This document shows positions 1 through 45,899 of a stretch of DNA of 45,899 nucleotides, piece after piece. The position numbers were made by a program, and so were the translations under genes. Position 1 is the first letter of the stretch; every line of letters starts with the position of its first letter. A model generated the notes under the pieces. That model saw nothing but the letters and a program-made list of their open reading frames with translations. It did no database searches and had not been told where the DNA came from. The stretch is from a virus, in IMG/VR virus record IMGVR_UViG_3300047510_000698, positions 1 to 45,899 of that record, one strand, 5' to 3'.

Positions 1-264
1 ATCTTCAAAAAATTTCCACTTTTCATATTTTTTGTTATATAAATCAACCCAAAATTGAATTGAATCAAGATTCAAATAATCTTCAACGATAAAAATAATG
101 ACTTGATATCCTTCGATTGGAATAATATCTTCAACCGAGCACTCTACGATCTTAAATATTGCTTTTGAAGCAAAAGGACAAACTGCAAATCCATTCAGTT
201 CTTCTCTTACCTGTGATACTTCTTTAATCCAATTTAAAATATGAAGTTCTTTTTCGGAATGCAT
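1..264 (-). CDS. Hypothetical protein, truncated by window edge
   Basis: 88 codons are visible from the ATG at 262-264; the C-terminus lies beyond the left edge. The visible part contains NGFAVCPFA, which resembles the CPFA motif of DUF1415-type proteins, but the match is short and weak. The start codon directly follows the U-tract of the terminator at 264-298, so transcription must begin very close to the start or read through the terminator. No function can be assigned. Confidence 0.6.
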   Translation of the reverse strand, partial: MHSEKELHILNWIKEVSQVREELNGFAVCPFASKAIFKIVECSVEDIIPIEGYQVIIFIVEDYLNLDSIQFWVDLYNKKYEKWKFFED

Positions 265-298
265 AAAAAAAGAGTGCTTATTTCTATTTAAGCACTCT
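264..298 (-). terminator. Rho-independent terminator
   Basis: A perfect 10-bp stem (271-280 with 289-298, loop of 8) is followed on the minus strand by a run of T at 265-270. It lies 8 bases past the stop of the small basic protein gene at 306-446 and would end the transcript that includes the glycosyltransferase gene. Confidence 0.85.
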
Positions 299-305
299 GA
301 TAAAA

Positions 306-446
306 TTATTTTCCTTGTCCTCGATATTTCTTCTTACGTCCATTACGAGAAGTAGCACTCAGTAATGTACGAGGAGAACGTCCTTGACGAGTTTTCTTAG
401 GTGCTCCAGGTTCAAACAGAGTCTTATTAGATCCACCTTTTGCCAT
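306..446 (-). CDS. Small basic protein, 46 aa
   Basis: The protein starts MAKGGSNKTLFEPGAPKK and ends in a lysine/arginine/glycine-rich tail (GRKKKYRGQGK). It is strongly basic with no membrane segment, so nucleic-acid binding is plausible but unproven. It lies 15 bp downstream of the glycosyltransferase gene and just before a terminator, so it is the last gene of that late-type transcript. It looks like a conserved small cyanomyovirus protein, from memory only. Confidence 0.7.
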   Translation of the reverse strand: MAKGGSNKTLFEPGAPKKTRQGRSPRTLLSATSRNGRKKKYRGQGK

Positions 447-460
447 AAATTACCTCCAAA

Positions 461-1228
461 TCAAATAATACGAGTTTTCTCATGTCCCACTCTGATACGA
501 GGATCGCACCAGATTTCAAGTCCTGCCTCTTTTGCATCAAGACAGAATGAAACATCTTCTCCACACATATCCTGAACTGCACCAGATTCAAAAACTTGCA
601 TCTTCGGAGCAAACCAAGGATATTCAAGATTCTCAAAAACACCTTTCTTAATGAGAACCCAACCAAAACCAGTATAGTCAACTGTGAATGGCTTTCTACG
701 CTTGGAAATTGAATCCACGGTTTCATGATTCATCACACCACCGTTCTTACGGAAATCATCTTCCTCTAACCAGTGTGCGACAGATGTTGTGATGCCATCT
801 TCGGTTGCATACCAACCAGCGACGATTTCACGCTCATCTCCTTCAGCAGGAAGAGCTACATCACAGAGTTGCCAGAATTTTTGAGTATCAAAAACAATGT
901 CACTATCAATCCAGAGTTGATAATCATAATTCAGTTTGCCATCCCAAGGAATTTGCTTGGGACCACGAAGTACATTTGCACCAAGAACCTTACAACGTGC
1001 AAAGTTTACCATCGATGAGTAATCCTGAGAAATCTGAATACTCATTCCATTCTGAACGAGATCAAAACAGAGTTGTACGAATGCCTTCAGAAAAATAAAA
1101 GAGCATCCACGCCCTGGAAGACAAAAGACAATTGACTTGCCCTTCATCCGTTCTTTAATTGCATCAATATCCCATTCTTGTTCTTTGGGTTTTGGTGCTG
1201 TTGCTTTTACTGTAAATCCTTTTGCCAT
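461..1228 (-). CDS. GT-A type glycosyltransferase
   Basis: 255 aa. After a 25-residue lead the protein has a beta strand (KSIVFCLPGR, about 31-40), a helix with a Ser-Phe-rich core, and the metal-binding DxD motif WIDSDIVF with DSD at residues 108-110. An acidic MCGEDVSFC segment near residue 213 matches the position of the catalytic ED region of GT-A enzymes. It probably transfers a sugar from a nucleotide sugar to an unknown acceptor. A late-type box (CTAAATAG, 1263-1270) lies 35 bp upstream of the start, suggesting late expression, perhaps to modify DNA or virion proteins. The exact GT family is not clear. Confidence 0.7.
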   Translation of the reverse strand: MAKGFTVKATAPKPKEQEWDIDAIKERMKGKSIVFCLPGRGCSFIFLKAFVQLCFDLVQNGMSIQISQDYSSMVNFARCKVLGANVLRGPKQIPWDGKLNYDYQLWIDSDIVFDTQKFWQLCDVALPAEGDEREIVAGWYATEDGITTSVAHWLEEDDFRKNGGVMNHETVDSISKRRKPFTVDYTGFGWVLIKKGVFENLEYPWFAPKMQVFESGAVQDMCGEDVSFCLDAKEAGLEIWCDPRIRVGHEKTRII

Positions 1229-1262
1229 AAGTTAAATTAACCTTCAGATCAATTTTATCGTC

Positions 1263-1270
1263 CTATTTAG
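1263..1270 (-). promoter_or_regulatory. Late-type promoter box CTAAATAG
   Basis: Minus-strand CTAAATAG, a variant of the T4-like late promoter TATAAATA, lies 35 bp upstream of the glycosyltransferase start at 1228. Confidence 0.5.
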
Positions 1271-1276
1271 TATTTG

Positions 1277-1477
1277 TCAATATGATGCATTTTGCACTAT
1301 GAGTTTATTCACAGTTACTTCTTCGTATTGCAAATCTTCATCTGAAAAATTATTATCAAGTAACTCAATCATTTTGTGTAACATATCCCATGTCTCAGAG
1401 AATTTTTCCTCTGAAAGGCTGTGATAAATGCACTCGCCCTTTGCGTATATGTGATATAATTTTTCAGTATTTTCCAT
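1277..1477 (-). CDS. Hypothetical acidic protein, 66 aa
   Basis: Starts MENTEKLYHIYAKGECIYHS and is predicted helical and acidic in its second half. It has no signal peptide or recognised motif. It sits 20 bp downstream of the membrane protein gene at 1498-1695 and probably shares its transcript. Confidence 0.6.
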   Translation of the reverse strand: MENTEKLYHIYAKGECIYHSLSEEKFSETWDMLHKMIELLDNNFSDEDLQYEEVTVNKLIVQNASY

Positions 1478-1497
1478 AAAATTTTTCCGGGAATTTT

Positions 1498-1695
1498 TTA
1501 TTTTGTCAATGCATTATATATCATCACTATAAGAATTCCAAGGGGCACTCCAATAAATCGGAAAATTTTATCAGGATATCGGATTATCCATCCCGCAAAG
1601 ATTACCTTCCAGAAATTCCAATAGGGGGGTTTTCGTCTCATCATATACTTCCGGGAATTTTTTATGAGATTGATATAGCTTGGTCGATTTGTCAC
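1498..1695 (-). CDS. Small membrane protein, up to 65 aa (GTG start)
   Basis: The frame opens with GTG at 1693-1695, overlapped by AGAGG. In-frame ATGs at residues 18-19 give a shorter alternative. The protein is basic and aromatic (RRKPPYWNFWK) followed by one hydrophobic helix near the C-terminus (FIGVPLGILIVMIYNAL), so an inner-membrane location with the N-terminus inside is likely. Function unknown. Confidence 0.55.
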   Translation of the reverse strand: MTNRPSYINLIKNSRKYMMRRKPPYWNFWKVIFAGWIIRYPDKIFRFIGVPLGILIVMIYNALTK

Positions 1696-1800
1696 CTCTG
1701 TAGGTTAGGAAGGACCCAAAATCTTATATATCGGGACAACGCCGCGCCGCGCTATAACAAATCGGCATCAAATCACTGCCGAACCACTATCATCACCTAA

Positions 1801-1841
1801 GCATAACATAGAGGGGCACAGAGTGTCAAACCCCGTGCCCC
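1801..1841 (-). promoter_or_regulatory. Promoter with hairpin around the -35 box
   Basis: The minus strand reads TTGACA (1824-1829), 17 bp, then TTATGC (1801-1806). The -35 lies in the loop of an 8-bp stem-loop (AGGGGCAC 1812-1819 with GTGCCCCT 1835-1842). The hairpin is also where the transcript of the upstream gene 1849-1989 would end, so it may work as both terminator and promoter. The -10 is weak. Confidence 0.45.
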
Positions 1842-1848
1842 TGTGTTA

Positions 1849-1989
1849 TCAGAACTCGATAGGATTCAGAGTCGGTTCGTTATCAGCAACCTCAGAAACA
1901 TTATCAGAGGTCAGTGCATCCAGAATCGAAAGAATCTCATCGCCAGTGTTACCTTGTGCCAGCATCGAGAGCATCACAGACTTAGACAT
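1849..1989 (-). CDS. Hypothetical protein, 46 aa
   Basis: Starts MSKSVMLSMLAQGNTGDEIL and ends NPIEF. It is acidic, predicted helical and soluble. The reading frame is clean, and the sequence has the look of a short conserved cyanophage protein, from memory only. It is followed by the hairpin/promoter at 1801-1841. Confidence 0.6.
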   Translation of the reverse strand: MSKSVMLSMLAQGNTGDEILSILDALTSDNVSEVADNEPTLNPIEF

Positions 1990-2067
1990 AATGAAGAAGA
2001 AAAGTGTAAGAAACAGTGTGTGTTGTGAGTGTCTTTATAGGGCGCATCTCATTCCCTTTTGTGTTAC

Positions 2068-2316
2068 TTAGAAGTCGAACACATCGCTATTGATTTGGAT
2101 CGCATTTACAGCAGGATCATCAAACCGAACACCATCAGGAGTTTGTGTCATAAATTCGCTGATATATTCAACGAAATCCTGATACGAACCGCACTCCATG
2201 GCGATGTTATATAGACCCTCATCATTGTTGATCCAGAGTGCAACGTTCCAGGTCTCATAATTCTCCCAACCGTTATAGGAAATGTCGAGAGCATTGCTTT
2301 GGAAAGTGGTAGTCAT
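2068..2316 (-). CDS. NYETWN-motif phage protein, 82 aa
   Basis: Contains the signature YNGWENYETWNVALWINNDE at residues 14-33, typical of a widespread family of small phage proteins of unknown role (DUF7249-like, from memory). Highly acidic and soluble. No promoter is obvious directly upstream, and 46 bp separate it from the gene at 2363-2536, which probably lies on the same transcript. Confidence 0.7.
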   Translation of the reverse strand: MTTTFQSNALDISYNGWENYETWNVALWINNDEGLYNIAMECGSYQDFVEYISEFMTQTPDGVRFDDPAVNAIQINSDVFDF

Positions 2317-2362
2317 TTGGGGAAAAGTGTAAGGGGGTTTGTGTTAATGAGAATGGAGAGAA

Positions 2363-2536
2363 TCAATCCCACTCGCTTAACCACATCCCGTTACAGAACG
2401 ATTCAACCGAACACTTAAGATTGCGGTCAGTGAGAATAACTTGCTGGAACAGAGATGCATTCAACCAAGTGGGAAACTCTCCAGCGACTTGTATACCATC
2501 AGCGGTAGGGATTACAACTCGGAAAGTGTTAGACAT
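2363..2536 (-). CDS. Hypothetical protein, 57 aa
   Basis: Starts MSNTFRVVIPTADGIQVAG. The opening MxNTF-V pattern resembles the protein at 5945-6115 (MTNTFTVRF), so the two may be distant relatives. It is the first gene after element copy 2566-2598, whose last bases lie 30 bp upstream of the ATG. Unknown function. Confidence 0.65.
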   Translation of the reverse strand: MSNTFRVVIPTADGIQVAGEFPTWLNASLFQQVILTDRNLKCSVESFCNGMWLSEWD

Positions 2537-2565
2537 TTGGTGAAGAATTGAAGTGGGTTGGTCTT

Positions 2566-2598
2566 ATACTACTGGGACACTTTGCACGTCCCCCCTTT
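2566..2598 (-). repeat. Dispersed stem-loop element, copy 1
   Basis: On the minus strand: AAAGGGGGGACG, variable TGC, AAAGTGTCCCAGTAGTAT. GGGAC pairs with GTCCC. It is followed by AAGACC and a 30-nt leader before the gene at 2363-2536. Confidence 0.85.
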
Positions 2599-2605
2599 TA
2601 GTAAC

Positions 2606-2818
2606 TCAGTCGCGGGGTGATGTACTCCAAGGCGCATAAATGCCTTCGATTTCACCAAACAAACCCGCAAGATACTTGGGGTCATTCTGAAACGATTTGG
2701 TGATAATCTTACCGTCTTCGATGAAGTTGTAGACGGTGTAATCCTTACGGGTTTCTGTCATCACCTGGTACACTTTACCAGTGTGGGGAGAAGTGTAGGA
2801 CGTGTCGGTTGCGCTCAT
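2606..2818 (-). CDS. Hypothetical protein, 70 aa
   Basis: Starts MSATDTSYTSPHTGKVYQVM; soluble, slightly acidic, no recognised domain. Its ATG is fused to the end of an element copy (2817-2849), with no conventional ribosome binding site between. The next element copy (2566-2598) lies 7 bp past its stop. Confidence 0.7.
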   Translation of the reverse strand: MSATDTSYTSPHTGKVYQVMTETRKDYTVYNFIEDGKIITKSFQNDPKYLAGLFGEIEGIYAPWSTSPRD

Positions 2819-2849
2819 ACTACTGGGACACTTTCAACGTCCCCCCTTT
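2817..2849 (-). repeat. Dispersed stem-loop element, copy 2
   Basis: AAAGGGGGGACG, variable TTG, AAAGTGTCCCAGTAGTAT, whose last AT are the first two bases of the ATG of gene 2606-2818. Stem GGGAC/GTCCC. It begins at the stop codon of gene 2849-3016. Confidence 0.85.
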
Positions 2850-3016
2850 CATTCAACAACCTGCAGACGTTCTATAAACTCCTCCAGATAGTCTGTCGGA
2901 TCGTGACCTAACTCTGCGATACGATTTAACTCATTTAAGATCGCACTCATTTGCTTCACATAAGGTACGCGCATTCTCTCTGTCGTACCCAGAAAAGTGT
3001 AATTCTTCGGTCTCAT
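2849..3016 (-). CDS. Hypothetical protein, 55 aa
   Basis: Starts MRPKNYTFLGTTERMRVPYV and continues with an acidic helix (LNELNRIAELGHDPTDYLEE). An internal ATG at 2948-2950 would give 33 aa, but the longer start is preferred because the extra residues read like protein and the ATG lies exactly at the end of a 15-bp inverted repeat (3017-3066). Function unknown. Confidence 0.65.
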   Translation of the reverse strand: MRPKNYTFLGTTERMRVPYVKQMSAILNELNRIAELGHDPTDYLEEFIERLQVVE

Positions 3017-3066
3017 AGTTTTGTCCCAAAATACCCCATAATATGTATAAGTTTTGGGACAAAACT
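3017..3066. repeat. 15-bp perfect inverted repeat before a start codon
   Basis: AGTTTTGTCCCAAAA (3017-3031) is the exact reverse complement of 3052-3066, with a 20-nt spacer. On the minus strand the right-hand end abuts the ATG of gene 2849-3016. It has no U-tract, so it is more likely a translational or operator element than a terminator. Confidence 0.85.
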
Positions 3067-3078
3067 AAAAGTGCGTTT

Positions 3079-3252
3079 CTACCACTTAGAAGGGCAATCG
3101 AGATCCTCAACGTATGCTTCCACACGCTCAGATGGTTCGAGTTTGAATAGCTTCTCCCAATCAATTTGATGAGGATCGAAATCACTCAGTACGTTCATTT
3201 CCAGAGTGATCCTATAACGCTGCTTCTGTGCCTGATGATACGCAACTGACAT
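3079..3252 (-). CDS. Hypothetical protein, 57 aa
   Basis: Starts MSVAYHQAQKQRYRITLEMN and ends DLDCPSKW. The ATG at 3250-3252 has a good ribosome binding site (AAGGAG, 3260-3265), one of the clearer ones in this area. It is the first gene behind the strong promoter at 3280-3308. Soluble; no known domain. Confidence 0.7.
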   Translation of the reverse strand: MSVAYHQAQKQRYRITLEMNVLSDFDPHQIDWEKLFKLEPSERVEAYVEDLDCPSKW

Positions 3253-3279
3253 AAGTACGCTCCTTTGAGTTATGGAATC

Positions 3280-3308
3280 ATTCTATAATACTCTGAGGTA
3301 GGTGTCAA
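3280..3308 (-). promoter_or_regulatory. Sigma70-type early promoter
   Basis: Minus-strand TTGACA (3303-3308), 17-bp spacer, TAGAAT (3280-3285), 28 bp upstream of the start of gene 3079-3252. This is the best consensus match in the left part of the window. Confidence 0.8.
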
Positions 3309-3319
3309 GTACCTGGAGA

Positions 3320-3327
3320 GTATTTAG
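3320..3327 (-). promoter_or_regulatory. Late-type promoter box CTAAATAC
   Basis: Minus-strand CTAAATAC, 12 bp upstream of the early promoter at 3280-3308, so gene 3079-3252 and those after it may be driven both early and late. Confidence 0.4.
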
Positions 3328-3383
3328 GGGCGCTCCGGGGGATTCTGCGCGGGGATTGTGGGGATTTTGTGACGTTGGGGGTC

Positions 3384-3412
3384 TAGACATTTTGGAGGAG
3401 TGCTGATATAAT
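3384..3412 (+). promoter_or_regulatory. Strong plus-strand promoter
   Basis: TAGACA (3384-3389), exact 17-bp spacer, TATAAT (3407-3412). The -35 overlaps the 8-bp palindrome GTCTAGAC (3381-3388). Nearly all genes here are on the other strand, so the transcript would be a short RNA running into the duplicated sequence at 3440-3501. Confidence 0.75.
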
Positions 3413-3439
3413 GCACGCAAAGATAACGACCCCCAGAGA

Positions 3440-3501
3440 CATTTAAATGACTATAAGTTACAAGGTCTGAGAGCATTTAAATGACTATAAGTTACAAGGT
3501 C
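3440..3501. repeat. 28-bp tandem direct repeat
   Basis: Two identical 28-base copies (3440-3467 and 3474-3501), period 34, each containing ATTTAAATGACTATAAGT and an ATG followed by the same six codons (MTISYKV). They sit about 30 bp downstream of the plus-strand promoter. Confidence 0.85.
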
Positions 3502-3512
3502 CAGACACACAA

Positions 3513-3581
3513 ATGACAAGAGAGATTGATCGAACGTTTATATTTAAATTAACATTTTTAATTGATTTAATTATAATTTAA
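3513..3581 (+). CDS. Possible 22-aa micro-ORF
   Basis: ATG at 3513 overlaps the stop of a preceding 11-codon ORF (3481-3516, MTISYKVQTHK) in the ATGA arrangement. It encodes MTREIDRTFIFKLTFLIDLI plus two residues, a hydrophobic peptide. It would be read from the plus-strand promoter at 3384-3412. It may equally be a non-coding RNA; no ribosome binding site is clear. Confidence 0.25.
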   Translation: MTREIDRTFIFKLTFLIDLIII

Positions 3582-3607
3582 CCACAATACATTTGATTTC
3601 TAAACAT

Positions 3608-3638
3608 AAAAAAAGAGAGGGATTACCAGTCCCTCTCT
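3608..3638 (-). terminator. Rho-independent terminator
   Basis: Perfect 9-bp stem AGAGAGGGA (3614-3622) with TCCCTCTCT (3630-3638), loop of 7, followed on the minus strand by a run of seven T. It ends the transcript of genes 3737-4294. Confidence 0.85.
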
Positions 3639-3736
3639 ATACACCCAACCACCTAACTTATTGGAAATTATCTATACTCTACGGAAGTCACTTTCTTTAC
3701 TTACTAGAGGCAAACTCCCTTCCTCTTTATCTTGAA

Positions 3737-3919
3737 TTAGTTAAAAAAGTGTGCTAAATCTGCGAGTTCTGATGCAATCTCTTCTACATTATCTTCAGTG
3801 AGTTTGTTGATGAGTTGTTGCACGTCTTCATCAGGTACATAGAACAAATCACCATTGATTTCACTTGCTAACTCTTCAGCACGGGAGAGACATTTGAGAA
3901 TCAGGGACATAGGCATCAT
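3737..3919 (-). CDS. Hypothetical acidic protein, up to 60 aa
   Basis: Helical, acidic protein (LINKLTEDNVEEIASELADL). Three in-frame ATGs (residues 1, 2, 4) all overlap the end of the next gene upstream by 35-44 bp. Last gene before the terminator at 3608-3638. No recognised domain. Confidence 0.6.
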   Translation of the reverse strand: MMPMSLILKCLSRAEELASEINGDLFYVPDEDVQQLINKLTEDNVEEIASELADLAHFFN

Positions 3920-4076
3920 CTAGAATTGATTGAAGTTTGTTAATGTACCGTTCTGCTTTTTGTTTGATCTTGTCTCTATCGTGTGGATTATCAACCAGGA
4001 ATTGTGTAAACTCAAAATCGAAAATCACATCACTACAAAGAAAACGAAGTTGAAGGATTTGAGATTCAGTCATCAT
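3876..4076 (-). CDS. Hypothetical protein, 66 aa
   Basis: Starts MMTESQILQLRFLCSDVIFD. Its start overlaps the stop of gene 4073-4294 (ATGA), indicating translational coupling. Amphipathic helices, soluble, function unknown. Confidence 0.6.
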   Translation of the reverse strand: MMTESQILQLRFLCSDVIFDFEFTQFLVDNPHDRDKIKQKAERYINKLQSILDDAYVPDSQMSLPC

Positions 4077-4294
4077 TTCAAGTGAGGAAAGATTTGAATT
4101 TGGAGGTTTAGTTGTTGAAGCAACTCACGAGCAAATATGATTTCACCATACTCAAATCCTGCATCAAAAGCATCATCATAACTACCACTTTCTGAAGGTG
4201 AGTAATCATCACCATACGCTTCATAACAATGCTTACTATGTGCGGTTTCTTTAAGTTTTAGAAGAAGGAATTGGAGTTTTTGAGTGTCAGTCAT
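4073..4294 (-). CDS. Hypothetical protein, 73 aa
   Basis: Starts MTDTQKLQFLLLKLKETAHS with a central acidic, serine/tyrosine-rich patch and a C-terminal helix. First gene of the 3-gene unit ended by the 3608-3638 terminator. It lies divergent from the HNH endonuclease gene, whose promoter region starts 18 bp away. A weak late-type box TTAAATAC (4332-4339) lies 38 bp upstream on the minus strand. Confidence 0.6.
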   Translation of the reverse strand: MTDTQKLQFLLLKLKETAHSKHCYEAYGDDYSPSESGSYDDAFDAGFEYGEIIFARELLQQLNLQIQIFPHLK

Positions 4295-4311
4295 TTGTGG
4301 AGATGTGGTAT

Positions 4312-4319
4312 AATAAATA
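4312..4319 (+). promoter_or_regulatory. Late promoter box AATAAATA
   Basis: Plus-strand TATAATAAATAC (4309-4320) combines a TATAAT-like box with the late box AATAAATA. It lies 20 bp upstream of the preferred HNH start at 4339, the same distance as in the fibre-type gene at 36722-38368. Confidence 0.65.
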
Positions 4320-4338
4320 CTACAAAGTTAGGTATTTA

Positions 4339-4836
4339 ATGATGAAAGAGCATCCTCTTTACAATAACATTTTAGTGTCGAAAGATGGGAGCATTTATAG
4401 TACAGGAAAGAACTACAAATCACCTCGCAAACTAAAAGAAAGTGTGGATGAAAGAGGTTATGCAAGAGTGAGAATACAAGTCGGGTTGTATAATCAAAAG
4501 TTGAGAGCAGTTCATAGATTAGTAGCAGAAACTTACTTACCTAATCCACATAATCTATCAGATGTTCACCATAGAGATGATAACCCAACAAACAACAGTT
4601 TAGATAATTTAGAGTGGGTAACTCATAAACAAAACTGTGAACTTTCAAGAGACAACATTGGTAGAAACAAAGCGGCAGAATGGAAGATTTTACACATAGA
4701 AACCAATGAAACTTTTGTGATAAAAAACCTTGCTAAATGGTGCGAAGAAAATAACTTGAATAGGTCAAATCTTCATAAGACATTAACAAAGGTAAATCAT
4801 CACAAAGGTTACAAGATTTTAGAAAAACTTAGTTGA
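4339..4836 (+). CDS. HNH homing endonuclease
   Basis: 165 aa from ATG 4339; an upstream ATG at 4297 would start before the late box at 4312-4319 and is not preferred. The N-terminus (about residues 4-50) resembles a NUMOD4-type segment with a DGSIYSTGKNYKSP turn. The HNH core follows with AVHRLVAETYLPNP, VHHRDDNPTNNSLDNLEWVT and a K-rich QNCE loop. The C-terminal 50 residues (FVIKNLAKWCEENNLNRSNL) look like a NUMOD1-type DNA-binding helix. It is free-standing, not in an intron, and is the only large plus-strand gene in the window. Its last 8 bp overlap the stop of the convergent gene 4829-5143, as expected for an element inserted between genes. Confidence 0.88.
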   Translation: MMKEHPLYNNILVSKDGSIYSTGKNYKSPRKLKESVDERGYARVRIQVGLYNQKLRAVHRLVAETYLPNPHNLSDVHHRDDNPTNNSLDNLEWVTHKQNCELSRDNIGRNKAAEWKILHIETNETFVIKNLAKWCEENNLNRSNLHKTLTKVNHHKGYKILEKLS

Positions 4837-5143
4837 GTTTCATTCCATTGTTGAAAGGAACTGGACCTCCTTCACAGTTAAGAAACCACTCACCTTTCTT
4901 CTGAAAGACATATTCAACTCCTGTACCGTGGGAAGAAAGAATAGCGTTAATTCTGCTTTTAGTTGTTGCAGTTTGATGTCCGCCATCGAACAGTTCCAGC
5001 CAAGTATCACCTACCATCGCAATCAGATTGCTATACAGATAGACGAAACTTACACCTTCAATGTTGATGACTTGAGTGTTGTCCTTTTTCCAATCAATCT
5101 CTTGGGAGATTGCGCGGTTCATTTGTGCTTCGATCTTACGCAT
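4829..5143 (-). CDS. Hypothetical protein, 104 aa
   Basis: Starts MRKIEAQMNRAISQEIDWKK and continues with a beta-rich domain (VINIEGVSFVYLYSNLIAMV, LELFDGG). Soluble; no recognised family. It follows an element copy with a 24-nt leader and overlaps the HNH gene tail by 8 bp. Confidence 0.65.
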   Translation of the reverse strand: MRKIEAQMNRAISQEIDWKKDNTQVINIEGVSFVYLYSNLIAMVGDTWLELFDGGHQTATTKSRINAILSSHGTGVEYVFQKKGEWFLNCEGGPVPFNNGMKLN

Positions 5144-5166
5144 TTTGTGGTTGGGGATTGTGATCT

Positions 5167-5199
5167 ATACTACTGGGACACTTTGGGCGTCCCCCCTTT
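5167..5199 (-). repeat. Dispersed stem-loop element, copy 3
   Basis: AAAGGGGGGACG, variable CCC, AAAGTGTCCCAGTAGTAT, then AGATC leading to the ATG at 5143. Stem GGGAC/GTCCC. Confidence 0.85.
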
Positions 5200-5202
5200 G
5201 AT

Positions 5203-5490
5203 TCAGTTACGAAATGCACCCAGAGAGTTAAACTTCGACCAGATGTTTTTCTCTGCGATACGCTTACCGTCAACTTGGAAAGTATAACGGAGTTGTCCTT
5301 TTACAGTCTTGGAAACTTTACAGGTGAGGCAAATCTCACCGTCACGATTACCATTCCAATCATACTTTGCGAAGTAGTGATGGCAAACTCCATCGAGGCA
5401 ATAGTCAACAACACCATTGCGTTGTTGATAGTTTTCCAGAGCAAGTTGCTCCGTGAGTTTGATGGAATCGAAGAGGTCGTTGGTTGTCAT
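5203..5490 (-). CDS. Hypothetical protein, 95 aa
   Basis: Starts MTTNDLFDSIKLTEQLALEN. A Cys/His cluster in the middle (DYCLDGVCHHYFAKYDWNG, then ICLTCKV) could bind a metal. The C-terminal half is beta-rich. Its ATG is fused to an element copy (5489-5521). Confidence 0.65.
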   Translation of the reverse strand: MTTNDLFDSIKLTEQLALENYQQRNGVVDYCLDGVCHHYFAKYDWNGNRDGEICLTCKVSKTVKGQLRYTFQVDGKRIAEKNIWSKFNSLGAFRN

Positions 5491-5521
5491 ACTACTAGGA
5501 CACTTTGCACGTCCCCCCTTT
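5489..5521 (-). repeat. Dispersed stem-loop element, copy 4
   Basis: AAAGGGGGGACG, variable TGC, AAAGTGTCCTAGTAGTAT; the final AT begin the ATG of gene 5203-5490. It starts at the stop of gene 5521-5661. Confidence 0.85.
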
Positions 5522-5661
5522 CATTCAACTTCTACCCACTCTCCTTCTACAGTACAAAACTCCAGCAAATAATAGTCGATTGATACACCTTCGATTGCAG
5601 CATCTTGGAGAGTTTGCTGATACTGTTCTTGTGAGAGAATGAAGAAATCAGTTTCAATCAT
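5521..5661 (-). CDS. Hypothetical acidic protein, 46 aa
   Basis: Starts MIETDFFILSQEQYQQTLQD and ends EGEWVEVE. Acidic, soluble. Start overlaps the stop of gene 5658-5810 by 4 bp (ATGA). Confidence 0.65.
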   Translation of the reverse strand: MIETDFFILSQEQYQQTLQDAAIEGVSIDYYLLEFCTVEGEWVEVE

Positions 5662-5810
5662 TGTTGTGGTTGGATAATATCAGCGACGGTGTGTAATGTG
5701 TTGGAGGTGATGTTGCGAACTCCTGGTGAGAGTAGAAACGCAACGGTGAAAATCAGAAGAATTGTTTTCACTTTGCACGGTGGTTTGAGTGTTAAACTTC
5801 TGCGGCTCAT
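5658..5810 (-). CDS. Small membrane-anchored or secreted peptide, 50 aa
   Basis: MSRRSLTLKPPCKVKTILL: a basic N-terminus followed by a hydrophobic stretch (TILLIFTVAFLLSPGV) that could be a signal anchor. It is joined to both neighbours by ATGA overlaps. A shorter GTG start at 5771 would leave only the hydrophobic part; the ATG at 5810 is preferred because it overlaps the preceding stop. Confidence 0.6.
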   Translation of the reverse strand: MSRRSLTLKPPCKVKTILLIFTVAFLLSPGVRNITSNTLHTVADIIQPQQ

Positions 5811-5941
5811 TTGCAGAAATTAGGATCAATGTTGCAGAATTGTTCTGCGCGTTGTTCTTGTTGTTGGTTCACAGTTGCGATAGCATTTGCACCAAACTGA
5901 ATACCAAAGAAAAGTGTAGTAAACAGAAGAACAATTTTCAT
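5807..5941 (-). CDS. Small secreted peptide, 44 aa
   Basis: MKIVLLFTTLFFGIQFGANA is a typical signal peptide, with likely cleavage after ANA, leaving about 24 residues rich in Gln with two Cys (QFCNIDPNFCK). Probably periplasmic. Its stop overlaps the start of gene 5658-5810. Confidence 0.65.
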   Translation of the reverse strand: MKIVLLFTTLFFGIQFGANAIATVNQQQEQRAEQFCNIDPNFCK

Positions 5942-5944
5942 AAA

Positions 5945-6115
5945 TCAGTCAACGACAGAGTAACAAGCAACAGAGGAAGGAATACCAGAGAGTGCTAACG
6001 AACCATTGCGATCATCAGCATAATCTTGAGCGTCTTCTTCAGAGTAGAAAGGTCCAATATACTCGGGAGAATCGAGAGCATTGGAATCGAAACGGACGGT
6101 GAAAGTGTTAGTCAT
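5945..6115 (-). CDS. Hypothetical acidic protein, 56 aa
   Basis: Starts MTNTFTVRFDSNALDSPEYI and continues with an acidic YSEEDAQDYADDRNGS segment. Start fused to an element copy (6114-6146). It leads a chain with 5807-5941, 5658-5810 and 5521-5661. Confidence 0.65.
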   Translation of the reverse strand: MTNTFTVRFDSNALDSPEYIGPFYSEEDAQDYADDRNGSLALSGIPSSVACYSVVD

Positions 6116-6146
6116 ACTACTAGGACACTTTGGGCGTCCCCCCTTT
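6114..6146 (-). repeat. Dispersed stem-loop element, copy 5
   Basis: AAAGGGGGGACG, variable CCC, AAAGTGTCCTAGTAGTAT; its last AT begin the ATG of gene 5945-6115. Confidence 0.85.
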
Positions 6147-6149
6147 CTA

Positions 6150-6293
6150 TCAGTTAAACTTTGCGTTCACTCCAACTACCTTACAAGTTGGGTTGCGAGC
6201 GAGTGCAGTTTCACGCGCATCTTTGGGTGTGCTAGCATACACTTCCTCAGTGAAGACTTTGCCGCCTTGATAGAGTTTAACTTCGTATTTCAT
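6150..6293 (-). CDS. Hypothetical protein, 47 aa
   Basis: Starts MKYEVKLYQGGKVFTEEVYA, a short beta-beta-alpha-like pattern similar to small phage proteins that begin with a beta hairpin. Start overlaps the stop of gene 6290-6451 (ATGA). Confidence 0.65.
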   Translation of the reverse strand: MKYEVKLYQGGKVFTEEVYASTPKDARETALARNPTCKVVGVNAKFN

Positions 6294-6451
6294 ACAGAAG
6301 GAATAACAGAGATTTCTTTAATGTTGAGACCGCAGAGTTGATTATAGACGCGATTTAGGATAAGTTTGTCTGCGGTCTTTGCGTTGGATTTCTCATACCA
6401 AATAGTACAACATCCATCTTTAGTTTCAACCATCACGCGATAGTTTTTCAT
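6290..6451 (-). CDS. Hypothetical protein, 53 aa
   Basis: Starts MKNYRVMVETKDGCCTIWYE and ends IKEISVIPSV. A small alpha/beta layout, like its neighbour 6150-6293, to which it is coupled. Unknown function. Confidence 0.65.
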   Translation of the reverse strand: MKNYRVMVETKDGCCTIWYEKSNAKTADKLILNRVYNQLCGLNIKEISVIPSV

Positions 6452-6457
6452 TTCAGT

Positions 6458-6643
6458 TCATTCACCATCAAGAGTTCCTCTATCGTATCCAATTTCTTCA
6501 CCAACATCATAACCGTCACTATAACCTTCTTCGTAAAGTGCTCGGGCAAACTTCAAGAGGTTTTCTGGATTGTTTTCATCAATAGGATGAATTGCAAGAA
6601 AATGAGAAGCAAGTTTTAGAAGTTCTTCGTCTTTCATAATCAA
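6458..6643 (-). CDS. Hypothetical acidic protein, 61 aa
   Basis: Starts MIMKDEELLKLASHFLAIHP; the C-terminus is tyrosine- and glycine-rich (YSDGYDVGEEIGYDRGTLDG). Start is adjacent to the stop of gene 6644-6874. Soluble, unknown. Confidence 0.6.
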   Translation of the reverse strand: MIMKDEELLKLASHFLAIHPIDENNPENLLKFARALYEEGYSDGYDVGEEIGYDRGTLDGE

Positions 6644-6874
6644 TCAGGCAGGAAGAACACAGAAAGTACCACACCAACCGCGAACCCATTCTAGAGTTTC
6701 ACGGTAAGATGTGCGAGGGTTAGACATTTCCATCGTCTTACCATTGCGGGGATTGTGTGCTACAGCGACGAAAGAATAACCTTTGTTCTCATCACCAGAC
6801 TGTTCGATCCACATTTGGTTGACTTTACCTTCCTTCCAATTTGTATGGTAGGAGTAGATTTCAGAAACGATCAT
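6644..6874 (-). CDS. Hypothetical protein, 76 aa
   Basis: Starts MIVSEIYSYHTNWKEGKVNQ; contains SNPRTSYRETLEWVRGWC near the C-terminus. First gene after element copy 6892-6924, with a 17-nt leader. Unknown function. Confidence 0.65.
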   Translation of the reverse strand: MIVSEIYSYHTNWKEGKVNQMWIEQSGDENKGYSFVAVAHNPRNGKTMEMSNPRTSYRETLEWVRGWCGTFCVLPA

Positions 6875-6891
6875 CGGTTGAGTGTGTGCTT

Positions 6892-6924
6892 ATACTACTA
6901 GGACACTTTGCGCGTCCCCCCTTT
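6892..6924 (-). repeat. Dispersed stem-loop element, copy 6
   Basis: AAAGGGGGGACG, variable CGC, AAAGTGTCCTAGTAGTAT, then AAGCAC and the start of gene 6644-6874. Confidence 0.85.
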
Positions 6925-6932
6925 GCATCACT

Positions 6933-7196
6933 CTACCAAGTGCCTCTCTGAATGTGGATCTTGCGGATCTCAGCATAAATGAACCGACGCAGTTTATCAT
7001 CTGTGCTACTATCGAACGCAACATAAAGACGATTGAGATATTCATCTTGTGTGGTGCATTTGATACTCTCTTTAGAGCTCATTCCGATGTCGTTGAGTGT
7101 AGAACCTGCCTTAACACGATTTTTTCCGAAGTTCCCAGAAACCCTACCTTGTGTGCGAAGTTTAGGTTTAATCTTGGAGAGATTTGAGTAAGTCAT
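6933..7196 (-). CDS. Hypothetical basic protein, 87 aa
   Basis: Starts MTYSNLSKIKPKLRTQGRVS. The N-terminal 35 residues are basic and Gly-rich, followed by helices (EYLNRLYVAFDSSTDDKLRR). Possible nucleic-acid binding. Start overlaps the stop of gene 7193-7342. Confidence 0.6.
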   Translation of the reverse strand: MTYSNLSKIKPKLRTQGRVSGNFGKNRVKAGSTLNDIGMSSKESIKCTTQDEYLNRLYVAFDSSTDDKLRRFIYAEIRKIHIQRGTW

Positions 7197-7342
7197 TCTT
7201 CCTCAGTCACAGCATCAAAAAAGAACTCATAAGTTGCAGAACCATTTACACTTGGTTTTGCACTCTTGAACCATTCAACAGGACATTCTTTCAACCATTC
7301 ATTAAAATCTATGTGCTGACTTGTGAGATTTGGTACAGTCAT
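7193..7342 (-). CDS. Hypothetical protein, 49 aa
   Basis: Starts MTVPNLTSQHIDFNEWLKEC and ends VTEEE. Start and stop overlap both neighbours by 4 bp. Unknown. Confidence 0.6.
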   Translation of the reverse strand: MTVPNLTSQHIDFNEWLKECPVEWFKSAKPSVNGSATYEFFFDAVTEEE

Positions 7343-7566
7343 CGTGCTTCAATACTGATGATTTCAATAAACATTTGAGCGAGTTCGATTTGCAACTCAT
7401 CATCTGTGATTGGGACATTAGCATCAACAAACTCCATAGAAAGTTCCATCAAAAGAGTTGTGATACGCTCGTCTTCATACACATAGTTTGCAAAGTCACG
7501 TTTGAAACCATCACGCAGAAGTTGCAACGATTTTGTGATGCTTTGGTCTTTGGTGGTTTCAGTCAT
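7339..7566 (-). CDS. Hypothetical helical protein, 75 aa
   Basis: Start set at the ATG 7564-7566 (MTETTKDQSITKSLQLLRDG), not the longer frame to 7605, because it overlaps the end of gene 7559-7780. Acidic amphipathic helices. Unknown. Confidence 0.6.
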   Translation of the reverse strand: MTETTKDQSITKSLQLLRDGFKRDFANYVYEDERITTLLMELSMEFVDANVPITDDELQIELAQMFIEIISIEAR

Positions 7567-7780
7567 TTGGGTTGCAATCATAATTGTTGATGATGTTACG
7601 GGCAAACTTCATAAAATCATATGAGGTCATAGTTTCAGTTTCACCGTGATCGAAACAATAACCATCCAGCATATCTGTTTGGTTGTAAGTATTCACAATC
7701 AACAAACAAGCATCATAAAGTGCTGCCTGATGTTCTTCCTCAGAGTGAAACTGAAGTGCGTTGTAGGTAGGAATAGTCAT
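7559..7780 (-). CDS. Hypothetical protein, 73 aa
   Basis: Start at 7778-7780 (MTIPTYNALQFHSEEEHQAA), adjacent to the stop of gene 7783-8136; the longer frame to 7813 would overlap that gene. Acidic, helical. Unknown. Confidence 0.6.
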   Translation of the reverse strand: MTIPTYNALQFHSEEEHQAALYDACLLIVNTYNQTDMLDGYCFDHGETETMTSYDFMKFARNIINNYDCNPND

Positions 7781-7782
7781 AA

Positions 7783-8136
7783 TCAGCGAGCGTACAGATA
7801 AGAACCAGACCAATCAGCGTTCTCAAAACACTTCTCACGGGAAGGAATAGAGAGCAGATTGTAACGCTCACCCTTCGCAGGTGCCTTTACACTTGCAGGT
7901 TTCAATACTGAACCAGTTTTCTTATCAATAAAGGCGTGGATGCTATCACGACGGTCTCCAATATACATCCAGATTTTATGATACTTGCGACCAGAACTAT
8001 CCAGTTCATAGAAGTAACCATCGGGTGCATCTTGCTGGAGAGCATCACACAGCATCATACCATACTTAACGATGTTAAGGTAGATTGTGTTGCTTGCATC
8101 TTTCTGTGCAGCGTATTCAGCGAGAGTGATAGTCAT
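7783..8136 (-). CDS. Hypothetical protein, 117 aa
   Basis: Start at 8134-8136 (MTITLAEYAAQKDASNTIYL). The middle has YFYELDSSGRKYHKIWMYIG and a RDSIHAFIDKKTGSVLKPAS segment, a beta-rich domain seen in several phage hypothetical proteins. Located between genes 8144-8338 and 7559-7780 in one tight run. Confidence 0.65.
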   Translation of the reverse strand: MTITLAEYAAQKDASNTIYLNIVKYGMMLCDALQQDAPDGYFYELDSSGRKYHKIWMYIGDRRDSIHAFIDKKTGSVLKPASVKAPAKGERYNLLSIPSREKCFENADWSGSYLYAR

Positions 8137-8143
8137 TTTAGTT

Positions 8144-8338
8144 TCAGAGATTGTTCCAGAGAGCATTAACAACTACGTCAGCAGCACCTGCTACATTATC
8201 ACGCACAATCAGTCGCAGAGTTTCTGCACCTTGCGGATGTTTGTGCATTTCGCGGATATTATCTGCAGTGCGAGGATCATTAGCAGCATCCACAATCATT
8301 TCAGCGATTTGGTTAATCATTTTATCGTTGGTCCTCAT
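8144..8338 (-). CDS. Hypothetical protein, 64 aa
   Basis: Start at the ATG 8336-8338 (MRTNDKMINQIAEMIVDAAN). The longer frame to 8413 would translate the dispersed element and is rejected. Helical; the sequence ADNIREMHKHPQGAETLRL may form a helix-turn-helix, but this is not certain. Confidence 0.65.
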   Translation of the reverse strand: MRTNDKMINQIAEMIVDAANDPRTADNIREMHKHPQGAETLRLIVRDNVAGAADVVVNALWNNL

Positions 8339-8368
8339 ACTACTAGGACACTTTGAGCGTCCCCCCTT
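8337..8368 (-). repeat. Dispersed stem-loop element, copy 7
   Basis: AAGGGGGGACG, variable CTC, AAAGTGTCCTAGTAGTAT; its last AT begin the ATG of gene 8144-8338. It overlaps the stop of gene 8367-9263. Confidence 0.85.
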
Positions 8369-9263
8369 ACCAACTCTTTGCAAGATTGAAGTTAGCACGG
8401 GAGAAACATTCACGATTTACCAACTTAAACATTCCAAACTCATTCGTCATAACGTATCCTTCAGCATCAATACGATTGTATCCGATATAAGCAGCAGGAC
8501 CATCATTGCGGCAGAGGAACAAGCAATCATCTTTGATAGACTTCACCAGCGACCACAAACGGATGAGGTTAGGGTCACAATCAAAGTCATTCACATTATC
8601 TACAGTAATCTGCTCTCCTGCACGAATAAAATCATTCAATTTCTTGGTAATCTTTGCTGCTTCCTTGTTAGAAACAAACTCACACATCGTAGACATTTGG
8701 CGGGCAAACGCACAAACTTCTTTTACATCAGCGAACGATTCTTGCTGATGAACGATGTAAGCATCAGGTTTCACAAACTTGCAGTAATGTGTATCGGTGA
8801 TGATGAACTTCATCGGATACGCTACTGCATCACGCAAATCATTCTCTGCGATGTAGACAGTATGAGGAGCAAGAATAATCTCCTCATTCACCACATCAGG
8901 AAACTTGTAGGTGATAGTATTTGGTTTGTACTCATCACTACCACCAAACCCGATAAAGTCTGCTTGAATGATAGCATTTACACGCGGCAGATAGTCAAAG
9001 CAAGCGTGAAGAATGTTTGCTACATTACCTTCGTGATTTGCATCAATATCTTGATGCGATTCGTTGATTTTGATTTTAACTTTATTGAAGACACTTTTGG
9101 TCCCCACGAAGAAGTTACCAGTCGCAGGATTGATACCAAAAACTACTGCAGGAGCGCCATCAATCTTTACAGACAGATCGCCAGCAGTTACAAACCAATC
9201 CAGCACAGACAGATCGCCCGTGAGAATAGAATCTTCAGGATGTTGCAGGTGAGTGTTCTTCAT
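8367..9263 (-). CDS. Nucleotidyltransferase/ligase-like protein (KxDG motif)
   Basis: 298 aa. The motifs of covalent nucleotidyltransferases (DNA/RNA ligases, capping enzymes) appear in order: motif I KIDG with Lys33, followed by the family-typical APAVVFG and FFVGTKSVFN; a motif III-like ADFIGF (101-106); motif IV-like AEGYV (267-271); motif V-like FK (279-280). This matches phage proteins annotated as DUF6267 (from memory). If active it would form a Lys33-AMP intermediate and act on nucleic acid ends, but the C-terminal OB domain of classic ligases is absent. It is first in its transcript, with its start fused to an element copy and a terminator immediately upstream. Confidence 0.65.
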   Translation of the reverse strand: MKNTHLQHPEDSILTGDLSVLDWFVTAGDLSVKIDGAPAVVFGINPATGNFFVGTKSVFNKVKIKINESHQDIDANHEGNVANILHACFDYLPRVNAIIQADFIGFGGSDEYKPNTITYKFPDVVNEEIILAPHTVYIAENDLRDAVAYPMKFIITDTHYCKFVKPDAYIVHQQESFADVKEVCAFARQMSTMCEFVSNKEAAKITKKLNDFIRAGEQITVDNVNDFDCDPNLIRLWSLVKSIKDDCLFLCRNDGPAAYIGYNRIDAEGYVMTNEFGMFKLVNRECFSRANFNLAKSW

Positions 9264-9294
9264 ACTACTAGGACACTTTGGGCGTCCCCCCTTT
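9262..9294 (-). repeat. Dispersed stem-loop element, copy 8
   Basis: AAAGGGGGGACG, variable CCC, AAAGTGTCCTAGTAGTAT; the last AT begin the ATG of gene 8367-9263. A rho-independent terminator (9303-9328) lies 8 bp upstream of this copy. Confidence 0.85.
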
Positions 9295-9302
9295 CATAAA
9301 AC

Positions 9303-9328
9303 AAAAAAAGGGAACTCATTGAGTTCCC
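9303..9328 (-). terminator. Rho-independent terminator
   Basis: GGGAACTCA (9310-9318) pairs with TGAGTTCCC (9320-9328), followed on the minus strand by seven T. It ends the transcript of gene 9339-9593. Confidence 0.8.
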
Positions 9329-9338
9329 ATGTACCACT

Positions 9339-9593
9339 TCAATTAGTGGCGTATTTGGAGCGGATTTGCTGATATTGATCGAGAACATAATCCATTGCGT
9401 TCTTCACATAAGGAAAAACAGTTTGAGTAACTTTACTCACATCTTCACGAAGTTTGTTGACTTCATACTGATGGATTTGCCAGCGAACTTTAATGTCTTG
9501 CAGATATTGCTGGCGAGTGATGAGAACCTCAGGAACTTTCACTTCGTTAGCAACAACTTCAACATTTGCAGTTTGCTTGCGAGCGCGAGGCAT
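9339..9593 (-). CDS. Hypothetical helical protein, 84 aa
   Basis: Start set at the ATG 9591-9593 (MPRARKQTANVEVVANEVKV). The longer frame to 9704 would translate an element copy and part of the methyltransferase gene. A basic N-terminus precedes a long amphipathic helix (WQIHQYEVNKLREDVSKVTQ) that may form a coiled coil. Last gene before the 9303-9328 terminator. Confidence 0.6.
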   Translation of the reverse strand: MPRARKQTANVEVVANEVKVPEVLITRQQYLQDIKVRWQIHQYEVNKLREDVSKVTQTVFPYVKNAMDYVLDQYQQIRSKYATN

Positions 9594-9609
9594 AGATTGG
9601 ATGCGTCTT

Positions 9610-9642
9610 ACACTACTAGGACACTTTGGGAGTCCCCCCTTT
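9610..9642 (-). repeat. Dispersed stem-loop element, copy 9
   Basis: AAAGGGGGGACT, CCC, AAAGTGTCCTAGTAGTGT. It lies between the stop of the methyltransferase gene and the start of gene 9339-9593. Confidence 0.8.
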
Positions 9643-10720
9643 AGTTCAACGCAGACAATAAAGGATTTTGATATTGCTTGAGAGAATCTGGAAGGTGCTT
9701 CCAAATAGTTTTCTGTATGATGTCGAATCGAAGATTAAATGCACCATTTGTAGACGCAAATGCTACATCAGACCAGTTAATTGATTGCATCACATTATCA
9801 ATCACATCTTTGTCTGCAAGTGCTACAATTCCATAACCTCTACGATGTGGTAGATTCTCAAAGTCATCATAGACTTTTACACTCTCTTCACCGAAACACG
9901 TTGATGGCAAATAATAGTCACAAGAGTACAGATGTTGTTTGTTTCGTGTGCTTCCTGGTGTGCCACCATCAGAGAGAGAATAGAGTTTGATGATGTTAGT
10001 CAGATCAACAACTTCCTCCTCGATTTTGTAGTCCTTCGCCCAGATCTGAAAGACTACATTTACGGTCACAGTTTTGCCATCAGGATAGTGAAATGAAGAA
10101 TCCACAACTTCAGTGTGAATCAGATTCATACCTTTCACTCTTGATTTACAACTACCTTTGCCGTTGCTATCAAACAACTGCGGTAGAATGAAGCATACGA
10201 AATCAGAGAACTGTGCGGCATGATTGATGAACTTAAGGGCTAAATGTCCTCTGAGTCCAAATGGTGGATTGCCGATACAAATGTTCTTTTGAGTATCAGG
10301 TTTCCACCTTAAAAAGTCTTGTTTCTCTACACCATCACATTGAGGTTCGATGTCAACACCAACACGCTGATAGATGGGTAGAATGTTATAGAAACTACCA
10401 TCACCTGCTGATGGTTCAATAAAGGTGTATTCACGCAAATCTACACCAAGATCACCTAGAATCTTGAGAGTTTGATTGTAACAATACTCAGCAGTATTTG
10501 GATCAGTAAAGAACTGATCCTTTTGCTTTTCAGTAAAGTTAGAGTAAAGAACTGGCACATCTGCTAACCTACACAAATCAAAATAGTATTGTGGAGGAAC
10601 TTCTTTCTTCTCAATCCAACGGTTCACTGTACCTTTATGCAGGTACAGTTCTTGACACACAGTATCAATACCAAACTTTTGATAGATCGGAAGAAAGAAG
10701 TCGTAGATGTTTTTCATCAA
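9641..10720 (-). CDS. DNA adenine N6-methyltransferase
   Basis: 359 aa. The N-terminus (about residues 14-40, FGIDTVCQELYLHKGTVNRW) looks like a helix-turn-helix. The Rossmann MTase core follows with an AdoMet-binding motif I IEPSAGDGSF (101-110) and the catalytic amino-methyltransferase motif NPPF (151-154). The preceding segment QFFTDPNTAEYC is typical for N6A MTases of type I/IIG style. It likely methylates adenine in phage DNA. It overlaps by 4 bp the preceding nuclease-like gene, forming a restriction-modification-like pair. A solitary protective methylase is the alternative. Confidence 0.85.
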   Translation of the reverse strand: MMKNIYDFFLPIYQKFGIDTVCQELYLHKGTVNRWIEKKEVPPQYYFDLCRLADVPVLYSNFTEKQKDQFFTDPNTAEYCYNQTLKILGDLGVDLREYTFIEPSAGDGSFYNILPIYQRVGVDIEPQCDGVEKQDFLRWKPDTQKNICIGNPPFGLRGHLALKFINHAAQFSDFVCFILPQLFDSNGKGSCKSRVKGMNLIHTEVVDSSFHYPDGKTVTVNVVFQIWAKDYKIEEEVVDLTNIIKLYSLSDGGTPGSTRNKQHLYSCDYYLPSTCFGEESVKVYDDFENLPHRRGYGIVALADKDVIDNVMQSINWSDVAFASTNGAFNLRFDIIQKTIWKHLPDSLKQYQNPLLSALN

Positions 10721-11319
10721 CCAAAGTGCTTAACAAGGTGAGAGACAACCCCAGCATCGTCAGGGTTATTTACGTCATAACAGAAAGTATAACCTGCTTT
10801 GATAGCATTTGCAACAGTAACACGGGAGAAATCAAACTTCCACTTATCCTCTTGAGATTCACGGAGAGTTGCTTTCTTTCCAAGAATAGGATCTTTCTCA
10901 TTCTGAAAGAGTTTCTCCATGTTAGCAGGAGTCAGGACAGTAATGTAGATCTTATCATAGTCTACATCAACAAACGTCAATTTGTCCCAGACAGATTTAG
11001 CATAGATGTTCTCATGTTGCCAGTTGGCACTCTTAGCACACGAAAATGCAGTCTTTACTTCATTCTTGAGTTTCTTAATCAGATTGACGAGGATGTCATA
11101 AGTGCCACCATCTTCAGGGCGGGTGTTACAATCACCATCCCACTTAGATTCAATCTTAGCAACCTCAGTAATGATACGGAAGAGGAACTTTTCACCCCAA
11201 CGACCACGCTCATCATTAGTGATAAGAGTCAGAGGTTCAAATGGAGAACCTTTCCATTCTTGATTGCTATTTTCAACTGCTTCCTCAATAGTTTCATTGA
11301 GAATAGAAAGAACTGTCAT
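10717..11319 (-). CDS. Putative PD-(D/E)xK endonuclease
   Basis: 200 aa. Residues 38-48 (RGRWGEKFLFR, Glu43) form the conserved N-terminal helix of many restriction-type nucleases. Asp75 (GTYDILV) and Glu87-x-Lys89 (KLKNEVKTAF) are spaced as in the PD-(D/E)xK catalytic core, followed by beta strands (TFVDVDYDKIYITVLT, 115-130). It is the first gene after element copy 11331-11365 and overlaps the adenine methyltransferase by 4 bp, as in type II restriction-modification modules. Target unknown; it could cut host or competitor DNA. The identification rests on motif and context only. Confidence 0.6.
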   Translation of the reverse strand: MTVLSILNETIEEAVENSNQEWKGSPFEPLTLITNDERGRWGEKFLFRIITEVAKIESKWDGDCNTRPEDGGTYDILVNLIKKLKNEVKTAFSCAKSANWQHENIYAKSVWDKLTFVDVDYDKIYITVLTPANMEKLFQNEKDPILGKKATLRESQEDKWKFDFSRVTVANAIKAGYTFCYDVNNPDDAGVVSHLVKHFG

Positions 11320-11330
11320 GATTTGTGTTG

Positions 11331-11365
11331 ATACACTATTGGAACATTTTAGGCGTCCCCCCTTT
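11331..11365 (-). repeat. Dispersed stem-loop element, copy 10 (diverged)
   Basis: AAAGGGGGGACG, CCT, AAAATGTTCCAATAGTGTAT, then a 12-nt leader to the ATG of the nuclease-like gene. The stem is weakened and partly rebuilt. Confidence 0.7.
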
Positions 11366-11366
11366 G

Positions 11367-11540
11367 TTACAATGGGAGTTGTGCTACACTTTTACCCTTC
11401 TTGTGATCTGTGATGTACTTTCGTGCTGATGCCTCAGTCTTACAAAGTTTCTCAAGTTGTTGACCCTTGTGTATAATGAGATACTGTTTTCCATAAGGAA
11501 TCGCAGCGTACTCATCTTTATACATTGTGAATCCTTCCAT
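11367..11540 (-). CDS. Hypothetical basic protein, 57 aa
   Basis: Starts MEGFTMYKDEYAAIPYGKQY; a small beta-beta-alpha protein with a basic C-terminus (YITDHKKGKSVAQL). Behind a strong promoter (11586-11614) placed after the helicase terminator, so it begins the transcript that also carries the nuclease and methyltransferase. Confidence 0.7.
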   Translation of the reverse strand: MEGFTMYKDEYAAIPYGKQYLIIHKGQQLEKLCKTEASARKYITDHKKGKSVAQLPL

Positions 11541-11585
11541 TTGTTATACTTTCCAAAAAATCGTTGATTTGGTTGCAGCAGACCT

Positions 11586-11614
11586 ATCATAGCACGTCTG
11601 CAGTAGAAATGCAA
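11586..11614 (-). promoter_or_regulatory. Sigma70-type promoter
   Basis: Minus-strand TTGCAT (11609-11614), 17-bp spacer, TATGAT (11586-11591), directly downstream of the helicase terminator and 46 bp upstream of the start at 11540. Confidence 0.7.
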
Positions 11615-11638
11615 AAAAATCAGGGTTTGCACCCTGAT
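11613..11638 (-). terminator. Rho-independent terminator
   Basis: ATCAGGGT (11619-11626) pairs with ACCCTGAT (11631-11638), loop of 4, followed on the minus strand by seven T. It ends the helicase transcript. Confidence 0.85.
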
Positions 11639-11661
11639 GGAGACTGGGTTCTCAGTGAGAC

Positions 11662-12903
11662 TCACCTGCGAACCACACTGATGGCAGGTTCCCCCTTCTG
11701 AAAAATAGTATCAACAACAGACTGAACTGCGCGAGCAGTGCTGATACCAACCTTAGAGTACACAGGCACACAAACCAGACCAAACGATTTGCTATACTGA
11801 GTGAGGTTGCCAGGTTCAATACGTCCATCGCGCATACCTTTCGCATCATCGTGATGCAGACGGATGCAACGTCCGATGGTCTGACTGATACCAATGAAGT
11901 CCATATTACGGAGGAAGAGTACCGCTTCCAGACCGCTGACGTTGATACCCTCAGCGAGGATGCTATGGTGTAGAACAACAAACTTTTTGTCGTTATCCTT
12001 ACCCCAGGCAGATAGGGTGTCAAAGAATACCTCACGGTTCACTTTGCGACCATCAATCACAGCACCAGTCTTGGCAGTGATATACATCCAAGAGTAACCG
12101 CGATTCTCTAGTTCGGAGCAGAAATCAGTTTCAGACACCAGAGCAACGATTTGCTTGGTTGCCTTAGAACAGATCAGGATCTTACCGACGCTGTTCTCAT
12201 CAATCGTTTCCAGCAGATTCTCAGCGTCCCGATCATAGTTGGTCTGCTTACCAGTTACCATCGGCAGTTGCTTGACGATAACTTTAGGAGGCACAATGTA
12301 TCCACCTTCAACTAGCTCAGGAGCAGGAACTTTGCAGATCACTTGACCGTAGACTGCAGAATCATTCATTCCTGGTTTACCCACAGCAAGCGAATGTTTG
12401 GGGGTAGCAGTGAAGAAGTACGCACGTTTTGCGTTAGCAGAGAAGTGCTCTGTAGCAGGGAAAAAGTGACGCTGAACGCTGTTATGTGCTTCGTCAAAGT
12501 AGATCGTATCCACATCAATCTCTGCGACTTGAAGACGCGACAGAGAGTTGTAGGTGGTTACAATCAGGCGATGATTGTCGGCATTAGCATTAACCCAGTT
12601 GTAAATCTCACGCGGACGAGTAGAAGATTCGTGATGCGTCTCACCACTATGAACGTGGAAGACTTTAGCGTTAGTGATAAACTCCAGAAACTCAGCAGAC
12701 AGTTGCTCTGCAAGCAGAATACGCGGAGCGACTACAACAATGGTCTGAGGAGTTTCAGACTGGAACTCACGCAGAGCATCATAGATCATCTTGAGAGTCT
12801 TTCCACCACCAGTAGGAACAATGATCTGACCTTTGTTATGCTGTTGCATAGCAGCAACACCACGTTCCTGATGAGGGCGAAGTTGAATGTTCATAAGTTG
12901 CAT
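11662..12903 (-). CDS. SF2 DNA helicase (DEAH-box, ResIII-like)
   Basis: 413 aa. Walker A PTGGGKT (30-36), motif Ia VVAPRILLAEQL (58-69), DEAH box FDEAH (136-140), motif III FFTATP (163-168), and a motif VI-like QTIGRCIR with an arginine finger near residue 345. The fold matches the ResIII/UvsW-like group of superfamily 2 helicases, which act in recombination, replication restart or restriction. The first residues LRPHQERGV carry the Q-motif-like start. It is preceded by an element copy and followed by a terminator, so it is a single-gene transcript. Start set at the ATG 12901-12903; a second in-frame Met is at residue 4. Confidence 0.88.
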   Translation of the reverse strand: MQLMNIQLRPHQERGVAAMQQHNKGQIIVPTGGGKTLKMIYDALREFQSETPQTIVVVAPRILLAEQLSAEFLEFITNAKVFHVHSGETHHESSTRPREIYNWVNANADNHRLIVTTYNSLSRLQVAEIDVDTIYFDEAHNSVQRHFFPATEHFSANAKRAYFFTATPKHSLAVGKPGMNDSAVYGQVICKVPAPELVEGGYIVPPKVIVKQLPMVTGKQTNYDRDAENLLETIDENSVGKILICSKATKQIVALVSETDFCSELENRGYSWMYITAKTGAVIDGRKVNREVFFDTLSAWGKDNDKKFVVLHHSILAEGINVSGLEAVLFLRNMDFIGISQTIGRCIRLHHDDAKGMRDGRIEPGNLTQYSKSFGLVCVPVYSKVGISTARAVQSVVDTIFQKGEPAISVVRR

Positions 12904-12907
12904 TATC

Positions 12908-12939
12908 TAATACTAGGACAGTTTAGGCGTCCCCCCTTT
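12908..12939 (-). repeat. Dispersed stem-loop element, copy 11 (diverged)
   Basis: AAAGGGGGGACG, CCT, AAACTGTCCTAGTATTA, 5 bp before the helicase ATG. It begins at the stop of gene 12939-13253. Confidence 0.8.
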
Positions 12940-13253
12940 CAATCACCCGACATTCCCATTATGATGAGAATACCAAGGACAAGGGAAACAGGAATAGCAA
13001 TATACCAGTAAGTTACGAATAAGTAAAGAATAAATCCAATTCCTGCTAACCATACAAGTCCTTCAGTATCTCCAGAACTGAATGAAGAACCTCCACCATT
13101 GGAGCGAACTTCTCTCAAATTTGTAATCTGCTGAACATCACCGTGCTTAGCATAAATCTGCTGTTTTGCTCCACTAATAGTTGCTGCTTCAACTTCAGTC
13201 GTAATCCTACCGACTTGTGAGTTAACAAATACTTCTGCTCTCCAAGTAGCCAT
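12939..13253 (-). CDS. Membrane protein, 104 aa
   Basis: The N-terminal 50 residues (MATWRAEVFVNSQVGRITTE, then an alpha/beta stretch) are soluble. They are followed by a Gly/Ser-rich linker (SNGGGSSFSSG) and two hydrophobic helices (WLAGIGFILYLFVTYWYIAI, VSLVLGILIIMG). Located in the inner membrane with the soluble domain inside or outside. A late-type box lies 25 bp upstream. Confidence 0.65.
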   Translation of the reverse strand: MATWRAEVFVNSQVGRITTEVEAATISGAKQQIYAKHGDVQQITNLREVRSNGGGSSFSSGDTEGLVWLAGIGFILYLFVTYWYIAIPVSLVLGILIIMGMSGD

Positions 13254-13277
13254 AATAAAGTTTCAAGTAAGTGTTGA

Positions 13278-13285
13278 TTATTTAG
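13278..13285 (-). promoter_or_regulatory. Late-type promoter box CTAAATAA
   Basis: Minus-strand CTAAATAA, 25 bp upstream of the membrane protein start at 13253. It overlaps the end of gene 13278-13868. Confidence 0.5.
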
Positions 13286-13868
13286 AAGTGTATTTGTGCT
13301 TGAGTTCTTTCTCTGATTTCTTACCAGTTGATTGTAGAACAAGATCTCTCAGTTTTCTTTCACCTTTCTTGTAAAGTGCTTTTCTTTCTTGTGTAGAAAG
13401 TCCTGATGCTTTTTGTGGTTTGTAATCAGGATGTGCTTGTGCTTCTGGTTTCTTAGTTGAAAGAAGTTTAGATGCAGTTTTTGCTACATCTTTTGCCTTT
13501 GGTTTTGCTGCTGGTGCTTCTCCACCACCTTTCTTTGCTGCTGCTCTTGCTTTTGCTGCTGCTCTACGTTCTGCCTTTACCTTTTCAGCATAAGATTGCT
13601 TTACTTCAGCACTTCCACGCTCTTTTTCTGGTTGTTGAACTCTTGTGGATGCTTGTCTTTGAGATCCAATATCTTTGCGTGGTTTGTAATCAACGGGTTC
13701 CATCTTACCACCGCCGACTGCTTTCATACGACGCCTTTCAGGAGCAGATTTCTTACGTTCTGCACCAATTCTTCCACCTTCTCCAGTTTTACGGATTTGA
13801 GAAGAACTCATTACACTAGCATCATAAGATGCTTCAGCAATCAAAACAAATTCCTGAAAGGTTCTCAT
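13278..13868 (-). CDS. Candidate internal head protein (basic, CTS-like N-terminus)
   Basis: 196 aa. The N-terminus MRTFQEFVLIAEA closely resembles the T4 capsid-targeting sequence MKTYQEFIAEA of internal proteins IPI-IPIII (from memory). The rest is highly basic and disordered, rich in Lys, Arg, Ala and Gly (AERRAAAKARAAAKKGG, RRRMKAVGGG), as expected for a protein packaged with DNA and injected into the host. A late-type box (13892-13899) lies 24 bp upstream. It could instead be a scaffold or DNA-condensing protein. No enzymatic motif is visible. Confidence 0.55.
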   Translation of the reverse strand: MRTFQEFVLIAEASYDASVMSSSQIRKTGEGGRIGAERKKSAPERRRMKAVGGGKMEPVDYKPRKDIGSQRQASTRVQQPEKERGSAEVKQSYAEKVKAERRAAAKARAAAKKGGGEAPAAKPKAKDVAKTASKLLSTKKPEAQAHPDYKPQKASGLSTQERKALYKKGERKLRDLVLQSTGKKSEKELKHKYTSK

Positions 13869-13891
13869 TGGTATCTAAACAGTCTTTTTTA

Positions 13892-13899
13892 TTATTTAG
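13892..13899 (-). promoter_or_regulatory. Late-type promoter box CTAAATAA
   Basis: Minus-strand CTAAATAA, 24 bp upstream of the candidate internal head protein start at 13868. Confidence 0.55.
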
Positions 13900-14108
13900 T
13901 TATCTGCAGCATCACGAAGTTTATCTTGAGCGGACTTGCTAATCTTACACACCAAGTCATTATCATAGAAATACTTTACACGTTCACGACGGGCAGCAAG
14001 TAGAATATCATATTCTTCCTGTTGTTGTTTGGTGAAGGTAAAATCTTGCTTGCGCCAGATCTCTTTCAGTTCGTTCAGATGAGGCAGCACGTTCACAGTT
14101 TCGGTCAT
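13896..14108 (-). CDS. Hypothetical charged helical protein, 70 aa
   Basis: Starts MTETVNVLPHLNELKEIWRK; continuous charged helices (QQQEEYDILLAARRERVKYF), likely coiled coil. Start 3 bp past the stop of gene 14111-14248. Confidence 0.6.
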   Translation of the reverse strand: MTETVNVLPHLNELKEIWRKQDFTFTKQQQEEYDILLAARRERVKYFYDNDLVCKISKSAQDKLRDAADN

Positions 14109-14110
14109 AA

Positions 14111-14248
14111 TCAGAAGTCGTAGGTAGCGTTAATGTATTCAGCGAAGGATTTATCATCAAACTCTTCGTCGATAAAGATGTCGTCTTCTTCGACAAAGTT
14201 GAAGTAACCTTCCTCTTCGATTTGATAGTTGTCGTTGAAAGGATCCAT
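14111..14248 (-). CDS. Small acidic protein, 45 aa
   Basis: Starts MDPFNDNYQIEEEGYFNFVE; about 40% Asp/Glu, no basic residues except one Lys. Such acidic proteins in phages are sometimes DNA mimics or inhibitors of host enzymes, but no such role is shown here. Behind element copy 14263-14294. Confidence 0.6.
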   Translation of the reverse strand: MDPFNDNYQIEEEGYFNFVEEDDIFIDEEFDDKSFAEYINATYDF

Positions 14249-14262
14249 CTTAATGGGTGCTT

Positions 14263-14294
14263 ACATTATTAGAACACTTTGGGCGTCCCCCTTT
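14263..14294 (-). repeat. Dispersed stem-loop element, copy 12 (diverged)
   Basis: AAAGGGGGACG, CCC, AAAGTGTTCTAATAATGT, then a leader to the ATG at 14248. The stem pairs GGGAC with GTTCT through one or two G-U pairs. Confidence 0.75.
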
Positions 14295-14298
14295 CTTA

Positions 14299-14502
14299 TC
14301 AACGAGACATAATTGCTTTTAATCTTGCATTTTTTGCTGATTGTTGTGCTCCTGCTTCTCTTGCAAGTTCTCCGTGAACGTGTTTTCTATGTTGAATACC
14401 ACCTTTTGCTTGTTCTCTTGCTTTTGCAACATTAAAAGATGTTGGCGTCATATGAGGATCTTGTTCTTGCAATTTTTCAACAAACTCTCTAAAAGTTAGC
14501 AT
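14299..14502 (-). CDS. Second CTS-like basic protein, 67 aa
   Basis: Starts MLTFREFVEKLQEQDPHMTP, with the same M-x-TF-x-EF pattern as the internal-head candidate at 13278-13868 and T4 CTS. Basic thereafter (RKHVHGELAREAGAQQSAKN). It has its own late-type box (14522-14529) 20 bp upstream. Probably a small internal head protein (inference). Confidence 0.5.
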   Translation of the reverse strand: MLTFREFVEKLQEQDPHMTPTSFNVAKAREQAKGGIQHRKHVHGELAREAGAQQSAKNARLKAIMSR

Positions 14503-14517
14503 TTGTCTAGTATGTTT

Positions 14518-14733
14518 TTATGTATTTAGAATGATACACTTCACTGGTTTAGGTTCTGCAGGTACAATATGAGTTCTTACAGCATTAAAGATAATAAATG
14601 CGTTTGTAATAAAAATAGAAAGAAACATCAAAAGACGGATAAGAGCAATCCTATCCGCCTCATTATCATTTTTACCTGCTTTTTCACCTAAAGACTTTGC
14701 AATCAGTCTCCAGATAGTTTTCTTTTGTTTCAT
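14518..14733 (-). CDS. Small membrane protein, 71 aa
   Basis: Starts MKQKKTIWRLIAKSLGEKAG: a basic soluble head, then one hydrophobic helix (LLMFLSIFITNAFIIFNAV, about residues 34-52). Start overlaps the stop of gene 14730-14909. Confidence 0.65.
   Translation of the reverse strand: MKQKKTIWRLIAKSLGEKAGKNDNEADRIALIRLLMFLSIFITNAFIIFNAVRTHIVPAEPKPVKCIILNT
14522..14529 (-). promoter_or_regulatory. Late-type promoter box CTAAATAC
   Basis: Minus-strand CTAAATAC, 20 bp upstream of the start at 14502, and overlapping the end of gene 14518-14733. Confidence 0.55.
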
Positions 14734-14909
14734 TTAGTTGATGCTTTCTGTATTGCAATTTGTTTATAATATTCTCTGAAGACTAACAATCGTGGAGCAT
14801 TGCGACTAGGATGTGCGGGAAGTTGTATAACAACATAATGGTCGCATACAAAATCAATCACACCACACATTTCTTTATAGATGACTGCAGTACCTTCAGA
14901 GAAAATCAT
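14730..14909 (-). CDS. Hypothetical protein, 59 aa
   Basis: Starts MIFSEGTAVIYKEMCGVIDF; beta-rich in the first half, ending in a helix (REYYKQIAIQKAST). ATGA overlaps both neighbours. Unknown. Confidence 0.65.
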   Translation of the reverse strand: MIFSEGTAVIYKEMCGVIDFVCDHYVVIQLPAHPSRNAPRLLVFREYYKQIAIQKASTK

Positions 14910-15205
14910 ACAAATGCGGACATAAGAGGATTAAGGTTAAGAGGCATAGCCGTGTAGTCTCGCGTATCTTTGAAATTCACAACTTTACCAACTGTACTAC
15001 TATTTACAGGACTATAGAACTCACACTTTTTGTAGTTGTAAAATCCCCAGATGGTCCTGGTAGGTTTCCCCATATTGTAATCAAACTTGCGGTTGCAGCA
15101 CAACCAAATAGAAAAGATACCACGTTTGAACTCTTCAACTTCATAACTATAACCTTCTGGTGCTTTGTGTGTAAACTGAGGAATGAGATCAACTGAGAGT
15201 TTCAT
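14906..15205 (-). CDS. Hypothetical protein, 99 aa
   Basis: Start at the ATG 15203-15205 (MKLSVDLIPQFTHKAPEGYS); resembles small phage proteins with an alternating beta pattern and an APEGYSYE-type motif also seen in gene 7783-8136 (QDAPDGYFYE), so a shared fold is possible. Unknown. Confidence 0.65.
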   Translation of the reverse strand: MKLSVDLIPQFTHKAPEGYSYEVEEFKRGIFSIWLCCNRKFDYNMGKPTRTIWGFYNYKKCEFYSPVNSSTVGKVVNFKDTRDYTAMPLNLNPLMSAFV

Positions 15206-15366
15206 CAACAATCGTAGTATTTGTCGTATGAGAGCAGTTTAATCTGTTCTTGGAGTTTTAGGATCTCCTTCTGCTGTTCTGTAATCTTCTGTTGCAAATC
15301 TTCGATGCGGTCTTGGTATTGTTGCTTCAAATCAAATGCAAGACGGTTGATTTCAGGATTACTCAT
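15205..15366 (-). CDS. Coiled-coil protein, 53 aa
   Basis: Starts MSNPEINRLAFDLKQQYQDR; about 40 residues of heptad-like charged helix (LQQKITEQQKEILKLQEQIK). Overlaps both neighbours by 1 bp. Confidence 0.65.
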   Translation of the reverse strand: MSNPEINRLAFDLKQQYQDRIEDLQQKITEQQKEILKLQEQIKLLSYDKYYDC

Positions 15367-15596
15367 CAGGTCGTAAATGCTTCAAGAATACCAGATTCAT
15401 ATTCATCAACAAGAGCAAACTTCTGGGAGTTCACTACTCGTTCCATAATCCGATCAGTATAACGATCATCAAACTGCTTTTCTACAATAAGAAGTTCAAA
15501 TGCCTCAGTATCAGATTCAGCAATCAGATTGATAAGACCACCACCTTCAGATGCTGGAAAAGGAACCCAGTAATCAACGATATAAAGATACTTCAT
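15366..15596 (-). CDS. Hypothetical acidic protein, 76 aa
   Basis: Starts MKYLYIVDYWVPFPASEGGG; a small alpha/beta protein, soluble. Leads a chain of overlapping genes. A motif V-Y-I-x-DYW is of unknown meaning. Confidence 0.65.
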   Translation of the reverse strand: MKYLYIVDYWVPFPASEGGGLINLIAESDTEAFELLIVEKQFDDRYTDRIMERVVNSQKFALVDEYESGILEAFTT

Positions 15597-15644
15597 TTGT
15601 CTTTGTAAATTACTCCTTTAGTTTAATCGTTAGTTTGGTTTAAG

Positions 15645-16064
15645 TCAATAGCAGGTAGCATTAGCAGCACCAGCACCAAGAACTGCACCTAGAGGAATAG
15701 CCCAACTCCAAGCGTCTTTTTTAGATACTGCTGCACCAATACCACCACCAAGCAATCCACCAAGAGTTGTTCTTGCGGGAGAACAATAACCCCTACCATA
15801 TCCAGGTTGTGCTATCGGAGCAGCAACTGGAGATTGATACACATTTCCACCATTTGGACGATAATACGTTCCAGTTCCACATTGAACGTTATATCGTTGT
15901 GTATTCACATTTCCTTGAACGTAGTTCCCATAAGCATCATAATAACCAGGAGCATAGTTCTCCTGATAGTTAGTGCAAACTGAATAAATGTTTGTTTGCT
16001 GTGCTTTGACTGGAAGTGATGTAGCAAGTAAAGAGAATGTAATTCCCCAAAGTAATTGTTTCAT
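15645..16064 (-). CDS. Secreted glycine-zipper protein, 139 aa
   Basis: Start at the ATG 16062-16064, giving a clear signal peptide (MKQLLWGITFSLLATSLPVK, cleavage near VKA-QQ). The longer frame to 16100 lacks one. The mature part is Tyr/Asn/Gln-rich, followed by a glycine-zipper membrane segment (GGLLGGGIGAAVSKK, GAVLGAGAANA). The glycine zipper resembles outer-membrane or phage envelope-associated proteins. Four Cys may form disulfides. Probably an exported, late or host-envelope protein. Confidence 0.65.
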   Translation of the reverse strand: MKQLLWGITFSLLATSLPVKAQQTNIYSVCTNYQENYAPGYYDAYGNYVQGNVNTQRYNVQCGTGTYYRPNGGNVYQSPVAAPIAQPGYGRGYCSPARTTLGGLLGGGIGAAVSKKDAWSWAIPLGAVLGAGAANATCY

Positions 16065-16201
16065 TAGTCTAAGAGAAACTCCTCTAAAATGTAGTCGCAA
16101 GTGACCTCATATTTAGATGCAAGTTCTTCAATATAAGAACAAAAATCTTCAGCAGTCCTATCAATCTGAAGATCTTTGCGGTCTTTGTTATAATCAATCA
16201 A
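16064..16201 (-). CDS. Hypothetical protein with TTG start, 45 aa
   Basis: The frame has no ATG near its start. A near-perfect ribosome binding site (AAGGAGG) lies 8 bp upstream of TTG at 16199-16201, giving MIDYNKDRKDLQIDRTAED. The TTG sits in the end of gene 16194-16325. Acidic, helical (CSYIEELASKYEV). Confidence 0.55.
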   Translation of the reverse strand: MIDYNKDRKDLQIDRTAEDFCSYIEELASKYEVTCDYILEEFLLD

Positions 16202-16325
16202 AAGTTTTTCCTCCTTTAATTTGTTCTTCTTCTCTAGGTCTCATCACCTTGAAATAATAGGTGAGAAGTGATGAGACCACAGCAATCATAGCACAGTAGA
16301 TTGCGATTGCAAGTGATAAACTCAT
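16194..16325 (-). CDS. Small membrane protein, 43 aa
   Basis: MSLSLAIAIYCAMIAVVSSL: one hydrophobic helix, then a basic tail (KVMRPREEEQIKGGK). Its last codons hold the strong ribosome binding site of the next gene. Confidence 0.6.
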   Translation of the reverse strand: MSLSLAIAIYCAMIAVVSSLLTYYFKVMRPREEEQIKGGKTFD

Positions 16326-16480
16326 CGTATCTGACTGCTAATTGGTTGCTTAATGTTCTCGATTGCTTGACGACGATAGTATTCTTTATACATCACATCA
16401 TCACGTTGAACTAGAAAGACATTCCACCCAATCACAGCAGAGAAAGCAATCAATCCAGCAGCAAGATACTTTGGTTTCAT
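16322..16480 (-). CDS. Small membrane protein, 52 aa
   Basis: MKPKYLAAGLIAFSAVIGWN: basic start, one membrane helix (YLAAGLIAFSAVIGWNVFLV), then a charged tail. Could also be a signal anchor. Overlaps the next start by 4 bp. Confidence 0.6.
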   Translation of the reverse strand: MKPKYLAAGLIAFSAVIGWNVFLVQRDDVMYKEYYRRQAIENIKQPISSQIR

Positions 16481-16482
16481 AA

Positions 16483-16878
16483 TCAAACGTGAAGAGCAGC
16501 AGAGGGGATTTCAACGATTTTAGGAGTTTCGTGAAGTTCGTAGCACACCCATTCACCTTTCAAAGTGTAGAGATAAGCATACTCTTCAGCATCACCAACA
16601 TACTCAATCAGGTTAGCATCAAGGCGAGGAGGGCAATTCTGACCACGATAGGAGTAATAGTTAGGTCCATAAGATCCATCAGCACTCAAATCCCAACGTT
16701 CATCAGTCCAAGCACAGGACATATCACCACCATCAATCAGTTCGGCAGCAAGTTCTTTGCTATTGTAGTGCGTCTTCAGGATGCGACCCAACCATTCGGG
16801 ATAACCATCCCAGTGGTGGTATGCAGAGAGAACAGAACCATCAGCGAGTTCAATACCGATGCGTGAGCGGGTTGCCAT
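16483..16878 (-). CDS. Phage protein of the MATRSRIGIE family, 131 aa
   Basis: Starts MATRSRIGIELADGSVLSAY, followed by HHWDGYPEWLGRIL. This pattern belongs to a widespread phage family of unknown function (from memory). Tyr/Trp-rich, soluble. Behind element copy 16893-16925 with a 14-nt leader. Confidence 0.75.
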   Translation of the reverse strand: MATRSRIGIELADGSVLSAYHHWDGYPEWLGRILKTHYNSKELAAELIDGGDMSCAWTDERWDLSADGSYGPNYYSYRGQNCPPRLDANLIEYVGDAEEYAYLYTLKGEWVCYELHETPKIVEIPSAALHV

Positions 16879-16892
16879 TGAATGTTGTGCTT

Positions 16893-16925
16893 ACATTACT
16901 AGGGCACTTTAGGCGTCCCCCCTTT
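16893..16925 (-). repeat. Dispersed stem-loop element, copy 13 (diverged)
   Basis: AAAGGGGGGACG, CCT, AAAGTGCCCTAGTAATGT, then AAGCAC and the ATG at 16878. GGG/CCC of the stem remain. Confidence 0.75.
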
Positions 16926-16928
16926 CAG

Positions 16929-17096
16929 TCAACCACCTTTCTCCTTCAAACTACGAACAAGATATTCTGTGAATTGTTCTAGTTTTTCTGTATGAACTTG
17001 AGTAATATCGTGATTTATTGCGTTCTTAAGAGCAACCATCTCATCCCATTCAGTTTGTGTGAGTTCACTGGTATTCTTCTTGGAATAAGTCATCAT
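16929..17096 (-). CDS. Hypothetical charged protein, 55 aa
   Basis: Starts MMTYSKKNTSELTQTEWDEM; helical, ending LVRSLKEKGG. Ribosome binding site GGGAG upstream; late-type box TTAAATAC at 17127-17134. Confidence 0.6.
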   Translation of the reverse strand: MMTYSKKNTSELTQTEWDEMVALKNAINHDITQVHTEKLEQFTEYLVRSLKEKGG

Positions 17097-17126
17097 TTTG
17101 CTCCCATATATCTTTAAATCCTAACA

Positions 17127-17134
17127 GTATTTAA
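17127..17134 (-). promoter_or_regulatory. Late-type promoter box TTAAATAC
   Basis: Minus-strand TTAAATAC, 31 bp upstream of the start at 17096. The 87-bp gap 17097-17183 holds nothing else obvious. Confidence 0.4.
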
Positions 17135-17183
17135 GAGAGAAGTGCGATTCCTTAATGATGTCTTTAGAGTGTCGTTACAAAAC

Positions 17184-17411
17184 TTAATCATTATCAAAGA
17201 ACGAACCAAAGTTACCTTTACTTCCAGGTCTACGATTATCCAACATATCCATAATCTCCTCAAACTTCTTGCATTGTTCCATATCAAGAAGAATCTTGGA
17301 TAGTTGTTGAATAACCAGAGGTTTTTCATTCACAGATGCAGACTTGATTGCTGCTCTCAGATGACTTTCTGCTTCTAACAGATGTTCTAGTGTTTGCTTA
17401 CTTAGTGCCAT
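17184..17411 (-). CDS. Hypothetical helical protein, 75 aa
   Basis: Starts MALSKQTLEHLLEAESHLRA; all-helical (LSKILLDMEQCKKFEEIMDM) with a Gly/Asp tail. Overlaps the stop of gene 17398-17889 by 14 bp. Confidence 0.65.
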   Translation of the reverse strand: MALSKQTLEHLLEAESHLRAAIKSASVNEKPLVIQQLSKILLDMEQCKKFEEIMDMLDNRRPGSKGNFGSFFDND

Positions 17412-17889
17412 TAACTTTCCTCATTGTAAAGCTACCATCATTATTATCTACCCACTCCACAGTATCACCTTCTTTTAGATTTGCTGCTTCTAACAAATCA
17501 TCGGGAAAGTTAACATAACACTCCCCAGTCAATCCATCAACTTGAACTGGAAGTTGCCACTTAACTACTTTATCTTCTTCAATCACATCATCATTTTCCC
17601 AAAAATCAGTCCAAGATCCCCTACAATATAAAGAATCATCATCAAAGTCACAGAGTACAATGCTATCGTTGCCCTCTTGAATATGACCTACACCATTACC
17701 ATTCAACAATGCAAGAAGTTCATAACACTTTTCAGTTTCATTCTTGTAAGTGTAGTAGTTCTCACTCACTACATCTTTAATCACATCATAAATCTCCTGC
17801 GGTGTTGCTTCACTGCAGGAGATTGCATCGTGCATCCATTCATTCAGTTTTTCAAGTGAATACTTTTTGTAATCAAAGTCCATAATCAA
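17398..17889 (-). CDS. AbrB-like DNA-binding domain protein, 163 aa
   Basis: The N-terminal 100 residues are helical then acidic (CDFDDDSLYCRGSWTDFWEN). The C-terminal 45 (QLPVQVDGLTGECYVNFPDD, LKEGDTVEWVDNNDGSFTM) match the AbrB/SpoVT swapped-hairpin fold used by transition-state regulators and antitoxins. It may bind DNA as a dimer; no toxin partner is visible. Two in-frame Met at residues 1 and 3. Confidence 0.65.
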   Translation of the reverse strand: MIMDFDYKKYSLEKLNEWMHDAISCSEATPQEIYDVIKDVVSENYYTYKNETEKCYELLALLNGNGVGHIQEGNDSIVLCDFDDDSLYCRGSWTDFWENDDVIEEDKVVKWQLPVQVDGLTGECYVNFPDDLLEAANLKEGDTVEWVDNNDGSFTMRKVNGTK

Positions 17890-18104
17890 TCTTTGGGTTT
17901 TGGTTTGTTACACTCATTACAATAGTAGGAGAAACCTCCACGAAAGTACTTTACCACCTGATAGTGGTTTTCGTCAAGAGGTTTCTCCTCACCACACTTA
18001 TCACACCTCCTCGTCTTTTCTCTGTCGTTTTCGTGCTTTTTTGAGGTCTTTAAGTTCGTCTTTAATGTTCTGATAAGCTGTCTCAGCATCAATCTTTCCT
18101 CCAA
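17886..18104 (-). CDS. Zinc-ribbon protein, up to 72 aa
   Basis: The C-terminal 40 residues contain CDKCGEEKP and YYCNECNKPKP, two CxxC pairs about 28 residues apart, a zinc ribbon as in small phage endonuclease-associated or regulatory proteins. The N-terminal part overlaps gene 18001-18183 in another frame, and no ATG lies between 18000 and the ribbon. The true start may be a non-ATG codon near the end of that gene. Confidence 0.5.
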   Translation of the reverse strand: MEERLMLRQLIRTLKTNLKTSKKHENDREKTRRCDKCGEEKPLDENHYQVVKYFRGGFSYYCNECNKPKPKD

Positions 18105-18183
18105 GTTCTAAAGAACAGATAATATCTACTCTAGTACCAAAATGTGATAGTGCTTTTTCAAAGTTATTCAAATCTTCATACAT
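18001..18183 (-). CDS. Hypothetical protein, 60 aa
   Basis: Start at the ATG 18181-18183 ([20 protein letters not shown]), overlapping the ferredoxin stop by 1 bp. Helical with a basic tail (KDLKKARKRQRKDEEV). Longer frame to 18219 lies inside ferredoxin and is rejected. Confidence 0.6.
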   Translation of the reverse strand: MYEDLNNFEKALSHFGTRVDIICSLELGGKIDAETAYQNIKDELKDLKKARKRQRKDEEV

Positions 18184-18473
18184 CAGAGATTCTCCTCTTG
18201 CTCTGTGAGGATAACACAATCAGACATTGGATATGCTACACACAGCAGACTAAATCCTTGGTCCATTTGGTCGTCATCAAGGAAAGTTTGCTCTGAGTTA
18301 TCAACCTCACCCTCAACAACTTTACCAGCACAAGAACTACAAGCACCAGCACGGCACGAATAAGGTAGATCTACACCAGCATCTTGTGCTGCTTCAAGAA
18401 TATATTGGTCTTCTTCGCACTGAATAACATTTTCAGTACCATCAGCAGAACGGAGAGTAATAGAATAAGCCAT
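18183..18473 (-). CDS. petF: Plant-type 2Fe-2S ferredoxin
   Basis: 96 aa, the full length of cyanobacterial ferredoxin. The cluster ligands are all present: Cys40, Cys45, Cys48 (CRAGACSSC) and Cys78 (LLCVAYP). It carries electrons from photosystem I to NADP reductase, or to phage phycobilin reductases. Cyanomyoviruses carry such genes as auxiliary metabolic genes to support photosynthesis or pigment synthesis during infection. Its late-type box (CTAAATAC, 18507-18514) lies 34 bp upstream within gene 18479-18706. No bilin reductase lies in the window. Confidence 0.93.
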
Positions 18474-18478
18474 AATCG

Positions 18479-18706
18479 TCAGTTAAAGTTTTCGTAATGT
18501 TTTGGAGTATTTAGAACAATATCAATTCGTGCATCTACTGCATTAACAGAGTTTCCTAACTCATAAAGGCAGTTTGTAGTTTCTACATTTTCTTCTTCAA
18601 GTTTTATAATACGCTGTTCCAATTCAGAAATCTTTGCATAAAGATCAATCTCTTCTACGATTGGTTTCTTGGATGGTCCAAAGAACCAACGAATAAAGTT
18701 TTTCAT
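18479..18706 (-). CDS. Coiled-coil protein, 75 aa
   Basis: [20 protein letters not shown]: aromatic basic start that could associate with membrane, then a coiled coil ([20 protein letters not shown]). Its start overlaps the stop of gene 18703-18840 (ATGA). Confidence 0.6.
18507..18514 (-). promoter_or_regulatory. Late-type promoter box CTAAATAC
   Basis: Minus-strand CTAAATAC, 34 bp upstream of the ferredoxin start. Same core as boxes before the internal-head candidates. Confidence 0.45.
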
Positions 18707-18840
18707 ACTAAACCTATCTCTCTCAAATATCGTTGGTATCTCATAAACGATTGAACCCGAATAGGAACACCTAAACTCTCACAACATCTACAATAAGATA
18801 GAAACTCATACCAGGGACTTGTTGGGTCAGTATCACTCAT
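18703..18840 (-). CDS. Hypothetical protein, 45 aa
   Basis: MSDTDPTSPWYEFLSYCRCC: Cys-rich middle (YCRCC), then a basic tail ([16 protein letters not shown]). Overlaps both neighbours. Confidence 0.6.
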   Translation of the reverse strand: MSDTDPTSPWYEFLSYCRCCESLGVPIRVQSFMRYQRYLREIGLV

Positions 18841-18988
18841 CTTTTGTTTGTTTTAGATCAGGATGCGGAGAATACAATGGACCCTGATAGTTTCCTGCAT
18901 GAAAGTTCTTAATAACTTCTAGAACCTCAGGAGTTTCATTCCACTCCCAAGTATTACCATTCTTATCAACAAAAGTGCGTAATGTCAT
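18833..18988 (-). CDS. Hypothetical protein, 51 aa
   Basis: MTLRTFVDKNGNTWEWNETP: a WEW-type start seen in several small phage proteins (from memory), ending in a Pro/His/Lys-rich tail. Overlaps both neighbours by 4-8 bp. Confidence 0.65.
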   Translation of the reverse strand: MTLRTFVDKNGNTWEWNETPEVLEVIKNFHAGNYQGPLYSPHPDLKQTKDE

Positions 18989-19200
18989 AGTTTTCCTCCA
19001 ACGATGCTATCATATGTTTTTTCTGGCGATTTGTCAAACTCACCTTCTTGTTTTGCTTTCAAATACCAACGTGTTGCTCTCACACATTCTTCTTCTGTGA
19101 GAGACGTGATAATACCTTTTCCATCGGGATGATGAGATTGCCAAGTTCCCCAACCTTTTTCCTCAACGTAAAAAGCATCATCAATCAATTGTTTTTCCAT
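18985..19200 (-). CDS. Hypothetical protein, 71 aa
   Basis: MEKQLIDDAFYVEEKGWGTW: soluble, contains GKGIITSLTEEECVRATRWY. Overlaps the start of 18833-18988 and the end of 19181-19342. Confidence 0.65.
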   Translation of the reverse strand: MEKQLIDDAFYVEEKGWGTWQSHHPDGKGIITSLTEEECVRATRWYLKAKQEGEFDKSPEKTYDSIVGGKL

Positions 19201-19342
19201 AATGACTTAGTTGCCTCTTAAGTTCTATGTTTAATGAGTTTAGATGTGAATATAAAAATGTTTGATACTCGTTACCTTCCAAGAGTTTTGTAAGATTATC
19301 AATCTGCTGTAGTGCTAACAACAGTTTCGTTGCTTCGTTCAT
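19181..19342 (-). CDS. Hypothetical helical protein, 53 aa
   Basis: MNEATKLLLALQQIDNLTKL: helical, leucine-rich. Its end overlaps the start of gene 18985-19200 by 20 bp and its start overlaps the stop of 19339-19659. Confidence 0.6.
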   Translation of the reverse strand: MNEATKLLLALQQIDNLTKLLEGNEYQTFLYSHLNSLNIELKRQLSHYGKTID

Positions 19343-19659
19343 TTTGATTTAGGTTTGCGAGTGCTTCTAGAAGTTCCAGGGGTATCCAACTTTTTGGTGC
19401 TCCGTTTACTTCCACCTGTACTTCTACTACTGGCCTTTCTAGTTCCTTGTTCCACACTGTTCTTGTTTGCTTTACTAGGCTTAGTGGGTTCTCCATCACG
19501 ATAATCAATCTTAATAGTTCTCTTATCCAGTTTATACCGATTCAGGTATTTTTGCAAGTGCTCGTCACACTCAAACCAGCAAACTGAAATCTCTTTCTTT
19601 TCACCAAACTGCAATCGCACAGGAAACTTTTCATAAGGAAACAAAGAGGTATCAATCAT
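19339..19659 (-). CDS. Protein with basic disordered tail, 106 aa
   Basis: Start at 19657-19659 (MIDTSLFPYEKFPVRLQFGE), ATGA overlap with DUF4385 stop. The first 45 residues form a beta-rich domain; the last 60 are Ser/Thr/Lys-rich (RKASSRSTGGSKRSTKKLDT) and could bind nucleic acid or another phage protein. Longer frame to 19674 is inside the next gene. Confidence 0.6.
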   Translation of the reverse strand: MIDTSLFPYEKFPVRLQFGEKKEISVCWFECDEHLQKYLNRYKLDKRTIKIDYRDGEPTKPSKANKNSVEQGTRKASSRSTGGSKRSTKKLDTPGTSRSTRKPKSK

Positions 19660-20117
19660 TCTTGTGCTCTCCACGACTTACGCATCATAACATACTTTGG
19701 GTCTTTTGCTGCTAAATCTCTGTATTCTTTGAAGATTGTTGCTGCTCTTGCTTTTTCGCATACAAGTGCATCTTTGTCCTGGGGTAATACTTTACCATCC
19801 TTAGAGTATTTTTTCCCACTACTGTGATTTGCATATCTTCTGGCGCGAGTAAATCCCATCTCAAGGAATTTTCGCGCCAAGTCCATACCAATGAAGTCAC
19901 TCTTCCGTGAATAATCCAGGAACATTTCGTATATCTTAACAGCAGACTTCCGAGCAGTAGTCTCATCCTTGAACCTCCAATACTTACAGATATCTTCGGT
20001 GTACGGTCTTACAAGAAGAACTCCCTGCTCCCCCCTGCCTATTCTATATAGTTTTCTTGTACTAAAATCCGTGAAATCTAAAGTTTTGTAATCAAGTGAG
20101 TAATCAAACTCTTTCAT
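19656..20117 (-). CDS. DUF4385 protein, 153 aa
   Basis: Matches the pattern of DUF4385 as remembered: FDYSLDYKTLDF, LYRIGRGEQGVLLVRPYTED, YWRFKDETTARKSAVKIYEM and GMDLARKFLEMGFTRARRYA. This family is common in T4-like cyanophages and algae and has unknown function, perhaps DNA or RNA related. Length is typical. Overlaps both neighbours by 4 bp. Confidence 0.8.
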   Translation of the reverse strand: MKEFDYSLDYKTLDFTDFSTRKLYRIGRGEQGVLLVRPYTEDICKYWRFKDETTARKSAVKIYEMFLDYSRKSDFIGMDLARKFLEMGFTRARRYANHSSGKKYSKDGKVLPQDKDALVCEKARAATIFKEYRDLAAKDPKYVMMRKSWRAQE

Positions 20118-20509
20118 CGTCCAGTCACATCCTCATAATCTTGAAGAACACCTTTCTTAAAATGTAGTTTTAATCGGGGCCAATCTTCCCACTTTCCTTT
20201 CCAACCTTCAGGATAAACTTCCACATATTTGGTTATAGAATGAACCTGATACTTTCCTCGTTGTCCTGTTGGTATCCACTCAAAGTTTAGAAACTTCCTA
20301 TCAGCATCATATCGTGGATCGTCTTCGGGGATAATCTCAAAGGTATTTGTACCAGTATAATCAGGACACCACAATACACCTTTGGGGTCCAACCAATAAG
20401 TGGTTAGTGTTCCACCAATACCATCTTCAATATCTTTTGTTTGCATCACTACATTTGTGAAGTGTTCTCCCAAATCATAAGAAGAACGGAAATAATCAAA
20501 CATCCCCAT
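20114..20509 (-). CDS. Phage protein of MGMFDY type, 131 aa
   Basis: MGMFDYFRSSYDLGEHFTNV: this start, followed by a beta domain (TTYWLDPKGVLWCPDYTGTN), belongs to a common phage family of unknown function. Soluble. Leads DUF4385 and gene 19339-19659. Confidence 0.7.
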   Translation of the reverse strand: MGMFDYFRSSYDLGEHFTNVVMQTKDIEDGIGGTLTTYWLDPKGVLWCPDYTGTNTFEIIPEDDPRYDADRKFLNFEWIPTGQRGKYQVHSITKYVEVYPEGWKGKWEDWPRLKLHFKKGVLQDYEDVTGR

Positions 20510-20511
20510 CT

Positions 20512-20985
20512 TTATTCTCCAAGAGTATGAATGACTGGTTTTTCGTGTGCTAGGATGCGATAAAGGTCACTATTCTGGGCTGCTGATACTGGAATAAACT
20601 CTGTGTTAGGATCAAAATCATCATCACGGATTGCCTGGTTAATCACAATAGAACCTTCCTCACCAGAGTATGAACGATGATAGGTCATTTTAGGAATAAC
20701 AAGAGCACCAGAAGAACGGTTAAGATGAACGATATGATAAGGATAACGCCACTCTGGATTGATGAGTTCAAATGTGCGAATACCAGACAGAACACGATTG
20801 TGATCTACCTGATGATAATGAATATAAAACTGTTTTGCTCCTACAATATCATCAGGAGGACTGATAGCAGGACCAGTATGTACCACTAAATCCTGTGCGT
20901 TTGAATGTTCTACTGAAATATCATAGAATACAACTGCATCCGTTTCACGGAATACTCTGTGCTTCTTAAACTGAACTTCACTCAT
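20512..20985 (-). CDS. Cupin-fold protein, 157 aa
   Basis: Beta-rich protein with two cupin-like motifs: FYIHYHQVDHNRVLSGIRTF (about 52-71) and RSSGALVIPKMTYHRSYSGE (about 90-109), including His pairs that could bind a metal. Resembles small sugar-modifying cupins (WxcM or dTDP-sugar epimerase-like), but no substrate can be inferred. Located in the ferredoxin-DUF4385 operon. Confidence 0.5.
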   Translation of the reverse strand: MSEVQFKKHRVFRETDAVVFYDISVEHSNAQDLVVHTGPAISPPDDIVGAKQFYIHYHQVDHNRVLSGIRTFELINPEWRYPYHIVHLNRSSGALVIPKMTYHRSYSGEEGSIVINQAIRDDDFDPNTEFIPVSAAQNSDLYRILAHEKPVIHTLGE

Positions 20986-21158
20986 TAGTCTTGGAGATTT
21001 TGCTGATGTTGTAGTCTATCTATCATATCATAGATATGCGTCTGCGAATACTCAAATGCTTCAAATCGTTGAGGGTTCTTATCTTTCATTTTTGAGAGCA
21101 TATTAAGATGGTCCCAGTATGTATTGATTACATACCCATAATGCGCTTCATTCATCAT
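20985..21158 (-). CDS. Hypothetical helical protein, 57 aa
   Basis: MMNEAHYGYVINTYWDHLNM: helical, Gln/His-rich end. Starts inside the end of gene 21148-21543 and overlaps the cupin start by 1 bp. Confidence 0.6.
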   Translation of the reverse strand: MMNEAHYGYVINTYWDHLNMLSKMKDKNPQRFEAFEYSQTHIYDMIDRLQHQQNLQD

Positions 21159-21543
21159 CTAACTCCCCATCAAGATTTACATAATCAATCATATCCCCCA
21201 CAAGGTCATCAAGTTTATCAAACATTTCTTTGGTAAATGGGACTGTTTCTACCTTACCAGTTTCTACATCATCCGCCATCTGCATCAGACTCTCAAGAAA
21301 CTCTTTTGGGTAAATGTCGTCCTCTAGACTATCCCAAAAATAAAGAGCACACTGCTCCAATGGGTCATCACTTATAAGAAGAGCATATTCTTGATAGTTA
21401 TCTCCCAGCAAGTCTCCCCAGTTCTTAAAAGCATACCAACAGTTATACCATCCTTGAATAATACAAGAATGCAAGATATACTCAAACCAGGAGAGTTTGG
21501 TTTTATTCTTATCAGTTCCTAGAAGGGCTCTGCTGAATATCAT
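21148..21543 (-). CDS. Hypothetical acidic protein, 131 aa
   Basis: MIFSRALLGTDKNKTKLSWF: Trp/Tyr/Cys-rich first half (IIQGWYNCWYAFKNWGDLLG) and acidic helical second half ending VNLDGELDDE. Overlaps both neighbours. No known domain. Confidence 0.6.
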   Translation of the reverse strand: MIFSRALLGTDKNKTKLSWFEYILHSCIIQGWYNCWYAFKNWGDLLGDNYQEYALLISDDPLEQCALYFWDSLEDDIYPKEFLESLMQMADDVETGKVETVPFTKEMFDKLDDLVGDMIDYVNLDGELDDE

Positions 21544-21703
21544 TTCGTAAAATAAGAAGTTTACCTAGAATAATGCCGTAATAAGTTTGTGTGAAACTAT
21601 CACCTTCACACCTTTTGATTTCAAGTTTTGTGAGGTGGATTAGACTTTGGATTTCTTCTTCAGACAGTTTCCAATCTGTAATGTTGTGTTCGGTTACTTT
21701 CAT
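21512..21703 (-). CDS. Hypothetical helical protein, 63 aa
   Basis: MKVTEHNITDWKLSEEEIQS: likely HTH-like helices but no clear motif. Overlaps gene 21148-21543 by 32 bp; one of the two starts may be later. Confidence 0.55.
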   Translation of the reverse strand: MKVTEHNITDWKLSEEEIQSLIHLTKLEIKRCEGDSFTQTYYGIILGKLLILRNDIQQSPSRN

Positions 21704-21888
21704 ATTAGATAATGCGGTTTCTCAGTATCAAAACTCCACCATTTAGCACCTTTCATCTTCAGGCACATCAATAGTGTATCGTGTTCCCCATATTCGCGTG
21801 GTGTGCCCTTATACATATGTCTTCGTTGATAGGCACACTTCCAGACATTATAGTATATCTTTGCCTTTTCGGTGATTTCCATAATCAT
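21700..21888 (-). CDS. Hypothetical protein, 62 aa
   Basis: MIMEITEKAKIYYNVWKCAY: Lys/Tyr/Trp-rich, with KMKGAKWWSFDTEK at the end. ATGA overlap with a 9-codon ORF upstream (21885-21914). Confidence 0.6.
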   Translation of the reverse strand: MIMEITEKAKIYYNVWKCAYQRRHMYKGTPREYGEHDTLLMCLKMKGAKWWSFDTEKPHYLI

Positions 21889-21914
21889 TCATCCCAGTAT
21901 TCTTTTGGCGTCAT
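21885..21914 (-). CDS. 9-codon ORF bridging two genes
   Basis: MTPKEYWDE followed by stop. Its ATG overlaps the stop of gene 21911-22189 and its stop overlaps the ATG of gene 21700-21888, each in ATGA form. It may be a residue of a deleted gene, a translational coupler or a real micropeptide. Confidence 0.35.
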   Translation of the reverse strand: MTPKEYWDE

Positions 21915-22189
21915 ACTGTCTCTTCACTATAGTTCACATAAAGATTATCACCACCAATATTCAGGTGATACATCTTGCCGTTGTTGAGATAGATACCCAA
22001 CCATACAGCACGGCCCTGTTCCATCACCTCATAATGAACCATCTTCACATCTTCCAGTACAATCTCATCTGGGTTTTTAATAAATCGTGGCATTATACTC
22101 ATTTTGTTCTCCATTCTTTTGTATTCTACACCCATAATGGTTGCAATATCACCTTCTATAAGAACTTTTGATATGTCTATTTCATTCAT
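21911..22189 (-). CDS. Hypothetical protein, 92 aa
   Basis: MNEIDISKVLIEGDIATIMG: beta-rich with a helical middle, soluble. Overlaps gene 22182-22601 by 8 bp. Confidence 0.6.
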   Translation of the reverse strand: MNEIDISKVLIEGDIATIMGVEYKRMENKMSIMPRFIKNPDEIVLEDVKMVHYEVMEQGRAVWLGIYLNNGKMYHLNIGGDNLYVNYSEETV

Positions 22190-22601
22190 CTTTCAAACTA
22201 TCCAATACTTGCAAAATAAAAGCAATAGAGTTCGCATACTCTCTTCCATCCTGTCCTCCCATCACAATATAAGCAATCTCTTTCTCTGCAAGTTCAATCC
22301 TCTCATTCCTTGTAAGTTCTTGTAGTGTAGGACGATACCAGTTTCCATTCTCATCTTTCTTGAAACCTGCGTGAAGTTTCTCTCTTTGCTCTGCTAGTTC
22401 TCGTTTCTTTTCATCTGTGAGTTTTTCACCGATCATTTCTTCAATCACATCATCATCAGGAATGTAGTTATTGTTCTTCATCATCTTACGAAATTGCTTT
22501 CTACCGTACTCGGTCAGTTCTTTTTTAGATTTGCGTAGTGTTTCAATCTCTTCTTGTGAAAGATAGAAGGCATCAGGAATGTGTCCGTATTCTTCAGTCA
22601 T
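22182..22601 (-). CDS. Hypothetical charged protein, 139 aa
   Basis: Start at 22599-22601 (MTEEYGHIPDAFYLSQEEIE); highly charged helices (KKRELAEQREKLHAGFKKDE) and a glycine-containing end. Longer frame to 22625 lies in the upstream gene. Start overlaps the stop of 22601-22828 by 1 bp. Confidence 0.6.
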   Translation of the reverse strand: MTEEYGHIPDAFYLSQEEIETLRKSKKELTEYGRKQFRKMMKNNNYIPDDDVIEEMIGEKLTDEKKRELAEQREKLHAGFKKDENGNWYRPTLQELTRNERIELAEKEIAYIVMGGQDGREYANSIAFILQVLDSLKDE

Positions 22602-22828
22602 TAGAAATAGTCCTTCTTCACACATTCTATTTCAAGGTCTTCTACTCGGTCTTGCAAATCCATAATAATCTCAAGGATTTTTAAAGTATCAAGATTTCCA
22701 TTCTCATCAGTAATAACTGAAAGATACGATTGATTTATAATCTCCCGTTGTTCTTTAAATGGTTTGAGATAAAACTCTTTTCTTTGTTTTGAAGAATATG
22801 TGTCCCAATCTGATGGATTATGTCTCAT
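22601..22828 (-). CDS. Hypothetical protein, 75 aa
   Basis: MRHNPSDWDTYSSKQRKEFY: basic start, acidic coiled C-terminus (LEIIMDLQDRVEDLEIECVK). Overlaps both neighbours. Confidence 0.6.
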   Translation of the reverse strand: MRHNPSDWDTYSSKQRKEFYLKPFKEQREIINQSYLSVITDENGNLDTLKILEIIMDLQDRVEDLEIECVKKDYF

Positions 22829-23172
22829 CGTAGTTTATCCCGTAGCATTCTAACACACTTATTCCATCCATCAGAATTCGTATCGTGTTCTTTAGGCAAC
22901 CAGTCCTCCACCAAATCTACAATATCATTACAAGTATCAAAATCATAACCAAGTTCATCATACAATCTATTGTAAAGTGTCTGTGGTTTTGGTTCTGACA
23001 ATCGTTGGTATTTTACACCACCAATTTCAATAATATCGGGAGGTTGTTGGTTAGTCATTTGTGATTTCCTATAAGGACAAGATAATGGTTCAATACAACT
23101 ACCATTTTTTGAGTTGTGTTCTACATCTTCTGGTGCGTAACACCATCCAGAATCAAAATACTTACAGGTCAT
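22825..23172 (-). CDS. Cys-rich N-terminus protein, 115 aa
   Basis: MTCKYFDSGWCYAPEDVEHN: Cys residues at 3, 11, 26 and 32 could bind zinc. An internal ATG at residue 39 (MTNQQPPDIIEIGGVKYQRL) starts a second, separate-looking segment, a start typical for small phage genes, so translation may begin at either. Rest is helical and acidic. Confidence 0.5.
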   Translation of the reverse strand: MTCKYFDSGWCYAPEDVEHNSKNGSCIEPLSCPYRKSQMTNQQPPDIIEIGGVKYQRLSEPKPQTLYNRLYDELGYDFDTCNDIVDLVEDWLPKEHDTNSDGWNKCVRMLRDKLR

Positions 23173-23498
23173 TTCAGTTCTCCATAAGAAAGTTGTTTGA
23201 TTTCTTCTTTACTCAAAGGTTCTGTGGGATAATATCCAGAAGGATAATCATTCATACCAGCATCAAAGATAAAAACAGGAATGTCTGCTTTTTTACAAAA
23301 CTCTTTGAACTTTTCTCCATTCAGTTCAAACTTACCAACATACTCAACATTTGGATACCTATCCCAAGATGCTACAAGTCCTTGTGGATAATAACCCCAC
23401 TCAAACTCATCAAGTAATTTGATAATATCCTCTACAACTTGAATGTGCTCTGGATTGGTGTAGATGCGTCCGTATCCTTTGTAAGTGAAGGCAGTCAT
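23169..23498 (-). CDS. Hypothetical protein, 109 aa
   Basis: MTAFTYKGYGRIYTNPEHIQ: alpha/beta, Tyr- and Gly-rich, with DIIKLLDEFEWGYYPQG. Ends KQLSYGELK. Overlaps both neighbours by 4 bp. Confidence 0.6.
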   Translation of the reverse strand: MTAFTYKGYGRIYTNPEHIQVVEDIIKLLDEFEWGYYPQGLVASWDRYPNVEYVGKFELNGEKFKEFCKKADIPVFIFDAGMNDYPSGYYPTEPLSKEEIKQLSYGELK

Positions 23499-23839
23499 TT
23501 CAGGTTAAGGAATTCTTTTTCTTCATCAGTCAAGGAAGCAAGGTCTTTCTTGAGTTTTTCAAGTTTTAGTTCCTTTGCCTTTGCCTTTACTGCCTTTTCT
23601 TTCTCCAGTTGCTTCATCCGTTTCTCATACTCTTTGTCGGTTTCTTCACGATGCTTGTAAATGTAATATTCAGTGTATTTTTCACCACCATAATCCCATT
23701 CATATTCACTTTCAATCCCCTCCCACCCATCATCCAACTCTTTTTGGAGTGAAGCAATAATACTCTCAAGAGGACCATCAAAGTCCCCATAATACTTTTG
23801 AGTTTCTTTGACTTGAATTTTTTTAGGTTTGTTAGTCAT
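23495..23839 (-). CDS. Charged protein with SLTDEEKE tail, 114 aa
   Basis: MTNKPKKIQVKETQKYYGDF; beta then a long Lys/Glu helix (EKRMKQLEKEKAVKAKAKEL) and the ending ASLTDEEKEFLNLK. This ending recurs in the neighbour 23836-24168, suggesting a shared C-terminal module. Overlaps both neighbours. Confidence 0.65.
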   Translation of the reverse strand: MTNKPKKIQVKETQKYYGDFDGPLESIIASLQKELDDGWEGIESEYEWDYGGEKYTEYYIYKHREETDKEYEKRMKQLEKEKAVKAKAKELKLEKLKKDLASLTDEEKEFLNLK

Positions 23840-24168
23840 TTCAGGTTAAGAAGTTCTTTTTCTTCATCAGTCAAACTGGCAATTAGTGCCTGTCGTTTTT
23901 GTTCTTTGATTTCTTTTTGCTTTTGTTCTTCCAACTCTCCATCAAGAACATCCATCATAGCATCAAAACAATAATTACCCTTGTTCCAATCACTCTCACC
24001 TTTTTGAGTAATAACTACCTTATAAGGTTCAAATTTGCTGTCAAACTCAAACATATTAAAGATTTTGATTACATAATCACCAGCTTTGTCTTCACGAACA
24101 TTAACACTCAATCCAAGTTTTTCTACTTTGGTGAGCAGTTTGAGAAGTTCAGTTACTTTGATAGTCAT
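23836..24168 (-). CDS. Protein with SLTDEEKE tail, 110 aa
   Basis: Start at 24166-24168 (MTIKVTELLKLLTKVEKLGL); the longer frame to 24276 lies inside the upstream gene. Small alpha/beta domain (NVREDKAGDYVIKIFNMFEF) followed by a Gln/Lys/Glu helix and the ending ASLTDEEKELLNLK, almost identical to that of 23495-23839. Confidence 0.65.
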   Translation of the reverse strand: MTIKVTELLKLLTKVEKLGLSVNVREDKAGDYVIKIFNMFEFDSKFEPYKVVITQKGESDWNKGNYCFDAMMDVLDGELEEQKQKEIKEQKRQALIASLTDEEKELLNLK

Positions 24169-24169
24169 T

Positions 24170-24361
24170 TCAGTTGTTCTCCTGATGATTGAAAACTTTA
24201 GCAAACTCTTCTGCTGCCTCAAATGCAAGTTCAGCACCAAACTTGAACACTTCTCGTCGTTCTTGTTCTGTAGCACTTTGCATATTAGAACAAGTTTTCA
24301 ACCACTCTGTATAAAGAGTTTGTCCCAAATCAACAAATCGTTTTTGAGAGAAGTCAGTCAT
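24170..24361 (-). CDS. Hypothetical helical protein, 63 aa
   Basis: MTDFSQKRFVDLGQTLYTEW: helical, acidic. First gene behind the hairpin/-10 cassette at 24385-24447. A trailing FNHQENN end. Unknown. Confidence 0.6.
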   Translation of the reverse strand: MTDFSQKRFVDLGQTLYTEWLKTCSNMQSATEQERREVFKFGAELAFEAAEEFAKVFNHQENN

Positions 24362-24384
24362 CAGGTTTCTGTGTGTATGAAAGT

Positions 24385-24447
24385 ATTATAAGGCATCACA
24401 GGGCTCTCTGGGTGCCCTTCTGTGCCAGTTCTTCAAGTGGTCTCAAT
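24385..24447 (-). promoter_or_regulatory. Hairpin plus -10 cassette (A)
   Basis: On the minus strand: 26-nt conserved lead TTGAGACCACTTGAAG...TGGCACA (24421-24446), a hairpin GGGC/GCCC (24401-24417), then TATAAT (24385-24390). It shares its lead with the cassette at 26674-26735. There is no -35 match, so a hairpin-linked -10 is the likely promoter. It begins at the end of gene 24433-24594. Confidence 0.55.
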
Positions 24448-24594
24448 ATTCCCCAAATAATCTTCAAGGGTGATGTTATTATCATCCAAGTATTTTTGGA
24501 GTTCTTCAATATTTTTCATAATCTCTTTGGTATAGAATTTTGTTTTTCCAGTTTGTCTTGCTAATCTTAAGATGTCTTTTTCTTCAAGTGTCAT
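24433..24594 (-). CDS. Hypothetical helical protein, 53 aa
   Basis: MTLEEKDILRLARQTGKTKF: helical. Its last codons (IETT-stop) are encoded by the conserved cassette lead, so the cassette invades the gene end. Its start overlaps the stop of gene 24591-25148. Confidence 0.65.
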   Translation of the reverse strand: MTLEEKDILRLARQTGKTKFYTKEIMKNIEELQKYLDDNNITLEDYLGNIETT

Positions 24595-25148
24595 TTCTCA
24601 CCCACCCATCTAAAAGAAAGACATTTATCCATAAACCAACGAGTAATAGCATTCGGTTTAGTTGGCATATAATACCTCACAAATCCAGCACCAAATGTAT
24701 AATATCCTTCGTGGTTATTTCCTTGTTTGATTACATAGGTGGGTGAGACAAATGAAGAAGTAATACCATTTGATACAAGATAAGATCCTTCTAGTGCTCC
24801 TACTGTAAGTGTGGGTAGGAAAAATCCATTCTTACGGGCATACTCTAAGTTATCAATAATTCTATTGAACTTTTGATTGTAACGATACTCGGCATTTTCT
24901 TTGGATACAGCAAACTTCCTCTTGGTTTTTACCAAAAGTTCATCAAACTTCTCATCCAGTTCTTGTTGGATTTCTTCTAATGACTTGGGTGGTTCTGGAA
25001 TATCAAGATAAGGTTTGATTACATCAAAATATTCAAAATCTTCTGTGTAATAAAAGGCACCAACAACATAAGGAAGAATACCTTGAGGTGCTTTTTTAAG
25101 TTTGTTTGGATTGAGTTTATATCCCCTATATCCTATTGGTTTAGTCAT
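24591..25148 (-). CDS. Hypothetical protein, 185 aa
   Basis: MTKPIGYRGYKLNPNKLKKA: a basic N-terminus, an acidic coiled helix (EIQQELDEKFDELLVKTKRK), then a beta-rich end (TLTVGALEGSYLVSNGITSS). Possibly a structural or binding protein. No known family. Confidence 0.6.
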   Translation of the reverse strand: MTKPIGYRGYKLNPNKLKKAPQGILPYVVGAFYYTEDFEYFDVIKPYLDIPEPPKSLEEIQQELDEKFDELLVKTKRKFAVSKENAEYRYNQKFNRIIDNLEYARKNGFFLPTLTVGALEGSYLVSNGITSSFVSPTYVIKQGNNHEGYYTFGAGFVRYYMPTKPNAITRWFMDKCLSFRWVGEK

Positions 25149-25151
25149 TTT

Positions 25152-25361
25152 TCATATCTCCAAAATAATGTCACAACCATCTTCTCTTTTATTCAAGGCA
25201 CAAACAGATTTTATCACATTTGAGAAGGAACCACCATCCCCAGTCCATACCTCATAATCCTCACCATACTCATTAGTATCAGGAAGAATACTCAAGATTT
25301 CTTTGAGTTGCCGAATAGTGAGTGTATCAGTTGTGAATGGTTGCTTTCTTATGTCAGTCAT
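25152..25361 (-). CDS. Hypothetical protein, 69 aa
   Basis: MTDIRKQPFTTDTLTIRQLK: helical start then beta (GEDYEVWTGDGGSFSNVIKS), Cys at the C-terminus. Overlaps the end of gene 25358-25630. Confidence 0.65.
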   Translation of the reverse strand: MTDIRKQPFTTDTLTIRQLKEILSILPDTNEYGEDYEVWTGDGGSFSNVIKSVCALNKREDGCDIILEI

Positions 25362-25630
25362 TTGGTTCCATCACAATAGATATGAGGATAAGTATCAGGA
25401 TATTTCACAGGTGGTTTTGAGATTACGGGAGAAACACAAGGAATAGTATTAGGAGGAGTGAGAGGAGTATAAGGAGAACTATAAAGTGGTTGAAATTTAC
25501 TCAAATACTCTTCTACAATATTACAATCCCAAGCATCCTCATAAAACTGCTTACCATAAGCAATAGCATCTTTCCTTTCTGGAAATGCTGCTACAAATGT
25601 TTCTTTATAATAGAGTGAATAAACTTTCAT
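25358..25630 (-). CDS. Pro-rich protein, 90 aa
   Basis: MKVYSLYYKETFVAAFPERK: beta start, then a Pro/Ser/Thr/Tyr-rich half (PLYSSPYTPLTPPNTIP). The last half is probably disordered. Overlaps neighbours by 4 bp. Confidence 0.6.
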   Translation of the reverse strand: MKVYSLYYKETFVAAFPERKDAIAYGKQFYEDAWDCNIVEEYLSKFQPLYSSPYTPLTPPNTIPCVSPVISKPPVKYPDTYPHIYCDGTK

Positions 25631-25827
25631 TTCTGGTTCTCTTGAAGTTTCAGGTAATCATACTGTATCTTACATTCTTTTGGTTTTTCCATACAATACA
25701 CAATACCAACATCTTTTCCTACACTCATACCATTATATCCACCAATATTGAAACCAAGAAAGAATATCACAGTAGCAATCGTTGGAATACCAAGTATAAA
25801 AGGAATAATAAGTCCTGGTTCAGTCAT
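25627..25827 (-). CDS. Membrane protein, 66 aa
   Basis: Start at 25825-25827 (MTEPGLIIPFILGIPTIATV); one or two hydrophobic helices (IIPFILGIPTIATVIFFLGF), then a charged Cys-containing tail (YCMEKPKECKIQ). Longer frame to 25863 rejected as it enters the next gene. Confidence 0.6.
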   Translation of the reverse strand: MTEPGLIIPFILGIPTIATVIFFLGFNIGGYNGMSVGKDVGIVYCMEKPKECKIQYDYLKLQENQK

Positions 25828-26045
25828 TTCACAAAATCTCCAATCACGGGAACAGCACCACAAATCTCATTCACTCTTCCTACTGTTTGTCCTTTAAGTG
25901 CTTGACGACACTCCAAGTTCTTATTGTATGTTTGTTGAAAGAGTGCCCGTTGTTGTTGGGCATCATAAGTAATAACACCAGCAGCAACGATCATAATAAA
26001 GAATACAGACAAAACTGCCCAATCAATTCCATCAAAGTTTCTCAT
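25824..26045 (-). CDS. Membrane-anchored protein, 73 aa
   Basis: MRNFDGIDWAVLSVFFIMIV: one membrane helix (AVLSVFFIMIVAAGVITYDA), then a soluble tail with two Cys (LECRQALK, EICGAVP). Similar layout to 25627-25827, which follows it. Confidence 0.6.
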   Translation of the reverse strand: MRNFDGIDWAVLSVFFIMIVAAGVITYDAQQQRALFQQTYNKNLECRQALKGQTVGRVNEICGAVPVIGDFVK

Positions 26046-26227
26046 AGTTTCTCCAGTTCCTCACACAATTCTAACACATCAGCACACATAATCACACCAG
26101 GACTTTGTTGGAGTTGGTTGATGACTTCACGAATAGCAGCAGCAATCACTCTTGCTCTGTCTCCTTGTTGTGGTCGTAGTGTAAGTTCCATCGTAGCATC
26201 TACGATTTTTTGTGCTCTTTCAGTCAT
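26042..26227 (-). CDS. MTERA-type helical protein (copy 1), 61 aa
   Basis: MTERAQKIVDATMELTLRPQ, then VIAAAIREVINQLQQSPGVI. It resembles gene 27694-27900 (MTERANEF...VAAILSLAAD...LLQLAEEI), so the two are likely paralogues. Start chosen by ATGA overlap with 26224-26478; a longer ATG lies 3 codons upstream. Confidence 0.6.
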   Translation of the reverse strand: MTERAQKIVDATMELTLRPQQGDRARVIAAAIREVINQLQQSPGVIMCADVLELCEELEKL

Positions 26228-26478
26228 TCTTTCCACCCCTCAAAGTATTCAGTAAAAAAGTTAAAATTCAAACCAACCTTACCAACTTGAAAATCTGCTC
26301 CAAATAAAGAAGTAGAAGTGAAAAATGAGAGTAGGATGTGTAATCCACCATTACTATATTCTGCATAAACATCACCATTTACCCAAAGTAATGAACGATT
26401 GTTGATGATACCAAACTGCCAAGTATGTGAGGTTTCACCTTCATCCCAAACTTTCTTATCGTATTGAAAGAGTTTCAT
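26224..26478 (-). CDS. MKLxxY-type protein (copy 1), 84 aa
   Basis: MKLFQYDKKVWDEGETSHTW, then NNRSLLWVNGDVYAEYSNGG, ending in FFTEYFEGWKE. Beta-rich, hydrophobic; resembles gene 27468-27707. Coupled to the MTERA-type gene in both loci, in opposite order. Confidence 0.6.
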   Translation of the reverse strand: MKLFQYDKKVWDEGETSHTWQFGIINNRSLLWVNGDVYAEYSNGGLHILLSFFTSTSLFGADFQVGKVGLNFNFFTEYFEGWKE

Positions 26479-26651
26479 TCTTCATCCTCACAAGGGAACA
26501 TTTCGTTGTATGCTTCATCAGTCAGCACAAGATACTCTACATTTTCAGCATCTTTGTGGTCTTCGTAATACACCATACGATAATGGTTGAAGTCGTTGAG
26601 GTCTGTGCTGCCGTATTCTACGACACCATCAACAAGGCAGAGGTAGTTCAT
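26475..26651 (-). CDS. Hypothetical acidic protein, 58 aa
   Basis: MNYLCLVDGVVEYGSTDLND: beta then acidic helices, ending FPCEDEE. First gene behind the 26674-26735 cassette, with a 20-nt leader. Confidence 0.65.
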   Translation of the reverse strand: MNYLCLVDGVVEYGSTDLNDFNHYRMVYYEDHKDAENVEYLVLTDEAYNEMFPCEDEE

Positions 26652-26673
26652 CGGTTTGGTTGCTTATGAAGTC

Positions 26674-26735
26674 ATTATACAACGAAAAAGGGCACCTGTG
26701 GAGATGCCCTGTGCCAGTTCTTCAAGTGGTCTCAA
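26674..26735 (-). promoter_or_regulatory. Hairpin plus -10 cassette (B) with terminator
   Basis: On the minus strand, from the stop of gene 26732-26887: conserved lead TTGAGACCACTTGAAG...TGGCACA (26710-26735), a stem GGGCA/TGCCC followed by TTTTT (26685-26709, a rho-independent terminator), then TATAAT (26674-26679). Thus terminator and -10 box are fused. Confidence 0.6.
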
Positions 26736-26887
26736 ACATTTACTTTTATGTATTGTTTAGCAAACTCATTCATTTCTTTGAGAAACTTTCGTCCTTCATC
26801 CGTAAAGAAGTATTCGTTGGAGTTCTCCCAAATACTTCCTCCGTTTGGATAGATTTTGATTTTAGGTTTGTAAGATTTATCAATCAT
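26732..26887 (-). CDS. Hypothetical basic protein, 51 aa
   Basis: Start at 26885-26887 (MIDKSYKPKIKIYPNGGSIW), ATGA overlap with 26880-27065. Possibly a small beta-alpha domain (YFFTDEGRKFLKEMNEFAKQ). Longer frame to 27049 is a shadow. Confidence 0.6.
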   Translation of the reverse strand: MIDKSYKPKIKIYPNGGSIWENSNEYFFTDEGRKFLKEMNEFAKQYIKVNV

Positions 26888-27065
26888 AAGTCTTCGGTTG
26901 TTGCGGGTCTTGATACCACACTTTAGTATAGCACAGATGTGGTTCAGTCTTATGGTCCATTTGTGCCATCCAGTGGAAACCATATCCATCAACGGCATCA
27001 AGGTAATGAATACCTGTCTTGGGGTCAATCGTTCTGGTGACTGATACAAACTTTATTGTTATCAT
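26880..27065 (-). CDS. Hypothetical protein, 61 aa
   Basis: MITIKFVSVTRTIDPKTGIH: beta-rich with a Trp/His-rich segment (GFHWMAQMDHKTEPHLC). Overlaps both neighbours. Confidence 0.65.
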   Translation of the reverse strand: MITIKFVSVTRTIDPKTGIHYLDAVDGYGFHWMAQMDHKTEPHLCYTKVWYQDPQQPKTYD

Positions 27066-27319
27066 TTTAGTTCCTCTTCTTGCCGTTCAATCTCAAAGAT
27101 TTCATTTAGAAATCCCAGAGCAAACTTACCAACAATCCAAGCATCCTTATCCTCAAAGAACCTATCACCCACAGTTCTCATATCATAACCCTCTTTGCCT
27201 TTATCAAAGAAGGCAACGACATAACAGTTTTCACCATCATTATCGTTTTTATACCATCGCACAAGTTCATATTTGTTGTTGAATTTACTCCAACGGAACT
27301 CAATACCACGAAATCTCAT
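27062..27319 (-). CDS. Hypothetical protein, 85 aa
   Basis: MRFRGIEFRWSKFNNKYELV: beta-rich, with KNDNDGENCYVVAFFDKG and an acidic end. Overlaps both neighbours. Confidence 0.65.
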   Translation of the reverse strand: MRFRGIEFRWSKFNNKYELVRWYKNDNDGENCYVVAFFDKGKEGYDMRTVGDRFFEDKDAWIVGKFALGFLNEIFEIERQEEELK

Positions 27320-27471
27320 TTTCCAAGTTCTACTGGTGGTTTAATGTCATTGAGTTCATCATACAGCATCTTTGCGAACCCGTAGTGTGGTCTTATGCCA
27401 GTTTCAATACTGGTTGATGTGGCAACAGTCCACATAATATCCAGTTCTCTTTTATCAGGTAGTGGTTTCAT
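27316..27471 (-). CDS. Hypothetical protein, 51 aa
   Basis: MKPLPDKRELDIMWTVATST: small helical, then YGFAKMLYDELNDIKPPVE. Overlaps both neighbours by 4 bp. Confidence 0.6.
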   Translation of the reverse strand: MKPLPDKRELDIMWTVATSTSIETGIRPHYGFAKMLYDELNDIKPPVELGK

Positions 27472-27707
27472 TTGTCCCAACTATCCCAGGTAATACCAAG
27501 CAGTTCAAAAGAAAATCCAAACTTCCAACACCAGAAGAGAATATCAATCAAACGATTGATTCCAAATGCGATTTGAAGATAAGGAGACCCACCATACTCA
27601 TTCCAAGAAACACTCATTTGAAGAAATGAACGTCTTTTGCCTTTGAGTATGGTGAAGATGTGTTCCACACCAAAATCTTCTTTTTGTCGGTATTCAAGTA
27701 GTTTCAT
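27468..27707 (-). CDS. MKLxxY-type protein (copy 2), 79 aa
   Basis: Start at 27705-27707 (MKLLEYRQKEDFGVEHIFTI), then a RRSFLQMSVSWNEYGGSPYL segment resembling gene 26224-26478, and a hydrophobic end (INRLIDILFWCWKFGFSFEL). Longer frame to 27725 lies in gene 27694-27900. Confidence 0.6.
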   Translation of the reverse strand: MKLLEYRQKEDFGVEHIFTILKGKRRSFLQMSVSWNEYGGSPYLQIAFGINRLIDILFWCWKFGFSFELLGITWDSWDK

Positions 27708-27900
27708 TTCTAATCTCTTCGGCAAGTTGGAGAAGGTCTTGTTTATCTAATACAATCAGGTCGTTTTGTGCTGTATAAGACCTTACATAGTCAGCAGCAA
27801 GAGAAAGAATAGCAGCAACCAACTTCTCTTCTGTATCTGCACCTTGATGGTTTCGTTGGTCCCATACGAAACTCATAAACTCATTTGCTCTTTCAGTCAT
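27694..27900 (-). CDS. MTERA-type helical protein (copy 2), 68 aa
   Basis: MTERANEFMSFVWDQRNHQG, then VAAILSLAADYVRSYTAQND and DLLQLAEEIRNE. Likely paralogue of gene 26042-26227. Coupled to both neighbours. Confidence 0.6.
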   Translation of the reverse strand: MTERANEFMSFVWDQRNHQGADTEEKLVAAILSLAADYVRSYTAQNDLIVLDKQDLLQLAEEIRNETT

Positions 27901-28523
27901 TTGCTATTATACTCCTTGATACCTTTATCCAAGTAACCATAATCTCTTGTCTCAGTCACACCTTTTGTTTCTCCGCAGACATCACACTCACCCACCCAAG
28001 TAGAAGAAGAACCAACACTATAAACTCCATATTTTTTACCACAATCGTGGCAAACTACATCTGCATTCATAAGAGTTTTAATACTTGGAGTATTTTCCGC
28101 AGTCATCGCATCCATTTCCTCATCAGTATATTGAGGATTATCGGGATTTTCACAACGAGAGAGTTTTGCTCTCAGATCTGTGATGGTTTTCGTAAGTTGA
28201 TAAACTTCATTTTCATACTCTTCAAGTTTTTTGCGATAATCTTCTACAAGAATAACATCATAATCATCTGCGGTCTTACGCATATCTTCGGTGGTTCGCA
28301 TTTCGTTGAATGCGACATAGGCAGCACCTTTAGCAATACCTGCTTCATTATGTCCCATCGCAGCAGCAAACTTTGAGAAAAGTTGGAAGAGTTGAATAGT
28401 ATTCATATCTTCCACAGGAGCCTCAAAAGTAATGTGCTCCTCAGGGATCATCTCCTCATCGTAGATACCACGGGTCTGTTCCCAAGTACTATCAAACTTT
28501 AATGTAACTTTTGCGGAGTACAT
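27897..28523 (-). CDS. Coiled-coil protein with zinc ribbon, 208 aa
   Basis: Start at the ATG 28521-28523 (MYSAKVTLKFDSTWEQTRGI). Beta-rich N-terminus, a long coiled coil (YRKKLEEYENEVYQLTKTIT), then a C-terminal zinc ribbon with CHDC and CDVC pairs (VCHDCGKKYGVYSVGSSSTW, ECDVCGE). The ribbon suggests nucleic-acid or protein binding. A longer frame starting with TTG at 28544 would be almost leaderless. Behind the promoter cassette at 28552-28610. Confidence 0.65.
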   Translation of the reverse strand: MYSAKVTLKFDSTWEQTRGIYDEEMIPEEHITFEAPVEDMNTIQLFQLFSKFAAAMGHNEAGIAKGAAYVAFNEMRTTEDMRKTADDYDVILVEDYRKKLEEYENEVYQLTKTITDLRAKLSRCENPDNPQYTDEEMDAMTAENTPSIKTLMNADVVCHDCGKKYGVYSVGSSSTWVGECDVCGETKGVTETRDYGYLDKGIKEYNSK

Positions 28524-28551
28524 AATGCAGGGTTTGCGGTTCAATACACAT

Positions 28552-28610
28552 ACTATAAGACCTCCTCAACTCAAAGTCAAGGAGGTGTGGACGGTTTTTT
28601 AAGTGTCTTC
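28552..28610 (-). promoter_or_regulatory. Hairpin-promoter cassette (C)
   Basis: Minus-strand TTGACT (28575-28580), 17-bp spacer, TATAGT (28552-28557): a good promoter. The -35 lies inside a hairpin (CCTCCT 28561-28566 with AGGAGG 28580-28585). Upstream is a lead (GACACTT...AAACCGTCCAC, 28587-28608) shared with the 30908-30963 cassette. Confidence 0.75.
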
Positions 28611-28917
28611 AGTCTCGTCTCATATTGTCGTCGTTGCGGAAGAAATCAGCAATATCATCAGCACCATCAAATCTATTACGATGTTCTGTAGGGTCTGGAT
28701 GTCCTAAATCAAGAGCATTTAGAAAACCATCCAGACTATCTTCAGTCATTTCAGGATTTGCTGCTTTTCTTCTTGCTTGTCTTAAAAGTGTAGCAGCAGA
28801 ACGATTTGCTGCTGCTAACTTTTCTATCCATATCATTTCACTTAACTCTACTGGTTCACCTTTCACAATCTTCTCACAGATTGCTTCTACACGTAGGCGA
28901 TACTGAGTTGATAGCAT
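28609..28917 (-). CDS. Conserved cyanophage protein, 102 aa
   Basis: MLSTQYRLRVEAICEKIVKG, followed by EMIWIEKLAAANRSAATLLR and an acidic DLGHPDPTEHRNRFDGADDI end. I recognise this pattern from T4-like cyanophages, function unknown. Late-type box 23 bp upstream, so probably late, perhaps virion related. Ends at cassette C. Confidence 0.65.
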   Translation of the reverse strand: MLSTQYRLRVEAICEKIVKGEPVELSEMIWIEKLAAANRSAATLLRQARRKAANPEMTEDSLDGFLNALDLGHPDPTEHRNRFDGADDIADFFRNDDNMRRD

Positions 28918-28939
28918 ATATGTATTACCAGATATAGTG

Positions 28940-28947
28940 TTATTTAG
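28940..28947 (-). promoter_or_regulatory. Late-type promoter box CTAAATAA
   Basis: Minus-strand CTAAATAA, 23 bp upstream of the start at 28917. Confidence 0.5.
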
Positions 28948-29168
28948 AACTTATAATCCTCCTCGTAATATGCTGATACTACTTTATCATAGTTTGCTGT
29001 CGGGCAGTTTGCAAGACGATGATGAAGATGATTTAGACCAGAGATTTCATACTCTTCAACATAGTTATCTTGTAGCAGACCGATGAGGTTTTTACGCTCA
29101 TTTGATGTCTTCGGATGACGAAGAGCACAACGGTTCATTCCTTCTGTATTTCTGAAAGTGCGAGACAT
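28944..29168 (-). CDS. Hypothetical basic protein, 74 aa
   Basis: Start at 29166-29168 (MSRTFRNTEGMNRCALRHPK). Basic N-terminus with Cys and His, acidic C-terminus. The MSRTFRN start is familiar from other cyanophages (from memory). Overlaps the late box of the next gene. Confidence 0.6.
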   Translation of the reverse strand: MSRTFRNTEGMNRCALRHPKTSNERKNLIGLLQDNYVEEYEISGLNHLHHRLANCPTANYDKVVSAYYEEDYKF

Positions 29169-29198
29169 AGTTTTGTCCTCAATCACATTACTATTTTA

Positions 29199-29441
29199 TC
29201 AGTCTTTGTTCTTTTCTGCAAGTTCTTCCATCAGTTCCTTTGCAAGTCTCATAGACCTTCTCCACATAAAGTAACGAATGATGGGATTTGCTGGATTATG
29301 AATCACCCACCATTTGACTTTTTCATATTGTACTCTTGCTAGTTGGGTTAGCATATAGAACCCCTTTGCTACTGATTGGTCTGTGATTATCAGATAAGCA
29401 ATGCAAAAGAATATGATAAGGTATATGTAAGATGAACTCAT
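29199..29441 (-). CDS. Membrane protein, 80 aa
   Basis: MSSSYIYLIIFFCIAYLIIT: one strong N-terminal membrane helix, then an amphipathic segment (WWVIHNPANPIIRYFMWRRS) and a charged helix. Looks like a conserved cyanophage membrane protein. Start overlaps the stop of gene 29438-29611. Confidence 0.65.
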   Translation of the reverse strand: MSSSYIYLIIFFCIAYLIITDQSVAKGFYMLTQLARVQYEKVKWWVIHNPANPIIRYFMWRRSMRLAKELMEELAEKNKD

Positions 29442-29611
29442 TTTCTTAGTGTTTTAAGATATTGAAGCACATTCTCACGAACCTGCATCAGTTCGTTATA
29501 ACACTTTTGATTGTGAGCACAGTTGCGAAGTTCGTGGTCTGGTTTCAATACACTTTCCTCAAACAGAGTCAGTCCTCGATTCCACTTCTCTTCGTAGGTT
29601 TCATTTTCCAT
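29438..29611 (-). CDS. Hypothetical protein, 57 aa
   Basis: MENETYEEKWNRGLTLFEES: helical with an NCAHNQKCYNE segment. Overlaps both neighbours by 4-11 bp. Confidence 0.65.
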   Translation of the reverse strand: MENETYEEKWNRGLTLFEESVLKPDHELRNCAHNQKCYNELMQVRENVLQYLKTLRK

Positions 29612-29771
29612 CTTTTTTTACGATTACAGGACAAAAGGGAATAGTTTTGCGAATCTCTTGGACTATTTCTGTTTTTTGAAGTTCAGTTAATCCTACAACT
29701 TTAGTAATACGTTTGATAATACTGAAAGCATCAGAGCATGATATGGTTGTTGCAAGAAACAGAGCAACCAT
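29601..29771 (-). CDS. Small lipoprotein or secreted protein, 56 aa
   Basis: MVALFLATTISCSDAFSIIK: hydrophobic N-terminus ending in a TISC segment that could act as a short lipobox. Good ribosome binding site AGGAGAG. Behind a late-type box and followed by gene 29438-29611 with overlap. Confidence 0.55.
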   Translation of the reverse strand: MVALFLATTISCSDAFSIIKRITKVVGLTELQKTEIVQEIRKTIPFCPVIVKKDGK

Positions 29772-29791
29772 TGTTCTCTCCTATTCTACCA

Positions 29792-29799
29792 CTATTTAA
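29792..29799 (-). promoter_or_regulatory. Late-type promoter box TTAAATAG
   Basis: Minus-strand TTAAATAG, 21 bp upstream of the start at 29771, just past the stop of the RlpA-like gene. Confidence 0.4.
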
Positions 29800-30111
29800 T
29801 CACCCAACTACTCTCCAACAAACAGTAGCATTTCCTTTACTTGAAGATTCAATATGAGCAAATGCAGCATAGGACAAATCAAGATCAGCGTGACTATAAG
29901 GTCCACGGTCATTTACACGGACAATCACTTGCTTACCATTTCTTTGATTCGTCACCCTGATTTTGCTACCCATAGGTAGATACGGATGTGCGGCTGTCCA
30001 ACGATAAGCATCAAATCGTTCTCCATTTGCAGTAGTTTGTCCGTGGAATCCATCCCCCAATCCGTAAAAAGTTGTAATACCGCAAGTCAGTCCAGCAATC
30101 AATCCAATCAT
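29800..30111 (-). CDS. RlpA-like double-psi beta-barrel protein
   Basis: 103 aa. A short hydrophobic start (MIGLIAGLTCGITTFYGLG) could be a signal peptide, with Cys10 a possible lipid site. The RlpA core follows: GFHGQTTANGERFDAYRWTA (21-40), AHPYLPMGSKIRVTNQRNGK and VIVRVNDRGPYSHADLDLSY, including the NDRGP catalytic/binding motif. RlpA proteins bind or cleave septal peptidoglycan; a phage copy may aid cell wall opening at infection or lysis. Overlaps gene 30108-30326. Confidence 0.8.
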   Translation of the reverse strand: MIGLIAGLTCGITTFYGLGDGFHGQTTANGERFDAYRWTAAHPYLPMGSKIRVTNQRNGKQVIVRVNDRGPYSHADLDLSYAAFAHIESSSKGNATVCWRVVG

Positions 30112-30326
30112 TTAGTAATCTCCCAGTGTTCGTTACCTTCCTTGTTAATCCAAAAACAGTACCTACGATTGATTGATACAACAAAAAATTCTGTATCAGT
30201 TTCTTGTTCTACTTCCATTGCGTGAAGAGAGTCCATCTGGTTCACAAAGCGATTCTTTGCTTTAGAACTCTTAGGAATTACGTTCACGAATTTCTTTTTG
30301 ATTTTAGGAGCTTTCATTGAGATCAT
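30108..30326 (-). CDS. Hypothetical basic protein, 72 aa
   Basis: MISMKAPKIKKKFVNVIPKS: a basic N-terminus, then acidic and beta segments (TEFFVVSINRRYCFWINKEG). The ATG at 30324-30326 has GGAGG at a 10-nt distance, so it is preferred over the next Met. Behind the strong promoter at 30351-30379. Confidence 0.65.
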   Translation of the reverse strand: MISMKAPKIKKKFVNVIPKSSKAKNRFVNQMDSLHAMEVEQETDTEFFVVSINRRYCFWINKEGNEHWEITK

Positions 30327-30350
30327 AATTTTTCAACCTCCACAAAGGTT

Positions 30351-30379
30351 ATTGTATAGAGTTATCAGAGTGATGTCAA
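30351..30379 (-). promoter_or_regulatory. Sigma70-type promoter
   Basis: Minus-strand TTGACA (30374-30379), 17-bp spacer, TACAAT (30351-30356). The -35 lies inside the end of gene 30365-30781. It drives gene 30108-30326 and the RlpA-like gene. Confidence 0.8.
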
Positions 30380-30781
30380 GTACTCTTGATAGAGCACTGA
30401 TTCCATTGAGTGAGCGTCAAGTTCCCACGGTTGGTCTTCATAGTCCAGTTCAGAGCAATCAATACCCTTCCAACAACGAATACCTCTCTTATCCCTCAAG
30501 TCACCACGAACGTGTTGAAGAACGTGTTGTAGTTCATGAAGAAGAGTTTTGATGTAATCTTCAGGACTGAGACGATTGTGTATTTCAATCAGGAAACTTC
30601 TAGGTCTCCAAGTACAGTCAGTCACAGTACACCAGCCATACACACCTTCTCTTAAGAGACCTCTGTGAAGCACCTCAACCTCAATCTTATGTCTGGGAAG
30701 GTATTGAGTGCAGAACCATTCTACAACCCCTTCACAGCGTCTCCTAGAGTACTTAGAACCGCTTGTATATAAGGTCAACAT
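30365..30781 (-). CDS. HExxH metallopeptidase-like (SprT-like) protein
   Basis: 138 aa. A zinc-metallopeptidase helix LLHELQHVLQHV holds HELQH (82-86), followed by an acidic segment ELDAHSME that could supply a third ligand. The N-terminal half is beta-rich (HKIEVEVLHRGLL, RSFLIEIHNRL). Similar in layout to SprT-like proteins. Might process phage or host proteins. The protein is short, so the call is not certain. Confidence 0.6.
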   Translation of the reverse strand: MLTLYTSGSKYSRRRCEGVVEWFCTQYLPRHKIEVEVLHRGLLREGVYGWCTVTDCTWRPRSFLIEIHNRLSPEDYIKTLLHELQHVLQHVRGDLRDKRGIRCWKGIDCSELDYEDQPWELDAHSMESVLYQEYLTSL

Positions 30782-30885
30782 TAGAAGACTACATTAAGGA
30801 TTGCTTCAGAAACTTTTGTAGCCCAGTGTGCGAACCATACGAATGATCCAACAAAAAGCAGACGGTCTAGATTGGAGAACCTCAT
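30781..30885 (-). CDS. Tiny membrane protein, 34 aa
   Basis: MRFSNLDRLLFVGSFVWFAH: one membrane helix, then a short amphipathic end. Start 23 bp downstream of the -10 box of cassette D. Stop overlaps the start of 30365-30781. Confidence 0.55.
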   Translation of the reverse strand: MRFSNLDRLLFVGSFVWFAHWATKVSEAILNVVF

Positions 30886-30907
30886 TGGTTTTGATCGGTA
30901 TGTACCT

Positions 30908-30963
30908 ACTATAAAACCTCTCAGAGTGCTCTGAGAGGTTCGGTGGACGGTTTCTAAAGTGTC
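30908..30963 (-). promoter_or_regulatory. Hairpin-promoter cassette (D)
   Basis: On the minus strand, past the stop of gene 30964-33891: lead GACACTTTAGAAACCGTCCAC (its 20-nt core is shared with cassette C), a 10-bp hairpin CCTCTCAGAG/CTCTGAGAGG (30917-30938) followed by TTTT, then TATAGT (30908-30913). The hairpin with its T-tract also looks like a terminator for the 975-aa gene. Confidence 0.6.
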
Positions 30964-33891
30964 CTAGGAGTAGAAATATTTGTCTACATTTGTTGTGTCT
31001 TTAAAGCACCTAAACTTATTTCGGGTTTCTTCATCAATCAAATCAGGATGTACCCACCAATCTTCAAATGGTGTTTCATCATCTTGAGATACATTTGCAA
31101 CAACCAACTCATATCCCTTGTATCTTAAATAATTTCTTGATTTATCTTGATAACTTTCAGTCATATCAACATAATAATCGTGTTCGTAAGTAATTACAGC
31201 AAACTTATAGTCATCGAATGGGATATCTAAAAGTATCTCAAATGTTGTCTTGGATGGTTCACAGTCAACTTGTAGATAATCAATTACATTACCTTCAAAG
31301 TTTTCTGAAAGAAGTCTCTTATAATCAATTGTTGTTGCATCTTGGCATATAATTTTATTCTTTCTCTGTTCTGCAAACATCTTACAAAGATCTTCACGAA
31401 TTTCAATCGAAACTCCTTTCCAGTCATAATTTGTTTCTAGGAGTGCAGTATTATTTTGGAAGAATGGTTCTTGTGCTCCAATCTCAAGGTAGGTTCCGTT
31501 TCTTTTTCCATTTAAAATAGAGAGAACAAACATATCCTGAAGTGCTTGCCCGTTACTTCTATCAATGTTTTCTAGTCCTGGGAACTTAAACTTAAAACTA
31601 TCAAATCTACTTCTTTCATACTTAACACTTTTCTCGACCCAACATCCCAAATTCATAAGATTACTACCAACAGAATTTCTATGAACTTCATCCATTTCAT
31701 AGTTATGATTATTTTTAAGTTCCTGGAATAATTTCCTACATTCCTTCGATTTACCCCACCAGTAAGAACTTACTGCTTTCTCATAGATAAGACCATATTT
31801 ACCTGGATATTCAATATTTGATGTGAGCGGAGTGCAATCAAAATCACAGAGACTTATTCCAAGTGAAGCATATTTGTATGCATCATTCCATTGAGATCTT
31901 CTTTCGTGAAATCTAGCAAGAAGATAGTAAGCCTCTGGTCTCTTAGGAAGAAGACACATTGCTTGCTGTAGAAGAGATACCGCAGTTCCATCTCTCGTTC
32001 CTTGACGATCATAGCAATGATGACACTTGAGAAGTGCTTCATAAGCAAAATCGTTATCAGATGCTCTCTCGGCACATCTCAAGAAGTATGAAAGTGCTGG
32101 AGCAGTGTGTCCTTCTTTTTCATACCACAACCCAAGATTAAAATTATTTTGTGGATTCTCTGGATCTACAGAATATGTATGAAGAAGATTTTCTAGTTCT
32201 GTTTTTTCAAACTCTGATTTTTGATCGTCTACAATGATAAAATGTTTTTCCGTTTGAGTAAGTTGCATAAGTTTGTCAATTGTTGCATTTTTTCCATTAT
32301 TTTTCCACCAATTATAAACATATTCTGAAGAAAAAATGTGATTCGGTTTCTGTTGATTTTCTAATTCAGAATCATTCACATCAGTTGTAGGAATATCTAC
32401 ATTTTCTACAAATAGTGGAAATGTATAAACTTTTCCAATATTTGTGAATAAGATATTTTCTCCTATTGGCATTACATCGGAGTTTTTAAGTTCAAGATGA
32501 AATGTATCTCCAATACAATAATTTTCAATTAGTTTTCTGGCATAATCGCGTGTCAGTATATATGCAGTTTCGGACCAATCATCCCATCTTCGCTCTCTAA
32601 AACGAACTTCATCAAAATCACCACGAATAGTCATTAACTGTACGCATTCACAATCATCGGGAAGTCTTTCTATAAACTCTTCCCACTTAAAGTTCCAATA
32701 ATCCACTGTCCTGAGACTTAGATCATCTTCACAGAAAAATGCATAGTCAGATTCTTGACTTTCATACCACTGTTTAATAGCCTTTAAGTGAGAAACAATA
32801 CAACCCTGTGTTGGTCCCGTGAGTTGATAAACATATTTGCCAGTAATAACATCATTAGATTCTGAAAATCTTTTTGACTTCACTGAATTTGGTACAATTC
32901 TATAATTTGCAAATTCCTTTTCTATTTGATTTTGACGATCCACACAGTCTTCAAGAGTCACATAATAGACTGGAGGGAAATTTTCTAGTTTATTCATTTT
33001 AATCTCTTCACTTACTTCTGTTGCAATATAATTTTGACTTGTCAATTGCTTGACATACCAATTTGTTTTTGGTTTAATATAATATTCCTTTGGATCGGAA
33101 AAAGTTTGTTTATTGGAATTGATGTGATGCTGTGCTATGGCATATTCAAGTTGATGTTTTAATGTATCATCGGAATAATGTTGTGCCAGATTGTTCCTCA
33201 TATATTCAACTGTTGAATCATCCGAACCTTTAAAGTTCTCATATCGTTTTGAATCTGGATGTGGAATATGAATTAGAGAACAATCAAAGTTTAGTTTTTT
33301 ATGTTCTAGACCTAGTAGTTCTAATCTTTTTTGCAATTCCTCATCTTCAAATCCATAGAACTCACCCATATTCTCATTATATCCTCCGCATTTTAGAAAA
33401 ATATCTCTTTTTACATGAAGTAATCCAATTAAAGATTTAAAAAATGGACTATATTGGTCGCAGTATTTGCTTATATCGTCCATAGACATCTTACTATAAT
33501 CAACCATTGCATTTCCATACTCATCAACATATTCTGGACTTTGATAATTTGATTTTCCAGAAACAAAACTGTTTTGATCTATTGGATATAACTCAAAGAA
33601 GTTCCAATATGGATTAATCATATGATCCACATCAACTTTAAGTATTGAATCTCCTGTAGCAATACTTGCAGCAAGATTGAGTGGTTGTGGTTGATTAAAA
33701 TGTTTTTTGTTTGGTACTGATATTACTTTGATTTTTGAATCTAATTCTGTTAGATGATCTAAAGATTTGTCAGAACTCCAATCAACGATTATAATCTCTT
33801 TGATCTCATCGAACATTAACCAAGATTGCAAAGAAATTCTCAGTGCTTCGTATCTGTTTTTACAAGCAGTAATTAAACTTACACTAGACAT
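30964..33891 (-). CDS. Multidomain glycosyltransferase/FkbM methyltransferase, 975 aa
   Basis: Four parts. Residues 1-290: family 2 glycosyltransferase (SLITACKNRYEALRISLQSW start, metal-binding DVD at 87-89, QKRLELLG acceptor part). 300-500: GT25-type glycosyltransferase (YYVTLEDCVDRQNQIEKEF, GCIVSH 363-368, EDD 388-390). 575-750: TPR-like repeats (NFNLGLWYEKEG, YYLLARFHERRSQWNDAYKY). 770-940: FkbM methyltransferase (YLEIGAQEP 801-809, IDYLQVDCEPS). GT25 includes collagen hydroxylysine galactosyltransferases, and this gene lies in the same late module as collagen-like fibres. It probably builds and methylates a glycan on a virion protein or another acceptor. Start codon chosen at 33891; leader AT-rich. 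Confidence 0.8.
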   Translation of the reverse strand: MSSVSLITACKNRYEALRISLQSWLMFDEIKEIIIVDWSSDKSLDHLTELDSKIKVISVPNKKHFNQPQPLNLAASIATGDSILKVDVDHMINPYWNFFELYPIDQNSFVSGKSNYQSPEYVDEYGNAMVDYSKMSMDDISKYCDQYSPFFKSLIGLLHVKRDIFLKCGGYNENMGEFYGFEDEELQKRLELLGLEHKKLNFDCSLIHIPHPDSKRYENFKGSDDSTVEYMRNNLAQHYSDDTLKHQLEYAIAQHHINSNKQTFSDPKEYYIKPKTNWYVKQLTSQNYIATEVSEEIKMNKLENFPPVYYVTLEDCVDRQNQIEKEFANYRIVPNSVKSKRFSESNDVITGKYVYQLTGPTQGCIVSHLKAIKQWYESQESDYAFFCEDDLSLRTVDYWNFKWEEFIERLPDDCECVQLMTIRGDFDEVRFRERRWDDWSETAYILTRDYARKLIENYCIGDTFHLELKNSDVMPIGENILFTNIGKVYTFPLFVENVDIPTTDVNDSELENQQKPNHIFSSEYVYNWWKNNGKNATIDKLMQLTQTEKHFIIVDDQKSEFEKTELENLLHTYSVDPENPQNNFNLGLWYEKEGHTAPALSYFLRCAERASDNDFAYEALLKCHHCYDRQGTRDGTAVSLLQQAMCLLPKRPEAYYLLARFHERRSQWNDAYKYASLGISLCDFDCTPLTSNIEYPGKYGLIYEKAVSSYWWGKSKECRKLFQELKNNHNYEMDEVHRNSVGSNLMNLGCWVEKSVKYERSRFDSFKFKFPGLENIDRSNGQALQDMFVLSILNGKRNGTYLEIGAQEPFFQNNTALLETNYDWKGVSIEIREDLCKMFAEQRKNKIICQDATTIDYKRLLSENFEGNVIDYLQVDCEPSKTTFEILLDIPFDDYKFAVITYEHDYYVDMTESYQDKSRNYLRYKGYELVVANVSQDDETPFEDWWVHPDLIDEETRNKFRCFKDTTNVDKYFYS

Positions 33892-33934
33892 TTTAACTAC
33901 AATTCAAATAATTCATTTACCTATGTATATTGCT

Positions 33935-34819
33935 TTAAGAGTGGTTATAAGCAACTTTATTCCAATGATTTGGAAATAAATCTTTCAAATCAATCATCAC
34001 TTGAAAATCTGGGTGAAGATTTTCCATAAAAGATTTCCCAAACCAAGGATCAGGAAAACAAACTGTCTGACTATTTGCTAACCAAGCTCCCCACCATCCA
34101 AAAGAACTATTACCTATAATATGTTTATCACACATAGTCATCAAGCATAGATCATAAAGATTTGAATTGTTTGATACTAAGTGTTCGTCTTTACAATAAT
34201 TAACTGGATCGTGAGACTTTGAAATTAAAATATTATCTGCTTCAAATATTTTTTGATCTTTACACCACTCATAATCATCAGAAAATACTATTGCATAATC
34301 ATAATCACCAACTATTTCAAAACACTTCTGAAAGTATTCTTCATTAGGTATTGGAAATTCGTGCGACCTTCCGATATTATCTCCTCTCCTAACTTGTATT
34401 GATAAAACAGTTTTACCTTCAAACTGTTTCATAAACTTAGAACACTTGTCTTGTATATGATCTAGAAACTCAAAGTTCTCTTTCACTAGATCTTTACAAT
34501 TTTCAAAATATTTTTCACTTTGAAAGTACCCAAGATAATCTGCATTATCTGGTGCATTGTTGAAAATATCTTCATCGAAATGAAATTGCTTTTCTCTTAT
34601 AAAATTATCCCAATCAGTCCTAATGATATTTTCTTTCTTCAGTGACTTAAGTTTGAATGCTTGAAATAACTGATGCTGCCTCCAAGCATTTTTAAAATCA
34701 CTTGGAGGTATTGCGATTTCGTATCCATACTTTGAATGAAGTCCCAGCAAAAAAGCATACTGAAACATCTGATTTCCTAGTCTACCAAATTCGCCAAGAG
34801 TATTAAATGAAATAGTCAT
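33935..34819 (-). CDS. Alpha-1,2-fucosyltransferase (GT11)
   Basis: 294 aa. GT11 motifs: GRLGNQMFQYA (12-22), SIQVRRGDN near residue 142 and NSSFGWWGAWL near residue 240. Transfers fucose from GDP-fucose to a galactose hydroxyl. Next to a GT25 protein and a second GT-like gene, so these may assemble a fucosylated glycan. Overlaps the next gene upstream by 4 bp. Confidence 0.85.
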   Translation of the reverse strand: MTISFNTLGEFGRLGNQMFQYAFLLGLHSKYGYEIAIPPSDFKNAWRQHQLFQAFKLKSLKKENIIRTDWDNFIREKQFHFDEDIFNNAPDNADYLGYFQSEKYFENCKDLVKENFEFLDHIQDKCSKFMKQFEGKTVLSIQVRRGDNIGRSHEFPIPNEEYFQKCFEIVGDYDYAIVFSDDYEWCKDQKIFEADNILISKSHDPVNYCKDEHLVSNNSNLYDLCLMTMCDKHIIGNSSFGWWGAWLANSQTVCFPDPWFGKSFMENLHPDFQVMIDLKDLFPNHWNKVAYNHS

Positions 34820-35718
34820 TGTGCTATCTTTAATTTTTTAGTATCAAAAGAATAGTCTTTGTTTAAGTTTATAATATTTGGATAAACAGAATGCCAAAAA
34901 TTATCTCTTACTAAAGTTGGATTATAATTTAATAAATGAACTATCCAACTAAAAGAACTATTAGACATAATTAATAGGTCTGAATGACACATATGATAAA
35001 TGTCACTGATTGGATTTTCATTTAGATGTAAACTAATTCTGAAGTCAGTTTCTTGCAACTCAAGAATACTGGAGAACTGATCTATTCTTCCTTGAGAATA
35101 GATATGAAGGTTGGTCTTCTCATTGGAACAAACCTCCTTCAAATTTCTAATTAAATTAATATACTTAAAATTATTATCTTTATCATAATACTCCCTACAA
35201 TCTTGAAAGACAATATCTTCTGGATTTACGGATCTAATATGTAATGCAATATTTAATTCTTGATCCAAAAAGTAGTTCTGATTGAAATTAAAATTATTTT
35301 TTAAGTCTATTAGATATTTGTTTTCGTATATTTCATTTATTATTGATTGACCGTATCTCAAAACTTCTTCTGAATCAAGATAAATCAAATAATCTTCAGA
35401 ACTATTTTTTTGGGTTTCTATAAACGAAATAAATCCTTCATCAATTTTTTTAAAAGGTAACTTATGATCTATTATTCTATTTGTCGATAGATTAAAAAAG
35501 TTAGTGAATAAATTGTCCCATTCCTCTTGAGAATACTCAGAGTATGTTGAATGTCCTATATTTCTAAATCCTTGATTATAAAATCCTACACCAAGTTTTT
35601 TGCAGATAGCATAAAGAAGTAATTGGGATTGTAATATTGCACCAATTCCTTCTTTTTTACCCGAATTTATTGCACTAGAACTCTTTGAACCATCAGAGTT
35701 TGTTTCCAGATATATCAT
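34816..35718 (-). CDS. Glycosyltransferase-like protein, 300 aa
   Basis: GT-B-like, distantly similar to GT11/GT23 fucosyltransferases: ALHIRSVNPEDI (H-x-R type, about residue 157) and LIMSNSSFSWIVHLL (about 249) at corresponding positions to GT11. Substrate unknown. Overlaps both neighbours by 4 bp, so one transcript. Confidence 0.6.
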   Translation of the reverse strand: MIYLETNSDGSKSSSAINSGKKEGIGAILQSQLLLYAICKKLGVGFYNQGFRNIGHSTYSEYSQEEWDNLFTNFFNLSTNRIIDHKLPFKKIDEGFISFIETQKNSSEDYLIYLDSEEVLRYGQSIINEIYENKYLIDLKNNFNFNQNYFLDQELNIALHIRSVNPEDIVFQDCREYYDKDNNFKYINLIRNLKEVCSNEKTNLHIYSQGRIDQFSSILELQETDFRISLHLNENPISDIYHMCHSDLLIMSNSSFSWIVHLLNYNPTLVRDNFWHSVYPNIINLNKDYSFDTKKLKIAQ

Positions 35719-36692
35719 TCAAATATAAAATTATGAACGAAGTCTTGAGAAACTCTGAGTAAATATGCAGCATTATCTTGGAAACCGAAAGTAATCAGAT
35801 AATCACTGCCATACTCACACATTCCAACAGCAAATTCAATTTCTCCAGTTAGGAATGAAAACTGCTTAGAAACCTTTGCGATATTCCAATTATTATCCCA
35901 AACAATAAAACGATGTCTATAAGTACCGTCTTTTCTTCCTTGTTCGCTATTGAATAGATATGTTTCGTGATTTAAACAGAAACGATGATTGGAATTTAGT
36001 GGAATAACTTGAGATCCACCACGAAGATCAATACAACCAAGATCTCTCCAATTTGTTACAATGACTTGAGTGGTTTGACCCGTTTCAATATCGTACTTTA
36101 CGACTTCTGTACCATTCGTCCACTTTACAAAATGGAAAGGCATATCAAGAATCGGCATCCAATTCTTTTCACAATATGAATTATCTCCGTTTGGTGCAGG
36201 AATACGATATTGCTTAAGTTCTTTTACTCCATTCTCTGTAATTTCAATCTCGGAGAGTTCCATACGACCAGTACCAATCGTATCTAGATCTCTACGAACC
36301 CCACAGATATAAAGTTTCCCATCCCAACGAACAATACGAGCATCCTCTAATCCAACAAATTCCCAGAGCTCCTTATCTGGAAAACTTGAAGTATCAATGC
36401 GATTATATCGTTTAATTCTCATATTTTCATCCATTTCGCACATATAATTCCAAGTGCGAAGTCTCCAATCATTTTCTGGATGAATGTAAACTAATGGCCC
36501 CCAGTGATGTTCGAACTTCTTCTTTTCGGAATGATATAAGGTATAGTTAATGTTCCTCAGATTTACAAGAATTTTACCATTATCATTGTAAATTGAAGGA
36601 TTTGTAATTGCAGGACCTTTTAGTTCTGATGAAGGAATAATGAGAGGGTGAATACTGCCACCATTCTCCAAAGCAAGTTTGACGAAATTCAT
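35715..36692 (-). CDS. Five-bladed beta-propeller, GH130-like, 325 aa
   Basis: Repeating blade motifs: GPAITNPSIYNDNGKILVNL, WEFVGLEDARIVRWDGKLYI, YCEKNWMPILDMPFHFVKW and VGMCEYGSDYLITFGFQDNA. GLEDARIV is characteristic of GH130-type glycoside phosphorylases and related propellers. It may cleave or bind a glycan, or may belong to a glycosyltransferase-associated domain. Late promoter box (36716-36723) 24 bp upstream; it starts the glycosylation operon. Confidence 0.6.
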   Translation of the reverse strand: MNFVKLALENGGSIHPLIIPSSELKGPAITNPSIYNDNGKILVNLRNINYTLYHSEKKKFEHHWGPLVYIHPENDWRLRTWNYMCEMDENMRIKRYNRIDTSSFPDKELWEFVGLEDARIVRWDGKLYICGVRRDLDTIGTGRMELSEIEITENGVKELKQYRIPAPNGDNSYCEKNWMPILDMPFHFVKWTNGTEVVKYDIETGQTTQVIVTNWRDLGCIDLRGGSQVIPLNSNHRFCLNHETYLFNSEQGRKDGTYRHRFIVWDNNWNIAKVSKQFSFLTGEIEFAVGMCEYGSDYLITFGFQDNAAYLLRVSQDFVHNFIFE

Positions 36693-36715
36693 AAAAGCAT
36701 TATGAGTGTTTCAGG

Positions 36716-36723
36716 TATTTATT
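36716..36723 (-). promoter_or_regulatory. Late promoter box AATAAATA
   Basis: Minus-strand AATAAATA, 24 bp upstream of the start at 36692, overlapping the end of gene 36722-38368. Confidence 0.65.
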
Positions 36724-38368
36724 AGATGGAAGTAAGCAGCAAACTCAAATCAGTAACTAAAATATCACCATCATCTGATTTATTACGTACATAAAGTTCC
36801 ACATAATCATTTTGATTGTGGTCGTGTATGTCCGTCAAATGTAAAGTATAATAAGTTCCATGAACGGAAGATTTAGAAATCGTAGTAGATGTTTGTAAAA
36901 TCGTTCCTATTCCTGAAGAAGAATTATAATCCAAAATACCAAACTCAACATCAGCATCTATTCCTGGTCTATCTAACGTAAATGTTATAGTTGCCTGAGA
37001 TAAAAACCTTCTATCAAGTAAAACATCATAAGTTAATCTATTGTCAGTTGGAGTAAACTTTGAATTAGTAGCACCTGTAGTTGTTGTTACACCAGCAATT
37101 TTAGTCCAAACATCCGTATTGCCGACACCAATTACCGTCACCTCAGAGTTGTTTTTCATATAAAGTTGTCCTGAGGGATAAGTATTTAAAATGCCACGGT
37201 TTCCATCAAAGAAAGTATCTCTACCATTTACATCAGTATGAGTGCTAATTCCAAGTTTTGTTCCAGGACCAGAGAAGTTGCAGGTTTGTATAATAAGACT
37301 TTCTGCTTGTGAAAATGTAGCTCCATCCTGAACCGTAATACCAGTATAACCAGATGGAACAATAAAAGAACAAACCGTTGTGCGAATACGACGAGTGCAA
37401 ATAAAAGTACTTGGGAAATTGAGAATTGACTTCGTACCACCCAATCCAAAATTACCCGTGAATAAGCACTGATTAAATCCAACAGTTCCAGTAGTACCAT
37501 CAAAGGTCAAATCTTGAGAGTTGAGGAACGCACCATCAAGCATAATAAAATTATTATAACTTGAAATAATTCCAACCTTCGCACAATTTGTAAAGTTTAC
37601 TCCAAACCAATCCAGTGCGTGAACTGAAGGAATAGATGCAACAAGATTAATAGCATAAGGTGCTTCAAAAGTAATGTTTCTAATCGGAAGAGAATAAACA
37701 CTACTTAAAAGTGCAACATCAGTAGCAATACCAGTGGATTTAATTCTACAGTTCTCTGATGAACCACCAAGAATTGTTGTATTATCTCCAGCAACTAGAC
37801 GATTTCCTTCTAAATCTACTGTCGTTGTGAAGAAATAAGTGTAGTTATCTTTGAGATAGATTACTCCATCTACAGGGTCTGGAAGGTCAATTCTATTTCC
37901 AACAAAAACAAAGTTAGTAATATCATCAAGGTCTGCAAATGTTCCAGCACCACCACCACCAATCGTAGCCATCTGCTGCTGAATACGATTGATAAACAGT
38001 TGATAATGGTCGTTGAGTTGCTTAACAGTTACAAAGTTCTGGTCTAATGGTGTAAGAGGATCACTATTCTTTACATTAGGAGGTTCATTTAATAAACCTT
38101 CCGTAAGATTTTTCTTTGGTTGTGGAATGGGAGTATTCTTAAGTTGCTGACGAAGTTCATAAACCTCATCGTGTTGATTGACAACCAAGTTCTGTAGAAA
38201 CTCAACATTATCAGTAAGTTGCTGAGTTTTTTCTTGTAATCTATCTACTTCTGTTTTTTTCTGCTCTTCTTCATACTCCTCAAAAGTTCTTTTCTTAGTA
38301 GAAGAGCTCTTGGAAGTTTTGGGTTTGTTAGAACCAATATGATGTAAAATCTTAGAATATCTATTCAT
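36722..38368 (-). CDS. Virion appendage protein, coiled coil plus beta-rich, 548 aa
   Basis: N-terminus basic and Ser/Thr/Lys-rich (KPKTSKSSSTKKRTFEEY), then a trimeric-type coiled coil (VDRLQEKTQQLTDNVEFLQN). A region typical of cyanophage virion proteins follows (GTFADLDDITNFVFVGNRID, YLKDNYTYFFTTTVDLEG), then a beta-helix-like middle. A C-terminal beta domain (DNRLTYDVLLDRRFLSQATI) may contribute to receptor binding. Late box 19 bp upstream. Confidence 0.65.
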   Translation of the reverse strand: MNRYSKILHHIGSNKPKTSKSSSTKKRTFEEYEEEQKKTEVDRLQEKTQQLTDNVEFLQNLVVNQHDEVYELRQQLKNTPIPQPKKNLTEGLLNEPPNVKNSDPLTPLDQNFVTVKQLNDHYQLFINRIQQQMATIGGGGAGTFADLDDITNFVFVGNRIDLPDPVDGVIYLKDNYTYFFTTTVDLEGNRLVAGDNTTILGGSSENCRIKSTGIATDVALLSSVYSLPIRNITFEAPYAINLVASIPSVHALDWFGVNFTNCAKVGIISSYNNFIMLDGAFLNSQDLTFDGTTGTVGFNQCLFTGNFGLGGTKSILNFPSTFICTRRIRTTVCSFIVPSGYTGITVQDGATFSQAESLIIQTCNFSGPGTKLGISTHTDVNGRDTFFDGNRGILNTYPSGQLYMKNNSEVTVIGVGNTDVWTKIAGVTTTTGATNSKFTPTDNRLTYDVLLDRRFLSQATITFTLDRPGIDADVEFGILDYNSSSGIGTILQTSTTISKSSVHGTYYTLHLTDIHDHNQNDYVELYVRNKSDDGDILVTDLSLLLTSI

Positions 38369-38386
38369 TCTTTTATTGTTTTTGAG

Positions 38387-38394
38387 TATTTATT
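38387..38394 (-). promoter_or_regulatory. Late promoter box AATAAATA
   Basis: Minus-strand AATAAATA, 19 bp upstream of the start at 38368, overlapping the end of gene 38390-38545. Confidence 0.65.
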
Positions 38395-38545
38395 CTTCAA
38401 AGACACAAGATGTCTCTGTAGTGCTTGAGGTTTGAGATATTACTAATCCCAAAAAGGTAATGGATTTTTCAGTTGCAGTTACAGTTGCTAAATTAATATC
38501 AAATGTTCCAGCACCATTATCTCTAAGAGCAATATCAAATGCCAT
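38390..38545 (-). CDS. Small protein in structural operon, 51 aa
   Basis: MAFDIALRDNGAGTFDINLA: beta-rich, Thr/Ser-rich second half, resembling short virion-associated proteins. Start overlaps the stop of gene 38545-40461. Its end contains the next late promoter. Confidence 0.6.
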   Translation of the reverse strand: MAFDIALRDNGAGTFDINLATVTATEKSITFLGLVISQTSSTTETSCVFEE

Positions 38546-40461
38546 TATACCGCAACTCCATTATCTGAACGACCTACTTTTGTGCTGCTTTCATATGCCT
38601 CAGTGTATAAAGTTTCAGTACCATCATACCAAGTGACGGAATAAGAACCATCACCAGTTCTTGATGTTTCCAAAATCTTTTCACCACTTGCTTCTCTATG
38701 CACGGAAATAGTGACTAAACCTCCAGAACTACCAGTAATATTTCCAGAAACAGTTTTGGTTATTGTATGATAAGTAACCATCAAATTCAAAAAATAGAAA
38801 CCAGCACCTGCTGATGTTGCAGAAGCAAGAGAAGTTTTCCATCTTCTAGAAGTTTCTACATCTAATCTATCCTCAGCATAATCATCACCAGGCCATCTTT
38901 TGAATATTGACCTTGCCGTAGCATAAACACTATGAAGTCCAGTTTCTGGGTCAGTGCTGTTAGTATCAAGATAAATAGATAACCAGTTAAACCCACCTTC
39001 TGCTGTGGTTTTTTCAGTTTGAAGTGATATACCTGCTGGAGATGCTGTTGTATTTGAAAAATATTTCAACTCAGTTCCAATTGAAGTGAGGAAATACTCA
39101 GTTTCTGGTATAGAAATTGCCGTAGCAGTTAAAATGTCTTGAGTAGCAGCAGCACCATCAAAAAAGGCACCTAGATTGAAAAATACTGTATGATTAGCAG
39201 CACCATATCCTCCTGCTGGTTTTCCTGCAGTATAATTAACTATCCAAAATCCACAAGTACCAAATCCCAAGTCAGCAGTATCAGTTCTGTATATATCCCA
39301 ATTTATAGTATTTCTTCCTGCTGTTAATGTAAATGCAGCATTATTTTTAATCATAGCAGCATTAGAACCAGCAACTGCTCCAGCAGAAACGTCTGACGTA
39401 ATCGCACTAAAAGCACCTGTTCCAATTCTTTGGTTTAAACCAGCAATCGCATCAGTTTGTTCCCAGAAAGAATAAAATGCAAGTTGTTTTGTTGTTATGG
39501 TAGATGGTTCTTGAATCCAAACGTCTCTAGAAGCACGAGTCCAAGTAGTTGAACTATCCCCCATAGGAGAATCTACTTCCATCGGCAACATTAATGAGAC
39601 AAAAGTATCGTTTGAAGAAGTTGCATCAAACTCATAAGTTACTGTTAACCATGCCTGCATATGAAACCAAGCATTTGCTAAACTGGACCAAGCAAAAAAT
39701 CCCATTGTTGATGCAGTATTTAAAACAGCACTAACGTCCCATACATATCTCATAAAGTAATTTGTGTTAGAAACACCTTCAAAAGTTCCTGAAGTAATAG
39801 CAGTAGTATTATCAAGTTGCATTGTAATTGTTGAGTCAGTTGTAGCACTAATACCTCTCATACCTTGAAGTGTTATATAAGTACTTCTATAAACTTTACT
39901 TGCTTCTGGTAGTTCTGTGGAAAGGTTCGGTATAGTATCATTAGCAGTTCCAGGTTTTGCAGTACCTAAAGCAGCAACACCACAGTTCAAAGGAATACGA
40001 ATGGTTTTTATTTGTGTGGTAGCAGTATCATCATATTCATAAGTAATGAATATTGTTACATTTACATTTGTATATGCAACGTTAGTAGCAGTTCCGTCCA
40101 TAAGAACAGATGCTGCAAATGTTTTTGATGTTCCAGTCGTCCAGTTTGCTACGAAATGAGAAGTCATATTTGCAGCATGGAATACATATATGTCCTCACC
40201 AGAACCAGTATAAAGGTTTGAGTTCGTATGTGTTCCTGCAGTTGCACCACCAACTGAAAAATCTATTCTTCTTGTAGTGATGTTACCTGTAGCAGTGGCA
40301 GTTTGCATAGCAGACACTAATGCAATCACAGATTTAAAAGCACTTCCTGATGGTGCTTCAGGTAAACTTATTGTGATTGAAGTAAGTGCCGTAAGTGTAT
40401 TATCAACCATAGATGCCAATACAGGCATCGCATATTCTACTGTCTTGAGTCTAGTTGCCAT
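38545..40461 (-). CDS. Virion structural protein, 638 aa
   Basis: A long beta-rich, Thr/Ser/Ala-rich protein with repeated beta-sandwich-like segments (VNVTIFITYEYDDTATTQI, QAWLTVTYEFDATSSNDTFV). The C-terminus (VSGNITGSSGGLVTISVHRE, then YSVTWYDGTETLYTEAYESS) looks like a carboxypeptidase-regulatory/Ig-like domain found on phage appendages. Overlaps neighbours by 1 bp. No enzymatic motif. Confidence 0.65.
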   Translation of the reverse strand: MATRLKTVEYAMPVLASMVDNTLTALTSITISLPEAPSGSAFKSVIALVSAMQTATATGNITTRRIDFSVGGATAGTHTNSNLYTGSGEDIYVFHAANMTSHFVANWTTGTSKTFAASVLMDGTATNVAYTNVNVTIFITYEYDDTATTQIKTIRIPLNCGVAALGTAKPGTANDTIPNLSTELPEASKVYRSTYITLQGMRGISATTDSTITMQLDNTTAITSGTFEGVSNTNYFMRYVWDVSAVLNTASTMGFFAWSSLANAWFHMQAWLTVTYEFDATSSNDTFVSLMLPMEVDSPMGDSSTTWTRASRDVWIQEPSTITTKQLAFYSFWEQTDAIAGLNQRIGTGAFSAITSDVSAGAVAGSNAAMIKNNAAFTLTAGRNTINWDIYRTDTADLGFGTCGFWIVNYTAGKPAGGYGAANHTVFFNLGAFFDGAAATQDILTATAISIPETEYFLTSIGTELKYFSNTTASPAGISLQTEKTTAEGGFNWLSIYLDTNSTDPETGLHSVYATARSIFKRWPGDDYAEDRLDVETSRRWKTSLASATSAGAGFYFLNLMVTYHTITKTVSGNITGSSGGLVTISVHREASGEKILETSRTGDGSYSVTWYDGTETLYTEAYESSTKVGRSDNGVAV

Positions 40462-40462
40462 A

Positions 40463-41446
40463 TTACGTCTGTTGTATTACTAAAATTAAAACTGCTTTGG
40501 TGATTGTTGATGCGGATTCAACCTCAAAACCAAATACATCATTTGCAGAAACTCCTGTAGTCCAACCAGTAAGAGTTGTACTTGTTGCCCTTTGTGCTGT
40601 TGTAAGTGTTGGTTTTGCTGATGCGGTAATCGTATTTGCATTTGTAGGTATTGCTGCATTTGCTTTCCATACATCAAATACTGCTGATCCAGAAATATCA
40701 GAAATAATTTTCCATTCCGTAATGGTTCCTGAATAAGGAACTTCAACATATCCTTTAGTTCCTGTTGTTATTGCAGTACCACCGCCATCAATTGAAACTC
40801 CAACAGTTCTATTTACTGTTGGTGTATTTCCCAGAATTCCTTGAAGACCTTGAAGACCTTGAGTTCCTTGATTACTTAAACCTTGAAGACCTTGAACTCC
40901 TTGAAGACCTTGAGTGCCTTGATTACTTAAACCTTGAAGACCTTGAGTACCTTGTCTTCCTTGAGTACCTTGAAGACCTTGAGTACCTTGATTACTTAAA
41001 CCTTGAAGACCCTGAGTACCTTGATTACTTAACCCCTGAAGACCTTGAATTCCTTGAGTGCCCTGAAGACCTTGAATTCCTTGAGTGCCCTGAAGACCCT
41101 GAGTACCTTGATTACTTAAACCTTGAAGTCCTTGAGTGCCTTGAAGACCTTGGATTCCTTGAATGCCCTGAAGACCTTGAATTCCTTGAGTGCCCTGAAG
41201 ACCTTGAATTCCTTGAGTGCCCTGAAGACCTTGAATTCCTTGAGTGCCTTGAGTACCTTGATTACTTAAACCTTGAAGTCCTTGAGTGCCTTGAAGACCT
41301 TGAATTCCTTGAGTGCCTTGACGACCTTGAGTACCTTGATTGCTGAGACCTTGTAATCCTTGAGTACCTTGTCTACCTTGAGTGCCTTGACTACCCTGAA
41401 GACCTTGATAAGTTGTCTCTAGAAATGTAGAAAGATTAGTAGGCAT
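40463..41446 (-). CDS. Collagen-like fibre protein, 327 aa
   Basis: A short start (MPTNLSTFLETTYQGLQGSQ) then about 200 residues of G-x-Q repeats (GTQGLQ, GRQGTQ, GIQGLQ) interrupted at intervals by GLSNQ, and a C-terminal 125-residue globular beta domain (VGVSIDGGGTAITTGTKGYV, ... VLILVIQQT) that may nucleate the triple helix or bind a receptor. Gln replaces Pro at the Y position. Late box at 41481-41488. Confidence 0.85.
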   Translation of the reverse strand: MPTNLSTFLETTYQGLQGSQGTQGRQGTQGLQGLSNQGTQGRQGTQGIQGLQGTQGLQGLSNQGTQGTQGIQGLQGTQGIQGLQGTQGIQGLQGIQGIQGLQGTQGLQGLSNQGTQGLQGTQGIQGLQGTQGIQGLQGLSNQGTQGLQGLSNQGTQGLQGTQGRQGTQGLQGLSNQGTQGLQGVQGLQGLSNQGTQGLQGLQGILGNTPTVNRTVGVSIDGGGTAITTGTKGYVEVPYSGTITEWKIISDISGSAVFDVWKANAAIPTNANTITASAKPTLTTAQRATSTTLTGWTTGVSANDVFGFEVESASTITKAVLILVIQQT

Positions 41447-41451
41447 ATTAA

Positions 41452-44400
41452 TTACTCAGAGGTTTTACCCTTATTAAGAGTATTTATTTGAATTTGTTGC
41501 TCTTTTATTGCCTCAATCAATACACCAATAATACCATTATAATTAACTGTTTTTGGATCCGTATCTGTTACAAGTTCTGGAAGAACTTCAAGAAGTTCTT
41601 GAGCAACAACACCGAATGAAGGTTTACTATTTTCTTTCCATTCAAATTTAACTCCTCTTAGATTAGATACAATATCTAATGCATTATTAATTGTTTGAAT
41701 ATTTTGTTTTAAATTAATATCAGATGTAGTATTTAAATCAGTGCAAGTAACTACACCAGATACCAATACATCTCCAACAACATGAAGTTTTGATGTTGGA
41801 TTTGTGGTTCCTATTCCAATATTACCTGAATTATTAATTAAAAATCTATACTGAATTGCATTATTATCATAAATTGAGAAATGTCCCTGACCTATATTGG
41901 AAGAACCTCCACTACTCTGTAGTAACCAAGTATTTCCACCAGTATTAGAATTTTGAAGTCTTATTGCGACTTGATTTGAAGATGAATTATTTAAGTCAAG
42001 TAAAGATTGTGGATTTGTAGATCCTATACCAACATCACCACTTACATAAGCACCACCAGCAACTTGAAGTGGTTGCGATGCTGTTCCTGTTGCTGTTGCA
42101 GTATTTACAAAAACATTAGCAGCACTTAAGACATTAGTACTTGCATTAAACTGAAATGCTGTTGCAGTACTTCTTGCTTTTGCTGTTTGGTTGGAACCTG
42201 TTGCTCCAACCATAACTGGATACAATGTTGTGGTTGAAGTATCATCTGCAGCATTAATGACGTTATTAGGTCCTGCTGGTCCTGTGTATGCAAAGACTTC
42301 CCAAGTTGTCCCATCATAAACAAACTCAACTTCAACTCCCTTAATATCCAAAACAAAATCATCAGCAACTCCTTCAATTGTTGAACTGTTTCTTGCAACT
42401 GTTAGATTATTTGTGAACCAATCAGCACCATCAGCAAATACAACACTATTTCCTGTTGTTGGAGTTGCTGGAAGTGTAATTGTAAATGCTCCACCTGAAG
42501 TATCGGCAATTAATCTATCACCAGCAACTGCAGTATATGTGGTTGTCTTTCTGGACCAAGCACTTACACCACCAGAACCAGCAGCACCTTGAAGACCTTG
42601 ACTTCCTAAACCTTGTGTTCCTTGTAATCCTTGAGTTCCCTGATTGGAAATACCTTGAGTACCTTGAGTTCCCTGATTGCTGATACCTTGAGTACCTTGA
42701 GTGCCTTGGCGACCTTGAACTCCCTGAAGACCTTGAGTACCTTGATTAGAGATACCTTGAGTTCCTTGAGTTCCTTGATTACTGAGACCTTGAGTACCTT
42801 GAGTACCTTGATTACTGATACCCTGAGTACCTTGAGTACCTTGATTACTGAGACCTTGAGTTCCTTGAGTTCCTTGATTACTGAGACCTTGAGTACCTTG
42901 AGTACCTTGATTACTGATACCCTGAGTACCTTGAGTACCTTGATTACTGAGACCTTGAGTACCTTGATTAGAGATACCTTGAGTTCCTTGAGTACCCTGA
43001 TTGCTTAAACCTTGAGTACCTTGAGTACCCTGACCTCCACCACCTTGAAGACCCTGAAGACCTTGAGACCCCTGAAGACCTGCAGTTGCTGATATTTGAA
43101 TGTTACATAAGTCGTCAGTTGCGTGTAAAAGAGTTACTGTATTTGTGCTTGTTTCTGCCCATACCTCAATATAGTCTCCAGTACCATTAAGATACACAGA
43201 TGCAGATCCAACAGCAATTAAGTTAGCACTGCTAGCACTGTAAGCAGATCCTCCAATATAGTATATGTTAGTTCCATTTTTATTAAGTAAAAGACGTAAT
43301 ACTTGAGCAGCATTGCCACTATACCTAAGAGAAGTTTGTACTATGTAATATCCTGCAGTTGTAGGTGTAAATCTACTACTAGAAAAACAATTATCAGTAT
43401 CATATCTTTCTACTTCAAAATCAACTCTACTGGGGGTTGTTGTTATCGTTTGAGTTACATTTTTATAAGCAGCAACATTAGGTCCAGGTAATCCTGCTGG
43501 TCCAGCTATTCCTTGAGTTCCTTGATTACTCAAACCTTGAGTACCTTGATTTCCCTTTACATTAGAAAGTTCATAGGCATAAATGACTGGGCCAGTATTT
43601 TCTCCAAAATTAAAGTTTCCTCCAGCTAAAGTTACAACTTTTAAACTATAAGAATATGTCCCAGCAGCAGGAGTATCAATTACAGAAATTGCATATGGAG
43701 AGTTTTCACTTCCAGCAGAACTTTCAAACTGAACGTCATTTCCAATTGCAGTTGAATCTCTATACAACTGAATACGACCCCAAGTGCCTGCAGTTGCATT
43801 TTCTGCATCACCAGTTACAACAACTTGAACTGGATTTCCATTTGTTGTAATAGTAGTTGTAACAATACCAACTGGGAAAGAAGCACTACTTAATACTGTT
43901 TGTTTGGTGCCAAGAGTTTGAGAATAATTTAATGATCCAAGAGTTGCAGCAGGTCCTTGAATACCTTGTAAACCTTGAGTACCCTGATTACTTAAACCCT
44001 GAAGACCTTGAAGTCCTTGAGAACCTTGTCTTCCTTGAGTACCCTGAAGACCTTGGGTTCCTTGAAGACCTTGAAGACCTTGAGTACCCTGATTACTGAT
44101 ACCTTGAGTTCCTTGAGTACCTTGATTACCGATACCCTGAGTACCTTGAGTTCCTTGATTACTGATACCCTGAGTACCTTGAGTACCTTGAAGACCTTGG
44201 GTTCCTTGAAGACCTTGGGAACCCTGATTACTGATACCCTGAGTTCCTTGAGTACCCTGATTACTGACACCCTGAGTTCCTTGAGTTCCTTGGTTGCTTA
44301 AACCTTGAGTGCCTTGAGTACCCTGATTACTGATACCCTGAGTACCTTGAGTACCCTGACCTCCACCACCTTGAAGACCTTGTAAACCTTGAGTACCTTG

Positions 44401-45899
44401 ATTACTGATACCCTGAGTACCTTGAGTACCCTGATTACTGATACCCTGAGTACCTTGAGTTCCTTGGCGACCTTGAACTCCCTGAAGTCCTTGTGTTCCT
44501 TGATTGCCAGTACCTTGAGTGCCCTGAAGTCCTTGATTGCCTTGAGTTCCTTGTAATCCCTGATTACCTTGAGTACCCTGGAGACCTTGATTACCTTGAG
44601 TACCTTGAAGTCCTTGATTGCCTTGAGTGCCCTGGAGACCTTGATTACCTTGAGTACCTTGTAATCCCTGATTACCTTGAGTGCCCTGAAGTCCTTGAGT
44701 ACCTTGAGTTCCTTGTAATCCCTGATTACCTTGAGTACCCTGAAGACCTTGAGAACCTTGATTACTTAAACCTTGAACCCCTTGAGTTCCCTGAAGACCT
44801 TGAATTCCTTGAGAACCTTGCAAAGAAGCAATATCTAAAGTAATAGTTGCAAGACTTCCAGTAACAGAAGCAGTAATACCTGCTCCTACAAAGTTTAATG
44901 TTGTTGCATTTCCTTTTGCATTTCCTTCATCTTGAATAGCAATAGAAGTTGCAGCACCAGCAGCACTAACTGGTTGCCAACTCCAATTACCTAAACCGTC
45001 AGCAACAGGAACTTGATTTGTTCCTCCATAGTTGCTGCCATCTGGAGATATTTGATTTACATCAATCTTATTGATTGTTGCAATGCCACTAATATTGAGA
45101 TTTGGAGAACTGATAACCGTATCAGTAACTTGCATTCCTCCAGCAGCAAGTCTTACTCCACTAGGTATTTGAGTAGAACCAATACCGACACCATAGTTAA
45201 ATATCCAAGCATCCGTATTCAGTCCGGTAAAGGAACCAGACTTAAACCACATTATTTGCTTATAAGTATCTGGAGTAAGTTCTCCACCAGCATTCATACT
45301 GATAAGCGGAGTTCCTACCGTAGAAGCAACTGCAATACCACCACTATTTGCAGTAATATCTGTAGAAGCATCATTACCAAATGCATCAGTAGTATAACCA
45401 ACTACAATATCTTTGTCTGTAACTTTAAGTTCATTAACAGCAAGGAATGCTGTAGTTCCACCAACAGTAATATTACCTCCAACATAAAGATTGGAACCAT
45501 CAAAAGTTAGGTTATTAGAACCTGTTGCTATGTTAGAACCATCTTTATAAACAACCTGATTAGCAGAACCTGCTACTGGGCCAGCAATTCCTTGAGTACC
45601 CTGAAGTCCTTGAGTGCCCTGAAGACCTTGTGTTCCTTGACGACCTTGAACTCCTTGTAATCCCTGATTACCTTGAGTACCCTGAAGACCTTGATTACCT
45701 TGAGTTCCTTGTAATCCCTGATTACCTTGAGTTCCTTGTAATCCCTGATTACCTTGAGTTCCTTGTAATCCCTGATTACCTTGAGTTCCTTGTAATCCCT
45801 GATTACCTTGAGTTCCTTGTAATCCCTGATTACCTTGAGTTCCTTGTAATCCCTGATTACCTTGAGTTCCTTGTAATCCCTGATTACCTTGAGTTCCTT
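41452..45899 (-). CDS. Giant collagen-like fibre with peptidase S74 domain, N-terminus off window
   Basis: Open from the right edge for at least 1481 residues: codons run in frame past a Met at 45297 (GTPLIS before it), so that Met is not a real start. Collagen-like G-x-Q tracts alternate with globular beta domains (for instance around residue 500 counted from that Met, QTLGTKQTVLSSASFPVG, and around 930, RKTTTYTAVAGDRLIAD). The C-terminus has a peptidase S74 intramolecular chaperone (TTSDINLKQNIQTINNALDI, FGVVAQELLEVLPELV, IGVLIEAIKEQQIQI) that trimerises the fibre and cleaves itself off, probably at the Ser of SDINLK. A host-receptor or decoration fibre is likely. Confidence 0.88.
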   Translation of the reverse strand, partial: GTQGNQGLQGTQGNQGLQGTQGNQGLQGTQGNQGLQGTQGNQGLQGTQGNQGLQGTQGNQGLQGTQGNQGLQGTQGNQGLQGVQGRQGTQGLQGTQGLQGTQGIAGPVAGSANQVVYKDGSNIATGSNNLTFDGSNLYVGGNITVGGTTAFLAVNELKVTDKDIVVGYTTDAFGNDASTDITANSGGIAVASTVGTPLISMNAGGELTPDTYKQIMWFKSGSFTGLNTDAWIFNYGVGIGSTQIPSGVRLAAGGMQVTDTVISSPNLNISGIATINKIDVNQISPDGSNYGGTNQVPVADGLGNWSWQPVSAAGAATSIAIQDEGNAKGNATTLNFVGAGITASVTGSLATITLDIASLQGSQGIQGLQGTQGVQGLSNQGSQGLQGTQGNQGLQGTQGTQGLQGTQGNQGLQGTQGNQGLQGTQGNQGLQGTQGNQGLQGTQGNQGLQGTQGNQGLQGTQGTGNQGTQGLQGVQGRQGTQGTQGISNQGTQGTQGISNQGTQGLQGLQGGGGQGTQGTQGISNQGTQGTQGLSNQGTQGTQGVSNQGTQGTQGISNQGSQGLQGTQGLQGTQGTQGISNQGTQGTQGIGNQGTQGTQGISNQGTQGLQGLQGTQGLQGTQGRQGSQGLQGLQGLSNQGTQGLQGIQGPAATLGSLNYSQTLGTKQTVLSSASFPVGIVTTTITTNGNPVQVVVTGDAENATAGTWGRIQLYRDSTAIGNDVQFESSAGSENSPYAISVIDTPAAGTYSYSLKVVTLAGGNFNFGENTGPVIYAYELSNVKGNQGTQGLSNQGTQGIAGPAGLPGPNVAAYKNVTQTITTTPSRVDFEVERYDTDNCFSSSRFTPTTAGYYIVQTSLRYSGNAAQVLRLLLNKNGTNIYYIGGSAYSASSANLIAVGSASVYLNGTGDYIEVWAETSTNTVTLLHATDDLCNIQISATAGLQGSQGLQGLQGGGGQGTQGTQGLSNQGTQGTQGISNQGTQGLSNQGTQGTQGISNQGTQGTQGLSNQGTQGTQGLSNQGTQGTQGISNQGTQGTQGLSNQGTQGTQGISNQGTQGLQGVQGRQGTQGTQGISNQGTQGTQGISNQGTQGLQGTQGLGSQGLQGAAGSGGVSAWSRKTTTYTAVAGDRLIADTSGGAFTITLPATPTTGNSVVFADGADWFTNNLTVARNSSTIEGVADDFVLDIKGVEVEFVYDGTTWEVFAYTGPAGPNNVINAADDTSTTTLYPVMVGATGSNQTAKARSTATAFQFNASTNVLSAANVFVNTATATGTASQPLQVAGGAYVSGDVGIGSTNPQSLLDLNNSSSNQVAIRLQNSNTGGNTWLLQSSGGSSNIGQGHFSIYDNNAIQYRFLINNSGNIGIGTTNPTSKLHVVGDVLVSGVVTCTDLNTTSDINLKQNIQTINNALDIVSNLRGVKFEWKENSKPSFGVVAQELLEVLPELVTDTDPKTVNYNGIIGVLIEAIKEQQIQINTLNKGKTSE
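41481..41488 (-). promoter_or_regulatory. Late promoter box AATAAATA
   Basis: Minus-strand AATAAATA in the 3' end of the giant collagen-like gene, 35 bp upstream of the start at 41446. Confidence 0.6.
45711..45899. repeat. 27-bp perfect tandem repeat array (7 copies)
   Basis: Seven identical 27-base units starting at 45711, 45738, 45765, 45792, 45819, 45846 and 45873, exactly filling to the window end. Each codes for GNQGLQGTQ on the minus strand. Elsewhere in the gene the same peptide is coded with varied synonyms, so this block looks recently expanded. Confidence 0.9.

Follow-up and report, generated by a model that had tools for sequence, protein, structure and literature searches.

Doron et al. 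2016 reportedly described an early regulatory element of the T4-like cyanophages Syn9 and P-TIM40. Short repeats in front of many small genes, either mobile or lineage-specific, are found in other phages as the PeSL cassettes of T4-type phages and the SAS and stoperators of mycobacteriophages, the stoperators of mycobacteriophage cluster A being present in many copies with one direction. In the T4 gene 25 work, a hairpin is said to bring the Shine-Dalgarno sequence near the ATG, and MotA of T4 is made after infection. A transcription protein can also be carried in the virion, as is VP16 of herpesviruses. The virion RNA polymerase of phage N4 is such a virion-carried transcription protein and starts the first genes, as stated in part of PMC4496689, and marine T4-like cyanophages have been reported without motA and/or asiA, according to work cited in a section of PMC5780444. 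Alt and IPI-III of T4 have an N-terminal targeting peptide like MKTYQEFIAEA and are basic, packaged and injected, Alt working on host RNA polymerase, as described in portions of PMC9026906 and PMC3012670.

Here we analysed a viral DNA stretch of 45,899 nucleotides (IMG/VR record IMGVR_UViG_3300047510_000698; the window), which carries a repeated element in front of many genes. We consider it probable from the sequence comparisons below that this element is a three-part promoter, of which one box would be read by a protein, X, that is made late, packaged and injected.

Copies of the element in the window

All 13 copies of the repeat are on the minus strand (2566-16925), and an open reading frame (ORF) of at least 38 codons starts 0-31 nt downstream of each of them, counted from element position 32, confirming the claim of an earlier note on this DNA that every copy precedes a gene. 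With 3 mismatches or fewer, 11 copies were detected in the window versus none in 100 shuffles, a number well past chance. The five flush ATGs (2818, 5490, 6115, 8338 and 9263), which begin with the last two bases of the element, were recovered at the same coordinates (5/13). As to the terminator noticed before 9262-9294, the sequence at this place, AACTCAATGAGTTCCCTTTTTTT, fits a short terminator. Rfam gave no match, and no tRNA was found.

2566..2598, minus strand: copy 1, box GGGGGGACG; ORF 2363-2536 begins 31 nt past position 32
2817..2849, minus strand: copy 2, flush ATG; ORF 2606-2818
5167..5199, minus strand: copy 3; ORF 4829-5143
5489..5521, minus strand: copy 4, flush ATG; ORF 5203-5490
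6114..6146, minus strand: copy 5, flush ATG; ORF 5945-6115
6892..6924, minus strand: copy 6; ORF 6644-6874
8337..8369, minus strand: copy 7, flush ATG; ORF 8144-8338 with a further in-frame Met at codon 7
9262..9294, minus strand: copy 8, flush ATG of the DUF6267 gene (8367-9263); preceded by the terminator-like sequence
9610..9642, minus strand: copy 9; ORF 9339-9593
11333..11365, minus strand: copy 10, diverged; ORF 10717-11319
12907..12939, minus strand: copy 11; DNA helicase ORF 11662-12903
14263..14295, minus strand: copy 12, diverged; ORF 14111-14248
16893..16925, minus strand: copy 13; ORF 16483-16878

A nearly fixed right half and an exchangeable box

In at least 830 non-redundant matches from related cyanophage loci, the right half of the element, AAAGTGTCC-NNN-TAGTRT, was nearly fixed, while the left half (GGGGGGACG in the window) was replaced as a whole block between relatives. 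The AAAGGGGGGACG half is variable in relatives. A weaker consensus, RAGCAC, extends 3' of the element. Exact duplicates were removed from these matches, among which the window keeps only 2 of its 13 copies because contigs L093, L095 and L096 repeat window copies; since the contigs are related, the counts are not independent events. Among the matches listed, box identity was 0.89 within contigs and 0.48 between contigs (permutation maximum 0.52), and the corresponding identities of the flanks were 0.36 and 0.29 upstream and 0.33 and 0.31 downstream. The panels for contig uniformity omit loci already obtained by the GGGGGACG scan.

The boxes form at least eight mutually distinct classes, including GGGGGGACG, CTCACC, GTTAGTAACC and TGGGCCC. 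The phages P-TIM68, RN05-S and S-B05 have variant right halves, which were overlooked by the right-half motif. In contigs with at least 4 copies, 21 of 618 copies differed strongly from the box of their own contig. In about 15 of these the box is coherent and belongs to another class, and the remaining deviants resemble chance or shifted matches; the proposed mobile early regulatory cassette is supported in part. A GGGGGGACG copy is located ahead of the same gene in two contigs of CTCACC genomes. Given the near-fixed right half and the wholesale exchange of the left, the element is consistent with a promoter whose regulator box is specific to the lineage.

Relatives without the element carry another promoter. 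Among 79 protein-selected loci (L100-L178, the best 80 of 517 relatives, one being a repeat), 25 had the element only, 48 a palindrome only and 6 neither, and none had both; the palindrome-bearing promoter was present in 48 of the 54 comparable element-free loci. In Syn9 the palindrome, TGTGnCA...TGnCACA, is located upstream of a TATTCT -10, and the element was absent from positions 1-70,000 at the threshold used and from 1-50,000 also at a looser threshold. Conversely, no copy of this palindrome was found in the window or in the S-SM2 and 9220M01 stretches (L098, L099).

Stem-loop and gene starts

The GGAC/GTCC stem can be formed, as judged by eye, in 12 of the 13 window copies, two of them through a G-U pair, and an A-U pair of the stem is broken in the copy at 16893-16925. 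Of five window copies folded, two (z -1.8 and -2.0) were better than most shuffles and three (-1.0, -0.8 and 0.0) were unremarkable. Among the matches listed from relatives, the stem was pairable in 192/209 copies of the GGGGGGACG class and 53/62 of the GGGGCCTT class (mean MFE -10.3 and -8.4, versus -4.3 and -4.4 for shuffled letters), in 5/102 of the CTGNNGCC class, and in none of the CTCACC (0/160), TGGGCCC (0/119), TTAGTAACC (0/51), GGGGGGTCG (0/32) and TTGGATC (0/31) classes. The observation that diverged copies often keep pairing holds inside the window; in relatives the stem is impossible in these five classes. The stem is not conserved in related phages, and a hairpin as the conserved function was ruled out by the stem-free classes. 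The copies nevertheless stay related to gene starts, since mapping in related cyanophages, as proposed earlier, showed both the gene position and the ATG to be kept.

These data bear on the option of a translation signal, in which the hairpin would place the distant, Shine-Dalgarno-like AAAGGGG 7 nt from the ATG. The two classes with foldable copies speak for it, as do the flush ATGs, 308 of 336 of which (those with enough sequence, among the matches listed) lead into at least 45 open codons in frame. On the other hand, 8 of the 13 window copies have no ATG at that place, and whole lineages keep the right half, the gene position and the ATG without the G-run or the stem. For this reason the translation signal is unsupported, indeed contradicted, as a general function, and we regard it as very improbable; an extra role in translation confined to some box classes would still be compatible with the data.

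An ATG arising by chance from promoter letters was ruled out by the same 308 open frames. The objection of the earlier note, that an ordinary promoter is hard to reconcile with a -10-like TAGTAT sharing bases with the ATG, was right and raised the question of the start site. One answer would be a plain host sigma-70 promoter with TAGTRT or TATAGT as the -10 and a start at about 38-40, the box being an accessory site of another factor. The presence of TANNNT agrees with it. So does the spacing of non-flush start codons, of which, among the matches listed, 25/413 are no more than 14 nt away from position 32 and the peak is at 17-18, and so does another in-frame Met, between codons 3 and 12, in most members of 31/46 flush families. 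However, such a start would cost the other 15 families, including that of the DUF6267 gene, their ATG, as most members have no second Met at codons 3-12, and the profile weighted by contig (positions -4 to 65) contains no -35 TTGACA with about 17-bp spacing. In element-free loci, moreover, the gap between the end of a TANNNT and the DUF6267 ATG is exactly 6 nt in 20/57 cases, and any other spacing from 2 to 15 nt occurs in at most 2/57, as for a leaderless mRNA. The sigma-70 reading thus appears somewhat unlikely, and transcription probably starts at or near position 32, which would give a leaderless mRNA where the ATG is there.

Gene X

The following two features concern the candidate reader of the box.

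13278..13868, minus strand: gene X, a strongly basic protein of 196 aa; predicted packaged box-reading regulator, with a capsid-targeting-like N-terminus (MRTFQEFVLIAEA) and a C-terminal helix at about 159-181
13893..13898, minus strand: late-promoter-like TAAATA, 30 nt before gene X (coordinates counted from the upstream sequence)

X was chosen where a phyletic-profile screen and a box-tracking screen agreed. The former, performed on S-SM2 ORFs, gave 222 candidates, those listed being mostly antisense noise by eye; in the latter, six of 86 families stood above X (partial correlation 0.34-0.95, 8-19 members; X, 0.32), and X was favoured over them for its size (84 members) and then tested separately. 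For GC321 ("transcriptional regulator"), the sequences in S-SM2, SynMITS9220M01 and Syn9 were inspected only.

With at least 4.8 kb of upstream sequence, X was found in 7/7 element loci and 0/22 palindrome loci, and 3 of 112 independent X loci had no recognisable element. TAAATA was present upstream of X in 67/67 distinct contig members, versus 202/2970 other ORFs, and absent within 70 nt before X in RN05-S, S-B05 and AG-345-E15. A capsid-targeting-like N-terminus was detected in 78/80 X proteins versus 23/3017 other ORFs, using a pattern (a hydrophobic residue at position 4, F7 and, at about residue 10, the E of a cleavage site) composed after seeing X and T4 IPIII, whose N-terminus is MKTYQEFIAEA; the spacing to E varies in X, the window protein having E12. 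In the predicted structure the C-terminal helix is confident (pLDDT about 90), most of X being of low confidence (mean pLDDT 71.5, pTM 0.35). The window X gave no hit to a Pfam or PHROG family and no PDB sequence match or fold match, nor any known DNA-binding fold; single members (1-3 of 58) hit six unrelated Pfam models below threshold (E 0.011-0.09).

The C-terminus of X follows the box

The last 60 residues of X correlated with the box at r = 0.63, a value reached by 0 of 5000 permutations (maximum 0.14), and the N-terminus at 0.165, which is small yet above all 5000 permutations (maximum 0.13); the partial correlations were 0.62 and -0.04, respectively. X proteins shorter than 150 aa (3/84) are omitted here. 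X was the top of 42 families tested (C-terminus 0.63, N-terminus 0.11), followed by two with 0.61 and 0.43 (n=15) and 0.56 and 0.57 (n=19). Close C-terminal pairs had different boxes in 8/146 cases, and AG-345-O18 is one box base off contigs with nearly identical X. Outside the correlation set, P-TIM68, RN05-S, S-B05 and AG-345-O18 have, by eye, the C-terminal type that their box predicts. At box position 7, the residue right after a conserved E[RK] explains 0.97 of the entropy, C accompanying Asp, and G accompanying Lys, Met or Leu, by eye.

Held-out loci were taken from the best 80 of 231 and the best 80 of 120 relatives; 28 of 140 new loci were dropped as near-duplicates, and 95 were reduced to 72 distinct ones. 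At least 8 of 10 box bases were predicted by the C-terminus in 60/72 and by the N-terminus in 36/72. As everything is shared among close relatives, 0.78 of the box is already in common with the nearest neighbour by N-terminus; at the loci for which this neighbour pointed to a different box, the neighbour by C-terminus gave the correct one in 18/30. Several of the 12 misses have a previously unseen box class or an X that ends differently at the C-terminus.

X might instead be just an internal head protein, DNA-condensing or anti-restriction, with its C-terminus and the promoter box both tracking lineage. X is indeed basic like the T4 internal proteins, the contigs are of common ancestry, the N-terminus is slightly correlated with the box, and two smaller families also follow it. 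Against this stand the loss of the N-terminal correlation once the C-terminus is considered, the 18 held-out loci at which the C-terminus prevailed, and the pair L071/L233, in which near-identical N-termini are combined with different C-termini and different boxes; we judge this explanation unlikely. Still less probable, in our view, is that the box is a stoperator-like operator for a repressor. Many copies in one direction recall the cluster A stoperators, but the box keeps a fixed distance from a promoter-like core, the phages are T4-like and lytic, and the proposed reader would be there at entry.

Discussion

Among the options considered earlier, the sequence supports that of a site bound by a phage regulator, with X as the candidate reader. 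The promoter would consist of a regulator box (positions 4-15), the AAAGTGTCC core (16-24) and a start region of TAGTRT followed by RAGCAC. X would be expressed late from TAAATA, sent into the capsid by its N-terminus and enter the cell together with the DNA, where its C-terminal helix would bind the box and activate, rather than repress, the element-controlled cluster before any new phage protein is made; these genes would be early genes. Between lineages, box and C-terminus would switch together. A broader view seems to us slightly favoured by the comparisons, in which a transcription factor carried in the head recognises specific sequences through an exchangeable C-terminal module (about 45 residues), and each of at least eight promoter dialects is matched by a short helix. 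The correspondence at box position 7 hints that protein and DNA are related by a readable code, exchanged between phages through recombination.

The results suggest that a phage carries its own gene switch into the cell. If this is true, a packaged regulator and its own box would explain how the first genes are switched on in one group of the T4-like cyanophages reported without MotA and/or AsiA, and many naturally paired regulator/promoter sets would be available. The cultured isolates S-SM2, P-TIM68 and SynMITS9220M01 would make the question directly testable. The fast turnover of the box suggests pressure on promoter identity among competing phages, a theme that would be new.

Comparison with known systems

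In the open-access literature on cyanophage promoters and early genes, T4 packaged proteins and packaged transcription factors, no pairing of a packaged regulator with a promoter box was found by title. The element of Doron et al. 2016 likewise precedes genes presumed to be early, in marine T4-like cyanophages and without MotA/AsiA; in Syn9 (positions 1-70,000 scanned) the palindrome, which may be that element, occupies the place of the present one. In T4 middle promoters, too, a phage protein reads a box upstream of the -10 (the MotA box, with MotA/AsiA). X resembles T4 Alt and IPI-III in its basic character and capsid-targeting-like N-terminus, its packaging being predicted from sequence, but Alt is an ADP-ribosyltransferase and IPI an anti-restriction protein, whereas X is a candidate promoter-box reader, a role for which we know of no example among Alt and the internal proteins. 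Compared with the N4 virion RNA polymerase and VP16, X has only about 200 residues and matches no polymerase or other family. In the hairpin ribosome site of the gene 25 type the stem between Shine-Dalgarno and ATG is conserved, in contrast to the present element across its box classes. With PeSL, SAS and stoperators the element shares the form of a short repeated cassette upstream of many small genes; unlike them, its stem-loop is not conserved across box classes, and its box is tied to the C-terminus of one protein.

The repeated element and its changing box

The 33-base element reported in the earlier note was confirmed in the window, with 13 copies on the minus strand (2566-16925). An ORF starts 0-31 nt downstream of all 13, and the last two bases of the element begin the ATG in 5 (flush copies). 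With up to 3 mismatches, 11 copies were detected in the window and none in 100 shuffles. The record is classed as linear (45,899 bases) and is therefore probably a fragment. Its DNA is nearest to Synechococcus myoviruses, e.g. SynMITS9220M01 and S-SCSM1, and its DUF6267 protein is closest to those of S-SRM01 and S-SM2. The window also contains a perfect 28-nt direct repeat CATTTAAATGACTATAAGTTACAAGGTC (3440-3467 and 3474-3501, 34 nt apart) and a 27-nt repeat with the core TTCCGGGAATTTTTTAT (1475-1501 and 1639-1665, 85% alike). A single right-half-like match (30956-30973, plus strand, opposite to the genes, 2 mismatches) lies 3' of a hairpin-like sequence, without a box of the window's class.

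Viral contigs were scanned with GGGGGACGNNNAAAGTGTCC, giving 89 stretches, many of them multi-copy. Two more panels were independent of the G-rich half: loci picked by the DUF6267 protein (best 80 of 517) and at least 120 stretches retrieved by the right half alone. The pooled panels gave at least 830 non-redundant right halves from 202 loci, a small number of them chance matches. Among the matches listed, the right part is nearly fixed as AAAGTGTCC-Y-W-R-TAGT-R-T, with a weaker RAGCAC consensus directly 3' of it. The left part, the box (positions 4-15), is almost uniform inside one contig and differs from contig to contig, the variants being GGGGGGACG, GGGGGGTCG, TTACTCACC or TAGCTCACC, GTTAGTAACC, TGGGCCC, GGGGCCTT, TTGGATCC, CTGNNGCC and others. 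In the panels not picked by the box, leaving out loci already in the GGGGGACGNNNAAAGTGTCC scan, the matches listed (458 copies in 83 contigs) had a box identity of 0.890 inside one contig and of 0.481 from contig to contig, with a permutation maximum of 0.518. The corresponding values for the flanks were 0.36 and 0.29 upstream, and 0.33 and 0.31 downstream. One would expect this pattern of a site whose trans-acting reader varies from phage to phage. In two CTCACC-type genomes (L012 and L080), one and the same gene (aacactccaaactggaaacac...) is preceded by a single GGGGGGACG copy, which suggests that this gene moved together with its own element.

The GGAC/GTCC stem of the earlier note can form in 192/209 GGGGGGACG and 53/62 GGGGCCTT copies, in few CTGNNGCC (5/102) or other copies (13/64), and in none of five box classes, CTCACC (0/160), TGGGCCC (0/119), TTAGTAACC (0/51), GGGGGGTCG (0/32) and TTGGATC (0/31). 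Across classes the left arm varies without compensating change against a nearly constant right arm, and the shared function therefore does not lie in the stem. What matters most in the finding is the box, together with the protein that goes with it, rather than the stem.

Element or palindrome: two probable promoter systems

In complete genomes, box-bearing matches are found only at about 42.7-58.5 kb of S-SM2 and at 36.3-50.0 kb of SynMITS9220M01, 12 copies in each, all on the gene strand, within a small-gene cluster flanked by tail-fibre genes on one side and the gp25 baseplate gene on the other. The element was absent from the scanned stretches of Syn9 (1-70,000), P-SSM2, S-SKS1, S-SRM01 and Bellamy (weak matches, 12-13 of 16 at most); in these phages a -10 is preceded by the palindrome TGTGnCA...TGnCACA. 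The form TGTGnCAGT-N-GTGnCACA, upstream of -35/-10, was seen in many of loci L123-L178, Syn9 (L184) and P-SSM2 (L180). Among 79 DUF6267-selected loci (from the best 80 of 517), the element occurred alone in 25 and the palindrome alone in 48; 6 loci had neither and none had both. Among the matches listed for all other loci, four had at least one element plus at least one palindrome. Element and palindrome, two probable promoter systems, thus stand in for each other at orthologous genes.

Gene X and specificity of the box

One screen collected S-SM2 ORFs common to SynMITS9220M01 and not found in Syn9 or palindrome-type segments, and its output of 222 ORFs was long and noisy. The other ranked protein families of element-bearing contigs by divergence following box distance; here X stood below six small families, yet was by far the largest high-ranker (84 members). 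Both screens converged on one gene.

13278-13868, minus strand: gene X, small basic protein of 196 aa, candidate reader of the box

X was found in 10 of 50,697 GenBank phage records: S-SM2 (two), SynMITS9220M01, P-TIM68 (two), RN05-S, RB11-B, S-B05, AG-345-O18 and AG-345-E15. The element or a recognisable variant is present in S-SM2, SynMITS9220M01, P-TIM68, RN05-S, S-B05 and AG-345-O18; it was not seen in the AG-345-E15 stretch. Among DUF6267-selected loci (from the best 80 of 517) whose upstream sequence spans 4.8 kb or more, X was present in 7/7 element and 0/22 palindrome loci. The C-terminal types of X go with the box classes.

Examples of C-terminal types of X and their box classes
ERKALYKKGER: GGGGGGACG
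ERDxARNKEK: CTCACC
ERMxQQRKGE: GTTAGTAACC
EKKxMVRAGK: TGGGCCC
ERLKVTRxGE: TTGGATC

For 81 X members (3240 pairs), correlation with the box was 0.63 for the C-terminus versus 0.165 for the N-terminus, neither being reached in 5000 permutations (maxima, 0.14 and 0.13); the partial correlations were 0.62 and -0.04. Box identity was 0.91 with the nearest C-terminus, 0.78 with the nearest N-terminus (0.55 when near C-termini were excluded) and 0.49 at random. X pairs alike at the N-terminus and unlike at the C-terminus have different boxes, while close C-termini had unlike boxes in 8/146 pairs, every one including L026 or L218. X was the top scorer of the 42 families that were large enough to compare (C-terminus 0.63, N-terminus 0.11). 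The entropy at box position 7 is nearly all explained by the X residue after E[RK], a figure inflated by relatedness.

Held-out loci were retrieved by the X protein alone in two sets (best 80 each, of 231 and of 120). An ORF for X was present in 140 new loci, of which 112 remained after removal of 28 near-duplicates: 95 with the element, 12 with a variant right half, 2 with the element and a new box, and 3 (L408, L409 and L440) in which no repeated element was seen, with loose right-half matches in L408 (one) and L409 (two). For 72 distinct loci, at least 8 of 10 box bases were predicted in 60 by the nearest training C-terminus and in 36 by the N-terminus (mean identity 0.865 and 0.665; random, 0.439). 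In L356 and L366 both the box class, AAGCCGGCC(C/T)TCT, and the C-terminus of X, SREERRQIRRQGE, are new.

Start sites

Among the matches listed, 336 flush ATGs had sufficient sequence after them, and 308 of these begin a reading frame that stays open for 45 codons or more; in non-flush copies the corresponding and +2 frames are open about equally (148 vs 127). The flush genes listed form 46 families; in 31 of them another in-frame Met follows at codons 3-12 in most members (peak, codon 5), and in 15 most members lack it. Unrelated flush proteins often start M(S/N/T)(T/N)T, because the 3' end of the element gives their first codons. Of 57 regions upstream of DUF6267 that were scored element-free, 20 have a TANNNT ending precisely 6 nt from the ATG, and at most 2 have one at any other spacing (2-15 nt); most of the rest have, by eye, CATACT or AATACT at that spot. 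Such a -10-like hexamer would fit a leaderless layout, and leaderless mRNA is predicted.

Element position 32 is nearly always a purine, and we lean towards transcription starting there, which would account for both flush and non-flush genes. Among the matches listed, 25/413 non-flush start codons fall within 14 nt of position 32, with a peak at 17-18. A start near 38-40, the less favoured alternative, would account for this start-codon spacing but leave flush-only genes unexplained.

Possible delivery of X and comparison with known systems

The N-terminus of X resembles the start of T4 internal protein IPIII, MKTYQEFIAEA (T4 record). According to passages of PMC9026906, the first 10 residues of IPIII are enough for incorporation into the head, residues 4 and 7 serving targeting, and 8 and 10 processing. 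A capsid-targeting-like pattern, devised after X and IPIII had been seen, occurs in 78/80 X versus 23/3017 other ORFs, and the net charge of X is +20 to +36. TAAATA lies 23-37 nt upstream of the ATG in 67/67 distinct X genes with upstream sequence, compared with 3.2% of random windows and 202/2970 other ORFs; it was not found in the 70 nt searched before X of RN05-S, S-B05 and AG-345-E15. The element itself precedes X in only 1/67. In S-SRM01, a palindrome-type phage, two further very basic proteins (L182 16474, MKTFQEFQESAAIARGAL...; L182 17301, MKTFQQFQESAAIARGAL...) have a capsid-targeting-like N-terminus as in X.

AlphaFold2 gave a confident C-terminal helix (residues 159-181), the rest of the model being loose (pLDDT 71.5, pTM 0.35). 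Foldseek returned a single unusable match (E 7), and PDB sequence, PHROGs and Pfam searches no usable one. Because no recognised DNA-binding fold was found in X by these four, it is from co-variation with the box that we infer its binding to DNA. T4 Alt is ejected into the host and acts on host RNA polymerase (passages of PMC9026906), so a packaged transcription helper has a T4 precedent, and X may be another. Proteins packaged in the head that assist the onset of phage transcription are a kind already known, as are promoter boxes read by phage factors, and we rate the element and X as a probable variant of these.
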